A DNA stretch of 64,000 bases from Bryum argenteum (taxonomy: Eukaryota; Streptophyta; Bryopsida; Bryales; Bryaceae), in the NCBI GenBank assembly GCA_037043015.1, contig CM073329.1, positions 9,750,648 to 9,814,647 of the forward strand. The letters run 5' to 3'. The notes under the pieces were generated by a model. It saw only the letters and a program-made list of their open reading frames with translations, made no database searches and was not told the origin of the DNA. Within the stretch, counting starts at the first letter, position 1. Every line of letters begins with the position of its first letter. Below, in pieces: positions 1-64,000 of the stretch. A program made the position numbers and the translations under genes.

Positions 1-740
1 GAATTTAAAGAATCGATAGCCGATCGACAAACGCTGCTAGCCACATTGTAAAAAAGCTCGACTGACAGTAGATCAAGGTTCTCCTTAGCCAGACAGCAAA
101 TCAACAAGGTAGCCAACATGCAATCGTCATTCAAAACTAAAAGCAACCGATATTTTGCTTACTTTACTTTTGCTTACGGAGCACACTTGAAATTTCTGGA
201 TCGCGTCTGCAGTTTTTGCCGCAGTGTCGGGTTTAGGGTTTCCGTTTCCGAAGCACACCTGCACTATTATCTCGAACCGGGAGTACCAGCGGCATCGATA
301 CCCTAATATCTCCAATAGTAACGCACCAGCAATGAAACATCACCAGCTTCACCACCGGAAGACAACTGCAGCCTCGAGAAACCTGATCGTAGTTGAAAGC
401 GAGAAGAAGCCTCGAGAAAGCAGATCGTAGTTGAAAGCGAGAAGAAGCGAAAGTGAGAAGAACACCGCTTGCTGCTGCTTGTGATAGCTCCGAAACTGCA
501 CGTTCACCTGCAACAACCTACGTTTAATCATGCCCTGTCATAGGAAAAGAAAATGTAAGTCCTCGCAGGTAGTCATGTACGCTACTAAAATTTTGTCTTT
601 CTTTGAACACTTTTCAATCTTATTATATTAGTCTAATTTTCTGAATTTTTGAGTTGTTATTCCTCTTTGCATTTCCTTTTCATTGCATTACTTTTATTGT
701 TTGTTGTTTCTTATTTGAAAATAGAGAGCTCTAATGTCTA
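1..740. other. No gene recognised
   Basis: Short open frames occur on both strands but none has a recognisable domain or a convincing splice context. A near-duplicate of about 30 bp (CTCGAGAAA...GAAAGCGAGAAGAAG) lies at about 372-450. It is treated as intergenic or as part of an unrecognised transcript leader. Confidence 0.4.
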
Positions 741-2339
741 AATGAATCTTGATTTTGGTGATGATATGGAAGTAGAGACGCCAGTTGAAAGTTTGAAAAT
801 GTTACACAATGAGAAAGTTAATAAAGGTAAAAAGAAAAAGACAACCAATGAACAAATCTGACTACTTATACACTAACCCAGAGGTCGTAGGATTTAAGTT
901 TTGGATGGGATTTCATATTATAGAATCTTTAGTCAAGGAGGAAGGTATTGAAGAGCTACTGTAGAAGGAGCCCATCAAGGACATGGTAACTAGAGGTTTC
1001 TTGGAGAAAGAGGCCAAAGAAGCAATTAAAGCAAAGATGGTCTTTCCAAGAATCCCTCAATCTTTGTATCCGAACACATGGAATGGGGTGAAGGGCCACA
1101 TTACAATGCCACCCAAATTCCCCAAGACATCACTATCAACAAAACTACTGGTTTGGCATTGGACTTTCATATTGCTATTCATTTAGAACAACCTAAAACC
1201 CTTTTGTTGCATGATGATGCGAAGCAATTGGTAATATCTAGATTGAATTTCATGAACATTGCATTGAGAGAGAATTTAATAGATCTTATTAATATTGTTT
1301 GCTTAAGTGTTAAACAAGATGAAAGAAAATGATTATGAGTCAATATTATTAAGCTTTACTTGTTAAAGCCGGAAATTGATGCTCTTGCTTTGTTGAACGG
1401 TTTAAGGCCTTGGATTCTTGTTATTGATGATGATCCAACCATTGGAAAAATTTATAAGAGTTTTCATAATATCTCCACCAATACTAACCTAAGTGTAAAA
1501 ATTAAGAGTGGCGCTTTAAAGGGAAATGCAGCATCACAAATCTACAAAGAGGTGCTATGGAGTAATTTCAAAAGAGTCCAAGCGTTGGAGATCATGGGAG
1601 TCCAAAGGGCAAAGAGGAGAGCTTTGCCTTTTTGGTGGCAACTACACCAACTCAAGCTAAGTAGATAGAGGAGGCCGAAATGACACTTGGAAGTGAGATT
1701 GTAGAAGCGAAGAAAGCCATAAGAGGAGAAAGGATGACGGAAGAGGTCGAGGCAAAGAACGATGTCTTGACTCTTATCCTTCCACACCTTCCAATCCTCA
1801 TGAAGGTTAATGACACAACCAATGCAAAAAATTATGGGTGTTAGAAATATCACTTCCATTTGGTTTCACAAAGAGGATGAAACAAGACACAATGAAAGTG
1901 CCAATGTGACTTGTTCCAATCCCATTGTCTATAAACAATTTGTGAGAAAACCCATCAAATTTGAGAGTTTTTTTTGTAGAATTTGCACCCCGTAGAAAAG
2001 AGTTTAAAAGGAGTGGAGCCTCATATTCTCGAGCAAATGAAAAAATATGGGTTTGAAGATGTAAATGAGGCTATGGTGAATACCATTGAGACTTGCAAGA
2101 TGATGGAGAATAAAACATTATCAAAGCACGAAATCAAGAGCCTAGTAGAGGAAGTGGTGGAGGAGAGCAAGAAAAAATTGAAGAAAGAGACCTTGGAGTT
2201 GATAGAGGAGAAGAATAAAATTCTTAGATGGGAGATGAAGTCTATTCATGACATTCTCATGAATGCTCTAAAAGGGGTCCAATGCATTATGGGCCCCAAC
2301 TCCCTCCATTTGATTGATAAATCAAAAAATGTAGATTGA
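741..2339 (+). pseudogene. Degenerate coding relic, unknown family
   Basis: Plus-strand translation gives long protein-like segments interrupted by frameshifts and stops. The pieces lie at about 763-860, 880-1180, 1078-1332, 1360-1668 and 1983-2339. The last piece, of up to 118 residues, is rich in Lys and Glu with heptad-like spacing (EEVVEESKKKLKKETLELIE) and would form a coiled coil. The fragments run in the same direction with similar AT-rich codon use, which suggests one decayed gene or transposon ORF rather than several genes. No catalytic motif was seen and the family is not recognised. The reading that these pieces belong together is inference. Confidence 0.35.
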
Positions 2340-2957
2340 CAAAAAATCAAAGGGGATTTCATTTAACTTTTGTAGAATCAAGTAGTAGTAATTGAATCAC
2401 TAATAGTATCACATCAAGTGCCAGAGCATTTACATACATCCCTTCTATGAAGATCCTAAAAACCAAACTCAAAACACCAAAATAACTTATAAAACATACA
2501 TTTAGAGAAATAAATACAATTGCTATACACCACACGCCATGTCTATAATACTACACAACAAAAAAATAGAAAATGGAGAATCACTACCACTTGACGTACA
2601 ACCACCATAAATCCAAGTACTCAATAATAAAATTAGATTAATAATTTTAATAATTTTAATTGTAAAAAAATAATAATAAAAAAAAAAAACGCCTTTATTT
2701 ATAATAGTAACCTTGTTACAATATAGGGGCGTAGGTTGCTAGAATTTCCTACCCTACTAGCTCGATAGCGCCGGATTCTAACAATACTCAAACGAGATCA
2801 ATGGAAATTGAACCGGGACCACCACTACAATACAACCATGTCTCCTCCAAACAACCTGGTAATACTATGTCAACAATGTGACCACCAATGACACCGACCT
2901 TCTCTTCTATACATCAAAAATTCACCCCAAACAACGACTATATAGTTTATTCATTTT
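2340..2957. other. AT-rich spacer, no gene seen
   Basis: The stretch is AT-rich with short A-runs near 2665-2690 and no supported coding frame. Confidence 0.4.
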
Positions 2958-2959
2958 TT

Positions 2960-3135
2960 GGTTTTTGGTTATACAGTGTCCACTCTGAGAGGGGTTAGTA
3001 GTCCTATACCAATGTTGATATGTCATGTGGGTATATCACCAAGGGTAGGTCGAACGGACACTATATTCACGCCAACCCATGGGGCCGATGTTTTTCTTTC
3101 TTTCTTTCATTTGGGTTTAAAGGAAAGAAGAATCA
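2960..3135 (+). repeat. 5'-truncated SINE, 3' domain only
   Basis: This matches the 3' half of the dispersed SINE family described at 26476-26837. It starts at the 'gtccactctgagaggggttagtag' equivalent and carries the diagnostic GAACGGACACTATATTCACG block near 3050-3072, followed by a pyrimidine-rich tail. It is closest to the copy at 54741-54905, which shares the 'catgtgggtatatca' block. The tRNA-like head is absent. Confidence 0.6.
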
Positions 3136-3556
3136 AATCAAAATGCACGTTCAACACCCAAAAATATTGGCATGTAAAGTGCCTCATATTTCTGTAGCAT
3201 GTGTCACGTGCCATACATTGAATTGAAGCCATCAAAAAATTCTCCCTACTCATTTATTTATCAATATAACAAATTTCTCCTTCCGTTATCTATTGACTCT
3301 ATTTAAAAAATTAAAAAAAAAAAAACAATAAGGTATCTCTTATGCCCATGACTGCCATAAATAATTTTTAGAGAAAAACATAATTCTTCTTGTGAAATGT
3401 GCTCTCTTATATCTATTATGCTGACACACATTAAAATTGTTGTTCATCACATGACATAAATATTTTATTTTCATTATTAAAGAGAAAATAATATTTGGAT
3501 GGAGTATTATGATTGTATTTATAAACAATATACTTATAAAACAAAATCTCACCATT

Positions 3557-4575
3557 TTATATTGCTTTAGGTAGATGGATTTTATGAAAGCAACCCCTGG
3601 CGTAACATTGTGATACTAACCCACAAGGTCCACAAAAACTACTAGTCATTTTTTTGCAAACAAAGCATACGCTTCTCAATGTGCTTTTTGATGAACAATG
3701 TACATGTGCAATGTTTTCGTCAACATTGAAGCCAATTTTTTCCATCCTACAAAGATGGTCAAAGCTTTGCACATCTCTCTCACAAATTAAAGATGTCCAT
3801 ATGCATCATCAGGTCACCCTATAACTTTGAAAATTTCTTTGTGAATTATCTAAAGATTTGTGATAGTTGTCTCTAATAGGAAAACGAAAAGTCAATACCA
3901 CTATTTGTGACTCCAGACTTGATTACTATACTTCCCTCTCAAATCATTTGATGTTCGCTACATCTACACCTCGCATCATTGTGGTAAATTTTAGATGAAT
4001 TCGTGACAATTTCACCATTTTTTTGACTTTCCCATTGCGGTGTGGCACCTCACAAATTACACATGGAAAAGCCATTGGTCTCGAAAGAGTAAATAATAAA
4101 CACATTGCTTTCTTGTCACGCACTCACGCCACATAACCGCCCAAATTTTTCTATTCTCATGCATTCTCCGTTCTAATGTCCACTGTGGTTGTTTTTTGAA
4201 CATAGTAGTTTATTTCATCATTTTAGGTAAACCAATCTTATTTCTAACCGTTCTTGTCGCATAGATATTTTCTCCAAAAGTTGCTCAAATAAGTCCATGC
4301 TTGTAAAAACATTGTCTATAACGACAACATGACTCTTTTCCTCAAGGCCAACAACTATTGATTGCACAATCATGTGCCCTTGATTTGTCCCTTCAATATC
4401 TTCACCATCTATGTAAGTTAAAGACGCTTCGGCATAAATCTCAAACTCAAACACAAACGTGGACACGGAGTTCGCCAAACACCAAATTTTTAATTCCCAT
4501 TTCTTGGGTTTATTCGGCATATATTGCTGAAGTGGGCAATATTTGCCTTTACAGCGCACCAACATTTCGTTGACT
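3557..4575 (-). pseudogene. piggyBac-type transposase relic (DDE_Tnp_1_7 plus C-terminal Cys-rich domain)
   Basis: On the minus strand, the 115-codon frame at 4218-4565 reads like the core of a piggyBac transposase. It has KGKYCPLQQYMPNKPKKW, then KIWCLAN, a gap, then VVVIDNVFTSMDLFEQLLEK. The conserved elements are the QYMP.KP.KWG-type segment and the Asp of the 'DN.FTS' motif. The residue usually occupied by the first catalytic Asp, just before EML(V)R, reads Asn. Downstream on the same strand, 3557-3772 contains CFVCKK...CGPC...CYARGCFHKIH, which resembles the C-terminal Cys-His zinc domain of the family. The intervening 450 bp are broken by stops and shifts. It is therefore a non-functional relic of roughly the C-terminal half. 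No TTAA-type terminus was identified next to it. Confidence 0.72.
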
Positions 4576-5650
4576 AAACCCTATTGTTCGATGATATTAA
4601 AATAAAATAGGGTTCAATAACATAATGTGATGTGTTATCATGTTACCAAAAACATTACTTCTAATATATATTATGAAAAAAAAAAAAAAAAAAAAAACTT
4701 CAAACATACATATACAAGGAAATTATTCATCATTGAATTCAAAATAATAGAATGTAATGTGTAGAATTGTGTTATGAAAATAATTATTTTTAGTATATGA
4801 TTAATATATTCTTCATTTATAAGAATATAAAGGTTAAACTTGATTGAATTTTTTCTTGCGAGACCCTTTGGAACTTATTTTGGGTTTTAATCATGTTTAG
4901 TAATTAACCAAGTATAAACACCAACGACAAAATTATTGGCAGTGAAGGTGCATAATACAAATAGAACGAACCTGACAACGTGTTGTTTTGTTGATGTTTG
5001 AAAATTTATCGAGTGTAACTTGTTGTTTCCTTGCTAGTCTACATTTGTCTAAAAGATTGCAGATTTTGCACGTCAAATTGCAATCTTAACAAGTTTAGCC
5101 CGATCGACGTAGTTGGTCGCATGTTCCTTCTTTTATGCTTACTGTTGCAGACAACAACTTAAGACACATTAATTAAGCTATGATCAATAATATGCTTGAG
5201 AAAGCACCTAACAGTACTTCGCCATGAACCCAGAAACATAATCCGAACACCACAGAATGGGTACACAACTGCGTACGTTGCTCCCCCTCGGCTGTTAGTG
5301 CTAACTCTCTTGCGTCACACTCTACTTGCGATGTAATAGTTCAGACTCCACACATTTATATTTTCATCCAAGCAACGTATGCATAGAAAAGAAGGAATTC
5401 ACTACCACGAGACGGCTATCTCCATGTAATGTTCAAATCAAAATGACTGAATAGGAAACGAAATTGAAACTTTCAAAAATTACTACTTGAATTTGTTTAA
5501 CAATCAAAATGGACATGAGGTGGTTTAGGAATCTTAAATGTGTCACTTCACCTTGTTCAGGAGATTCTCCGCTCCTCATTCCTATACTTCATTGTTCCCT
5601 GGACACTTCTCATGTTTTCGCTTGTAAAACTGTGAGTAGAGCAGCAGATT
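4576..5650. other. Spacer with A22 tract
   Basis: No supported gene is present. A run of 22 A lies at 4676-4697. The rest is AT-rich with no recognised element. Confidence 0.4.
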
Positions 5651-5660
5651 GACGTCCTTC

Positions 5661-6294
5661 TTATGCTGACAATCTCTCCATCATTTTCATGACAAAAGGG
5701 TTAGATGCGATATTTGCATGTGATATTGCGATTTTTGCTCCTCCTGTATCGAGAGTATCTTCATGGCCTCTGCTATCGATTGTATTCCTGCGACTTTGCG
5801 TGAGCAGTGCCACTTCAGATGGAATTGTTAGTAGACTACCATTGCCATGCATGATATTGTCGTCAATTTTCTTTTTCTTTGATTGCCCTATATACCATTT
5901 ATCTCTAGCCATCTCAAAGTTGATCTTCTCTAGATCAGAAGATCTTCTTAACTTTCTCCTTAACCTCTCCCGAACTCCCACCTCTCCAGAATCCACATGG
6001 GCTTGTTCGTCCAAAGTTGACCTCACTAGCATTAGCTTTACTGCTGTTTTGTGACTTCTTTTGAGTTTTTGGATTTTCTAACTCCTTCTTCAACGAATGC
6101 CATGTACAATCCGATATATTATTTCGTTTTCGCTCATTGCTTCTTATTTTCTTCCACAATTCAGTACGCCTCAGTGAGACCCCTCGTGCTATTACTGCCT
6201 TCACTGCCTCAAACTTCACGGGATTGCTATATTCCCACCTGTGTTGTATCCAATCTGTAATTTCTTCTAACGCAGCACGTGGTTGTCTATTCAT
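5661..6294 (-). CDS. Hypothetical minus-strand ORF pair (unknown, possibly exon or broken gene)
   Basis: Two overlapping minus-strand frames lie here: 119 codons at 5935-6294 and 123 codons at 5661-6032. The first is basic and Trp-rich at its start (DWIQHRWEYSNPVKFEAVKA) and then Lys/Ser-rich. The second is charged (RERLRRKLRRSSDLEKINFE). The change of frame in the overlap, at 5935-6032, could be a frameshift in one gene or a missed splice. No family is recognised. Similar charged minus-strand fragments at 7492-7896, 8185-8628 and 9094-9321 may belong to the same transcript. Coding status is uncertain. Confidence 0.3.
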
Positions 6295-7491
6295 GAAACC
6301 TATGGCTGGGTAGCATCACCTCTTTCCTCCAATCGCTCACACCAACACCTTAGGGTGTTTTGGAGTATTCGTCCGCCAACAAATGGTTTCTTTTTAGTCC
6401 TCCACAGCGACGTCGCTCTCCTTCTCTTTCTCGGGCCACCTTTGCGTGCCTCCTCTCCCTACTCTTCTAGGCTTCAGTCTGGCAGTCTAAGTCTTCTATC
6501 ACCACTCTAGTTGCATTCACTTCCACTTCTTCCGGTTTCTCCCCATCATCTCTGTAGTTAGACTCACTTTCATCACTACTACATGTGTCATTGTTGGTGT
6601 TGTAGAAATTGTATGTTTGTCGCTCTTGTAGACGGTCCGTATTCGAACCTCTCACTGGAACTGCATCATATCGATCACTACCTCGCTCTACTTCCTACAA
6701 TCACAACTGATCACAATTTATGTTGTTGCCTCTATACTATGTCCATATTCACAAACCATTCCCCTTCAGAAAAAATATTCTGCAGTCACGATTCAATAGC
6801 CAAGGAATTTGCTAGAGAGCATATTAATAGAATCAGAATTCACAGCATAAATACTTATATTAATCTTTAACTTCATGTTTGTACAACATGTACTAACTTT
6901 GGACTTATAGTGATTATTGTTTGTAAGCCCTGTTGTCATCGATGGACAATTGGACTGCTTGAAGTCCCGCACGCACAACTTCGTTGTTGTTGTTCATAGT
7001 GTATGTGGCGACTTGGAGTGGAATGACGTCTCTCTTCCTGTTAGTCGTATTGTTCTTTTGTTGTAGTGCGTTGGCGATCCAATGTGCACCTTTTACGGGC
7101 AATGGATGAGTCGTTGTCATACACAATACTCTTGATTGTGAATTGTTGCCTCGACACTACCTTACCTTTTTTCTACATATTTTCAGCTGGTGTTCAGGCT
7201 CGTATGGTTGGAAGTATACACCTTGAGATTCCTACCATACCACAAAACATTCCAATAACCATACCTACTTCTTGAATCTTACGTATATTGCGTGTTTAAT
7301 AAACCAATTTAACAAAGCTATATTCCATATCGCACACCTAAGTCCATTGTACTTTAGCTCAACTTTATCTGACAATGCATCAGGTCACATTAACACTGCA
7401 GATTGTAAAGCACCATTATATTGTCTCATACTTATACCCTACAAAAACTTGTACCTTTAATCAAAAGTAGATTAATATGTCAAAGAAGCAC

Positions 7492-7896
7492 TTAGAACAT
7501 ATCCGAATTCAAACACCCACATAATTTGGTCTTGCAAGTATCTAGAGGTGATGATACATTTTGTAGGCCTTGTTGACTATTACTTGTGAGGCTTCTCAAC
7601 TTACTCTGATGTTGAGCTACTTCTTTAGACTCTGGATTATTGTAAACACCATAATCGTCATTTTTGTCTTCATTTTTGGAGACCAAATGGGATTCAGATG
7701 GTGTAAACAGCTGGCTTGTCGTTTGTAATTGTCGAGGCCGCATATGTCTTGGATAAGATCTTGTCTTCAATCCACTTTGGGTGCTAGTGCCACCTCTGAT
7801 CCTGGAGAGTGGTGCGTCTCCATGTTCCCCTTGCAAGGAATCCTGAAGTCTTTTCGTGTCGATTGATGCATCACCTGCAATTGTTGGTACTTTCAG
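7492..7896 (-). CDS. Hypothetical minus-strand exon-like ORF
   Basis: The frame is open from just after a TGA near 7900 to a stop at 7492, about 133 codons. The product is hydrophilic and rich in Ser, Gln and Lys (for example SRIRGGTSTQSGLKTRSYPR) with no predicted membrane segment. A splice-acceptor-like CAATTGCAG precedes the segment near 7878. No domain is recognised. Its neighbours on the same strand have the same hydrophilic character. Confidence 0.25.
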   Translation of the reverse strand: MKVPTIAGDASIDTKRLQDSLQGEHGDAPLSRIRGGTSTQSGLKTRSYPRHMRPRQLQTTSQLFTPSESHLVSKNEDKNDDYGVYNNPESKEVAQHQSKLRSLTSNSQQGLQNVSSPLDTCKTKLCGCLNSDMF

Positions 7897-8184
7897 GCTC
7901 TTTCATAGCTTATTCGGTCGTCCTCTAATCACAGTAGTATCCTTATCTGCAGATGCTACTTCATACTCCGATGTCTCCAATGCCTACTCTACAAAGGTTG
8001 GATTTTTTCTTGTCGACCTACGGGGTGGACCCATTTCTTGCGAAATCCACCAAAACTTAGTGTAGCCTAAACCGCAATGCAATTGAGGACAACATTGTCA
8101 ACAAGCACTTACAATTTGTCATGTAAACTCAAAGACTTCATATTCACCACCTAATACTCAAGGATACAAGAATCAATTACTTAC

Positions 8185-8628
8185 CTTGGAGTTTTTGGTT
8201 CCTGATGAGCTTTCTTCGTTTGTACTGCTTTTTGATCTTTGCCAATTGAGTTCAGTTTCTGTGGACTTCGTAGTCGTGCTCGTATTTGCTGAATACCACC
8301 TATCTTTTAATTCAAGTATTTCCTTGTCAGTAGAGTAGTCTTCGGAGACAAGTTCCTCCTCCAATTTTGATTCTTCTGAATTGCTGAACCCCGTGTCTTT
8401 GCTATCCTCCAATGACGAAGCGTTGATGGTTTCAGACTTCCCCACAGTCTATTGTTCTCTACTACTCGATGTATCTTTCTGATGACTTGATACTCTGTCT
8501 TCTGCAGTTTCATTTGCACTTTCTTCACTTCCAGATGTCCACTGTGAACAAACCGATGGTGTCTAGATCTCTCTAGTGACAGCGCAATTTTTGCTTCAAT
8601 CAACGTCCCTGCATTTTGCACTAAGTAC
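8185..8628 (-). CDS. Candidate internal exon of an unknown minus-strand gene
   Basis: On the minus strand a good acceptor (TTATCTTGCAG before 8628) and a strong donor (CCAAG/GTAAGTAA after 8185) bracket 444 bp. One frame is open from the acceptor (YLVQNAGTLIEAKIALSLER) for just over 100 codons. A second frame, Ser/Glu-rich (NSEESKLEEELVSEDYSTDK), is open to the donor. The two frames overlap, so a frameshift or an internal splice is needed to join them. The strong splice sites argue for a once-transcribed gene. The identity is unknown. Confidence 0.35.
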
Positions 8629-9093
8629 CTGCAAGATAAAAATAATTACCATATGTTAAGCTCCAAACAAAACAGAGCAAGCAAGTAATGCATGGATAAC
8701 AAAATTGAATCTAAGTGAAGCAGCCACTACATTGTGTTCCAATCATTGTACACTCTTGGATTCTACAATACTTGCCAATGCGCGTACAATCACCTTACAA
8801 AAAATATTGTTCCCTTCTCGACTGCAAATTCAAGCGAGATATTAGATGCACATTCCCCCTCGAACAGACTTCTAGATCCGCCCTCGCCGCCAAACACCAG
8901 CATACTGAACGTGCTGAGTATTGAGAGGAGGCATACACACAGTGGAGGGAAATGACAAGAATGACAACTGGATGTACGTATCCCCACATTTATATTCATC
9001 GTGATGCAATGACGCTTTCCATCACCAATGCAAATCCTAGACACGTAATTGCGAGCATCTCAGTGGAATTACCATAGTAAACAGAACTTACAA

Positions 9094-9321
9094 CTAGTTG
9101 TCCACCCCGGATATTTTAAGCAGTATTTTTGCGTTCTCTTGAACTGTCTTGTAGCGTATCAGCGAGCACTCCCGAACCTTCATTGGATTATCGAAAACGT
9201 CCGTCGCGGCATATCCGTCACTTCTAAAAACTTCATTCTCCACTCGCAACGATGTAGAGGTTGCCGCAATTTCACCCACAATCTTCATTGCCTTGATCTC
9301 TGAATGTTTCTGTCGTGACAA
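9094..9321 (-). CDS. Hypothetical minus-strand ORF fragment
   Basis: A 75-codon frame with mixed composition (VFRSDGYAATDVFDNPMKVR) and no recognised domain. It lies upstream, in minus-strand terms, of the other hypothetical fragments and could be a 5' exon of the same gene. The 9400-9500 region upstream is purine-rich on the plus strand and could be a promoter or leader. Confidence that it is translated is low. Confidence 0.2.
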   Translation of the reverse strand: MSRQKHSEIKAMKIVGEIAATSTSLRVENEVFRSDGYAATDVFDNPMKVRECSLIRYKTVQENAKILLKISGVDN

Positions 9322-11361
9322 ACAATAACTTCAGGGGAGTCGCTGAGTATAGGTGGACGCAATTTCCAACAACTGTGGCAAAAAAAGAACGATTCAGGAG
9401 AGCGGAGGAACAAGTGCGGAGGAAGGATTGCAGAGAAACGAGTGCGCTGGAAAGAGGGCGGACAAAAGAAGCCGGATTGTAAACATTTAGGTGGCTGCAC
9501 TCGCAGGTACTTGATGCAAACCTCTTCTTCTCAACTTCTTCTCAACTCACACTTTAACTCACTTGTTCCACTGTAGTCAGATCAACATCTTCTCCTTTAT
9601 CTCCAGGATTCTAAACAATCACACCGAAGATTTGGAAAATCCACAAAAAAAATTTCTTTGCCCGCTTAGATCAAGCCAAATCCGTGTGGCAGTCACTTCA
9701 TTTGTAGCTCTCTCTTTTCTCTCGTAGCTCCTTTGATCAGTCTCTATCTCCACTGCATTCCCCTCTACACATTGAAGTTGTGTCTGTGAGGAAGCCACCG
9801 CATTTGGCAACACTTTTCGATTCCTAGTTTTGGTATGTAATCACTCTCACTCACATGTGTGTATATTTGCAAGCGACCGCAGTGGCAGAGAAGAGCTGCA
9901 CGGAATTCCTTCAGCTTATGACGAGCAAGAGTTTTCCGGAAGATTTCGATTGCGTGTTGATATTGGAGACAGAGTAATTTAAGCTCAAACCATTGAAATG
10001 GTCCATGATGCAGAACCTTAGATTCTGAAATGTGGGGTTTCTATGTTGGTCGCTCAAATCAGTATGAACGTGAAGGTGTAGGCTGGGTTCCTTGGGCTCT
10101 AACAGTGCAACCTCCAGGGTTGGAAACCATGAATTGTTGACCAAATTGATTTAGTGCATGGGCAGACAGGACCTTTCTTTGTATTCTCTCTCTTCTCAAG
10201 GTTAAATATTCGTTGTATGTCATGCATTTGTGACATAATTGTGGTGGTGTTCCTTTTGCATGCTTTGTACTAAAAAGGTTTGTGTGACTTTGTTGTGTTT
10301 TCAATTGTGTACTTTGATCATCAAGCGCTATCTCAAGTCCACATGAAGTCCTCAGCTTTCTCTCGAGTCTTCATCTCCACTGCAGTTCCCTATGCAATTT
10401 GAGGTATTCTTTGCCAATAAGCTACTACATATGCTTTAGTTATCAGAGCCCACGATACTTAACAAGAAGAACTTCATCAGAATCATAGAGTATGATGATA
10501 ACAACACGCCTTGGCAAGGCATACCACATGAAGAGGGCAGTCAGGCAGGGACTTACACATGTGGATGTGAAATATGCCATGGATTTTGGACCCGGCCAAT
10601 TCTTACAGTGGAAACACACCACCGCAAGTATGGACGAGACTCTACACTACATGAACCTCTTCTGATAAGATTCACACCTATGTGTTATGATACTTAGAAC
10701 ATCTTCACTGCTTATTCATGCTTTATTCATTTACTATATCACCTTGCTTATACACAAGTTTAATATCTTGCAGAGAGACCCAAACGACCAGGGACAACAA
10801 AGAGAGGAGTACCTAGATTTTCAAAATGGTGGTAGTCGAGAAGTGAGTTTCGAAGAAGCCGGGAAGGATGTCTATCTAGATGCAGAAGATTACGAGGAAT
10901 TTCAAAGAGAGCAACAAAACACTAACATCAACTTTGAAAAAATGGCTGAAGCTATTTTGCAAGGGTGGACAAAATTCACCGATGCTTCGTGGAGAAGGAG
11001 GATGAAGTTTTAGATTTTGAGGACTTGTCCTCCGAAGAAGAAGATCAGACGAAACACCACTACTTGAGAATGTACTCCAGGAAGCTGTTCAGCCATTATT
11101 TGCGGGGTCACGAATAATCAGGTTACAATTCAATGTCATACTCATGTCTTTGTATACCTTATTGCTGTCAGCCACCAATCCCACCATTGCTTGGACAAGA
11201 TTCTTACATTTCTGAAGTATGATGTTCTACATGCGGACAATAATTGTCCAAAGCCCTCATGTGAGATGAAAAGACTTATTTTTAAACTAGGCTTGTCCCA
11301 TGAGACTATACATTGCTGTGACTCTGGGGAAATCCTTTACTGGAAAAATAATGCTGACTTA

Positions 11362-12667
11362 GGGCCGGTTTACACTACGGTGGAGAAGTCCACATGTCAA
11401 GAAAAAAGGGCGTTTTTCCATTGTGATATGCCGAAAATGCCACTCCTGACCGGTGGGTGTTTACACTTGGTGAAGAATGCAAAGGTGGTCAACTTTTGTC
11501 GTAAATGAAAAAATGACATGGCGGCTTAGATGGCGGTACTTTATGCACAATGGCTTCTCCGGAACAGTGATTTCTTGTCCGGCCTCATGAAGCCGGACAA
11601 GAAATATCTGGTCCGGAGAAGCCCAATTCAATTAGATAATGATACATATTTATGCTATATATGGCACTAAGCCCTTCTTTCTCTGCTCCAACCTGCATAT
11701 CGGATGTCCAAAATAGCAGACCCTTGTGCTGGCTTCCTCATTTTTAGTTTCACTTCTTGTGGTACTGCAAGTAAAGTTGACTTTAATTTTTATTAAATAC
11801 CCTTCAAGTGGGTGTAAATAGTAGTGTAAATCAGTTTCAATCTTATTTTACCTTTGAAGGTCGTGTAGAACTGCAGGGTAAACGATATGATATCATTAAG
11901 CTTAAAAGTGCATTTTTTTTGCAGTCACTAGTGGTGAACGATACATTTTGATGATAATTTTATATTTTGAGAAGTAGTACTTCAAAATTATGTGTACTAA
12001 AAACAGTTGTTATTTCATCGCACAGTTTAGTAAATAATTAGATTTGAAGTATAATGAAATTAAAGTTGTATTTGATATTTATTTTTTGAACAATATTATT
12101 TTCTAATTTTTGAAGATTATATTGGTACAAGCTTCATTTCCACCAGCCAAGGAAACATGCAATTATTTCATAAATGAGCCAATTTTGACAATACATTTCG
12201 AGATACCCATAAAAAAATTCCATAAGATTGAACACCATAGAATGTTCATTTTAGTTCTAAAAGTGAAAATCTACAAAGATACTTATCATTCTACTGCACA
12301 ATGTGATCCATAAGCATATTGATTCGAGGTTTAATGAAATTACCATGTATATAGATTGTAATTCTTCATGAACAAATTTTTGTTGAATTTTTTTGATACA
12401 ATGTCCCTGTAGGAAATATGGTTTTCTTTATCATAAGTAGTGTCACCATATGGTGAACTTCTCTTCACCGATGGACTTCTCCGGTGAACACCACCACTAA
12501 GCTTCTCCTCTAGGTGTTTAGACTACAACTGGTCAAGACTCCTTAAGATATTTATTATTGCTAATAATTCTTCTCCGGCACATCCACCATTTGCCTCATA
12601 TAACCATGTCTTGGCCAAGCATTCTTCACTGACCGGAGGCCTTCTCCACCGTAGTGTAAACCGGCCC
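11362..12667. mobile_element. PIF/Harbinger-type non-autonomous element, 1306 bp, TTA target duplication
   Basis: The ends are perfect 27-bp inverted repeats at 11362-11388 and 12641-12667, beginning GGGCCGGTTTACACTACGG. They are flanked by direct TTA at 11359-11361 and 12668-12670. A GGGCC/GGCC start with a TTA or TAA duplication is typical of PIF/Harbinger and Tourist-like elements. Subterminal inverted motifs (TGACCGG..., TTCTCC.CC) extend inward. No transposase frame is visible, so it is non-autonomous. It inserted in a Leu codon of the Tnp2 relic, so it is younger than that transposon. Confidence 0.85.
11553..11622. repeat. Internal 31-bp inverted repeat (hairpin)
   Basis: The arms 11553-11583 and 11592-11622 are inverse complements at 28 of 31 positions around an 8-base loop. 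They lie inside the Harbinger-type element. The arms start GCTTCTCCGGA and end TTTCTTGTCCGGC. Confidence 0.8.
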
Positions 12668-13088
12668 TTAGAAGTATGTCCTAAATGCCAGAGAAGTAGG
12701 TATATACCTGGATCTGATAGTGTTCATGTTCGAGAGACTATAAAACCATTCACTTGCTTAAGATTAGTATCTAACTCTATGGTGTTAAAACTGTTACAAT
12801 TGTCTTCACCAAAATTGATAGCACCTTCGGAAAACTCATTCAAATTCTGAGAAAACCATACAACGTGACTATCAAAATTGAGGGAGAACTGGCTCTTGAT
12901 GCAAATCAAACTCAACCTCCTTAAGAACCTCTTGGTGTAAAAAACTAGGCTAGGCTTACACGGTACTAACTCACTTGAATTTATTGACCTAGGCACCAAC
13001 GCCCTACACAAACAAAAAACTTCTAAAGCGTTATTTGCAGTGCACGGGTTGTATAAAAATATAATTGAAAGCGCAATTTTATCATTTG

Positions 13089-13154
13089 CGGACCAACTGA
13101 CTAATTACAATACTATCTACACGGACCAACTGACTAATTACAATACTATCTACA
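13089..13154. repeat. Perfect 33-bp tandem duplication
   Basis: Two identical 33-bp units, starting CGGACCAACTGACTAATTAC, abut at 13122. Confidence 0.9.
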
Positions 13155-14214
13155 AGAAATAATTTGCCTAGAGACGCAAAGCACCAAGTGTGGACTCGTC
13201 ATCACGAAGTTAGGCTTTCACGTTTTGAACATATAACTCAAGATCCTAGCATACAAAACTCCTTTTGTCCTCATTGTGAACATTGGACCATAAGTGTCGT
13301 GTTTTGGAACATTTCTGCACTAGACTAAGACTAAGAGATTGGTAACTTTAGTTTATATTGTTTCTTCAAAGTGTCACACACGGACAAAACGTTTGAAATT
13401 GTCTTTGTGCTTACAATATAAAACACTAAAGCCTTCACTCACAAATAACATAATAAAACTTGTAACTTTTTGACCAGTTTCTAAAAAAATTGAACTATCG
13501 TCAGCACCCACTATTTAAATTATAATTTCGCCTACTTAATTCCGTAGGGTTGTTAATTTTTAGAATGTGACTTTGTATGTAATGTACAAGATGCTAAATA
13601 TTATCTTCAGTGTAGTGTGGTTTGCCATCAAAAATATCAAAACCTTAAAATAGTCAAGAACCAAACAATATGGGCAATCAACCAAGAGCAAAATTCCAAA
13701 CCCAAATGGAGCTAGAAATTAGCTAGCATCTAGGGTGTTTGGTGCACCTATTACTCATATTTCTAAATCTCAAATTTAAATCCAAAAATCATTAATCTAA
13801 TTGGTTTAGTTTTTGCACAATCTTTCACACTTTTTTTTCAACAATGAATACATTCACCACACCACAATGAGCTTGCTAAAATAAATTTGTAATGAGCTTG
13901 CTATAACAAATGTGGGCAATATCTAACCATGTCATGAACATTAATAAAAGCTAGTAGGCAATTTCCCTACCAAATTGAAATACTCCAAAATGAGCTAGGT
14001 ACCATAATGAATGATTAAGTTCTTCTTCTATTCTATTGACTTTTTATAGTAATATATATTTCCTAGAGTATGATAAGTTAGAGGGCCATACATGGCAAAA
14101 ACATGGCATATCTCACTTGACAGATTACAAAAAGATTCAGCAGTACCTACCATGACAGAGATTCATGGGCCATGTTCAGCTTTCAGAGCTCCTGGCCTCT
14201 GACATTTCTCAAGT
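13155..14214. other. AT-rich spacer, no gene seen
   Basis: No supported coding frame or terminal repeats. Short direct repeats (AATGAGCTTGCTA...) occur near 13865-13905. Confidence 0.4.
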
Positions 14215-15945
14215 GCAGCAAAAAAATTCCCCAAATAAGTTAGACCAACCCCACCGGCTGCTGCGACCCGATGGATTCTTTTCCGCAACCCTAAACCAAC
14301 CATAGCCGACGAAGAAATGAAGCAGAATGAGACCCAAAAGTGGATGGAGAATTCCTCTTTGGCAACCTCGGACCAATTATAGCATGTCAAAAATGAAGCA
14401 AGACGAGACTCCCCGAGATGGATGTATATATGTACCATTGGAAAATAATGACGTTCCATAGAATCAATCATTTCAGGATGTGTGGACGTATGGATGGATG
14501 TTACTTTTGCAGAACCTGAACCAACCAAGAAACTGAAGCAAAAAGAGACCCACTCCACCCAGTGTCCCGCGATGAATGGTGGAATTTTTCCGTAACCCTT
14601 AACCAACCGTAGCGCATGACAAAGCGAGAACTACCCGGTGGCCCAAGAGAGATGGATGCATGCATGGATGGATGAATGTTTTTCCGCAACCCTAAACCAA
14701 GCATTCTTAGCACATAAAAGGAATGAAACAAAACAAGACCCACCCCACGTACCCGATGGATGGATGGATGTACCCATGAAAAATCGAGGATGGATGGATG
14801 TACCCATGAAAAATTGAGGATGGATGGATGTACCCATGACAAATCGAGGATGGATGGATGTACCCATGACAAATCGAGAACCACCCAGTGGCCCGAGAGA
14901 GATGGATGCATGCATGGATGGATTTCTTTTCAGCAACCCTAAACCAAGCGTTCTTAGCACATCAAAAGAATGAAACAAAACGAGACCCACCCCATGTACC
15001 CGATGGATGGATGAATGGATGGATGCATGCATGCATGGATGGATGTACCCTTGGAAAATAATGAGACCCACCCCACCCGGTGTCCCTAGGTGGATGGTGG
15101 ATTTTTTCCGTAACCCCAAACCAACCATAGCGGACAACAAATCGAGACCCACCCGGTGCCTCGAGAGAGATGGATGCGTGCATAGGTGGATGTTTTTCCG
15201 CAACCCTAAACCAAGCATTCTTAGCACATCAAAAGAATGCAACAAAACGAGACCCACCGATGGATGGATGTACTCATGACAAATCGAGAACCCCCCCCCC
15301 CCGTGGCCCGAGAGAGTTGGATGCATGCCTGGTTGCATTTTTTTCCGCAAACCTAAACCAAGCATTCTTAGCACCTAAAAGGAATGAAACAAAACAAGAC
15401 CCACCCCACGTACCGGTGGATGGATGAATGGACGTACCCTTGGAATGTACAAATCGAGAACCACCCGGTGGCCCAAGAGAAATGGATGCATGCATGGATG
15501 GATGTTTTTTCCCCAACCCTAAACCAAGCATTCTTAGCACATCAAAAGAATGAAACAAAATGAGACCCACCCACGTACCCCGTGGATGGATGGATGGATG
15601 TACCCATGACAAATCAAGAACCACCCGGTGGCCCAAGAGAAATGGATGCATGCATGGATGGATGTTTTTTCCCCAACCCTAAACCAAGCATTCTTAGCAC
15701 ATCAAAAGAATGAAACAAAATGAGACCCACCCACGTACCCCGTGGATGGATGGATGGATGTACCCATGACAAATCAAGAACCACCCGGTGCCCCGAGAGA
15801 GATGGAAGCATGCATGGATGGATTTCTTTCCGCAACCATAAACCAAGTGTTCTTTGCACATCAAAACGAGACCCGCCCCCATGTACCCGGTGGATGGATG
15901 GATGAATGTACCCTCGGAAAATAATGATGCTCCGTAGAATCAATC
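14215..15945. repeat. Complex tandem satellite (about 145-270 bp units)
   Basis: About ten degenerate units each carry a 'CGCAACCCTAAACCAA' block (near 14285, 14594, 14685, 14930, 15110, 15199, 15345, 15513, 15673 and 15831), a GAGACCCACCC block and (GGAT)n runs. The unit at about 15471-15630 is repeated essentially without change at 15631-15790, with a 160-bp period. Within 14756-14879 a 30-bp subunit (GATGGATGGATGTACCCATG...) occurs four times. A GGAAAATAATGA block recurs near 14440, 15052 and 15916. The long open frames here, up to 247 codons, are by-products of repetition. Telomere-like CCCTAAA occurs once per unit but is not itself tandem. Confidence 0.9.
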
Positions 15946-16904
15946 ATTACAGTCCCCGAGTCCCCATTGCTTCTGTCTCGCGTCTCCAGGTACGTTCTCT
16001 GGCCGCAAGATAGGGGATTTTCTTTCTGCAGCTTTCTTTCCCCCCCCCCCCCCCTTTTTCCTTTTTTTGGGTACCCCTTTGCCTGCTACTAACATTCTTT
16101 TTTCTTTGCCTGCAGGTTGCGTAGATAAGATGGACATGTCATACATTGGAAGCATTCTTCAATACGAAATGATGATATGCTTTTTTGATGTTGATGATGA
16201 GTGATCGAATAATGGATGAGGTGTAATGTCTGTTTGTGTTTGTTGATATCAATTCTTACAACAACTTAGGTGGAGGGTGGTTACCAAGAGAATGTAGGTA
16301 TTCATTTCGGAAATCAGAGGTTGGGGTCACTTTGTGGCCGATAATAAGGATTCACATGTCACTTTTTCCTTCAAAGTATGCATTGGCCAATTAAATCTTA
16401 GATGATTACAAGTTAAGTTGTCATTAAATGTTATTTGGCAAGTGGTATGCTCTAGTTTGGACGCTAATCACCTTTTATTTCAAGCTAAGATACTTTAAAA
16501 CACAATCGTTCATATGGCAATGTGTTTGTGTGGACAAATGGATGGCTAGTGATCATTTCTCTCATTTGATCACTTTTGTGGATTCATGAAATGCAAAAAC
16601 TTATGAAGTGATGTGCGTAGATTAGTGAGAGATCTTCCATTGGCACTCATAGAAATTTGAATTCTATGGTCTCTGATAGCTGTGTAGAGACCTATCACTA
16701 TTGTGAAGGCCTTCTTCTTTACCATTTTAAGATGCCCAAAGCATTATCTGGACAAACTCAAGATAACGTAGTTTCGATGCTCTAGAGAGGATGTTTACTC
16801 AAGAAGATGGAAAGTACTTTGCATGTGAGTGTGGGAAGTGTTCATAACCTTTGTCAGGTACATGTTTCAGGTGTAAATTTCTTGCCTAGAGGTAGACCCC
16901 GGAA
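15946..16904. other. Spacer, no gene supported
   Basis: Contains a C15 tract (16040-16054). The part near 16750-16900 may be the decayed N-terminus of the adjacent Tc1/mariner relic, but no motif could be read. Confidence 0.35.
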
Positions 16905-17560
16905 GTTATATAGAGCATAGGAACAAAGGTTTGTGTTAGAAATGGTGAGGTGAAGAGTTGGTACATGTATAAATTTAGCAAGGTCTTCGCAACAAGTATT
17001 GGGAGTGAAAGTGAGCTCTCATAGTATTAAACGTGCACTTCATAGAGCACGTTTGCATTCGCAAACAAAGGTCAAAAACCACATCTTTCTTGCAAAAATG
17101 TAAAGGCACATTTAGAGTTCGCTAGTGTCCACTAAGACAGACGGACAGAGGATAGGAGTCGAGTAATCTTTTCAGACGAGTGTAAAATCAACCGTTTCAA
17201 CGCAAACCGAAGGGTTTGGAGTTGGACACAAGAGACGATGCTCCTTTCGGAAGGAACTATAAGTCAAACAGTAAAACATGGAGGTGGGAGAAATATGGGT
17301 TGCACGCATGGACCTCAATCGATATGCAAGAAAAGTGGAGGGGCGCATTAATCACATTCATTAATGAGACATTCTAGAGAAAAATCTCCACAGGGTAATT
17401 TTCAAGTTCAACTTAGACCGTTCTCCTCTTATCTCCCAACAAGACAATGCTCCCATTCACACAACGAAGTCGCTTCAAGAGTGGTTCTCACGGCAACCTT
17501 TTGCTCTCCTACCTTGACCTTCTGCAATATCAATCATACCTTTGAAAATTCTAATGTCAT
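16905..17560 (+). pseudogene. Tc1/mariner transposase relic
   Basis: A helix-turn-helix end (SSHSIKRALHRARLHSQTK, about 17014-17072) precedes VIFSDECKINRFNANRRVWS (from about 17162) with the first catalytic Asp at 17175-17177. TVKHGGG follows, then QQDNAPIHTTKSLQEWF with the second catalytic Asp at 17443-17445. The end reads SPTLTFCNINHTFEN, at the place of the usual SPDLNPIE...E segment. Stops and at least one frameshift between the two Asp residues (268 nt apart) show that it is dead. TA-flanked terminal repeats were not found. 'CCATTTTA(G/A)CG' occurs twice downstream (17599, 17621) and could be terminal-repeat remnants. Confidence 0.75.
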
Positions 17561-18292
17561 GTAGATTCTGAACTCTCGCTCACAAAGTTGAGACGTACCA
17601 TTTTAGCGAAATAACACCATTTTAACGGAATTGAGGTTATACATGTCCGATGGAAGGGCATTGGTTTTTAACCAGGAACACACATACTTGATGCAAAGGC
17701 ACTGAAATCAAGTGTAAAATCACTCTGGTCTGGTCAAACATAAGTTACAGAACAATGGGAGTAACACTCAATTGAATGCATCATATCAGTCAGTTGCGTT
17801 TCTATGACTGACTTCTTTTCAGTCATTACTGTTTGCAGTGACCGTCCAAATTTTGTTTGTAACCAGGAGTGCAAGCAGAGATGGAGCCAAATTCAATAGA
17901 TGTACAAGAAATACTGATGTAAGTCCACAATTGGGAGATGCAGACCATGTTGAGAAAGAGCCAAATATACATTCTTTTATTACAAGAGAACTTCCATGGA
18001 GCCATGCTTGTATGTTCGGTGAGTGTGAATAGTGCATACATTCCTCAGGTGACTTCAAGAAGTTCATGCATCTGGAGTGAAATTATAAATCTATGTAATT
18101 ATGCCAGGGCATGCTTGCACCTCTAATTAAAATTAATAATGAAGTCTGAAAATAATGCTCCTTCACGCTCTTCGAAGAATCATCAACATTTGAAGCATTC
18201 TCACCTTCCCAAACCTAAAATATATATGGTTCATAAACACTTACCTTAGTGGCTATTTGGTCTCAGGTAGATTGCTCAAATCTGACGTAACA

Positions 18293-18662
18293 TTAACCCT
18301 TAAACGTCTAGCTACACGGATTTGGGCAGCCCAGTATTGGATCACAGCATCTTTTGGACTTGGGCATCATGAATAGTGCACTTTTTGAACTTGGGCATCA
18401 TGAATGATCCAATCAATGATGAGCTTGCAACCTCCTACAAGTATTGTACAACCCCCAACCTACCTACCACAATCCTTTCAAAGCACAAAATCACTCATAC
18501 AAATTGTGATTTGAATTGTGAAATTTCACTTTTTGAATGCATCAGGAGAAGGTGACCAGTGTGACATCAAAATATAAGTGAAAAGTTGAGCACATTGAGA
18601 GCTACAGAGAAGATTCTGTTGGAAAAGGACCCCTCGGGTCACCTTAGACGTTTAAGGGTTAA
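18293..18662. mobile_element. TTAA-bounded MITE, 370 bp
   Basis: The termini are perfect 18-bp inverted repeats TTAACCCTTAAACGTCTA. The flanks (aca / aat) show no duplication beyond TTAA. There is no coding capacity. An internal short direct repeat (ACTTGGGCATCATGAAT) lies near 18360-18415. It belongs to the family described in the findings. Confidence 0.8.
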
Positions 18663-19059
18663 AATGGCCCACTATGGTTCACCATTACACCATCTTAGAC
18701 ACACCTTCAACTCCAACTTCAAAAATCCATAACAGTTAGGACAGTCCAAAATTTATGATCCTAGCATGTCCAAGATCTCCATTGTTCTTGTGTACAACCA
18801 GTAGTATGAGAACCAAACAAGATTCTATTCAATCGATGGAGTACAAGGAAATACGCAATAGACTTCAAATATCGAGTGAGTACAAGGAAATACGCAACAG
18901 AGTTGTTGGTATTATGTATTGTACTCACGATTCATTATTTATTGCAAGACTGTTTACACAGGTACAAAGTTGCCTCATCTCATTGCAACATGCTGAAACT
19001 GACTCGGTGACCAATATAATGAAAGAGAGGTACACTAATTTGTCGGTTAAATAGTAGAT

Positions 19060-19784
19060 AAGTCTGGTACGGATGTGATATTAAGCAGTTCGTAAGTACG
19101 AATGCGACATCCCTGATTCAGAAGAATCCAAAGTCCTGCTCTGATGTCAACACTATTATCACAGAAAAACAGAACTCCGTATTATCACATACGTACAATG
19201 ATACAAATGTCCTCTCAAGCAATCCATTAAAAAGGATTGACTGACCTCCTCAAATGTTACACTATCTACAGTCTCAAGTGTTATCCATACTGAATAATAA
19301 GCTCAGAGGTACCTCTGAAGAAGCATTCATTAGTTGGATCGATTAGTGTAAGGAACGACGTACTATAGCAATGAGAACTGACTGGTTGAAGACTCTAAAA
19401 CCCAGAAGAGTTCACATGCATCATTAGAGAAGGAGAAAAGCAGTAGAGAAATGCAAGCACAGACACAGTTCCTGAAGAAAGGATCGGTCCGTTGATTGGA
19501 TTATTGTAATCACTTGTTACATAATCACCTATTCATACCCGAATAACCTCGAAGTTCCGGAATATACAAATGTGGAGGAAAAAGCCATAATAGAGTTGGA
19601 ACGCTCACGTAGAGAATCAATCCATCTCCAGCTCAAGGTTCCTTCAGGCACTAGTATTCCTTCAGGCACTCTCACTCTCAATAAAATAAACGATAAATAA
19701 CAATATAACTCACTCCAATTATGGGTTCCTCAGCACACTGTACACACCTCGTAGTTGTAAAAAGAATCATAATCAAGCTCACCT
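19060..19784 (-). other. 3' flank of the DUF868 gene
   Basis: No other gene was seen. Just past the stop codon on the minus strand lies AGAG/GTGAGCTTG, a donor-like site, so a 3' UTR intron is possible. Confidence 0.35.
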
Positions 19785-20681
19785 CTATTCGTTCTTCCAC
19801 GCATAGAGCACCAAAGAGAATCCACTAGGACCCGAAGTCTCCTTATCCTTGAAGCTGTAAGTACCAGGCCATTGAAGCACCGAGCTGCAAGCTGCAACTT
19901 CTTTAAGCCACGGCTTATCTGAAGACAAACAAGTCTGGAACATGAAGACAGCATGCCCTACTCGCGGATTGAACAACCAGTTGTGGACGTCCCAGAAAAC
20001 CTCAACAGGGTTGCCATCCACGACAATCGTTTGATTGCCTCGGAACTTCCACATGAGCCGCTTCACTTGCACGACGACCTCTCGATCCACTCTCACGTAC
20101 ATCCGAGGCTCGTTAGTGGGGCCAATCTGACATTCTATCACAATATCATGTGCTTTTCCTCCTTCCTCAAACTGTGCTTTCGTCGAATGATACTTTTTGC
20201 CGAACACATGCTCGGATCTTGAGACCAAAATAGCTTCTATCGATGCTGGTCTTGCTTTCGTCTTCTTGTAAGCTTCACTGTACATGTCACCGAGGAGGAG
20301 GACGACCTCCCCATCGGAGACGACGGCTACGTAGAAGCTGTCGCTCGGTACTGGACCGCAGATGTACTTCGCGGAAGAAAGATCCCAGTAGACTTCTACT
20401 TTGAAGTCGTCTACTTCGAAGCTCTTTAGCCCCTGCTTTTTCCAGAACATCCATGGCTTCATGTCTACCTTGCACATGTGTTGGTCTACGTCTACGTTCA
20501 CACTTAACCCTTGCCCTATGAGATTCTTGCACCATGTGATTGAAAGGGGACGGCATTTGCCTGCTAACTTCGTTTGGTATAAACATGTGACAAGGTTTTG
20601 CGTCACTTTGTTGCTACCTGCTGAAGTGTCAACCACCTGTACTCCATACTCGCCGAAGCACGATGGCAATGATTCGTGCAT
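19785..20681 (-). CDS. DUF868 family protein, 298 residues
   Basis: This is an intact single-exon reading frame with ATG at 20681 and TAG at 19785. The protein follows the plant DUF868 pattern. An N-terminal SLPSCFGEYGVQV motif is at about 4-16. LVTCLYQTKLAGKCRPLSIT is at about 31-50, followed by WCKNLIGQGLSVNV at about 51-64. CKVDMKPW...KGL-type segments, VYWDLSSAKY..GP.P, FYVAVVSDGEVVLLLGDM, RMYVRVD and VVDGNPVEVFWDVHNWLF follow. The length matches the family's usual 280-320 residues. There is no signal peptide or membrane segment. DUF868 proteins have no established biochemical role that I can state. The start agrees with family N-termini. On the minus strand an acceptor (TTTTCTTGCAG, exon from 20916) and a donor (AAAG/GTATGTG, exon ending 21375) suggest a 5' UTR intron. 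Confidence 0.9.
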   Translation of the reverse strand: MHESLPSCFGEYGVQVVDTSAGSNKVTQNLVTCLYQTKLAGKCRPLSITWCKNLIGQGLSVNVDVDQHMCKVDMKPWMFWKKQGLKSFEVDDFKVEVYWDLSSAKYICGPVPSDSFYVAVVSDGEVVLLLGDMYSEAYKKTKARPASIEAILVSRSEHVFGKKYHSTKAQFEEGGKAHDIVIECQIGPTNEPRMYVRVDREVVVQVKRLMWKFRGNQTIVVDGNPVEVFWDVHNWLFNPRVGHAVFMFQTCLSSDKPWLKEVAACSSVLQWPGTYSFKDKETSGPSGFSLVLYAWKNE

Positions 20682-21960
20682 CGTGACAAGCTGCTTTGGT
20701 GTTAAAGTACGGTTTACAGTATTAGTGAGGCTACAACAATCTCCTCGATCTGCTCTTGCGATGACTAAACGATTGCGTTCGAGGATGCAGTCCTTCGATG
20801 CCAGCCATCGAAGTCCGCAATCACTAGTCGGATTCTAATATCAATACTATTGCCCTAGCGAGCAACATCGCGCGACATTGCATTACTCTGGTGCCTCGAG
20901 AGGCATTCTCGTGATCCTGCAAGAAAACCAAAAACCGAGGTTATTGAAGGAGTCACTTACAACGATGTTTGATTGGCGGTAACGGTAGTACAGGTCGAGA
21001 GATAACGAAGTACATGCTTCGTAAGATCCTAACATGGAAAGAGCACAAAACTTTGTTCCGGAATCTTGCAGAAGAATAACTAACTCTAAAAGCTTCCTTC
21101 CGGAGTTCAACGGAAAACAAACTCCAAAAAATTCTTTCCGGAATCTTACAATGGAAAAACAAGCTCTAGAGAAGTGTGACGTTCTCAATCGTTAATTATC
21201 TTAGAAACGGGGAGTAAAAACAAGAAGCTCTAATAGTCAGATCTAGAGCCATTTCGATTCTGAGCAGGAATAAAGAAAACTACACTGATCTAGTTACTGA
21301 ACTCTGCCGCACTAAACGCACACGAAGGAAGCAATGTACTTGAAATCTGGAGAGGAGAATGTATACGCACATACCTTTCGATATTAAGATTCACATCTGC
21401 GACATTGATTCTTTCTTTTGGCATTCCCTGACTCAGATCGATCTGAGAACAATGCTGAGCAGGAAGAAGCAAGAAAGGCCTCAAAAACTGTACCCTAAAC
21501 GAATCAAAATCTCTGAAACAATGTAGGCTTTGTTCGCATTCAAGAACGAAATCTGAGTTGCGAGATGGTGTAAAGAACTAGAGCCTAGCGCTAACCGACA
21601 ATCGTAAGATGATAAAGGAGAAGGAAGGAAGGAAGGAGGCACGGAAAACTAGATCTGCAGGAGTGGAAGGGAAGCAGTCCCGTTGTGGAGGTGCATGTCG
21701 AGGGAAGTGAATGAAGTGAGGGAGAGCAGGAAGAGGCAGGACACAGGGTGGCAGGAAGGAGCCGGTGGAGGTTGTCAGAGGAGCCAGCTCGCTACTCCGA
21801 CAATGCAGCAGGGCGCGCACTAGGAGGTCGTCAGACGGTGTCAGTGGAGTGCCTTCCTCTGATCTTCATCGTTCGTCTTCCCTTCCTTCATCCGCCATAG
21901 CTTTTGTCTTTCTGCAACTACGGTTTTTTTTTTTTTTGCTGAGGGGACACACGGGCAGCT
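20682..21960 (-). promoter_or_regulatory. DUF868 gene leader, probable 5' UTR intron and promoter region
   Basis: A likely leader intron spans 20917-21374 (GTATGTG ... TTTTCTTGCAG, minus strand). It contains short repeated segments around TTCCGGAATCTT. Upstream, 21580-21900 is richer in G and C than the surroundings and holds purine-rich runs, as is common around plant transcription starts. No TATA box is assigned. Confidence 0.4.
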
Positions 21961-22412
21961 AGCGGTTAGTGCAATATTTTATTCTTGAGGAGGGAGCGCG
22001 CGTGCCCGCGGGCAGGACCCTATCTCCGCGTGGGTTATTGTTGTCGTGGCCACGTTGACCCGCTTATTTAACGCCACTGGCTTGCACAATCTTCGGTAAG
22101 TTGGATCTCATTCCTTTTAATTGGTCTCATTCAATTCCCAATGGATGGAGGCGTTTCATACTCAATTTAATTCTTGGGTTGTACTATGATACATTCTTTT
22201 GGAGTACATTATATCATTGTATGGACTTGGACTAGATGTGAGTAAAATTTAGCATGAGTGAAAAATTGTTCATGAGTTTTTCGAAGGAGGGAAAAGAAAA
22301 AATACATCCCATGAGCTTGGTTTTAAGCATTTTAATGTTTTAGATTCATTTTCTATATTTTTCTTAACCAAAGAATGTATTATCATTTGAAAAAAATAAA
22401 ATAGCTATGTAG

Positions 22413-22752
22413 CTAGAAGCTCCGGTCCTTTTCTAAGGGGCCAACGTAAATGAAGTGTCCATTCGTAGTGTTAATAACCCGATGCCTACTGGACAAGGAA
22501 AAATTGGGACAATACTACTTCCCCGTTTCGAAGGTGGACACCATAAATGCGCTAGTTTCTAGCTATTTCCTAGTGCCTTGACATAGTATCCCCCCAAAGA
22601 GCTTTGAGGTACCCATACACCTAGACCCCTCTCCATAGTTAGGTGGACAGTGGTGGTGGGCACCACGCCAACATGTAGAATAGAAACTACAACCTTCTTG
22701 TGGGGGGGGGGGGTATGAGCTCCAACCACCAAGCCAAGGCATGTGGTGCCTC
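22413..22752 (-). repeat. SINE copy, near full length
   Basis: The tRNA-like 5' end is at the high coordinate (GCACCACATGCCTTGGCTTGG on the minus strand) and the CCGGAGCTTCTAG 3' end at the low coordinate. Poly-G/C expansion (12 G at 22700-22711) interrupts the region between the two promoter boxes. It is the same family as 26476-26837 but more diverged, and target duplications are not clear. Confidence 0.75.
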
Positions 22753-22831
22753 ACTTGAGAAATACATTAAGAACAATAACAGTTTTCCTATACATGGTAG
22801 CAAATAGTATATATGTATTGCAAAACTCGTT

Positions 22832-23040
22832 GTATAGGTACTATGAAGCCCTTTGGGGGATACCATGTTGGGTATCTCTAATGCACTAGTGGCTAGGTAG
22901 GAACTACCATAGTGTTCACCCCGAGAGGCGTTAGTAGTCTTGCCATTGGTGTGATGACCTCCGGGGATACATCCAAGGATTGGTCGAACTAACACTCTAG
23001 TCACGCCAACCTCTAAATAGGTTGGAGTTCCTCTTATCTT
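22832..23040 (+). repeat. SINE copy, 5'-truncated
   Basis: Starts within the GAAGCCCTTTGGGGGATACC segment and runs to CACGCCAACC..GGTTGGAGTTCC. The tRNA-like head is missing. It lies head-on to the fragment at 23046-23190. Confidence 0.65.
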
Positions 23041-23045
23041 AAAGA

Positions 23046-23190
23046 TACCCCACATGGTATCCCCCATAAAGCACTTGAGGTACTCATACAACAAGGATTC
23101 AAGGATCTTGCACCATAGTCAGGTGGTGAACACCTAGGAAATAAAACCCACAACCTCCTTATTGGGAGACATTAGCCCTAACCATGGAGC
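23046..23190 (-). repeat. SINE copy, 5' part only
   Basis: The minus strand carries the head region (CTCCATGGTTAGGGCTAATG..., GTGGGTTTTATTTCC) to GATACCATGTGGGG. Its 3' half is absent. Together with the preceding copy it makes a back-to-back pair. Confidence 0.6.
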
Positions 23191-24577
23191 GAAGTCTTCA
23201 CAATACATACAACTTTCCTAAAGGACTTTGAGAGTACCTTAGAACAAGGTCCATATCGCCATAATCCATCCCGAAATTTCTCAAATGATGATAATAAGTA
23301 GTCCTGCTTCACAATCGATTATATAAGTAAGGCCGCAAGTACATCCAATAACCATACCACAAATGAACTCCATGTATCTCCCTTTCTACCTCAAACACAA
23401 GAAGATGTATAAACTATAATATAGAACAAAATTCGGACCTCACTTCTATTTGAACCCCATGTTATGAAATGACTTTAATCATAGATATAAGAAATCGATG
23501 CTCTTACTTTGTGACTAAAATAACGAGGGGATATAGCTCAAGTCTAGCTAAGCTATGTGTAGATCCCATGATATTGATATGCTTGAATTCTTACAATATG
23601 GTCGGAACCACTTCCGCGACTAGTCTCGTGAAATTATGGTTGCCGTTGTACGGTGGGCTATTTCCTTGCTCACATAGTTTCCACGTCTCTCGATTGCATA
23701 TTTTAAGCGAGCAAGGCCATAGTTGTTGGCGAGCATCTACCATGAAGTAAGCACGCGAGCAACCCCTTCAAGTGGCCATGAATGTAACAGGTACCTTAAC
23801 GCACTCAATCCACCGGTTACGGCCAGGGCTCGCTGGAAGATGGTGACATGCCGCTTATTTATTTTTCTGATGCGCGAAGATTATGACACACCATGCAATT
23901 TGGCTCTCTCAGTACCTTTATGATGGAGGCTCCATGGAAATTTTTACCTAAAAAATGGATGTCTTGACCGGAGGTGTTTTTCATGGGTACAAAATAGGTG
24001 AAAGAGTTTCATCCATAGGGTTTTACCGCTTTTTACATTGCCTCAAGTTTGTTTAGATGCTTAAGTGGGAAATATACATGTGAGAAGCATTGGCGCAAAG
24101 TCATGCGATGGGCCAAATGTTGAAAAACAACATTGTGGATGACAAGTTGAAACTTTGAAGAGTTGCTCATCTAGAGTCTGTTTGTTTTTGACAAAATCAC
24201 TTGGATTGGGTCATGGATCAAGTTTAGTTTGTGAGTAAGAATTCACAGACCTATTTAAGAAAATACAAGTTTATGGCATGCATTTTAGTGAAGGCAACTC
24301 TTGTTTTTGGGTTTTCAAATAGGGAGCAGGTTTTATCACTGAAAACCACTCATGAGAAATGAAATTTTCTTTGTTTATGGAATCTTCTTACACAAGGATG
24401 ATCTTGAGATGAATTACAACAACTCTGCAATTGGAAGACTTTTGATTTGAATTATTTTGGTATTGGATTTCTAGAGTTGTTTACTGTGAAAGTGGTATTC
24501 TTCATACCCCTCCAAATACCTTACCTATGATGTTGTAACTCTCTGAAACCCTAAAAATTCTATATACTGTCACCCTA
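23191..24577. other. Spacer, no gene supported
   Basis: Frames at 23469-23923 have no recognisable domain. No terminal repeats were found. Confidence 0.35.
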
Positions 24578-24578
24578 T

Positions 24579-24710
24579 ACTGCTCCCAATACTGCTCCCA
24601 ATACTGCTCTCAATACTGCTCCCAATACTGCTCTCAATACTGCTCCCAATACTGCTCCCAATACTGCTCCCAATACTGCTCACAATACTGCTCTCAATAC
24701 TGCTCTCAAC
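24579..24710. repeat. 12-bp minisatellite, 11 copies
   Basis: The unit is TGCTCCCAATAC with TGCTCTCAATAC and TGCTCACAATAC variants, contiguous over 132 bp. Confidence 0.92.
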
Positions 24711-24884
24711 ACCAACAGGAAAATCTCAACACTCAAGTTTAACACCTTTAAATACAAATCCTTTCATAATGTCATTGAAAAAAATGGTAGTGGTACAAGC
24801 ATTTCATGCCCTGGCAGTGCTACCTGGTCCTTCCAGGTACCATGAACTGACCTAAGCCGTAGTTCCTGTCACTATCCCACACTC

Positions 24885-24933
24885 CACACACACACACACG
24901 CTCCTAGCTCCAGCACGAGAGAGAGAGAGAGAG
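24885..24933. repeat. (CA)n and (GA)n microsatellites
   Basis: A CA run lies at 24885-24899 and a GA run at 24917-24933. They are followed by CCCTAATCTCCAACCCTAGC, a composition often seen in plant 5' leaders. Confidence 0.85.
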
Positions 24934-25004
24934 CTCCAAAACTCTCCCAAACCCTGGCCGCCAAACCCTAATCTCCAACCCTAGCCGCCTTCATCCATCC
25001 ACAT

Positions 25005-25094
25005 GATTTCATTCCAGAACAAGATTTCATCCCAGCACAAGATTTCATCCCAGGACAGGATTTCATCCCAGAACAGGATTTCATCCCAGGACTT
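25005..25094 (+). repeat. 18-bp tandem repeat, 5 copies
   Basis: The unit is GATTTCATCCCAGNACAG. The period is a multiple of three, and one frame reads as repeated DFIP(E/A/G)Q. No upstream ATG was seen in that frame, so it is recorded as a repeat. Confidence 0.85.
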
Positions 25095-25578
25095 AATAGA
25101 CTACTAGGAGATTTACTCTTTTACTGGCTAGGTAAATCCCCGGTTAACATTTACATAATGCAAAAAAAATAATAAATACAAAGTTATATCTCCTTCATCA
25201 CCATTGGATTTCAACTTTGTTTGTTGGCTTGGATTCCAATTTTGAATCTAGTTTTTGCGGTAGAGACCTCAATTCCATCGAAGATGTAAAGAAGGACTTG
25301 GCATGTATTTGAGTGTTGAGCATCTTGTTTGGCTTTACGTCCTTTATAATTAGATTTCACCATTGTTAGGTCATCATTGAACCAAGAATTTATTTCGGTG
25401 AATTTTTTTAGTAAAAGGGTTTTATTGAGAGTAGGTTTATAGCACACCTTATAGTATAGGAAGCACATAGTAAAAATTTTAAGAAGAAAATACTAATTTA
25501 AACCTCTTCACATCGAACAAACCATTTTTGACATCCTTGGTCCTCTACGAGTTAAACAAGTGTAGTATACGAGTTGCC

Positions 25579-26877
25579 TTAACCCCTTAATGTCCTTGGG
25601 GTATTTTTAGCCAAAAACTCATCTTCAAAAAATTAAAGACAAATATGAAGATAAGGTATTAGATCTCGACCGTACAGACTTGTTGTAGAACATGTGGAGC
25701 AAAAGTTGACTCATGACGCCTCAAAAATTGCAAGATTGTAATGTACTAGTGTGCAAATTTAACTACAAAATATCATCATTTTCTCTTTGAAGTGAAAATA
25801 CTACCATCAAGAGATTTGCAATTAAAAAATCACCAACTAGAAACTTATCATTTTCATCTCACATACTCTTTTGAATCACAAATATCTATCAAATAAATAT
25901 CTTGGCTCAACTAATAGCCTTGAAGTGGTGAAAATTGCCAAAAAATCTACAAAGGAAAAGCAGTCCAAGAATTAGACCCCTCGCACTAAAATCCATGCCT
26001 TATCTTCAATGTTTCTTTGATTGGGTCAATGTTTCCATCACTAAAACTATATTAGGATTAGAATCTATTCCAAAAAATAAAGTCAAAAATAATCAAACGG
26101 TGGATGGAGAAGATGGAGAAGATATGGCTCCTTAGAAACCATTCAATTTTTCACTTTCTTCATCAAAGAAACATCATAGAAAATCCAATACCAAAGTTAT
26201 CTAGATCAAAGAAATTCCTACTAGAAAGTTTTTGGGATGTTAAAAAAGCCATGATTATTTTTTTGATCTCACATAAGTGGCTTGAAGTGGTAGAACATGC
26301 CAAATGTTTGAAAACCCAACTAATGAAATTGCCTTCACTAAAATGCATGTGTAGGTGTGCAATTTTTACTACCCAAACAAGACTTGATTTATGACCCAAC
26401 CCAAGTGATTTTGTCAAAAACAAAGCTTGTATGAAGAAGTTTTGGCTCTTCAAAGTCTATGCTCTTCATCCAAAAGGCACCACAAGCCTTGGCTTGGTGG
26501 TTGGGGCTCATGGCCCCCATTGAGGAGGTTGTGGGTTCCATTCCCCATGCCGGCGTGGTGCTCACCACTATAGTCCACCCAACTATTGTGGGGGGTCCTT
26601 GGACCTTGTTGTATGGGTACCTCAAAGTCCTTTGGGGGGATACTATGTCAAGTATCCTCAAGGCACTAGTAACTAGGCTAGAAACTAGCGTAGTTATAGT
26701 GTCCACCCTCTAGAGGGGGAAGTAGTATTGTTCCAATTTCCCCTTGTCCGGTGGCCATCGGGATATTAGCATTACGAACGGACACTTCATTCACGCCGGC
26801 CCCTTAGAAAGGGACCGGAGTTTCTATCTATCTATCTCTCTTCATCCAAAATGTTGTTTTTGACATTCAGGAGTTAA
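25579..26877. mobile_element. TTAA-bounded element (about 0.92 kb) interrupted by a SINE
   Basis: The left end TTAACCCCTTAATGTCC is at 25579. The right end, GACATTCAGGAGTTAA, at 26877 is a degenerate inverse. Its interior parallels the element at 59846-60807 along the whole length (for example TTGTAGAACATGTGGA near 25683, ACATCATAG.AAATCCAATACCAAA near 26170, CCAAGTGATTTTGTCAAAAACA near 26401). A SINE with its target duplication accounts for 376 bp. Without it the element is 923 bp, close to the 962 bp of its relative. No transposase frame is present. Confidence 0.75.
26476..26837 (+). mobile_element. tRNA-derived SINE, full length, 14-bp target duplication
   Basis: The 362-bp body is flanked by perfect CTCTTCATCCAAAA at 26462-26475 and 26838-26851. 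Near the 5' end lie an A-box-like TGGCTTGGTGG (from 26495) and, about 33 bp further, a B-box-like GGTTCCATTCC (about 26533), the arrangement of a Pol III promoter. The 3' part carries TAGTAACTAGGCTAGAAACT, GAACGGACACTTCATTCACG and GGGACCGGAGTTTC and ends in a TCTA repeat. It is the best reference copy in the window and sits inside the TTAA element. Confidence 0.9.
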
Positions 26878-27122
26878 CCCCTAATGGTCCAGGAAAGCGA
26901 AAACTGCTTTTTGGAGTCCAAAATTCAGTCAACTTTGACCATTATAATCTCACAAATGAAGAAGAATCAACGGTTCAATTTTGGCAAAAATGTGAAAGGT
27001 TAAGTTAAATTCAAGATCCTACGGTTGGATCTTCCAAATAATTCTTAGATTGAGAGTTTTTAGACCTGAAGTAAGGTAATGTCCATTTTTGCAATTTTGC
27101 ATCAATAACCTTTAGGGGTTAA
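26874..27122. mobile_element. TTAA-bounded MITE, 249 bp, sharing TTAA with its neighbour
   Basis: The left end TTAACCCCTAATGGTCCAGG and the right end ...ACCTTTAGGGGTTAA are inverse over about 15 bp with one mismatch. The interior (TTGACCATTATAATCTCACA) is the reverse of the motif in the 29868-30135 element, so the two are the same subfamily in opposite orientation. Its left TTAA is also the right TTAA of the element at 25579-26877. Confidence 0.8.
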
Positions 27123-29262
27123 TCAAGCAACAAAGTGCATAAGTTAGAAGTTATGTGAATTAATCCCACACAATCATGCCTTGTTTGAGTGATACAAGAG
27201 TAACAAATAAATTAATTCAAGGCAATATCAAGTTAGTATAGAAATAACACAATGTATTTATCCAAATCATAGTCTTATAGGCTAGTGTTGATAATAATTT
27301 CTATCATGAAGGTATTTAGGTGAAACTTCTACAAGCTGGAAGTTTTATTTGTTGGGAAAAAGGGGCAGTGCAGCTCCCAAACAATCCGAGAAGCATCCTA
27401 GATGTTTTGTTTTATGAAAAAGACCCCATTATTTGTCCTCAAAGTCTGACATAACAACACAAGCATGATTTTGAACACACAAAAATTGTAAAATTCTAGA
27501 AAAAAATTCAATCCACAAATATCATCATAGATCGTGATATTTCCCAATCCACTGACAAAGTTGAAATAATTACATGCAAAAAATTGACATGTGTTGTAAA
27601 AAGGAGCACATGCATAATCACTTTGGATAAAAACAGCAAAAACAGTAAAATCTCAAGATTCTCCAAAAAAGAGAGAAGAGAGTGGGAGAAGCGGCGCGCA
27701 ATAGGTCAACGAAGGCCATACCACGAAGGTCAACAACAGCACTTTAGCCTTATTAACAAAAACAGCCATAAAATTTTCAAAGCGAGCCATTGTGTATTTC
27801 TGACGACGGACAAACCCAAGTATCAACACCTAATCAATAATTCATTACAGTAGGTCACTAAATCCATACCCCATTATACATAAAAACAAACTTAGTGGGA
27901 CACAACTCCCAAAGTTTTGTTCCCACTTGTCAGGCAGGTTGTCTGTCTGCAGCCTGCCTCCAACCTCGACTGTTGCGCCGCTGCTGCCTGCAATAGAGCA
28001 AGATGCAAACTTTTAACATTCAGTTGGAGAAATGACAGAGACTACCAGAACGACCATAATGTGGACTGTTCACTCTAGGCTTTAGCTTAGCTTCGAATTT
28101 TCGTAGAATCTGAAGAATTATTATCAGTCAGGACTGCTCACATCAGTAGCCTTAATAATGGACCCTTTGAGTAAAATACTATATCATATACCCATAGCTC
28201 ACTATCTTAAGACACAATTATGAATTAAAAAACTCAGTTAGTCCAATTTGCTCTGACAAAACATGCAAAAAGTGAGATAAGTAGCAGTGAAAAGGAACAA
28301 CGCATATCTCAGTGATAAAGTACCCTTACATCAGTGAGAAAATGAGAAAACGAAAGGAAAGAATAACAATGCATATTGGTAATATCAAACTATAGCGATG
28401 TTAAATCATGTCGGTATAGCACCGTTAAGTCATAAGGAAAGAAAGCAATGTTCGTTCATTGATTAATAGATTATAGCACTGGTGAAATCATATAGTTAGT
28501 AACAACTTGTAGCATGGTCAAATGTAAGTTTTGGCACTGTTAAATCACGTAGTGAAAGACGAGCTTTGGCATTGTTGGATTAAACAGTGAACGGACAGAG
28601 CTGCCCAGGGTACAAAAGTATAGTTGCTGGTATACATACAACAACAGCAGAAAGGGAACAGTAGAGGGGATAGAAGGTAGGTACATTGGTACAGCAGAGG
28701 GAGCGTCTTCAGGTCTCTGCACACAATTCGATTTCGAAGGAAACGCATTCTCGAAGGGAGCTCCAAACGAACGCTTACGGAAGAAATAAGGTTGTCCAAG
28801 ATATTCCGAATCTTTGACCGGACGTCTTTGGCACTCATCAAGAGTGAAAATGATGTACTTCTATTACAGGGCAAAGTGTAGTTACTGCCACCTACAGTGG
28901 AATGAAGCGAGCGAGTGGACGGTCAACACTTTACTACCCTGGAATGTTAACTGAATTGTAAGGAACAAGCCGTTCACCCAAAAAATCTACTGTCATTGTA
29001 ATCCCTGTTGCATTGACCAGACTACACGGGCCAAGCTTTCATTCCTGCCAACATACGGTCTTGCAACACCTGAATACTTAATCGACTCTCTTCAAGTCCA
29101 CTGCTGTACAAAGAGAAGTTTGGGACTTCGGCCCATATCGCACGCTTTCAGCTGTTAATTCACATGCTTGAATGGAACTCACATGCTTGGACATGAAGTC
29201 TGCAGCCACTGGGTAGCGGACTTGGAAGCAAGGTCTTCGTACCTGACGAAGAATGTCTGTCC
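27123..29262. other. Spacer and probable 3' flank of the VTT gene
   Basis: No recognised domain in any frame. A minus-strand frame at 28545-28874 and a plus-strand frame at 27584-27853 are unsupported. Degenerate short repeats of the type GGCACTGTTAAATCA occur near 28385-28580. Confidence 0.35.
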
Positions 29263-32014
29263 TCATCGCTTTGAATGTGTAGGAAGCTCGGACGCAGGAG
29301 GGAAGTCGTCTAACGAGCGAGCCAGTGATTGTGAGACATCGCCAGTCCATGCTCTCGGATGCTTATCTATAGTAGACACAGTTGTCATGGGTTCAGATAA
29401 ATGATGCTCTGAAGCTACACGCTCGGCTGCTTCCTTGAGCTCTAACTCTCTTAAAGCTCTTCTCCCGTATATAGCTGCCGTAATTGCTGTTGTTGCCGCT
29501 ACGCATGCTCCTACTACGTTGTATACGATCTCTATTGGTGTTATGTGCCTCTTCCTGTGTTTGATGTCCGCCAGCGTGCTCAGTAATCTCCCACTGCACC
29601 AATGGCAACTCGTAAGCACATGGATGGCAGCAGATAACACTCACTGAAGTGTGAAGTGTTAAGCTTACCATGTTTTTTAATGCTAGAACTTTGTACACAA
29701 GTTTATTATTATTTTTTAATTGAACAGAAAGAAGGCAAGTTCCTCAATAAACATACGGTAGTCGGTAGACATTGATGAAGAAGTAAAAACTTCTGAATCA
29801 ATTAGTGTAGATAATACTAATTATCATGATTAGTACTCGGAGCTATTGCACAGAAGCGGAAAAATAATTAACCCCTAACTCTCCTTGTTGCAAAACGGTC
29901 TAAGTCACAAAATTTGACCTTCCCTTAGATTAAGCTCAAAAAATCTCAATCCAAGCATTATTTAAAAGATTCAACCGTAAGATCTCAAATTTCACTTGAC
30001 ATTACTCTCACATACCAAATTTGAACCGTTCATTCTTCCTCATTTGTGAGATTATAATGGTCAAAGTTGGCTGAGTTTTTCTCCTACGGGAACCTCCAAA
30101 ACCCATTTCGGGTTTTAAGGAGAGTTAGGGGTTAAGAGGCCATTCTAAATATAAGCACAAATCGGAGACGGACTGATTGGAAAGGACAGCCTGGTTCGTG
30201 TCTACAAATAAAATGAGAACCTTTTTGGTGAGAGCAACAAACATCTCCTTGACAACAAGTAGACGAGTTCCTCAGTAAACATACGACAGTCGGTAAACAT
30301 TGATGTAAAAATAAGAATTTCTGAATCAATCGATGCAATACCATGACTAATGTAATACTTAATAGCATGATTAGTGTAAGGTGAAAAATTCAACGTTATG
30401 GCACTGAAGGACATTGTAGTGGTATCTCTCAGCATAAGCACATGTCAGAAACGGACTGATTGTAAAGCACAGCCTGCGAATAATTGGAAGCCTTTTTGGT
30501 GGAAGCAAAAAAGCGTTGACATAATTGTCACTGAGTATGCTAAGGAGGCAGTTAACTTATATGGAAAGATCAGATACCTGTAAATTGTGATGAAAGCTTC
30601 GGGGACCATACCAAGTATGGAACCAACGATGTAGGGCCCGTATTTGATGTTCGTAGCAGTGATCACATAATTGAACAACGGGTATGGAAATGGGGAGACT
30701 CGCAACAGCATGATCGTTCGTACTTGTTGGACCCACCCCCCTTGCTCGGCAACTCTCAACACTGCCGCCTTCTTTGGATACTTCGTTAGCCACATCTACA
30801 ATACAAAATGCATGAGACATCAGAATACCGTCCATATAACTAACCATTGACCCTTTCGTAATGAGATTGCCATTGTATGAGAAGGAGAACCTCGAGGCTA
30901 AATGCAATAAAGAGGATGAGTATCGAGAAACTGATATATGCAAAGAATGTGTTGACAAGCTTTTGAATGCGGCTAGTATTGTACAGGAAATGTAGCTGAG
31001 ACTGTGATGGCGAAATGGAACGGACCTGTATTCGGTCATGTAAGAGCCAGTGTCCGATGAAGTAAGGCAATGACTGACCAATTGTGGTACCTCCCATGAT
31101 AATGAGAAATCCATAACCGTAACCAAACATCATCCCAGATAACCACATGGAGGGCCCTGATGGAAAGATAAACATCGGGAAGAACGCCAGGGAGCATACA
31201 ATGACCACCGCCAGAACAGGTCTCGAGAATTCGGTCGACTCCCACACCATCAACGGTATAATAATCTGCAAAAAAGTGCGTTCCAACAATTCAGTCAACA
31301 GCGAAAATGACCTCACTTCAAGTAGCGCCATCACTCCTGAATAACTGAGACTTGACGTGTGTATGTGGCACACGTAGATGACTTAGTTGCCACAATATAG
31401 ACTACATTCTTATCTTCCGAATAGTCCGAGTAGAAATTCTTGTTTAAAATGTGGCATAGCTTTAGTCTCAAACTTATGTTGATATGGATGAGGATGGCAA
31501 TAAAGACTACTACACAATACACTTCGATAACCATTATATTATCACAGTTCTACGTCCATTTTCCTTCTCATTTTCAGTGCCTTGATCCGAAAGAATAGTT
31601 CGTATTAACAATTTCGTATGCCTTTTAGTTCAAAATCAAGTCAGGTCACTCAATGGACCTATACTAGGTCAATTTCGATGAAGATAGGGGCATTTCAATA
31701 AGGAAAAGGGAGTAGAGCTTACGGATCCTTACCTTGTCTAAGAAAATGGGACCTACCCAGTGAAGAAACACAGCGGCAATACCAAGGCACACAATGGCAA
31801 GAATCAGCCATTTCGTCCACCACAACCACTGACTGGTCCGCGATTTGGGGCGAGGAATTTCCGGAATGTTGAACTCCTCTAAGTCATCGGCATGATCATC
31901 ATCTTCGGCGTGTCCTAGAGGACGGTAATCTGCATCCTCTGTACCATTTTGCAGTAGCTCCATATTTTCAAATAAGTCTCCACTGGCTCGTGGAGAGCCT
32001 CTTGGATTGTTCAT
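29263..32014 (-). CDS. TVP38/TMEM64 family (VTT-domain) membrane protein, 4 coding exons, 356 residues
   Basis: The exons, in transcript order, are 31733-32014, 31026-31265, 30578-30795 and 29263-29593. All junctions are GT-AG (donors GACAAG/GTAAGG, ATACAG/GTCCG, TTACAG/GTATCT) and the phases fit to give 1071 nt. The acidic N-terminal tail (to about residue 60) precedes a membrane helix at about 67-88. The VTT (SNARE-associated Golgi protein) domain spans about 110-255. It includes FPSGPSMWLSGMMFGYGYG, TTIGQSLPYFIG, RVSPFP at 206-211, FNY at 215-217 and GSILGMVPEAF. A final helix lies at about 267-290. The family comprises multi-pass membrane proteins, and TMEM41B/VMP1 relatives have scramblase activity. 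The function of this one is inferred only as endomembrane. The ATG at 32014 lies 9 nt after an acceptor (GATGCAG, exon from 32023), so a 5' UTR intron precedes it. Intron 3 contains a TTAA MITE. Confidence 0.9.
29735..30500. repeat. Duplicated segments within VTT intron 3
   Basis: Segment A (AGTTCCTCA.TAAACATACG, about 29735-29835) recurs at about 30267-30375. Segment B (GGACTGATTG.AAAG.ACAGCC) lies at about 30169 and about 30455. A tandem duplication of roughly 280-530 bp, with the MITE between copies, explains the pattern. Confidence 0.65.
29868..30135. mobile_element. TTAA-bounded MITE, 268 bp, in VTT intron 3
   Basis: Perfect 19-bp inverted termini TTAACCCCTAACTCTCCTT. The flanks (aaataa / gaggcc) share nothing beyond TTAA. 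The interior carries CATTTGTGAGATTATAATGG near 30040, shared with the 26874-27122 and 41657-41756 copies. It lies between the last donor (30578) and acceptor (29593) and does not touch coding sequence. Confidence 0.85.
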
Positions 32015-32022
32015 TGTCACGA

Positions 32023-33250
32023 CCTGCATCAAGCCCATTAGTTCACCCTGAAGTTTACAGTACACAACAAAAAGATTTCGACTCAGTACAACAAGAGAAA
32101 CGTTTGAGCATTTAAACGAAGAAAGCGTCAGTAGGCCCAATTTGCGCTTCTCATAAAGAGAAGCGACCGACTGACAACAGGGGTGTATTACAACCATCAC
32201 CTCAACAATTGATTAAGTCAGAATGCCTTACCCTTAAATCAGGAACGCTTAAATCATCGGTGTTCGCTTTTACAGAAGCCTCATTCGATCGACCTGCATC
32301 CAAATCATGCCGTTTATTAACCCTAACACAATCACTTCAATTCGAAATCAATAATATAACCGCTTCAGTTTGAAATAAACAACACAGTTTCGTAGCTATA
32401 ACATTAAATGAAGAAACAAAAGCGCCAGTAGGTCCAATTTGCGCTTCTTGAGGGATTAACATCACGGACACTGGAAGGTCCCTCATAAAGAGGAGCGACC
32501 AACTCAAAACTGGAATGTACCTTAACATGAACTCAACGATTGATCAAGTCAGAATGCCTTACCCTAAAATCGAGTACGCTTAAAACATCAATGTTCTCTT
32601 TTACAGAAGCCTCATTCGATCGACCTGCACCCATATCATGCCAATAATTAACCCTAACACGATCACTTAAATTTTAAATCAACAAACTGAAGCCGCAGTA
32701 GGTCCAATTCGCGCGTCTTGAGAAGTTAACATCAAGTAAGTCCCTCATAAAAAGGGACGACAAACTTAAAACTAAAATGTGTTTTCAAGCATCACCTCAA
32801 CAGTTGATCAAGTCAAAGGGCCTTACCCTAGAATCAGAAACGCTCGATCTCCTATTTTCGAGAAATCAGGAGCGCCGGGTTTCTCCTTCTCAGAGAAATC
32901 GAAGAAGAAATGTCTCTTAATTATCACCTTACCGTAAAATCAAGAGCGCTCGGTATTCTCTCTTCCAGAAGACGCATTCAATCGAACATCGATGATCTAG
33001 CTCCTGTCCTTCCAATTGAAAACCTAACAAGATGACCTAAAAACACGATGCGTACGAAATTTCCACCCGCATTGCGTGCCCGTCACTCGATCCGCGATTC
33101 TCAACCTCGCCCCGTCCGTACACTCGAATTTCTTCGTAAATTTCTCATCGTTCAATCTGATGAATGATCTCGTTCGGGAGGTTAGATGAAGGAGAGCGTG
33201 GATCTTCTGGAGGGTAATCGGGATCAGGGGGAGCACGTGATGGGCATGGC
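32023..33250 (-). promoter_or_regulatory. VTT gene leader region with repeated cassette-like exons
   Basis: Upstream of the ATG, two segments of identical length (62 nt, 32232-32293 and 32563-32624) are each bounded on the minus strand by an acceptor-like (G)GTGCAG or GATGCAG before GTCGATCG and a donor-like GGTAAGGC. Further donor-like copies lie at 32825-32826 and 32931-32932. The outermost, at 32932, is the likely end of the first exon. Both cassettes contain ATGAGGCTTCTGTAA, a four-codon upstream ORF. A G-box (CACGTG) is at 33234-33239, near the likely promoter. Confidence 0.5.
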
Positions 33251-33719
33251 GGGCACAAGATGAATAAGTGGGATGCTATTATTGGCAATTGAAGGAGTGA
33301 GGGAGATTGGGGATTGGTACCCACGCCGGAAGGAGATGAAATTAGAATAAAGATGCGTGATGAGTGATGATGAGGCTCGTACGCTTTGTGAATCCCGACT
33401 CAAGATTCACGAGAAAAGTGAGCAGGAAGATTCAAAGTGAGCTTGTGTGGGCCTGTCGATCACCGTAATTTAGGGTTTCCACTCTTTCAATTGAATCGTG
33501 GGAGTAGGTTTTTACTAGTGTGGCTTCCGGCGCTTGTGAGGAGATTTGCAGTTCAAAAATGAGGGTCGTTTTACACGAGCGGCCAATTCGTTGATGGGGC
33601 AATTCATGGCTAAATCCTCTCTTGTGATTGGTACAGTTCTTGAAATTGGTCGGAGGAGCTTTACATGTGGACTCAAGGCCATATTTGTGAAATTATATTA
33701 TACAATCCACCCTCTATAT

Positions 33720-33868
33720 ATAGATAGAAGATAGATAGAAACTCCGGTCCCTTTCTAAGGGGCCGTCATGAATGAAGTGTTTGTTCGTAATGCTAATATC
33801 CCAATTACCACCGGATAAGGGGAAATTGGAATAATACTTCTTCCCCCCTCGAGGGTGGACAATGGATA
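33720..33868 (-). repeat. SINE copy, 3' half
   Basis: On the minus strand it runs from CCACCCTCGAGG to the CCGGAGTTTCTATCTATCTTCTATC tail. It is closely similar to the 47023-47379 copy. The tRNA-like head is lacking. Confidence 0.7.
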
Positions 33869-33869
33869 T

Positions 33870-34014
33870 ATATATAAGAACTCCAATCTCCAATAAGAGA
33901 TTGGCGTGAATACAGCGTCTGTTCGTAATGTCTTTACCTCAATGGCCACAGGACAAAGTGGTAAAAGAGCAAAACTACTGACCCCTTACGGGAATAGACA
34001 CTAAACTACACATA
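33870..34014 (-). repeat. Diverged SINE-family 3' domain
   Basis: Carries GAACAGACGCTGTATTCACG and CCAATCTC...GGAGTTCT, the same block order as the family's 3' half but clearly more diverged. It lies directly beside the previous copy. Confidence 0.5.
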
Positions 34015-34132
34015 CGAAACTGACTACACAAAGTAACCGAGACTAGACTAAAATAAAGTAACCAAGATAGAACTATTTAGGGTGCGAGTGTTTGGCAAAT
34101 GGATGTTTTAATTGGAATTTGGATGGGTTCAA

Positions 34133-34275
34133 GGTCACCAAGCCGTGCTGTCCTAGGGTGGTTGAGGTGTAGGACGTTTGTAATCGTGTTGGTCCGAGTT
34201 CGAACCTTGTCGAGCTCGTTTGAGCAGTTCGCATGGCTTGGGGCTGTCTGTGAGTATATGGCAGGAAAAATAAAT
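34133..34275 (+). repeat. Second tRNA-like SINE head (different family)
   Basis: An A-box-like TAGGGTGGTTGAGG near 34154 and an intact B-box GAGTTCGAACC near 34197 are spaced as in a tRNA. The surrounding sequence does not fold into a canonical acceptor stem, so a functional tRNA gene is unlikely. It lies against the left part of the Copia-interrupted SINE. Confidence 0.5.
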
Positions 34276-34292
34276 CAACCACCCGGCCCCGA

Positions 34293-34441
34293 CAATGGAC
34301 ACTATAACTACACTTCCCCCTCCCCCCTCGAGGGTGGACAATGGACACTATAACTACACTTCTCCCTCTTGAGGGTGGACACTATAACTACGCTAGTTTC
34401 TAGCCTAGTTACTAGTGCCTTGAAGATACTTTGACATAGTA
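34293..34441 (-). repeat. SINE copy, part left of the Copia insertion
   Basis: Contains three copies of TGGACACTATAACTAC and the CTAGTTACTAGTGCCTTGAA block, ending at TTGACATAGTA. The sequence resumes at 40113 after the retrotransposon. Its own 3' tail is missing or rearranged. Confidence 0.75.
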
Positions 34442-34723
34442 TGTTGGAAATATGGCGCTCTTGACTTCTTCGCCTAGTACTTTCATCAGATTAGTTTATC
34501 ATCCTAGTACTTTCATCAGATTGGCTTATCATCCTAGTACTTTCATCAAATTGGTTCATCATCCTAGTACTTTCATGAGATTAGTTTATCATCCTAGTAC
34601 TTTCATCAGATTAGTTTATCATTTGTATATTCATCCACTTGGATGTTATCCACTCTTCATATATATAAACTTGATGCCTCCTTCTATAAACGCAGAGCGT
34701 TCGAGACTGTTGAATCTTCAACA
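34442..34723 (+). repeat. Copia 5' LTR (282 bp) with five 30-bp repeats
   Basis: Starts TGTTGGAAAT and ends TCTTCAACA, directly followed by the primer-binding site. Five 30-bp units (CCTAGTACTTTCATCAGATT...) fill 34473-34622, where the 3' LTR has only a partial unit. A TATATATAAA box lies near 34660. Relative to the 3' LTR it lacks about 50 bp after GCAGAGC. Confidence 0.9.
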
Positions 34724-34735
34724 TGGTATCAGAGC
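34724..34735 (+). other. Primer-binding site
   Basis: TGGTATCAGAGC immediately after the 5' LTR is the standard Copia primer-binding site complementary to initiator tRNA-Met. Confidence 0.95.
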
Positions 34736-35001
34736 GATAGAACTTCTGATAGAACTTGTGACATCAGAAAGAGAAGTAGCCTCCGCACTAGCGAGAGAGT
34801 GAAGTAGTTACTTCGGCAGCAATGCCAACGAAGTTGACAGTAGAGTGAAGATTTGAACGAGAACGCGATGGATCTTCACATAGTACAATTCATAGCGAGT
34901 CTCCAGGTGGATCAATTGAGAGTGAGTCATCATCGATAGAGAGTGAGCCATCGATATAATACACACAAAGTGTGCAGTCACATTTAGAAAGAACATATAA
35001 T

Positions 35002-35886
35002 ATGGCAGGATACTCAATAATAAAAGAAGTAGAAAAGTTGCGAGGTTTAGAAAACTATTATGTGTGGAGACTTAAGACCTGTAGCATTTTTAAGGCGGAT
35101 CGTCTCCAGTTATTTTTCCAGTGACCATTCAAGCGAGCAATTTACTGAACTGTAACTAAAAACACGCAAGGCCATTGCCTGTCGTCTCATTTTTACCTCG
35201 GTGGCTGATGACTTGATTAGTCTTATTGCAGATTACTTTGATCCTAGCAAGGCTTGGAACAAATTGAAGATACAATCTGCTTCTAGAGACCAATCACAAA
35301 TTTTGACATTGATGCCATAGCTTTCGACATTGAAAATGTTTGGGAAGATTCTGTAGAGGCCTACCTGAAGAAAGCACGAGATCTTAAAAAAATCGCCTAA
35401 GCACCATGGGAGAAAACGTGACTGACAAACAACTAAATTAAGTTGTTTTCAACGGGCTTCTCAAGTCTTTTGATAGCATCGTAGGAACTTTGTCTTACCA
35501 AGATCCTTCAATGTCCTTTGCTAAGTTAACAACAAATTTGTTTCTGCTCATTTTCGTCATGAACATCAAAATCAGCTTCACGGAGAAGATGAAGCATTGA
35601 GTGCAACTTACTATCGACATGGAAGCAACCCTTCTGTATACCAACAACGCGGTTGTGGAGTGACACCAGAGGGAGAGGAGTAGCTCCCCAATGGTGGTTC
35701 TATCCACCACCTCCGTGGATGCGAGGACAACATCGGCGAGGCACACCTGGACGAGCTCGAGGCAACAATCCAGCTTCGTATTGGAGACCATCTCTTCAAT
35801 CCTTTGCATGTGGTTCCCAAAGCTCCAACATCATCTGCTACAATTGTGGCAAAAACGGTCACATTGCGAGAGCTTGTGGCTATCAA
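35002..35886 (+). pseudogene. Copia gag relic with zinc knuckle
   Basis: Begins ATGGCAGGATACTC at 35002. The early part reads EVEKLRGLENYYVWRLK, like Copia gag N-termini, and is soon broken by stops and shifts. The nucleocapsid zinc knuckle CYNCGKNGHIARAC is at 35836-35877. The product would package element RNA, but it is not intact here. Confidence 0.85.
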
Positions 35887-36039
35887 TGTGGAAGTGAAGG
35901 TAACGAGTTTGTTCATTTTGTACAAGATTACACCTACAATCCAGACGAGTATGCTTATCCTTCACAATTGCTAGATACTTACAACCCATCATACCATCTG
36001 GACAGTATTATCAGGCTCATGGTCAAAATGGTTTTCAGC

Positions 36040-39000
36040 CATGGTATATTGATAGCGGTGCGACTTCCCATGTTGCTTCCAACATCAACATCGATAAGCT
36101 AGACCACATACCAAATCATTGTGCCACTTGTAGCGAAGTGAAAACATGAGGGAGAGAATCCCACCCCGTGCATGGAACTGCCACTTCCACTTTTCGAACT
36201 TCAATAAGAGAAATAAAACTAGAAAATGTTCGTTATGTGCTGTCTCTCATGCGAAATCTCGCAACTTTTGGATCTATAGCGGCTTGTAGACACACCCGTA
36301 ATCTTCACCAAAATCCATTGTTGGGTCTACAAGAATAACTGCCTCATTGCAATAGGCCATAAAGATCAGTCTAATGGCTTGTATGTCATTCAAGAACTTT
36401 CATCTGAAGCCTCAACAACTTCAACCAATGTCTTAGTAGTTGAGCACTTTGACTTGGAGAGTACAAAATTGTGGCATTGCCGCATGAGACACTTGAGTTT
36501 TTCTGAACTTAGTTTTCTTACAAAATCAAAACATGTAGAAGGACTTCCAATTATAGAAAACGTTTGAAAAGTATGTGATTGTTGCTTGTTTGGAAAACAA
36601 AATAGGGAGAGATTTCCAAAGAAATCCAAAACTAGAGCTCAGAAACCAGGACAACGTATTCACACTGATTTGATGGGACCTCCACCACCATCAATGGGAG
36701 GCTCAAGGTTCATTCTCATTTTTACTGATGATTACTCTGGGAAAAGTTGGACCTTCTTCTTGAAAGACAGGAGTGAAACTTTTAGGTATTTTTGTCATTT
36801 CAAACAAAAGTTGGAGGGAGAGACAGATACTCGTATGCAAGCGCTGAAGTCAGACAGGGGAGGAGAATATTTGTCCCAAAAATTCAAAGATTATTGTATG
36901 TCTTATGGTATTGAGAGAGAGCTCACACAAGCGAAAACGCCACAGCAAAATGGAGTCTTTGAGAGAAGAAATCAAACTATCATGGAAACAACACGGTACA
37001 TAGCAGTTGACTCACACTTGCCCGGATTTTTGTGGCCTGAAGCGGTCGCAATGGCAACATTTCTCATAAATTGGAGTTCAACAAGAACAAACTTTGGGAT
37101 TCCTCCCGAGGTAAGTTACACAGGTCTACCCGTAAACTTGAAAGATCTAAAACTCTTTGGTTCATTAGCTTTTGTACACGTGCCAGATGGAGAGCCCAAA
37201 AAGCTAGATTACAAAAGTGGAAGATGCATGTTCGTTGGATATGACCTTCAATCAAAAGCGTACAAAGTCTATGACAATACAAGGAGGAAGATTATTATTA
37301 CTCGGGACATGGTGTTTGGCAAAGCATGTGTAGGCTTTCGTCAAATTCAAGAAAACGCATCGTCAAACATTTCTCCATCAAGCTTTACTGCAGCGTCCTC
37401 ATTGGCGGATTCTATATTTAGAAGCGACAACTCTTCAGATTTCAAAAGCGTACGAGAACCTCACAACGAAGAAAGCTCTATTTTACCGGTGTCACGGCCG
37501 AATCAAGTGAGTGCCAATTCAAGTCCACTCATGCCGAACGTAGATTTTGGTGCAAGTGGTACTCCAAGTAGCATAACTACTACGCATGTGTAAGTAGGAA
37601 CACGACATACTCAAGAAGACAAACACTTGCATGAACCAACTTTAGAAGATCCACGTGGAGATATATCCGCCCGGGGATATACTGTAGAACATCGTGCGAA
37701 CGAGTCACTACAGGCGACATTGCAATCGACCCGAAGGTATTCAATCAGAGAGAGACAACCCTCTCGCAGATTGTACGAGCAATGGGCATTGAATTCGCAA
37801 GCGACAAACAAGCCTTCCTCTTTTAGCGAAGCAGTGGAGGATGCAAGTTGGAAAGCAGCTATTGATAGTGAAGTATCTTCTATCTTGAAAAACAAAACAT
37901 GGGAGGTAATTGATATGCCTTCAAACCGCACTCCAATTACTGCAAAGTGGATTTTCAAATTAAAGCAAGTAGGTGATAGCACAAAACCAAAGACTAGAAT
38001 TGTTGTTAGAGTCTTCCAACAACGAGAAGACATAGACTTTCACAATTTCTTTGCATCGGTGGTTTGTTGGTCTACGATTAGAATTATTTTAACATTGGTA
38101 ACACAAAACAACTAGGATCTTCATCAAATGGACGTTAAGACAACTTCCTTGAATGGCATACTCAATGAGGAGGTTTTGATGGAGATTCCGGAGGGATTTA
38201 GGCAATCAGACAATCCCACAAAAGTGTGTAAGATGAAGCGTGAATTGTATGGGTTAAGACAAGCTTCCAAGGCATGGTATTTGCGAATTGACACTTGGTT
38301 TACAACACAAGGTTATAAGAGAAGTCAACACGATCCTAATCTGTACTTCTCTTCCGCAAAAAAAAATCAATTTTTTATATTGTTATACGTGGATGACCTG
38401 CTAATTATTGGTGACAATTTGGAGGAGATTGAGAGACTGAAGAAATCATTGAGTCTTGAATTCGAAATGTCAGACATGGGACTGGCATGCATTTATCTTG
38501 GTGCGGAGATTCGACGTTTACACAATGGTATGCTATTGACACAATCAACTTATATTCAAAAACTGTTGGAGAGGTTTGGGCTAACTTGATGTAACCCAAA
38601 CTTACTACCAATGGATCCGCACCTTCAACTACATAAAAGCATGGATACTGATCTAGTCGACCCCGAGATGTACAGATCATTGGTGGGCAGTTTGATCTAC
38701 TTGACCAATACAAGGCCAGATGTATCAGTTGCTCTTGGTTGCGTGGCGAGGAACATGGATAAGCCTCAACTGGATCACTTACAAGCAGCGAAGCGTATAC
38801 TCCGATATCTCAAAGGTACTATAGATCACGGCATTTTCTTTTCTCTAGACAATGATTTGCAATATCATACTTACACATTTGTAGATTGGGGTAGAGATTT
38901 AGACACACGTAGGTCAACCTTTGGCATCTTACACAGGTTGGGTACTTCATGCGTGTTCTGGACAAGCAAGCTTCAACCAATTGTATCTTTGTCTAGCACC

Positions 39001-39273
39001 AAGGCATAATACTGAGTTCTTACACATGCATCCAAGGATGTCCTTTATTTCTGACGAATACTAGAAGAATTGGAAATAGGCATAAGAGAAGCAACACCAA
39101 TCATTATTGACAACCAGTCTTGCATCAAACTTGCTCACAATCCCGTCATGCACACAAGAACCAAACACATAGGTATTCAAGCTCACTTTATTAGAGAAAC
39201 GGTTCAAAATGGGGACATTTCAATTGAATACACACCAACAAACTTACAAACCTTCAGAGAGCTCATCTTTTGA
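36040..39273 (+). pseudogene. Copia pol relic (protease, integrase, RT, RNase H)
   Basis: Protease motif DSGA is at 36051-36062. The integrase zinc finger shows His at 36475 onward and CDCC near 36573, with an in-frame TGA at 36565-36567. Integrase catalytic Asp, Asp and Glu codons are at 36667, 36853 and 36961, the last two being 36 codons apart (DD35E). Reverse transcriptase spans about 37840-38590 with YVDDL at 38386-38400 and a TAG at 38113-38115. A TGA at 38587-38589 and two stops near 39007-39014 follow. RNase H reads from about 38880 to 39240. The 335-codon integrase frame (36586-37593) is the longest intact piece. Confidence 0.92.
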
Positions 39274-39886
39274 CAAAGCCTTGCCTTATCCAAAGTTTGT
39301 TGCATATAGAGAATACACCGGAATTATCACTTGTCATCAAGCTTGATTTCACCCATTCTGGAGTATAATAACTATTTATCCAGAGGGCCTTCTTGGTTCT
39401 TTTGTGCATGAAGTCGGGAGCACGCAAATTGAGCTTTCCTCTTCGGTTGTCCCACCACTGCTCTGGATTAGGAAAGTACTCGCGCCAAGACTCTTCAAGC
39501 GACTCCCTCGAATAACTTGTTGTGCTTCAATGCAAAACAAGGCTAGTAGTTGTTTCAACACCATCCGCATCCTCATGTTTTGCATTTTCTCCAACGGATA
39601 CAGCCCATAAGAAGCACGTTTCGGCTATTGCACTATATCATCGACGTATCACGGTAAAAAGCAACCACCCACAGAGGAACAAGACTTTGACCTGCATCAC
39701 ATAGTTCATATCATGAGAGTTTAGTCATAATTCAATTTTAAAATTCCTCTGTGTAGGAGTGTAACGCTTACTGAAGATAGTCGTTCCACTTGCGCCTTCC
39801 ATTGAAGTGCCGTTGTGTTTTAGAAAACTTTGAACCTTGACATTAGCAAGCATAAACACTCAAGAAGAGATAAATCAAAGAGTGTA

Positions 39887-39900
39887 AAGAGCAAGGGAGG
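39887..39900 (+). other. Polypurine tract
   Basis: AAGAGCAAGGGAGG ends one base before the 3' LTR, the expected place for plus-strand priming. Confidence 0.8.
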
Positions 39901-39901
39901 C

Positions 39902-40107
39902 TGTCGGAAATATGGCACTCTTGACTTCTTTCATGAGATTAGTTTATCATTTGTATATTCATCCACTTGGATGTTGTCCACTCTTCCCGTATATAAACTT
40001 CATGCCTGCTTCAATAAACGCAGAGCACACTTGCGCTACTTTTTGTTTACCCATTGCACCTACCGAGACTATGCTACCCACATTTTGAGATTGTTGAATC
40101 TTCAATA
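39902..40107 (+). repeat. Copia 3' LTR (206 bp)
   Basis: Starts TGTCGGAAATATGGC and ends TCTTCAATA, a change from the expected ...CA. AATAAA at 40012-40017 may be the polyadenylation signal. Its differences from the 5' LTR are mainly indels. Confidence 0.88.
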
Positions 40108-40112
40108 TAGTA

Positions 40113-40279
40113 TCCCCCAAAGGGCTTTGAGGTACCCATACAACAAGGTCCAAGGACCCCCACAACAGTTGGGTGGACTATAGTGGTGAGCACCACGCCG
40201 GCATGGGGAATAGGACCCACGACCTCCCCGTTGGGAGCCATGAGCCCCAACCACCAAGCCAAGGCTTGTGGTGCCTCCA
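40113..40279 (-). repeat. SINE copy, part right of the Copia insertion
   Basis: Continues the interrupted copy from TCCCCCAAAGGGC to the tRNA-like head (B-box-like GGGTCCTATTCC, A-box-like TGGCTTGGTGG on the minus strand). It ends GGAGGCACCAC. It joins logically to 34441. Confidence 0.85.
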
Positions 40280-41013
40280 CCCTATATACATGTTAACCCC
40301 CAAGAGCCGTAAGCATTTCTTAACATTTACAAAGTCATTAACAGCTAACATTTACACATTTTTTTGAATGAAATCAGATTTCAACATTTATAGAATATGA
40401 ACAATTTTTAAAGGACAAAGTCAAGAAATATTATGTTCATAACATGTATAGATTTAATGTGTTCAAATTCATGGAGTGGGATACAAAGTCATAGAGTAGA
40501 ATTTTAACATAGTAAAAATTTGTAGCTTTTATTCATTCATATTGTGGATGTTTGGAGTTGTAAATCATCCGTTAAACATTTATAAAATCAACATTACAAA
40601 AAGGGGAGTAACAATTTGTTAACCATGAACACGTTTAACATCTTTTAATGTACAATATGTGGGGTGTAGAAGAAAGTTAACATTTAGAAAGAGCTAACAT
40701 GTATCAGTGTAATATATATAGAGGGTGTACTCTAATGGCGGGACAAGTTATAACACAGCCCGCGCTCCAAAAGTTGGGATATACAAGAATGGAAGGCCAA
40801 TTCATGGCATAGAGGCCGTTGCTTGATTTCAATACAAAATCATTACTGCACTGAAATATTTCTATGTGAACCAATTAAAAGCATGGAATGTAGCTAATAA
40901 TACAAATTGGCTCCATGGCCTTGTTTTTCTTTTACAAATTGGCTCTATGTCCTTTAATGAATAGGCATTAAGGGCTCTACACATGGCGGAATTGCCCCCA
41001 CTTTATCAATTGT
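40280..41013. other. AT-rich spacer, no gene seen
   Basis: No coding frame of note. 'TAACATTTA' motifs are frequent between 40310 and 40690. Confidence 0.4.
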
Positions 41014-41256
41014 TTAACCCTTAAACGTCATATGCTTTCCTGATACCACACCCAAAATCTCTTTTAAACTCCAATTTTAGCATTATTCTATTTTTAATTT
41101 GCTTGAGCTCTATTCTAAGAAGGTATAGATCTCTTTAAGGTGCTCAGTTTGGAATTCTAAAAATTCCATTTGGTATAATGGAGTGTAAGTTATGAGCAAG
41201 ATTCTCTCAAAAAAAAAACCCAACCCCTCGGGCTGGGTATGACGTTTAAGGGTTAA
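41014..41256. mobile_element. TTAA-bounded MITE, 243 bp
   Basis: Perfect 19-bp inverted termini TTAACCCTTAAACGTCATA. The flanks (tgt / tgc) show no extended duplication. No coding capacity. The termini match those at 18293-18662 for the first 16 bases. Confidence 0.85.
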
Positions 41257-41414
41257 TGCGTTCTTCAAGTGGCCCATAGAGCCAATTGAGCCAAAATGTG
41301 GGTAAACTGGCTTGGAGATTTGTTGGCCTTGACTCCCATGTAAATCGTTCTTGAGAAATTGGAAACATTGATGTTGAATAATTCGTAAATCCATGGGTGA
41401 AGCAAATGTAGAGG

Positions 41415-41500
41415 TAATTTATATCTTTATTAATTATATTGCTTGAATTTTATATCTTTATTAACTATATTGCTTGAAATTTATATCTTTATTAACTATT
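41415..41500. repeat. About 30-bp tandem repeat, 3 copies
   Basis: The unit TTTATATCTTTATTAACTAT plus ATTGCTTGAA is repeated with few changes. The last unit is partial. Confidence 0.8.
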
Positions 41501-41656
41501 CGGTCATTGATATCAACTCTTAAACATCGCCAATGTCATCTTTCCATAGTACAGGGGTCTAAATATGAAGCAAGTCTCATAACAGAGCTATAGTCATAGG
41601 AAATTGGGAACCGGAAACAAGAGAACCGGTAACACAAAACTGTAAAAAGTTAATTC

Positions 41657-41756
41657 TTCTTCATTTGTGAGATTATAATGGTCAAAATTAGCTAAACTTT
41701 TTTCTTGCTATAATGTTGAAAACATGTTTCTGAATCTAAGGTTCTTTAGGGGTTAA
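41657..41756. mobile_element. TTAA-element right end, truncated
   Basis: Carries CATTTGTGAGATTATAATGG followed by ...GGTTCTTTAGGGGTTAA, the right-hand part of the 29868-30135 subfamily. No left inverted end was found. Confidence 0.55.
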
Positions 41757-43126
41757 AAAAGGAAAGAACTAATGGCTTGCTCAAGTGGAATATAGGGTCC
41801 TCCCTTGACCAAGAGATTGGATAGATATAGCCTCTACCAATACCAGATTTGAATATAGAACTGTAGCTAGGGTAAGTATACCTATTTTGGACACTTAAGT
41901 CATTCCCCATACTTGGAGTGATGACACGTGTGATTTATTATTTGCAATGATTAACAAATAGAGAAAACAAGGTTTCCCTATTTTTGTCGTAGTTTTAAGG
42001 ACTTACATATCTAACTACAAATATTAGAAGTGATTAATATACATGTACCTATAGTCATTTACTGTACTTAATGTACAAATGAGAAACATACTATCCAAAG
42101 AAATCTTCACCCCATTCCAAGGAAATCTTCATTTTGGGGTGTCGGATTATGGGAGGTTGTGAGGATTCAGGTTCTCTTACCCTACATGCCAAATTTCGAT
42201 CCCTCCACTTCAAACTTTGCTGTTTATGCCACATATGGATCTCACATCAATCAATCCAACCCAAAATGTGCAATTTTTTGACCACTTCGTGCAAGTTGAG
42301 ATATGATTCAAGTTGAGTTATGTAAATACCCTTTTGGTATTTCCAATTGTAAAATCTTCAAAATAACTACCTATACCAACACCATGTTAAGTTTCAACCG
42401 CCGAATCTTTACCATTTGTGAAATCATAACGTTAAAGTTTAAGCAACATCAACAGTTTATTGAAACATTTTGAAGCTTGCCCTTGTAAATTTTGGAGGTT
42501 GCCCTTGTAAAATTGGTAAACGTTTTGACCTAGGGAACATTGAAACTCAAGTAGTGATCTGGTTATGAACTTATTTTTCAACAAAAATAAAAAAAATCAG
42601 AAAAAGACTAATTCAAACTCACCTGAATTGTTCTTTTTGGTTTTGAAAACTAACATTTGCATTAGAAAATTCTTAGTTTAGAATTTGACATTACATATTC
42701 TCACACACAGCTTGTAGTATAAGAGCACCTAGTAAAAATCTTAGACAAAAAAATTACTTTGAACCCCCTTCATCCAAGCTACCTGAAATTGCAAAAACCA
42801 CTTTTTACATCCTAGGGGACAAGAGAAATTCACAGATACTCGCAAAACCTTAGATATTCACAAGACCTTAGAGCATTTCAGTTGTTGCAACAGAAAAAAC
42901 ATTCCCATACTGCCAATAACAAAAGCCCAGAGCGATGTTCCGAGAACGCCCCAATGTTCTAAAACTAAAATATCAATAAGCCACTAAATACTGATTCAAG
43001 CTTGTAAACACCCACTGTTAAAAAATCACACAATAAGCAAAATGTAGCATTTCTGGATCAAGAGAAATGCCGATGCAAGTCCCTCCTTTACATCTCTCGT
43101 GCTATAGTTACAAGAAGATACTAAAT
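41757..43126. other. Spacer and 3' flank of the CTL gene
   Basis: No gene seen. A relic near 42375-42440 (ACCATTTGTGAAATCATAACG) resembles the interior of the TTAA elements. Confidence 0.35.
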
Positions 43127-45777
43127 TTACACATCACGGCGCACTGCAAGAGCAGGATTGTCGCCAGGAAGTTGAGCTAGCACATCATGAATCTCAGATT
43201 TCGAAGCTACTCCTTGATCCTTGTCCATAGCATAACATATGTACACAGTATCTACGATGTTGCTCAGCACTCGAACGAAGAGAATCAAGACACTTATCAC
43301 GATGAGCCAGCTTAGCATGGCTGTAATCAGTCGCTGGTCCCTCTTCAAGTTCGTTAACAGAGAGAGTACTCCGTACACCTGCCACAAAAAACCACAAAAC
43401 AGTCTCAGGATTCCACCTTTTGTATGCAAAAAAAGCAAAGACGATTGCTCAAATGGGCAATTCCGTTAGGCTGGAACCATTCCAAGTGCCATTCTGTCAT
43501 ACCAATATTTTTCTTTTTATCATTTAGAATATCATCACAACACTATCACCAATGTTTCAGGATTGTTTCAGGATTGTTTCAGGATGTTTCAGGATAGTCC
43601 AACTTCACATGTATTTGATCAATTTTTACTGATTTCTAACCCCCTGAAAGTGCAATTTCAACGGAATTGAGGTTTCAATGGCTTACCAGGAGGGCGTATG
43701 CAAAGGAGAGGACGACTGTCACCATGCCTAGAAGTTTATCTGAGATAACCTCCACGAGCACCGTGGACAGCAAGTTCCGTTTTAGAAGATTGTACGTCAT
43801 CACGGCTGATGAATAGAAGCTTTCTCCGGTTATAGCTGCGAAGTTTGACGTGAACCTTGTGAAAAATTCAACTGCCTCGAGAATCCATTGCAAACAAGCG
43901 CGTATGAAGACTCCCAGTGCACTCTCTTGCCCTCTTTCGTTGTCTGCTTTGTTCAGGGCTCCTCGTACCACTCGCACGAATGCTACCACGAGACCTGCTA
44001 GACAAGCAGTCCCGAAAGATGGCCCAAACGCAACACTGCACCAACAAGCACATTGTCAGACTGGAAACAAAAGCAAGTGCCAGTCTAGACTGCGAAGTAA
44101 AAAATCTATATTGCAAAATGGCGCAGTTGGGAAGGTGAATTCTGCAAAATGGCGCAGTTGGAAAGAAGGATGGTGGATTCTCAATTAAGAAGTGACCGAA
44201 GGGAGGAAAACTACTCTAGGTTAAGTGGTTTTTGATATTATAGCTGCACCGTCAAGCTCAGAAATGCGAAATTGGTAGTTGTGTTGGAAAATGGAGCAGT
44301 TGAAAAAAGAAAAGATGGTAAATTCTAAAATAGAAATGAACAAGCAAAGGGAAATTACTATAGATTATATAGCGTATGGTAAAATGAAGTAATTGCACTA
44401 ACAAGCTCAACATCATGAATTTGACGCTTCGTGTTGCAGACTGGAGCAGTTGAAATTGAAGAGAAGAAGACATAGTCTGTTCTAGAGTAAAAAGTGACTT
44501 AAGGGAAAAGAAACTACTCTTAATGATGTTACTTATGGCAATTATGATTGAATGATTAAGCAATGGCACAGGAAAAGCACAATCACTTGCATTCTACATG
44601 AGTTTATGCAAAATAATACATGGAAGTAAGGATCGACACTCCTGAACTTGCAATCAGCTTCTCATCAGCTTCTGACTGCAAGAGTAACATACCTCAAAGC
44701 ACGTCTGGTTCCATTCACAGTCGAAGAACCCGCTTGAGCGAAGTACCATTGCGAAACAGCCCCACTAATAGTAAGCACCTGAATCTGCGCCATGATCATA
44801 GCCGACCACAGAATCGCAAATCCACTCAGATACTCATAATAGATTACCCAAGCAGCAGGCTCCCAAATGCAACAAGGAGTATCCGTTCCCCTCGCACACT
44901 GTTTCGTCGGATGATGGATCAAGTCCGGGTTCACCACCAGCTTCCCATTCGTGTAAGCATACCCCATAAAAACTACAAACGGAACACAAAACAGCAGCAG
45001 CAGAACTGACAAACTCGGGAGCGCAATCAGAAGGGCCAAATTCTGATGCAAAGCTTCGGACGCCGTCTTCACCACCCGAATCGTCAGCTCTATCTTCTCC
45101 CAGTTCGAGTATATCACATACATCATCACCCCACACATAAGCATAATGATACCGAAGAGAGCATATTGCCCTGAAGAATCGAACTCAGTCCTGCACTCTA
45201 TATTCCGCTGACAAAGAATGAACCATGTCAGGTTGAGAGCAATCGGCATCAGCACCAAAAAGGGTAATGTAGCGTAAACAAGCTCCTTGGTGTAAACACG
45301 AAGGAGATGGAGTACTCCAAATGCGAATGGGCCGGACAAAGCAAGAGTTGCAATGAGGGTAATCCATAATGGTTTCGAGGTTGAGGACGCAACTCGGGTT
45401 AGTACACGGATGTGTAAAGGTGAGGAGGAGAGAGGGAGGTATTCTGGAATGGAGCAAGTTTGGTGGTCTGGGTCGTAGCGTGCGGTGTCGGAGAATGTGT
45501 AGTTTGGATTGGAATGGACTACTCCATAGATGCCGAATGAGGCGGAGATCAGGATCAAGAGGAGGAAGATGATTGAAAAAGCGAGGTCTTGGTATGGCCT
45601 GATTCCGACGTTGTAACCGAAGACGGTCGTTCCGTCTTGGGAGGACGGAAGGGAGACTACTGTGTCGGGTTGGATTTGGTAGCCTCGGCCTACTAGCTCG
45701 CTTTTGTCGAGGAGAGGCTCCTCGATTTTGTCGGACTCTATGTCGTCGTAACGAGAAGTGCCTCCCTCTAGTCCCAT
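43127..45777 (-). CDS. Choline-transporter-like (CTL/SLC44, PNS1-like) protein, 3 coding exons, 561 residues
   Basis: The exons, in transcript order, are 44693-45777, 43687-44035 and 43127-43378. The junctions are GT-AG (TTTGAG/GTATG, CTCCTG/GTAAG, acceptors GGTGCAG and TGGCAG) and the phases fit to 1686 nt with stop. The N-terminus is cytoplasm-like and acidic with an EEPLL motif at about 19-23. A first helix spans 64-86. A luminal or extracellular loop rich in Cys, Pro and Ser follows, then a series of about nine further helices. The Choline_transpo core includes ALRSVAFGPSFGTACLAG at about 359-376, built across the first junction, and the YAYALL...VYGVLSLL region. Family members are multi-pass transporters linked to choline or ethanolamine movement. 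The substrate here is not shown. A leader-intron acceptor (GCTTGCAG, exon from 45803) lies 26 nt before the ATG. Confidence 0.92.
44110..44480. repeat. Degenerate tandem repeat (about 148 bp) in CTL intron 1
   Basis: Three units align at ATGG.GCAGTTG(G/A) near 44146, 44292 and 44441, followed by similar GTGAC..A.GG.A..AAACTACT blocks. A shorter perfect duplicate, TGCAAAATGGCGCAGTTGG, lies near 44113-44162. Confidence 0.6.
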
Positions 45778-45959
45778 TGTTGGTTGCTTAGCTAATGGTC
45801 AATCTGCAAGCAAGCAATAGACCAGTCATTGAATCAGCTATTATTTGCCCCAACGACGGTCTAACAATTTCGAAACGCAATACATGCCAATCGAGAAGCA
45901 GATTCACTGTCCATGAATGAGACAACTTCATTGAAGCTGAGATATTTCTAACAACTCAT

Positions 45960-46470
45960 CGCCATTGACAAGAGAGCTCTTACATTCTCTAAACGATTCT
46001 CAACATTATTATTGAAACTTTCGAAATATTGTCTGAAAATCTCAAAACGCGGCTACTATTTCTATTGCATGATCTCAGTAAATGTCTTCATAGTTCCTCT
46101 ACGAGCACAAAAGCAAGCTCACCTCTATTGAAGCTGTGATGATTATAAAAGCTTGACATTGACAAAATTCATTCAAAAATATCGATTTCGAAATGCTGCT
46201 ACCTTTCGCATGTCAAATCAAGCTACAAATCGAGAAGACTACTCATACTCCATGTACGAGTACAAACGCAAACTACCTCTATCGAAGCTGAAATGCTCAG
46301 GTTCACGATAGTATCTATACTATCATTCAAAACGTTCCTGCCAATCTGAGATAAGTGCTACTTGTCTCATTGCACACTTTCAAAGTAAGCTACGAATCAA
46401 GAAGCCCATTCATAGTCCAAACGCAAGCTCACCTCTATTCATACAACTCGCGAATATTGACAAGAAAGCT
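45960..46470 (-). promoter_or_regulatory. CTL gene leader region with about 154-bp repeats carrying donor-like sites
   Basis: On the minus strand, donor-like A(T)AGAG/GTGAGCTTGC or GTAGTTTGCG sites recur near 46118, 46272 and 46425, a spacing of 153-154 bp. The surrounding sequence (GAAGC, GCTACAAATC, TACGAGTAC) also recurs. The outermost copy is probably the first exon's donor. TTTAGGGTTTCC near 46551 and the 46560-46700 area may hold the transcription start. Confidence 0.4.
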
Positions 46471-46773
46471 CGAAATCAATCCAGAATTCTCCACTTGTCT
46501 AAAGAATCAACTGCATTTTCAGAAAGACCAGGTCCTATCAATCCTGGCGTTTAGGGTTTCCAGCTCAAATTGGAGCTAAAGCGAGCTTTTTATTTGCACA
46601 TAAACCCCGATCAACGGTACCAGAAATAATGAATCAGCTCAAGCTAAACCCCAATTGGAAAGAAAGAGCCATTCTGAAACTGCGAACCCTACAGTGAAGT
46701 GTGGAACCGTTTGTGCAATGCAGAGGATCAAAATGTGATGCGAATCTTGCAAAAGAGTATTCTCAAAGAGTTA

Positions 46774-47010
46774 AGGAACAGTACCAGATGAGTTTGATGG
46801 AACGGAAGCCGCCTTTTGCTCGAATTGGCTTCCGCAGTTCGCCGCAGCAATTGAACGATTGTATGCAAACCTCTTCAATGAGCTGCACATTAGCCAGCCA
46901 GTACGATTTCTGATGATGATGGCTCGCTGTCACTTCCGGCCGCATAGATTTGATATCGCTGTCTCCGGGTATAAGCCTGTCCCGGGTATCGATCGACGAG
47001 CATCTGAAAA
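46774..47010 (+). CDS. Possible plus-strand exon, unknown product
   Basis: An open frame of 79 codons with mixed, protein-like composition (DGTEAAFCSNWLPQFAAAIE ... ARCHFRPHRFDIAVSGYKP). It continues into the adjacent SINE and stops there. No start codon is obvious. It may be a divergent gene fragment cut by the SINE or chance. Not recognised. Confidence 0.2.
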
Positions 47011-47022
47011 TATCATATCTCA

Positions 47023-47379
47023 GATAGATAGAAACTCCGGTCCCTTTCTAAGGGGCCGGCGTGAATGAAGTGTCCGTTCGTAATGCTAATATCCCGATGG
47101 CCACCTTACAAGGAGAAATTGGAACAATACTACTTCCCCCTCTCGAGGGTGGACACTATAACTACTCTAGTTTCTAGTCTAGTTACTAGTGCCTTGAAGA
47201 TACTTGACATAGTATCTCCCCAAAGGGCTTTGAGGTACCCATACAACAAGGTCCAAAGACCCCCCACAAAAGTTGGGTGGACTATAGTGGTGAGCACCAC
47301 GCCGGCATGGGGAATAGAACCCACGACCTCCTCATTGGGGGCCTAAGTCCTGAACACCAAGCCAAGGCTTGTGGTGCTT
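47023..47379 (-). mobile_element. tRNA-derived SINE, full length, 12-bp target duplication
   Basis: The 357-bp body is flanked by perfect TATCATATCTCA at 47011-47022 and 47380-47391. Reading the minus strand, it starts AAGCACCACAAGCCTTGGCT, carries A-box-like TGGCTTGGTG and B-box-like GGTTCTATTCC, and ends GGACCGGAGTTTCTATCTAT. It is very similar to 26476-26837 over its whole length, so both define the family ends. Confidence 0.92.
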
Positions 47380-47391
47380 TATCATATCTCA

Positions 47392-48975
47392 AATCTTTAC
47401 TCCTCTGTCTCCGAAAAACACCAAGATCTGGTTCAAACACTCGTCTCACAAAGAATTCAAGATTTAATATTAATATCAAAATGGTTTCCCTCATTTGTTT
47501 CCCACAACTACACATGTTGGTAGAATGTGGATTTCTTTTTTTGTATTAATCTTTTGGACTTGAATTTTTCTTCATATGTTCTTAACCTAAAGAGGTTTTT
47601 GGTCCAAGAATTTCATGGTAATAAAAAAAATTATTCAATCTTTTGGACGTTGTCAAAGTTGGCAGCAGTGAAAAAATTTGTGCGGCTACCAATGTTGGTA
47701 GATTTTGAATAACTTTTTTTCCCTGAAACTTTTGGCCTTGAAATTTGGCATACATGTAATTAACTTAAAGATAAACCTTTAGTTAGTTAAAAAATTCTTG
47801 TTAAAATACCAATTTTTGAGCTCTCAGGAGGCTTTCAAAGTTGGCAGTGTTGAATTTTTTCTCACTGCAGAGTCAAAAACGACATTTTGATTGGTACCCC
47901 ACTTTACATGTCTTAGATAAAAGCTTGAATTTTCATGCGGAGGTACGCTGAAATTCAAATACAAAGGCCGGTCTTTGACAAAAACAAGGCATGCAAAGAC
48001 TTATTGAATTGGAATCCGGTGAGATTGGAATCCAGTGAGATCATGCCTTCGCACGTCTTCTACATGCTCAAAAGCAAAACTTGAAAAAAGTAAAATCTAA
48101 AATAAAAGGTGAATTTTCGAAGCTTCTACATTTCAATTGATTTTGGGCAGATTTTTGAGAATAAATGAGCATATACCAAAGTTTGGGCAGTTTTCAAACT
48201 TTGAGTGGAAATAATTCCTTAAGTATGAGGAATTTTGAAGCATGAAATAACCTTTCGGAGAGATATGTAAACACTTTATTTGTGCCCCAAAATTTGTATA
48301 AACATCATAGAGGGTGTTTCTACGTGCGTTGGCGAGTTGCAAAGCTGGGGATACTTCCCATAACACAGGTGTAGAAGTAAAATTCCTTAAATGGTTGATG
48401 CTTCTACGCTTAGTATTGACCTTGTCAACATCCAAAAATACATTCTAGCCCCACTTTGGTCATTTCCGCACGATTCCCTGCAATAGTTTTGACATCGATG
48501 TTCCACAATTCCCTACCATTGATAAAACACTAACCACCTTCAAAAACTCTGAGATGATAATAAGGATACCTTCCTGTGTGCACAAACACAATTAATCTCA
48601 AACAAAACAAAAGCTCAAACAAGAGTTCGGAGATCCCCAGGCTTGGCAAGTGACGTTCAAGCTCAGTAATTTCAACATTTGCCTAAGAAGCCACTCAAAG
48701 TGACCTGAGAGGAATTGACCAGATTGGACTCTGTACAGAAAACTGATTTGAGTTAACAAAGAATCAGGCTCAAAACCCACACAAATGGAAAAGTGAAACA
48801 TACCCGAGTATCGGTGGCAATTTTACGTACAAGACTGCTCAGCCAATATTATTGCAATCCGGGGGTAGAATAGAGGGGGGTTGTCATATCAGTACAAAGA
48901 GGGGGGGGGGGGGTTATGTATAAAGGTCTCATGTTTTCAATCGAGAGGGGGAGTATCAAAAGCGTAGTGTAGGAG
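47392..48975. other. Spacer and 3' flank of the 947-residue gene
   Basis: No supported gene. A diverged duplication around CAAAGTTGGCAG.(A)GTGAA occurs near 47655 and 47835. A G15 tract is at 48899-48914. Confidence 0.35.
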
Positions 48976-51819
48976 CTACTTCTTCTTTACAGGCTCGGTT
49001 TTCTTACCTTGAGGCGGTTTAGGGGGAGGCTTAACAGGCAGACTCTCATAATCAGAGTCACTCTCGGAGCCATCACCAACAGCATCCGAGTCATCTAACT
49101 CAATCTCCTCCGAGGAGTCATCACTGCTGGTGGAGCTCACATACTTCTCCGCGAATTTGGAGACTTGGCGAATGGAAGGTCTGCCAATCGTTTGCGAAAG
49201 CAGAGCAGACTTGCTGGGAGGTCCAGGGAAAACTCTCGTTGACGGAGGAGTAATCTGCAACTGAGGAGCATCAGGTTGAAACCTCTTGGAGGGTGTGTCC
49301 TTGTAAGCTCGCAGCTTATCACTCACATGAGTGATTTGCTCATCAGTAGTGGCTCGTAGTATGGAAACGTCCCGGCGGACGGAAGGCTCGCCACTCAACG
49401 GCATGGAGTTCGAGAGCGCTTCCAGTTTTGAGAGCCTCTCTGCTGGAGAGAGAATTTTGGAAGGGATTGCGACCTCTGACTCGTCCCCACTCATGGACGT
49501 GATGGAGTTGTAACGCTCAGGTGCGAAGAATCGGCCTGCGAGTGCTCGAGTTCTGTCGTGATCTGGAGTTGTAGTGTAACCCAAGTCTGTGTCGGGACTC
49601 AATGGTCCCTGCTGCTGCTCGGATGATGTTTTTGGGGGGATGATCAGTGGGTGGATTGCATTTGAGCCGGATGGTAACGAGATCGCGTTGCTGAGGGTGC
49701 GATGCTCCGGGGGAACTGGAGCGAGTGCTTCTTCGTGTGCTTCTTCCGATGGCTCCATACTTACTGCTGTTGCTAAAGTTGCGGCTACTGGCATCGACAT
49801 CGACCTCTCCATGGAATGCTCCCGAACATGCACAGGAGCAATCTCAGGTTCTGGAGCAGAAGCAACGTGGGGTACCTCCATATCCTTGTGAACCTCTTCC
49901 TCGTGATGGGCAGGGACCTCAGGCTCCTCATGAGCACGATGCTCATCCACAGCGGCAGGAGCTTCGGAAGGCTCGTGCTCAGGAGGAGCTTCGGAATGCT
50001 CATGCTCAGGAACAGCAGGAGGAGGAGCTTCAAGAACCTCATGTTCAAGAGCAGCTGGAGCTTCATGCTCAGGAGCAGCAGCAGCAGGAGCAGGAGCTTC
50101 AAAAACCTCGTGGTCATGAGCAGCAGCAGGAGCTTCAAGAATTTCATGCTCATGAGCAGCGGGAGCTTCAGGAACTTCATGCTCATGGGCAGCAGGAGGA
50201 GCTTCAAGAACCTCATGCTCATGAGCAGCAGGAGGAGCTTCAAGAACCTCATGCTCATGAGCAGAAGGAGCTTCCGAAGTCTCATGCTCAAGAGCAGCAG
50301 CAGAATGAGCTTCCGAATTCGCATGCTCAAGAGCAGCATCAGCTGCCAAAGCTTCCAAAGCCTCTTGCTTCCAAGAAGTTGCACGAGGAGCTTCCGAAGT
50401 CTCATGCTCGGGAGCAGCAACAGCAGGAGCTTCCGAAGTCTCATGCTCAACAGGAGCTTCAATCTCACGAGTATGAACCTCAGGAGGTGCAACATCTGCA
50501 TCTTCGAGCTCCGGGATGTCATGCAACTCATCAGAATGTGGGGGTTCTTCAGGAGCTGCTGCTGCTGCTGGGGGCGGAGGAGGGACTTCTTCATGGAGAG
50601 CCTCTTCGTGCACTATTTCCACATGCGGTGGAGCACTAGCCACTTCGTGCAAGTCAAGGTCACGAGTGTGTACAATGTCTTCAGAGGGAGGCAAGGACTC
50701 AATCTCACTGGTCCCATGATGCAACTCACCGAAGAACTGTCTTCCCTCGTCACTACTCCCTGAGGAAGGCAAGTCTTCCTCACGCACCGTGAACGGCGGT
50801 GGCTGGCCGTAAGTCCCATTCGCCAACGACAACTCATCCTGGGAAATACTCTCGGCATCGAGCGACCTCTCCCCAAATTCCAAATGCTCATCGTGATGGT
50901 GATGATCATACTCATCACTATCAGAGCCATGATCTTCGAGGAACTTCAAAAGTGGAGCAGTGACGGACGCAGGACCAGTGATTTGCGGTGGCATGTCGTG
51001 CTCAATCGGAGGAGGCTCCACATTCTCGAACAAAGAAGCATCCGAGTCTAACCTTCGTGATAAGCTCCGGTGGGGTGCAAAAAAATCGTGAGGAATGTCC
51101 CGGGCAGGAGGCGAGGAGCTTCCACCTCGAAACGAGTTCCAGGAGCCGGAGTGTGACAACTCCCGTGTGGCATGAAGATCCCGTGCGGGAAGGCTCCGGG
51201 TGTGAAAGTCCCGGGTGTGAAGGCCCCGGGTATGGTCCTCGTCTTCCTCGCCAGGGATTCTTCGAGTCGTCATGCTCCGTGTGTGAAGGTCCCGGGTGTG
51301 AAGGCCCCGGGTATGATCCTCCTCGTCCTCGGCGGGGATTCTTCGAGTCATGAGCCTCACCATTACCCGTGGCGTCGTCTCTTCCACTCTGTGCGCAAAA
51401 GCCTCCTGGAGTATCGAAACATTCTCATCGGTCAGAGAAGCTCCTCGCCAGTTTTTGTTTTGGAGCTTGTGTTCCACCCACATTAAGCCAGAGTCTCTCC
51501 ACGAGGACAAGTAATCGCCCACTCCCTTGCTTGGTTTTCTGTAATAAGATTCTTCTGTTGCTGCTACTCTTCGATGATGAGGAGCTGGTTGTTCGTGTTC
51601 AATCGGAGCTTGAAACTCCTGCTCTTCTTGAGGCTCTTCTTCGAACTGCGGGCCCATTGTTATCAATGCCACGAGAAAGAGGGCTGTCGAGATTAATAAC
51701 GGCGAAAAGTACATGAGTATTGGCCAAAATGGAGGTGTGAGGAATACTAGCAAGAAGCAGGAGATGTAAGGGTGGTCCCTTATGAGTGCCACAAGCTCGG
51801 CGAGAACGCTTGAACCCAT
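48976..51819 (-). CDS. Large acidic low-complexity protein with N-terminal membrane hairpin, 947 residues
   Basis: Intronless frame, ATG at 51819, stop at 48976. Two hydrophobic segments at about 18-36 and 39-54, split by a short Tyr-Phe-Ser turn, would form a hairpin or two-pass anchor. A conserved-looking segment DYLSSWRDSGLMWVEHKLQN lies at about 102-121. The rest is hydrophilic. A 30-residue duplication around TRRIP.E.E.DHTRGLHTR is at about 158-212. Acidic His/Glu/Ala/Pro repeats of the type HEHEVLEAPPAA and HETSEAP fill about 450-630. The C-terminus ends in an acidic Ser/Asp cluster and a basic PVKPPPKPPQGKK tail. The arrangement resembles uncharacterised plant membrane-anchored proteins, and no function is known to me. 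An acceptor (TTACACAG) 10 nt before the ATG and a donor near 53365 imply a 5' UTR intron. Confidence 0.85.
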   Translation of the reverse strand: MGSSVLAELVALIRDHPYISCFLLVFLTPPFWPILMYFSPLLISTALFLVALITMGPQFEEEPQEEQEFQAPIEHEQPAPHHRRVAATEESYYRKPSKGVGDYLSSWRDSGLMWVEHKLQNKNWRGASLTDENVSILQEAFAHRVEETTPRVMVRLMTRRIPAEDEEDHTRGLHTRDLHTRSMTTRRIPGEEDEDHTRGLHTRDFHTRSLPARDLHATRELSHSGSWNSFRGGSSSPPARDIPHDFFAPHRSLSRRLDSDASLFENVEPPPIEHDMPPQITGPASVTAPLLKFLEDHGSDSDEYDHHHHDEHLEFGERSLDAESISQDELSLANGTYGQPPPFTVREEDLPSSGSSDEGRQFFGELHHGTSEIESLPPSEDIVHTRDLDLHEVASAPPHVEIVHEEALHEEVPPPPPAAAAAPEEPPHSDELHDIPELEDADVAPPEVHTREIEAPVEHETSEAPAVAAPEHETSEAPRATSWKQEALEALAADAALEHANSEAHSAAALEHETSEAPSAHEHEVLEAPPAAHEHEVLEAPPAAHEHEVPEAPAAHEHEILEAPAAAHDHEVFEAPAPAAAAPEHEAPAALEHEVLEAPPPAVPEHEHSEAPPEHEPSEAPAAVDEHRAHEEPEVPAHHEEEVHKDMEVPHVASAPEPEIAPVHVREHSMERSMSMPVAATLATAVSMEPSEEAHEEALAPVPPEHRTLSNAISLPSGSNAIHPLIIPPKTSSEQQQGPLSPDTDLGYTTTPDHDRTRALAGRFFAPERYNSITSMSGDESEVAIPSKILSPAERLSKLEALSNSMPLSGEPSVRRDVSILRATTDEQITHVSDKLRAYKDTPSKRFQPDAPQLQITPPSTRVFPGPPSKSALLSQTIGRPSIRQVSKFAEKYVSSTSSDDSSEEIELDDSDAVGDGSESDSDYESLPVKPPPKPPQGKKTEPVKKK

Positions 51820-51829
51820 CTTTGCTTTG

Positions 51830-53760
51830 CTGTGTAATAATTTCGTTGCAGTGTCTTAGAGTGTTTCGGCCGCGGTGTTGCCCCTCTTAAACTACATGCT
51901 GTAAGCCTCACAGTACCATTGAAACGCAAACTTATGCGAAATGACCTTCAATCATAAGAGGATCATGAGACTTCCATTGAGACGGTGATTTTTTGAGGGC
52001 AGTCATCGAGGACTAGTCGATCGTCGGTTTGCGTGCAATCCTCTCCCCTGTCCAAAAACGAAAACAATCAGCAATTCCCCATCTCAATTGGTGCAATCGC
52101 AGACATTCTTACAACAGGCCTTGCACTTCGTTATTGTAATAAGGTGAAGTGGCAACAAGTGCATCAGAGATTCCGAAGACAAATTAATTTCACAAACAGT
52201 ATACTAAACATGTATCGTCGGACACATGATGCCAAGAATTGAAAGAAAATGCCGCAAGTACTAAAATCCATAGCAAAGCCTCGTAACTACGACATTAAGA
52301 AATAATTTCAAGACAGTAAGAGATTATCAAGAACAATGATGCTCCTCTTGGCAAGATTTTCGGCACGAAGCGAAGAAGAGAAGGATATGCACAAAACCCT
52401 CAGTTCGTGGAACTCAGAATTAACAATCTACTGCAGAAAAGCTAAGTAACTGAACTGTAAACAGTCTGAAATTCAGTTGCAATGTCCAAAACCTTCCATT
52501 CTTTCTCCAACAAGAAACTGGTTAACTGCTAGAAATGCATGAGATGACAAGCTCCGACTACCCAGTTCTCAACAGTTGTGAATCTACGTTCCTGACAAAG
52601 ATATGGTCACAACGAAGCCAAACGAAGACCTACTCCTCATAAATGCACGAATCTATGAAGAAAAACTCTCCAAAAAAAACTTCATGAACTTCTGCCACAG
52701 TCATAAATTATTCCTGACGGACCAGCAAAGATTACTCTTGGCCAAGAATTGGAAGAATAGGAAGCATAATAACAATGAATCTCTGTAAAAAGCGATATGG
52801 AGGAGGCGATGATCGTCAAAACACTGAATAAAGAATCTCAACGAAACGGCGATAATCGGGGCTGACCGTTCTTAACACACTCAACCTGACACAAACAAAA
52901 GCCCAAACAAAACCCCAGACTCTTTGTGTTCCACCTTTTCGTCGTTCCATTATGAAGTTTAGACACGGGTGATAGCATCACTGAATATCCTTCGTGTTTT
53001 GCTGGCAGTTCGGGGTAATCTGTGCACAGTCTTACATCTCTGCACCCTGCAGTGGGTTTTAATTCGCACTCCGATATTGGTTGATTCCAACAAGTGATCG
53101 AAACTTCTCTATCAAACAATCTCGGCACTGACCAGATTATTGCATTCGGAGTGCAAACCTGCAAAAGAAGATCATCGCACAAGAGAACCGTACAACAAAG
53201 ACGCGCTATCAACCTCTCACAAACTGAAATTCCTCAAACAGCAGAAATCATTTCAATGTCATCCTCGCAGATGACGGGCCTCAAGTCAAGAATCGTAACC
53301 ACGACCACAGATCACAACACCACACAGGAAAACCTCAACCAAGAGTCGCATTCTCAAGATCACTAACCTCATCGACTCTTCTCAATGACTTCCTTCCGTT
53401 CGTCGTTCGTTCGAGACAGATCCTGCTCACATTGAAGTCGTGCAGCACGCACAATAAGTGAGGAGCAACGGAGGGAAGAGTAGGGTTGTGATCTGAGAGA
53501 GACGAAAGTTCCCGAAGTTCCCGAGCAAGAGGAAGAGGAAGGAAATGGTTTGGTGCTTCGCCAGAGCAGTGGTCCAGGGGGGGTCTTGTACTCTTGTAGT
53601 ACAGGAACGAAGGGGTGTCTCCAGCCCTGCATTTACTGCAGTAGCAGGCCCCTCGTTCAGGCATTGGGAATCTCCCTCCACAGCTAGCTAGCCAGGCAGT
53701 TGAGTTGACATGGCCCCTCTGGTCTGTCGCGGGAGGGAGGGGGAGCAAGGTCCAGGCTGG
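51830..53760 (-). promoter_or_regulatory. Leader intron and promoter region of the 947-residue gene
   Basis: The acceptor is TTATTACACAG (exon from 51829). A plausible donor is GATGAG/GTTAGTG near 53363-53371. The open frames at 53335-53748 lie in the putative first exon and upstream and lack domains. 53560-54000 is GC-richer than the surroundings. Confidence 0.4.
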
Positions 53761-54068
53761 GAATTCGTCGGGAGCTAGTGGCTAGTGGTTGTAGCTATGG
53801 GGTTGCACGGCACCATGACAGATTCCTCTGAAACAGGGCGGGGAGCTATCTAGCGCGACATCTCAACTTTTTCTCCGTCTCGCTTTTTCTGTTGATGAGA
53901 TGATGAGGCTCTGGCCCCCCTCCATCCTCTGCCCTGGATTTATTGGGCTGTGAAGGGGACGACGACGACATCTGGCCTGCCCCTGCGCTGCGCCCCCTTG
54001 ACCCGGAACTGCATTCCCTGCCGTGAATCGTGCTTCCCTTGTTCTTCTCTTCCTCTTCCGCGATTTCC

Positions 54069-54664
54069 TTAACCCTTAATTGTCACCGGTGGCCAAACTG
54101 GTCACCAAGGTCATTGTTTTTGCTTTTGGGGTCCGACAGAGTGGTAGGGTGCAAATCTCGTCCAAAGGCACCCCTATTCTTTTGTTTTTCCAAATCCAAT
54201 GCTCCTTCTTGATCGCCTTCTTGAGGTTTGTGTGATCCGCGCAAAATTGTAGGGGCTACGTGATCCCATGGTCAATGCTCTTTGACTTGGCCTTTCTTTT
54301 TATTTTTTTGACGATTTTTTCTCAAAATAATAAAAAATCTTCATCTTTATCCCTATACCGTGCTCTATGATGCCAATTTTCAGAAAAAAATGACCCAAGG
54401 GAGGAAAAACCAAAAAAGCAATACAATATTTCTCACTCATGATCAGCAACCAAAACATTTTTTTCTCAACGGTGCCATTTTTTGAGATTTTACCCGATGT
54501 GATCGATCTTTTTTGCATTGGTCACATCACCAAGTTACCTTGATAACCACCGTTTCCGATTCTCAAAATTGTTTTACCTTGAGTGCAGAAATAAGGCCAG
54601 AAGACAATGAGGTTGCATTTCTCTCCAATTTGTGGAAAACAAGGATGTCAATTAAGGGTTAACT
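54069..54664. mobile_element. TTAA-bounded MITE, 596 bp
   Basis: The left end TTAACCCTTAATTGTCA and the right end, inverse TTAACCCTTAATTGACA, match at 16 of 17. No extended flanking duplication (tcc / ctg). No coding capacity. Confidence 0.75.
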
Positions 54665-54740
54665 GCCGGCGGATCGTTTGGGAAGTTTAGCGTGCGGCAG
54701 AAATGTTCAATTTGGTGGCGAGCATCCGCAGCCTAGCCCA

Positions 54741-54905
54741 GCAAACGGTCCCGGCAAGGGTGTGGGTGGACTCACAATGCAAGGGAAGAAGAACACGAGA
54801 CCCGTAAAGGTTGGCGTGGAATAAAGTGTCCATTCGATCTACCCTTGATGATATGCCCACATGATATAACAACAGTGGTATAGGACTCACGACAGGGAAT
54901 GTTGT
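54741..54905 (-). repeat. SINE-family 3' domain, truncated
   Basis: On the minus strand, GAGTCCTATACCACTGTTG, CATGTGGGCATATCATCAAG and GAATGGACACTTTATTCCACG align with the 2960-3135 copy. The head is missing. Confidence 0.55.
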
Positions 54906-55138
54906 TGTGGGTCAAGGGAGTATAACAATGCAAGGGCACTATGGTAAGAGGCAGGTAGACGGGCTACTTGAATGTAGCGGTTTTTACACAAATTTGAAGT
55001 CAATTGGTGGGGTCACGGCACAACAAGGGAACCACGTTTGAGATATCCGTAGGCTTGACCACGATGGCAAGAAGGGAGGTGGATCTCCATGGGGAGTTGC
55101 AACTGCTGCAGCACGGAAGCCAGGGGCTCAAATTGCAC

Positions 55139-55183
55139 AACACCAACATCTTACAAGAGTAACTTGTGTAAGATGTTGGTGTT
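55139..55183. repeat. Perfect 17-bp hairpin
   Basis: AACACCAACATCTTACA at 55139-55155 is the exact inverse complement of 55167-55183, with an 11-base loop. No gene-end context is evident. Confidence 0.85.
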
Positions 55184-55189
55184 ACATGT

Positions 55190-58140
55190 TACTCCAAGTT
55201 AGTATGAAGAAATGTCAAAGAGGGGTGGGTCATGTTGTTGCAACTATTGTAGATGAAATACTGAGTTTCAAAACAACTGTGAAATTCACACGCAAACTCG
55301 TGATAAGAATGAGGAATTGTCCATGCAGATTTCATGAACGTGAGAAGTGGAGATTCCAAGGTCATTGTGCTATAAAAGAATATGATTGAACAAAAAAATC
55401 CAAGTGAAATAAATAACTCTATGTAGTGCTCAATGTTCAATTGTAGTAGTAAGAGTAAGAATTTGAAACCTTTGTATGATGTGGTTTTATTTGGGAGGGT
55501 AGCAAGACAAAGGCCATGATGATGCCACTGTCAATTACGTAATGCTCAGGTTGGATAATTGGAGGGTAGATCACGTCGGAATATTCGTAGTAGTAGATAG
55601 TGGAAAAATTAAAATATATGAAAGCGAGTGTAGTAGAATGACATCTAGGTTGTTATGACAATCTCAATCTTTAACATTTGTTTGAGCGTGGACATTCCTC
55701 CATAAGGTTGCTAGTAGACAAGATATGCACGCACCCTTTGCTGACAATATGCCTTAGTGTCCAATCATTCAGTGTGTCACATCTGTAGAATCTTCTCACA
55801 AAAATCACTCTCTTATATATGACTTATACTTTGTTTCACTTCTTTACTGATTTACTTTTATTGAATTTAATGAAGGATTTGGTTCAGAAGTTGTCTAACA
55901 ACCCCCATTTTTATTTTGAATCTGGCTCTAATTTCAACTGTCCTCTCTTTAAACGCACAAAAAGAATTCTCAAAACAAAAACTAGCGTAAGTTTTGATCT
56001 CCTTACAAAAACCACAGTAACCCATAAGGTAATAGAAATAGCCCTATATTATACTACACTCAATTTACAAGAACTTCAAAAAATGAACAGATGAATCAAA
56101 CTTCAGATGGGAAAAAGTTGGTCCGCTGAACTTTCTCAAACTCATTCAAAATGTTGTTTTGACTGAATTGAACCCATAACTAAACCGATTATGCCTTTTC
56201 TATTTGACGTCTCTCACGAGTAAACTTACTTTAACCACTCAGTAGATAAAGACTGAGCTGACATTTATTTTCAATTCATTCTCAACACAATGATATGAAC
56301 TAACTAAACTACATGATTGACTCGGAAGACTGGGATTCTATTCTGAACTGATGGGATTCTATTCTGATCTGACTTTTCTCTCTATAACGGATGACTGAAG
56401 CTCTTCTGACTGATTCTGACTCCTCCAACTGAAACTGAATTTGAACCCTTAGACTGAGACTGACAATGACTTCGCTCGATATTTGACTAACTCATTCATA
56501 AAACACTACATTCCCTTACCCACAATAACCCGAAAATAAGTGGTAATAATGAGGTTTTATTAAGCTCAAATTCTACGTTCTACAGGAACCTTGACTTTAT
56601 CGGATGCCTTTGATAATAGGGCATGGATTTGAGTGCAAAGAGTCTAGTTTTGAACCTCAAAGCATATCTCACAAAACACACTATTGACAATCACATAACC
56701 AAGTCGAAAGAGGTGTTGCGTGCATTTCCCATGTATTGATTTGTTCTAAATTCTAGACTTTGTTTGATTTGACGTTCGGTTATATTAGGGTTGTTCCAAA
56801 ATGCTTTTGATAAATTATTTTCTTTATTTTGGTCCCCGGTCCAATTGTGAATGGAGGTAGAATCAATAACCTAGCCCCTGATAGCATTCTTCTTGCATGG
56901 TTACTACCATGTCATTGCATACAATGATAGATTTATAACACCAACTCCAACATTACTACCCCTAACTTAACCTAACCTAGAAGTTCAGTTTATTGAGTTT
57001 ACGTATATGAATGATGGGTTTCTATAAAAGTCATATACAAGAAATTGGAAAATTGTCAACCACTATTTATCCCTAAATTTCCTTGGATTTTTGAGAGCTT
57101 GAAACCTCAAAACTGCGGTTTTCTTCCTCTATGTAATTCCGGGGGATATAGCAAATGTTTTAACTTATTTTGAACTATAAACCTCAGATCTTGTACCAAA
57201 GTGTATTTTTAGTTATTAATTTAAAAATCAACAGTTGGATGCTTAATATTTGCAAGATTATAACATCCAAAGTTTTTTTTATAGTTTTTTAGGCATTGCT
57301 TCAAAGGCATTGTCTTCATGATGCAAAAAGGAAGTTGAAGATTGTAACCTCATAGATTTTGGATGTAGATAATCAAGTTGGGAACACCCATGCACAATTT
57401 TAGAAACCCATTTGGTTGTTTAGACCTTCATGCAATTCATTTTACAAGCAAAGGTATAAAAACAACTAGTTACTAAAACATGCATAGCGTTAACCATATT
57501 TGACTTTTGGAAAGTGTACACGGTGAGTACGTACTCTATTGAAATTTAGATGAAACTAATCACTGAAAAACAGGAAGCTACTCATTCCATCACCCCCAAG
57601 TACAGTGAACTCCTTAAATGCACAAAAATAGGTGTTCGTACCTTATTACATCAACTTCACTACTTTCAAACTCTCGTATGTTCACAAAAAGCATCTATAA
57701 TGAATGAGTTTCATCTACACTTGCCTTTCAAAACTTGAACAAAAAAATAAAAATAAAAATCACCATGAGTCATCAAGAGAACAATAACCTCAATATTGAA
57801 GTGCAACCTCAAAAGAACCAAACTACACTAAAATTTACATTTAGTGTTGTCTGCACTAATTGATATATAATCATTACTTTTATTACTAAAAATTTCATAA
57901 GTTTGCCCTCTTTTGAGTATTACATGTATTTTTTTGCCGAGTTAAAACATATATCAGAAGTAAAAAGTTATAACAAACCCTAATCATATAGCATGGCTAC
58001 ACTAAATATAATTTTTAGTGTAGCTAGTTTTTGGTGATCCCGCATCGCACACCTAGTTTGTGCGTATCCGCAAACCTCATCATTTGCGAAGACGCAAATG
58101 CAAGGTAGACACGTCCTTGCATGCTTCCCATTCAATATGA
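55190..58140. other. AT-rich spacer, no gene supported
   Basis: Frames near 55186-55440, 55819-56094 and 57550-57738 have no recognised domain. A 20-bp duplication (TGGGATTCTATTCTGA) lies near 56331-56366. Confidence 0.35.
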
Positions 58141-58145
58141 TCATA

Positions 58146-58306
58146 CATGGGGTATACGGAACCATAGGTTTGTACCATGGCGGGCTTGGTCCAACATACA
58201 TGGGGTATACGGAACCATAGGTTTGTACCATGGCGGGCTTGGTCCAACATACATGGGGTATACGGAACCATTGGTTTGTACCTTGATGGGCGGGCTTGGT
58301 CCAACA
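58146..58306. repeat. 53-bp tandem repeat, 3 copies
   Basis: The unit CATGGGGTATACGGAACCAT... ends TTGGTCCAACATA. The first two are identical over 53 bp and the third has a 4-bp insertion and a few changes. The overlapping open frames on both strands are by-products. Confidence 0.9.
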
Positions 58307-58509
58307 GACCGAATCCACAAACGAGGACCCCACAACGCGAATGAATGGGTGGGTAGGGGTTGGGTTGACGTATGTTTGTATGCATTTGAAGAAGCTCCTG
58401 TGACCTGGTCATGGTCGGCATTTCCTTTTTGCTAAAGGTTATCCGAAACCGGCCCTATGTAATGTACACTTTGATGCATGCCTACTGTACCATGTTGAAA
58501 GCTGCTTCG

Positions 58510-58510
<1 letters not shown>

Positions 58511-58560
<50 letters not shown>
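58511..58560. repeat. T50 tract
   Basis: Fifty consecutive T. Further runs of T33 at 59620-59652 and T30 at 61661-61690 lie in the next 3.1 kb. Confidence 0.9.
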
Positions 58561-58561
<1 letters not shown>

Positions 58562-58712
58562 TTGTTGGAAAAAGGTACATTCGTATTCGTATTAGTGCGT
58601 GTCACACTATTTGCGGAGACAAAGTATACCTCCCTTTGAGAGTTTGCTTCGTACATGAAATTTCATGTTCATGAATATGAATGTACGTGCATGTGAAAGT
58701 GATATACAAGGT

Positions 58713-58853
58713 TGTCACATTGGACAATTTACTGTTCATCACATTGGACACTTTGGACGACTTTATATCGTGGCCTAATGATCGCGACTTTATATCTTGG
58801 CCTTATGATCGGGTCAATCTAACGGTGGTAAATAGAACTTGTCCAATGTGACA
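58713..58853. mobile_element. Small inverted-repeat element, 141 bp
   Basis: TGTCACATTGGACAA at 58713-58727 is the inverse of 58839-58853. Inside are two near-identical 27-bp units (CGACTTTATATC.TGGCCT...). No clear target duplication, so the class is open. Confidence 0.5.
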
Positions 58854-59618
58854 TTTTATGCAACATAAAACCAAGACCTTCTAGATTTGTAAGATTTTTC
58901 GAGGAATGGTAGTCAACCATTAATTCTCGGTATTTTTATTTTTTTTTCTAATGAAGCATGTTGATTTTGGTGGGAGAATTTTGGGATGTTATCAAACTTA
59001 GTAATCAAGTAGTGATGAAGTCTCTTAAGTTAAATTTCATCTTAGAATTACAACAACTGAAATTTTTTCAAAAACTCTAGTTGAAATTTCTATTTGTTTT
59101 ACAAGTTAGGGTAGCCTCTGAAAATTTTGAAAACAATATGCACAAAAGACGTGGGAGACAAACTGTGGATGTCATGATCTCTCGAATGGTAAACACCTCC
59201 AAGAGTTGTGCACACCTCCAAGAGTACATAGAGGTAGAACATCGCAGTCTTTGAAATTTCAAGCTCCCAAAAACAGTCACACATTGAGTTTTCCGGGTTA
59301 TGAGATTATAATGATATGAGTGAATGTGTTTATTTATACCATGTTCCACAATGCTTAGGAATTTGTGAAAGACTTATATGGTACTACCTTAGCAGGGTTT
59401 GGTCCTCAAGGAACGAATATTTATTATTTTGAAAAGATTATGTTCGTCAGCCAAAAGTAGATTTTATTGAAATTCGTCCTTTTGTTTTTTGGAAAATCCT
59501 ATGCAAAAGAGAGAGATGAACAAGAGGCTCCGACTATTGCTGTAACTCATATTGTTGACTGTTGCAATAACTCATACTTTCCAAAATTTTCGTTTCTATT
59601 GGCTTATAATTTCTATTT

Positions 59619-59656
<38 letters not shown>

Positions 59657-59845
59657 ATATAATTACTTATGAACTAACCTGCTATGGTAGTACGGTATTT
59701 TACTTGTCAATTTTGTGTGCAAAAATGCCTACAATATGCAATATCTTTAGTAGAATTTGTAATTTAAGTGAACGGTTGAGCTAAATATTCCAATTTCAAA
59801 AAATCACATCTAAAGAATCAAGCAAAAATATCAAAGAACCAAGAT

Positions 59846-60807
59846 TTAACCCCTAAACGTCCCTCCCTATTTTAAGCCAAAAAACACATTTTCGAAAAAA
59901 GTGTCATAGATGAAAATGAAGTTAACTTATTCAGATCTCAACTGTACAAACCTATAGTAGACTTATTGTAGAACATGTGGACCAAATTTTGGGTCATGAA
60001 CTCTCATAGATTGGGAGATCATAACGTATTAGTACTAAAAACAATATGTAAAATTTCATCATTTTCACTTTGGAGTGGAAATTATATCAACAAACGAATT
60101 GCAACAAAAAAATCACCAACTAGAAAGTTGTGTGCCTTCATCTAAATAACACACTTGTATCAAAAAAAATCATCAAAAAAATTTATTAACTCCTATAGTA
60201 GCCTCGCAATGGTGAAAACTGCCCAAAAAAAATATAGAGGAAAAGTAGTACAAAACTACACCTCTTGCACTCAAACCTACGCCTGATCTTCAATTCGGTC
60301 AAGATTTCTATCACTAAAACTAGACTCTAATCGGCATCCATCCCAAAAAAAGAAGTTGAAATTCAACGGTGGATGAAGGAGATATAGCTCCTCAAACTTC
60401 ATCCATTTTTTCACTTTTTTCAATGTAGAAACATCATGGCATATCCAATACCAAAATTATTTGGATCAAAAATCTTTCAATTAGGAACTTGTTTGAATCC
60501 ACCTTAAGAATATACTTATGAAAAAAAAAATCATAAAAAACTATTTTTGATTTCTCATGCAATGGTAAAACATACCCAATGTTTGAAATCTCAAAACCAA
60601 AAGCTGCTGTCACTAAAATGCATGCCATTACTTCATACTTCTTTGTATAGGTCTGCAATTTTTACCGCACAAACTAGACTTGATTTGGAACCAAACCCAA
60701 GTGATTTCGTCAAAAACAGACTTTGGATGAAGAAGTTATGGCTCTTCAAAGTTTCGGATGGATGTCAAAATTATATCAAAACGACCACAAGGACGTTTAG
60801 GGGTTAA
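59846..60807. mobile_element. TTAA-bounded element, 962 bp
   Basis: Perfect 17-bp inverted termini TTAACCCCTAAACGTCC. The flanks (gat / tgg) show only TTAA. It matches the 25579-26877 element along its length, which defines a roughly 0.95 kb subfamily. Plus- and minus-strand frames inside (60434-60807) do not resemble a transposase. Confidence 0.85.
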
Positions 60808-61098
60808 TGGCTGAATCAAACATTTATATTTTGTTCTTGACCCAAGAGAAAAATAGAAATGTTTTTGACCACATATAGAAGCTTCAACAAAAATATATCT
60901 AAACCCTAGATCTCAAACTAACTTAACATTGCTTCTCACTCATATGGTAGTCGAATTGGACGTGCTTGGCACCTTGGATTGACATGAAAATTCAAAGAAG
61001 TAGAAAAAATAAAATAAAATAAAATATTAGTAGCCTAAATTTTGAAAAATTTCTTCGTAGTATGTTAAAATTTCTACTATTATCCTACCTAGAACATC

Positions 61099-61232
61099 GT
61101 TGTCTTATTAAACAAAATTCCTATTCATTTGTCAAATGAGATGTACATTTGATACATTGAAGACGTTTTCCATGTACACCCCATCTAGATTGTGTCTTAC
61201 AAATGAATAGGGATTTTGTGTGATAAGACAAC
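61099..61232. mobile_element. Hairpin MITE, 134 bp
   Basis: 34-bp inverted arms at 61099-61132 and 61199-61232, starting GTTGTCTTAT and ending TATTCATTTGT, with three mismatches. The flanks show no convincing duplication. Confidence 0.6.
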
Positions 61233-61244
61233 CGTGAACTAGAA

Positions 61245-61300
61245 TTAACCCCTAAAAATCCAGGAAAACCAATTTGATTTTCTGAGATCTCGGGCAGCTC
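61245..61300. mobile_element. Solo left end of a TTAA element
   Basis: TTAACCCCTAAAAATCCAGG resembles the left ends of the family (compare 26874), but no inverse partner was found downstream. Confidence 0.4.
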
Positions 61301-61656
61301 ATTTTAAGTAAACAAATTGCTATTTCTGCTTAAGACTTTTATTGGGTGCTCCGCATAGTGTAGTGTGTATGTGGTAAAATTTGCAAAACCAAATTTTAAT
61401 TCTAATGTAGAACCTTCATCTAGAAATTTAAGATTTCAAGTCCAAAACGGGCCGTTTAAATTTAGCTTTTTTGAAGTATTCTTTTGTGGAAATATGTTCA
61501 TTACCAAATTATTATTCAAAATTCCAAAGTGTCCGAAGTCAAAAAGGTTACCAATTTTACAAGCGCAACCTCCAAAACTTTCAAGAACAATCTTCACAAT
61601 TTCTAGTAATTTTACAAATTTTTCTTTCAAAAATTGCCAAGATTTGGATTTTGTCC

Positions 61657-61694
<38 letters not shown>

Positions 61695-63043
61695 CAAAAT
61701 TCACATACTCATAAAGGCATCTACTCACCGTCCAAATGAAACTACTCATAAAGGCATCTACTCATCTACTCACCAATGAAACTTTCTATTCTCAGTATAA
61801 AATGAGACAACTGCTGGGATAGTTTCACCTAAAACCGGTTGAACAAGGGAACAATAGAATATTAGCCAGTGAGGATGAAATTATTTTCCGAACCCTTGCT
61901 CCAATTCCATTCATGCAGCTTCAGCCCTGCTATTCTTATTCAATGCTCTCAAACATCAAAACTTTCATGTAAACTTTCATATAATCTTAGCAGTGAGATT
62001 CTAAGACATTCAACAATATGAAGTTCTCGAATATCTAATTCCCTCTCTTTTATAGTCTGTGTATACACAGACAAAGTAATCATCGTGATCATGGACTGCA
62101 TGATCGGCTTTAGAATCCAAAGTTCCATCGCAGACAGACCAAGGTGAACAACAAACAAAGCTTTGTCGATGCTCCTTTCACGATATAAAGTCTAAGAGAG
62201 AGACTGTGATTGCAGAAAAATACAACAAACAACCTGTCATTTCTGTTAAAATGGTACTATGTCATGTGTCATTTTGTCACACCAAAACTTGCATGTACTC
62301 TGTTATGTCTCTGTAAACTCACTCATATTTATGTGATATCATTCATATTCTGTAATATCGCCGTTGAATTCTGTAATGTCACGTGGTTTTGAGCTACCGT
62401 TCAGAAAGCTGGGGAGCACAGAATAACGCCATTTAACGAAATTGGAAGTGTCCAATTTCTACTGATTCCCTTACACTATGATACAAGTCTTGTCTTCATG
62501 TCGTCATGTAGTTTCGGATCGGGATAAGTTGCTTTATATATCTTCACAAGGCCTTCATCTGGTTCCACTGGAGCATCGTGATTCCAATAGCATTAGCAGT
62601 GTGTCTCCAAGTTTCACTAATTCACCGAAACTGATTTCGTTTGATCCTCAAGCGGCTTAGTTTTGAAACCCTCATTAGAAGAGAATGGAGGCCTATGAAA
62701 GGCCCCAAAGAATGAACAAGCATATTGGTCGTCATGATGGCTGCCCGAGGTAGGCGTGGTAGGCCCATGGCATGCAATGATGTGGCAGGTGATCGTACAG
62801 CTGTCAGAGTGAACCAACCAATCAGCGTTCAATGTCGCATTCTGAATCATGACTTGTAGCTCGCCTCTCCCGCGCAAACGTGCCACTTGAAGCGTAAGTT
62901 GATCCTCTTGCATTCTGTGTGGGATTTCTTGCCTTCTTTCTAGTTTTCGCGCTTCTTGTTTTTGCTTCACATGTAGTTCAGACTTACAGTTTGTTTATTG
63001 GTTTTCTAATTTTTGCTTCACGTACGTTTGAGGTTTAGAAAAA
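61301..63043. other. Spacer, no gene supported
   Basis: Short frames only. The 62617-62970 minus-strand frame lacks a recognised domain. CCATTTAACGAAATTGG near 62429 resembles a motif beside the Tc1/mariner relic. Confidence 0.3.
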
Positions 63044-63580
63044 ATGAGGCCTCGTAGTGAAATACAGAGCGTGATTCTCTATAATATGACAGATTCTCAT
63101 GGAAATTGGGTGCCAATGAAAGTTGAGGTGAATAGTTGGGTTACTTTGATGCCTGGACGGAATGGAGGCCATGCTAAAGATGCAAGAAAACATGGTGGCT
63201 ACAGTATGAATGGGAGCTACAAAGCAAAAGTCCTAGAATTTCGAGTGAAAGCCACATCTGTAGCATCTGTACGTGTTCAGCATGCGTATATGCGGCGTCA
63301 CTTGGACCTAAATTCAGACATTCCGTTTCCAAGCACAATGGCTTGCAACTGTATGTTATCAATGAACTCATGTCCAATTGTCTCTATAAGAAATTGTGCA
63401 CTTCTACTCACTACCGAGGCTGTTACTCATGTGCACAACTACGGACTACCGAGGCTATCAATGATGTGGAGTGAAGTTCGTTGGGTGTCATGGTTTGTTG
63501 GTGCTCGGCGTGAAGTACTTATAGCTATTGTCTTAGGTGTGAAGGAATGCGTCATATGTGTTGTTTTTAATGCTCAGTAA
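63044..63580 (+). CDS. Hypothetical protein, 178 codons
   Basis: Open from ATG at 63044 to a stop at 63580. The first 95 or so residues have balanced composition (VPMKVEVNSWVTLMPGRNGG, then YKAKVLEFRVKATSVASVRV). The rest is more Cys, Val and Met-rich and less protein-like, so the true exon may end earlier. No domain is recognised. The next 400 bp on the plus strand hold a further open stretch (DPKSILGIIVVVHL near 63785) broken by stops. It may be a fragment of a transposon or a gene continuing past the window. Confidence 0.35.
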   Translation: MRPRSEIQSVILYNMTDSHGNWVPMKVEVNSWVTLMPGRNGGHAKDARKHGGYSMNGSYKAKVLEFRVKATSVASVRVQHAYMRRHLDLNSDIPFPSTMACNCMLSMNSCPIVSIRNCALLLTTEAVTHVHNYGLPRLSMMWSEVRWVSWFVGARREVLIAIVLGVKECVICVVFNAQ

Positions 63581-64000
63581 TTAAGCACCGGACTTGATGT
63601 TTGTTATATTTTCTTCGTGTACATGTGTGTGTCATCATGTGAATGTATGTATACCATCACTTTTAGTCACTTTTACGAGTTTCCATTTTGTGTTTTCGGT
63701 TTGCAAATTCCAAATGGTCTAACTACAAATTCTTTCATGTTATTTTGATTTGTATCCATCCAATTTCATAGAGTGGATTGATCCAAAAAGTATTTTGGGA
63801 ATTATTGTAGTTGTACATCTTTGAGATAGGCGAACCGACACGAGGCAACCGATCACATCGAGAACTTTTGGACGATGGAGTTTTTTTCTACAATGCCTCA
63901 TACTTACCTCGAACCAAAGCATCTCAATTTGGACAATTGGATCCAATTCTACTTCCGGATTTGATTCGTCGGAGTGGTCATTACCAAGTATGGCAACAAG
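63581..64000. other. Window end, no gene supported
   Basis: Fragmentary frames on both strands without domains. Confidence 0.3.

Follow-up and report, generated by a model that had tools for sequence, protein, structure and literature searches.

The window analysed here, a stretch of 64,000 nucleotides from contig CM073329.1 of the moss Bryum argenteum, contains seven short elements. Inspection of the window sequence revealed TTAA on both sides of all seven, in agreement with the original prediction of at least seven TTAA-bounded elements. Repeat lengths below are those of the perfect terminal repeat, with the TTAA counted in. Five complete MITEs, all on the forward strand, possess repeats within the predicted range of 14-19 bp. 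These are the 370-bp element at 18293..18662 (18 bp), which has subterminal motifs at the positions typical of the lineage-A group described below; the 268-bp element at 29868..30135 (19 bp; CCCCTAA group); the 243-bp element at 41014..41256 (19 bp; lineage-A group), which lies within another repeat family; the 594-bp element at 54069..54662 (14 bp); and the 962-bp element at 59846..60807 (17 bp), a member of a 960-980-bp subfamily. The right end of the 54069 element is 54662 and not 54664 as first given, and this element had no relative among the elements compared. The prediction had left only the 25579 copy outside the 14-19-bp range. However, the complete 249-bp MITE at 26874..27122 (forward strand; CCCCTAA group), which matches the 29868, L038 and L032 copies at 73-80%, has a perfect repeat of 11 bp, and 15 of its first 20 bases match.

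The seventh element, at 25579..26877 (forward strand), had been described as degenerate. Its perfect repeat is indeed just 5 bp (14 of the first 20 bases match) and its right end, CTCCTGA, is the one exception to CCCYTAA among the 14 ends of the window elements. Simple degeneration was nevertheless rejected, because alignment revealed a member of the 960-980-bp subfamily (68-76% identity to the L030, L033, L034 and 59846 copies) split by a 362-bp SINE-like repeat at 26476..26837. The insert is flanked by exact 14-bp duplications (26462-26475 and 26838-26851), and more copies of it are present within the window (78-95%). The TTAA at 26874-26877 is common to the right end of the 25579 element and the left end of the 26874 element.

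Perfect TTAACCC(C/T)TAA ends occur 14 times in the window, as compared with a mean of 0.07 and a maximum of 1 in 100 dinucleotide shuffles. Further pieces bear out the wording "at least seven": a truncated relative of the 29868 subfamily at 41649..41756 (reverse strand; one TTAACCCCTAA end, at 41756), a truncated relative of the 930-bp L025/L027 subfamily at 61245..61732 (forward strand; one TTAACCCCTAA end, at 61245), and internal fragments of related elements recognised by sequence matches at 24117-25430, 42467-42799 and 57071-59275. By a tally of matches, about 9% of the window derives from these elements. No listed open reading frame of at least 150 amino acids overlaps any of the seven, and an Rfam search of the window gave no match. 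The window elements are short and non-coding, have inverted-repeat ends and exist in many copies; they are MITEs.

As an observation on the host, the same genome carries a hairpin of miR534, a moss marker. The 180-base stretch first taken around the miR534 match did not form a special hairpin (folding z 0.20) and an Rfam search at this locus gave no match, while a 231-base stretch that includes the second arm folded with a z of -5.14.

The genome-wide search for the termini upheld the prediction. In the 258.8-Mb genome, TTAACCC(C/T)TAA ends were found 28,902 times, as compared with 745 matches to the reversed pattern. We also collected ends genome-wide without prescribing the flanking bases, which gave 2,935 ends against 519 in the control; because of this control number, some of the listed ends may be chance matches. 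The flank was TTAA in 83 of the 100 listed ends, and 16 of the other 17 were one base off. The four positions were T, T, A and A in 96, 97, 91 and 98 of the 100 listed ends, respectively, and the base next to the TTAA was A in 29, G in 28, T in 25 and C in 18. These numbers bear on whether the elements are Tc1/mariner (Stowaway-like) MITEs with a terminal repeat starting ACCC, which duplicate TA and merely prefer TTAA. TA lies within TTAA, a TA duplication in a fixed TTAA is indistinguishable from a TTAA duplication in a single copy, and the inner TA is retained in 88 of the 100 listed ends. In Stowaway and other Tc1/mariner elements, however, TA is duplicated and the outer bases are free, whereas here the outer T and A show the same degree of conservation as the inner two bases; moreover, the transposase within elements having the same ends is of the piggyBac type, as described below. 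We therefore consider this origin very improbable.

Empty sites were examined through paralogous sequences. The best case is the 41014-41256 element, which occupies a repeat: all 39 other scored matches cross the junction uninterrupted, and 14 of the 15 fetched empty sites have one TTAA (TTGA in the remaining one). A second case lies in the window at 1858..2388 (forward strand), an unoccupied paralogue of the site of the 268-bp element L038:754-1021, with a single TTAA and 86% identity over 531 bases, of which only 22 bases lie on the right side. One paralogue of the L038 site has TTTG in place of TTAA. Sequence L036, considered as an empty site of the L032 element (70%), was set aside; it is flanked by relatives of repeats. 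Thus, TTAA is both the target and the duplicated unit, as the prediction had required of empty sites. The same sites disfavour PIF/Harbinger (Tourist-like) MITEs, in which three bases, TAA or TTA, are duplicated. Such a triplet does adjoin the termini, but the flanks would then read TAA on the left and TTA on the right, which is no direct repeat, and the repeated unit is TTAA. We give this explanation practically no credence.

The terminal inverted repeats of the piggyBac superfamily start with CCC, and that of insect piggyBac does so as in the moss elements. Searching the genome for the piggyBac transposase family (PF13843; DDE_Tnp_1_7) returned 116 scored places that pass the curated threshold, with E values down to 7e-82, and none in any of 14 control genomes. 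A stop is present in 23 of the 116 listed regions. The relatedness extends to solved transposases (piggyBac, E 2e-29; piggyBat, E 7e-24). Of 20 transposase loci, 11 had no TTAACCC end within 1.5 kb on either side and were left unextended. Both ends were found for five of the six extended elements, the second end of L005 being the one not found. These five complete elements are 4.5-5.4 kb long and all have CCCYTAA termini. PiggyBac-family transposases therefore lie between the same termini as the small elements, which supports the piggyBac assignment made in the original prediction.

Two of the five complete elements possess uninterrupted frames, of 886 and 900 amino acids, and the DDE_Tnp_1_7 domain is full-length in both. 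We aligned the catalytic motifs to the aspartates of the insect enzyme, which we take to be at positions 268, 346 and 447: the first, second and third aspartates are present in 20, 19 and 20 of the 20 copies compared. The exception is L007, in which the second is absent. The 900-amino-acid frame of L016 keeps all three. The uninterrupted L002 frame has arginine beside the third aspartate, where 19 of the 20 copies have glycine. Because of L002 and L007, activity cannot be deduced from an uninterrupted frame. The dN/dS values were 0.04-0.14 in eight of 13 transposase pairs, which points to purifying selection between the lineages. A cysteine-rich C-terminal domain is a trait of the piggyBac superfamily; the tails here are rich in cysteine and histidine, and zinc-finger models match them below the cut-off (best E 0.02).

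The prediction that one transposase is used by all subfamilies was not supported by comparison of the ends. A 36-bp stretch at the right end of 18293 resembles the autonomous L016 element (89%; E 5e-7). Counted from one terminus, CCCGAGGGG begins at base 25 in 18293, 41014 (right end), L026 and the L016 element; counted from the opposite terminus, GGGCAGCCC begins at base 32 in 18293, L026 and the L001, L002 and L010 elements. GGGCAGCCC is absent from 41014, and 54069 lacks both motifs. Both ends of the L020 element have counterparts in the 586-bp MITE of L041 (71% over 170 bp and 74% over 242 bp), while 26874 and 29868 match the L020 element only over a subterminal stretch of 58-109 bp. Because of the position-exact subterminal motifs and the long end homologies, at least two transposase lineages appear to be partnered by distinct groups of small elements. 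Lineage A would serve the CCCTTAAA group (18293, 41014 and L026), and lineage B the CCCCTAA group (L041 and L024 types), of which 26874 and 29868 are probably lineage B members. For the 960-980-bp subfamily, no link to any transposase lineage was found.

Taken together, we are highly confident that the elements are MITEs, miniature non-autonomous transposons, of the piggyBac type, excised and integrated at TTAA through the transposases of 4.5-5.4-kb piggyBac elements in the same nuclear genome, with at least two lineages serving different groups. The MITE ends combine an inverted repeat that begins with CCC and subterminal motifs specific to each end, and TTAA is duplicated upon insertion. In the proposed mechanism, transposases from the large elements would move the MITEs in trans, recognition may occur through the subterminal motifs, and excision, by analogy with insect piggyBac, would be seamless.

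Copy numbers bear on how recently this occurred. The 29868 subfamily has 39 other scored copies (95-98% identity in the inner 196 bp), and 59846 has three close relatives genome-wide (93-94%) and many at 80-82%. In one MITE subfamily, 40 scored copies are 97-100% identical over 871 bp. Nine of these 40, among them the place of the query itself, have identities of 99-100% after rounding, and movement was therefore recent; these near-identical copies lie on C1, C3, C4, C6 and C10. Movement may continue today. We tentatively propose, as a reading with somewhat less than an even chance, a native, still working and diversified moss system: several lineages, all accompanied by MITE swarms of their own, would move seamlessly at TTAA, with a preference for landing in the additional TTAA that their own CCCTTAA termini contain. 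Alternatively, both MITEs and transposases are genuine relatives of piggyBac, but nothing moves today. Many copies are truncated or decayed (for example, 25579, 61245 and 41756), and the interrupted transposase regions and the altered glycine of L002 also fit such a fossil system; the nine near-identical copies and the uninterrupted L016 frame with its three aspartates speak against it. We regard it as less likely than not. If the proposed moss system does work, plants would provide a candidate for a seamless transposon. PiggyBac is widely used in genome engineering because it leaves no scar; excision of rice mPing is also often precise.

The piggyBac superfamily is not new, and land plants have been given piggyBac labels before. 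A 2025 paper gives the range of the superfamily as animals, fungi and protists, with plant genomes, red algae for example, harbouring it only occasionally (PMC12732532). That picture would be altered by a land plant whose genome holds thousands of copies together with uninterrupted frames and several transposase lineages under selection, and an origin by old inheritance or by horizontal transfer into mosses becomes directly testable. Elements of this name have been tabulated for a fern, for land plants in general and among angiosperm MITEs; the passages concerned give counts or names and describe neither a transposase nor an empty site nor any pairing of autonomous with small elements (PMC6890710, PMC4438587, PMC10004981). 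Literature searches on piggyBac yielded no description of a native moss system.

Like plant Tourist and Stowaway MITEs, the moss elements are small and numerous with inverted-repeat ends; unlike Tourist, which duplicates the three bases TAA/TTA (PMC10004981), and Stowaway (TA), they duplicate TTAA. They also resemble, by description, animal piggyBac MITEs, which are short and non-coding, are assigned to piggyBac and occur alongside larger relatives; those hosts are animals, for example a coral (PMC2872659) and, for the Pokey MITEs, Daphnia (PMC4912750). Another close likeness is to piggyBac of Trichoplusia ni (6x67/6x68) and piggyBat of Myotis (9c0f), which share the transposase family, three catalytic aspartates and the TTAA target. 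In contrast to these, the inverted repeat after CCC differs, the host is a plant, and the N-terminal part of the moss transposase is much longer, the catalytic domain beginning at about residue 415 of 886 as compared with about 121 of 594.

All seven elements of the original prediction, named here by their window starts (18293, 25579, 26874, 29868, 41014, 54069 and 59846), were present and TTAA was confirmed at their boundaries, with the 54069 element ending on the right at 54662 instead of 54664. The TTAA at 26874-26877 is common to two adjoining elements. The 25579 element, which had been described as a degenerate copy, is a member of the 960-980-bp subfamily interrupted by a 362-bp SINE-like insert, which is bracketed by exact 14-bp duplications. 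The window holds 14 occurrences of the pattern TTAACCC(C/T)TAA, whereas 100 dinucleotide shuffles average 0.07. Genome-wide (258.8 Mb in 25 contigs, of which eleven large contigs hold 258.4 Mb), 28,902 matches were obtained versus 745 for the pattern read backwards. The SINE-like repeat is about 360 bp long, has a (TCTA)n-like tail and by eye resembles tRNA-derived SINEs. Its copies are at 26476-26837 (with the exact 14-bp flanking duplication), 47022-47380, 40107-40276, 33722-33861, 34358-34442, 22410-22751 and 23038-23198.

Because ends should not be picked by their own TTAA, we searched the genome with the inner terminus GACGTTTARGGG plus six free bases. This search gave 1492 + 1443 matches and its control 264 + 255; since the control reaches about 18% of the count, chance ends may be among those listed. 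The target was read base by base at the first 100 places listed, on contigs C1 and C2. As predicted, TTAA formed the boundary in 83 of these 100 ends; 16 were one base off TTAA and 1 was two bases off. The base beyond TTAA was near-even in the 100 listed ends (A 29, G 28, T 25, C 18). When paired ends were taken with the four outer bases free, TTAA was present on both sides in 18 of 18 pairs, 12 of which came from loci fetched for TTAACCC matches.

Unoccupied sites were sought among paralogues. The 41014-41256 element is inserted within a different repeat family. When joined, the two flanks of the element (204 bases) gave 41 matches from 40 scored candidates of 693, two being its own flanks. 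All 39 non-self matches were continuous through the junction, six of them lying within 60 kb on C3 and hence not being independent. In the 15 of these 39 that were aligned, there was no gap at the junction, which carried one TTAA in 14 cases and TTGA in one. The host repeat (about 40914-41013 and 41257-41356) contains inverted AATTGGCTCTATG/CATAGAGCCAATT stretches, and some of its 693 genome candidates are spaced about 8.5 kb from one another on C3. For a 268-bp element at locus L038, an unoccupied paralogue with one TTAA is present in the window at 1858-2388 (86% over 531 bases, with just 22 matching bases right of the junction); another paralogue of this site, L063, has TTTG at the junction. 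In a third case, a 586-bp MITE (L041:2017-2602) lies in a TTAA within the terminal repeat of an 18293-type element, the intact version of which is 18293-18452 (94% over 161 bases).

The piggyBac transposase domain PF13843 (DDE_Tnp_1_7) was found in at least 116 places scored of 775 candidates (E down to 7e-82), a lower bound because only the best candidates were scored, and in 0 of 14 control genomes. By our count, a stop lies inside 23 of the 116 scored regions. We sampled 20 of the 116 places with 1.5-kb flanks and extended six on the missing side, and both ends were obtained for five of the six. Lineage A elements L001, L002, L010 and L016 (4950, 5199, 5412 and 4469 bp) have TTAACCCTTAA ends, and the lineage B element L020 (4940 bp) has TTAACCCCTAA ends. 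Extension of L005 did not reveal its second end. The right end of L019, extended only at the 3′ side, is TTAACCCCTAA, and those of L008 and L015 are TTAACCCCTCAAGGCCC. No perfect TTAACCC end was found in the sampled stretch, with its 1.5-kb flanks, of the other 11 of 20 loci.

The original prediction assigned all subfamilies to one transposase. This is not supported: at least two lineages, A and B, pair with different groups of MITEs. Over 36 bp, the right end of 18293 is 89% identical to the 5′ end of the L016 element (E 5e-7). Two subterminal motifs were sought in the first 60 bases per end of 23 small and four lineage-A elements. At one end, CCCGAGGGG begins at base 25 in 18293, 41014, L026:807 and the L016 element; at the opposite end, GGGCAGCCC begins at base 32 in 18293, L026:807 and the L001, L002 and L010 elements. 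Without exception, CCCGAGGGG occupies the transposon 5′ side and GGGCAGCCC the 3′ side; thus, 18293 and L026 retain both lineage-A ends in order. In L001 and L002, CCCCAGGGG replaces CCCGAGGGG at the first motif position; L036 has CCCGAGGGG at a different position. Within these 60 bases, GGGCAGCCC is absent from 41014 and both motifs from 54069. For lineage B, L041:2017-2602 matches the L020 element at one end with 71% over 170 bp and at the other with 74% over 242 bp, a pattern that an internally deleted derivative would be expected to show. L024:613 shares 72% identity over 213 bp with the right end of L019, and the match of 26874 and 29868 to the L020 element is limited to a subterminal 58-109 bp. 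No link of the 960-980-bp subfamily to any transposase was found. A 745-bp element (L042:3097-3841) with ends TTAACCCT(A/G)GAACGTC represents a further terminal group, nearer the insect piggyBac terminus.

The lineage-A terminus TTAACCCTTAA contains a second TTAA, and the pattern that insertion into own ends would leave, TTAACCCTTAACCC(C/T)TAA, had 210 + 221 genome matches versus 0 + 32 in the control; part of these 431 may be simple CCCTTAA repeats. L041:2010-2602 is an example of a MITE in the inner TTAA of a CCCTTAA terminus. Back-to-back ends with one common TTAA occur at 407 sites, versus 0 in the control. The estimate for random choice took about 1.2 million TTAA in the genome, scaled up from the window's 294, together with about 14,000 elements and a CCCTTAA kind making up 24 of 100 listed genome ends. 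This rough expectation is some 40 own-end insertions (vs 431) and some 175 back-to-back sites (vs 407). Therefore, own-end insertion may be favoured.

Judged from copy identity, movement of the elements was recent. Over its inner 196 bp, the window copy of the 268-bp subfamily shares 95-98% identity with 39 other scored places (of 1863 candidates), and with two more tandem pieces 89-90%. In the large subfamily, 40 full-length places (scored of 7337 candidates) match the L034 copy at 97-100% over 871 bp; nine of these, that copy's own included, round to 99-100% and are on C1, C3, C4, C6 and C10. Element 59846 is on a smaller branch, in which three others reach 93-94% and the remainder 80-82%. 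Uninterrupted transposase frames are present in L002 (886 aa) and L016 (900 aa), and L002 is related to the solved piggyBac (E 2e-29) and piggyBat (E 7e-24) transposases. The ratio dN/dS was 0.04-0.14 in 8 of 13 within-lineage pairs, 0.31-0.40 in three and 1.21 in one near-identical pair; dS was saturated in one. Between L002 and L016 it was lowest in the catalytic part (0.06), followed by the C-terminal part (0.14) and then the long N-terminal part (0.18-0.32), so this extension is less constrained than the catalytic part. The extension (first ~400 codons, minus strand, of L002:1204-3864 and L016:1204-3906) has no Pfam match at E 1. Of 20 copies, 20, 19 and 20 respectively keep the three aspartates that align with the catalytic motifs, L007 having glutamate at the second. 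Next to the third, L002 has arginine versus glycine in the other 19 copies, and the uninterrupted L002 frame may therefore be impaired. This substitution adds some weight to a fossil system of real piggyBac relatives with no present movement; we consider that explanation doubtful, if less so than before the substitution was seen. A native, still working and diversified moss piggyBac system that lands preferentially in its own termini became slightly less likely for the same reason, and we propose it only tentatively.

A microRNA marker points to a moss as the host. The 22 bases of miR534 (≤2 mismatches) have a single genome match, identical to Physcomitrella miR534-2 (PMC1838911), and miR534 is cited as an example of moss-specific miRNAs (PMC3565333). 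The match (L064, C4:27240350-27240720) is in a strong hairpin with a near-complementary arm opposite (-95.7 kcal/mol, z -5.14; arms ~155 bases apart), at which Rfam reported nothing. The window contains a DUF868 gene, whose family Pfam names a plant protein. Also in the window, copia-type retrotransposon fragments with integrase and reverse transcriptase domains and broken frames lie at 36568-39006. Open frames at 14166-15678 (minus strand) cover a repetitive stretch of HPSILDFSWVHPSI-like repeats, which is probably a tandem DNA repeat, not a gene.

The piggyBac superfamily is already known. PiggyBac-labelled DNA is tabulated in a fern (PMC6890710) and in land plants generally (PMC4438587), and piggyBac is among the named MITE superfamilies of angiosperms (PMC10004981). 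No account of a native moss piggyBac transposase and MITE system was found in the literature covered, most subscription papers and Repbase being outside its scope. The surprise for a land plant is the scale, diversity and recency of the system and its intact frames.
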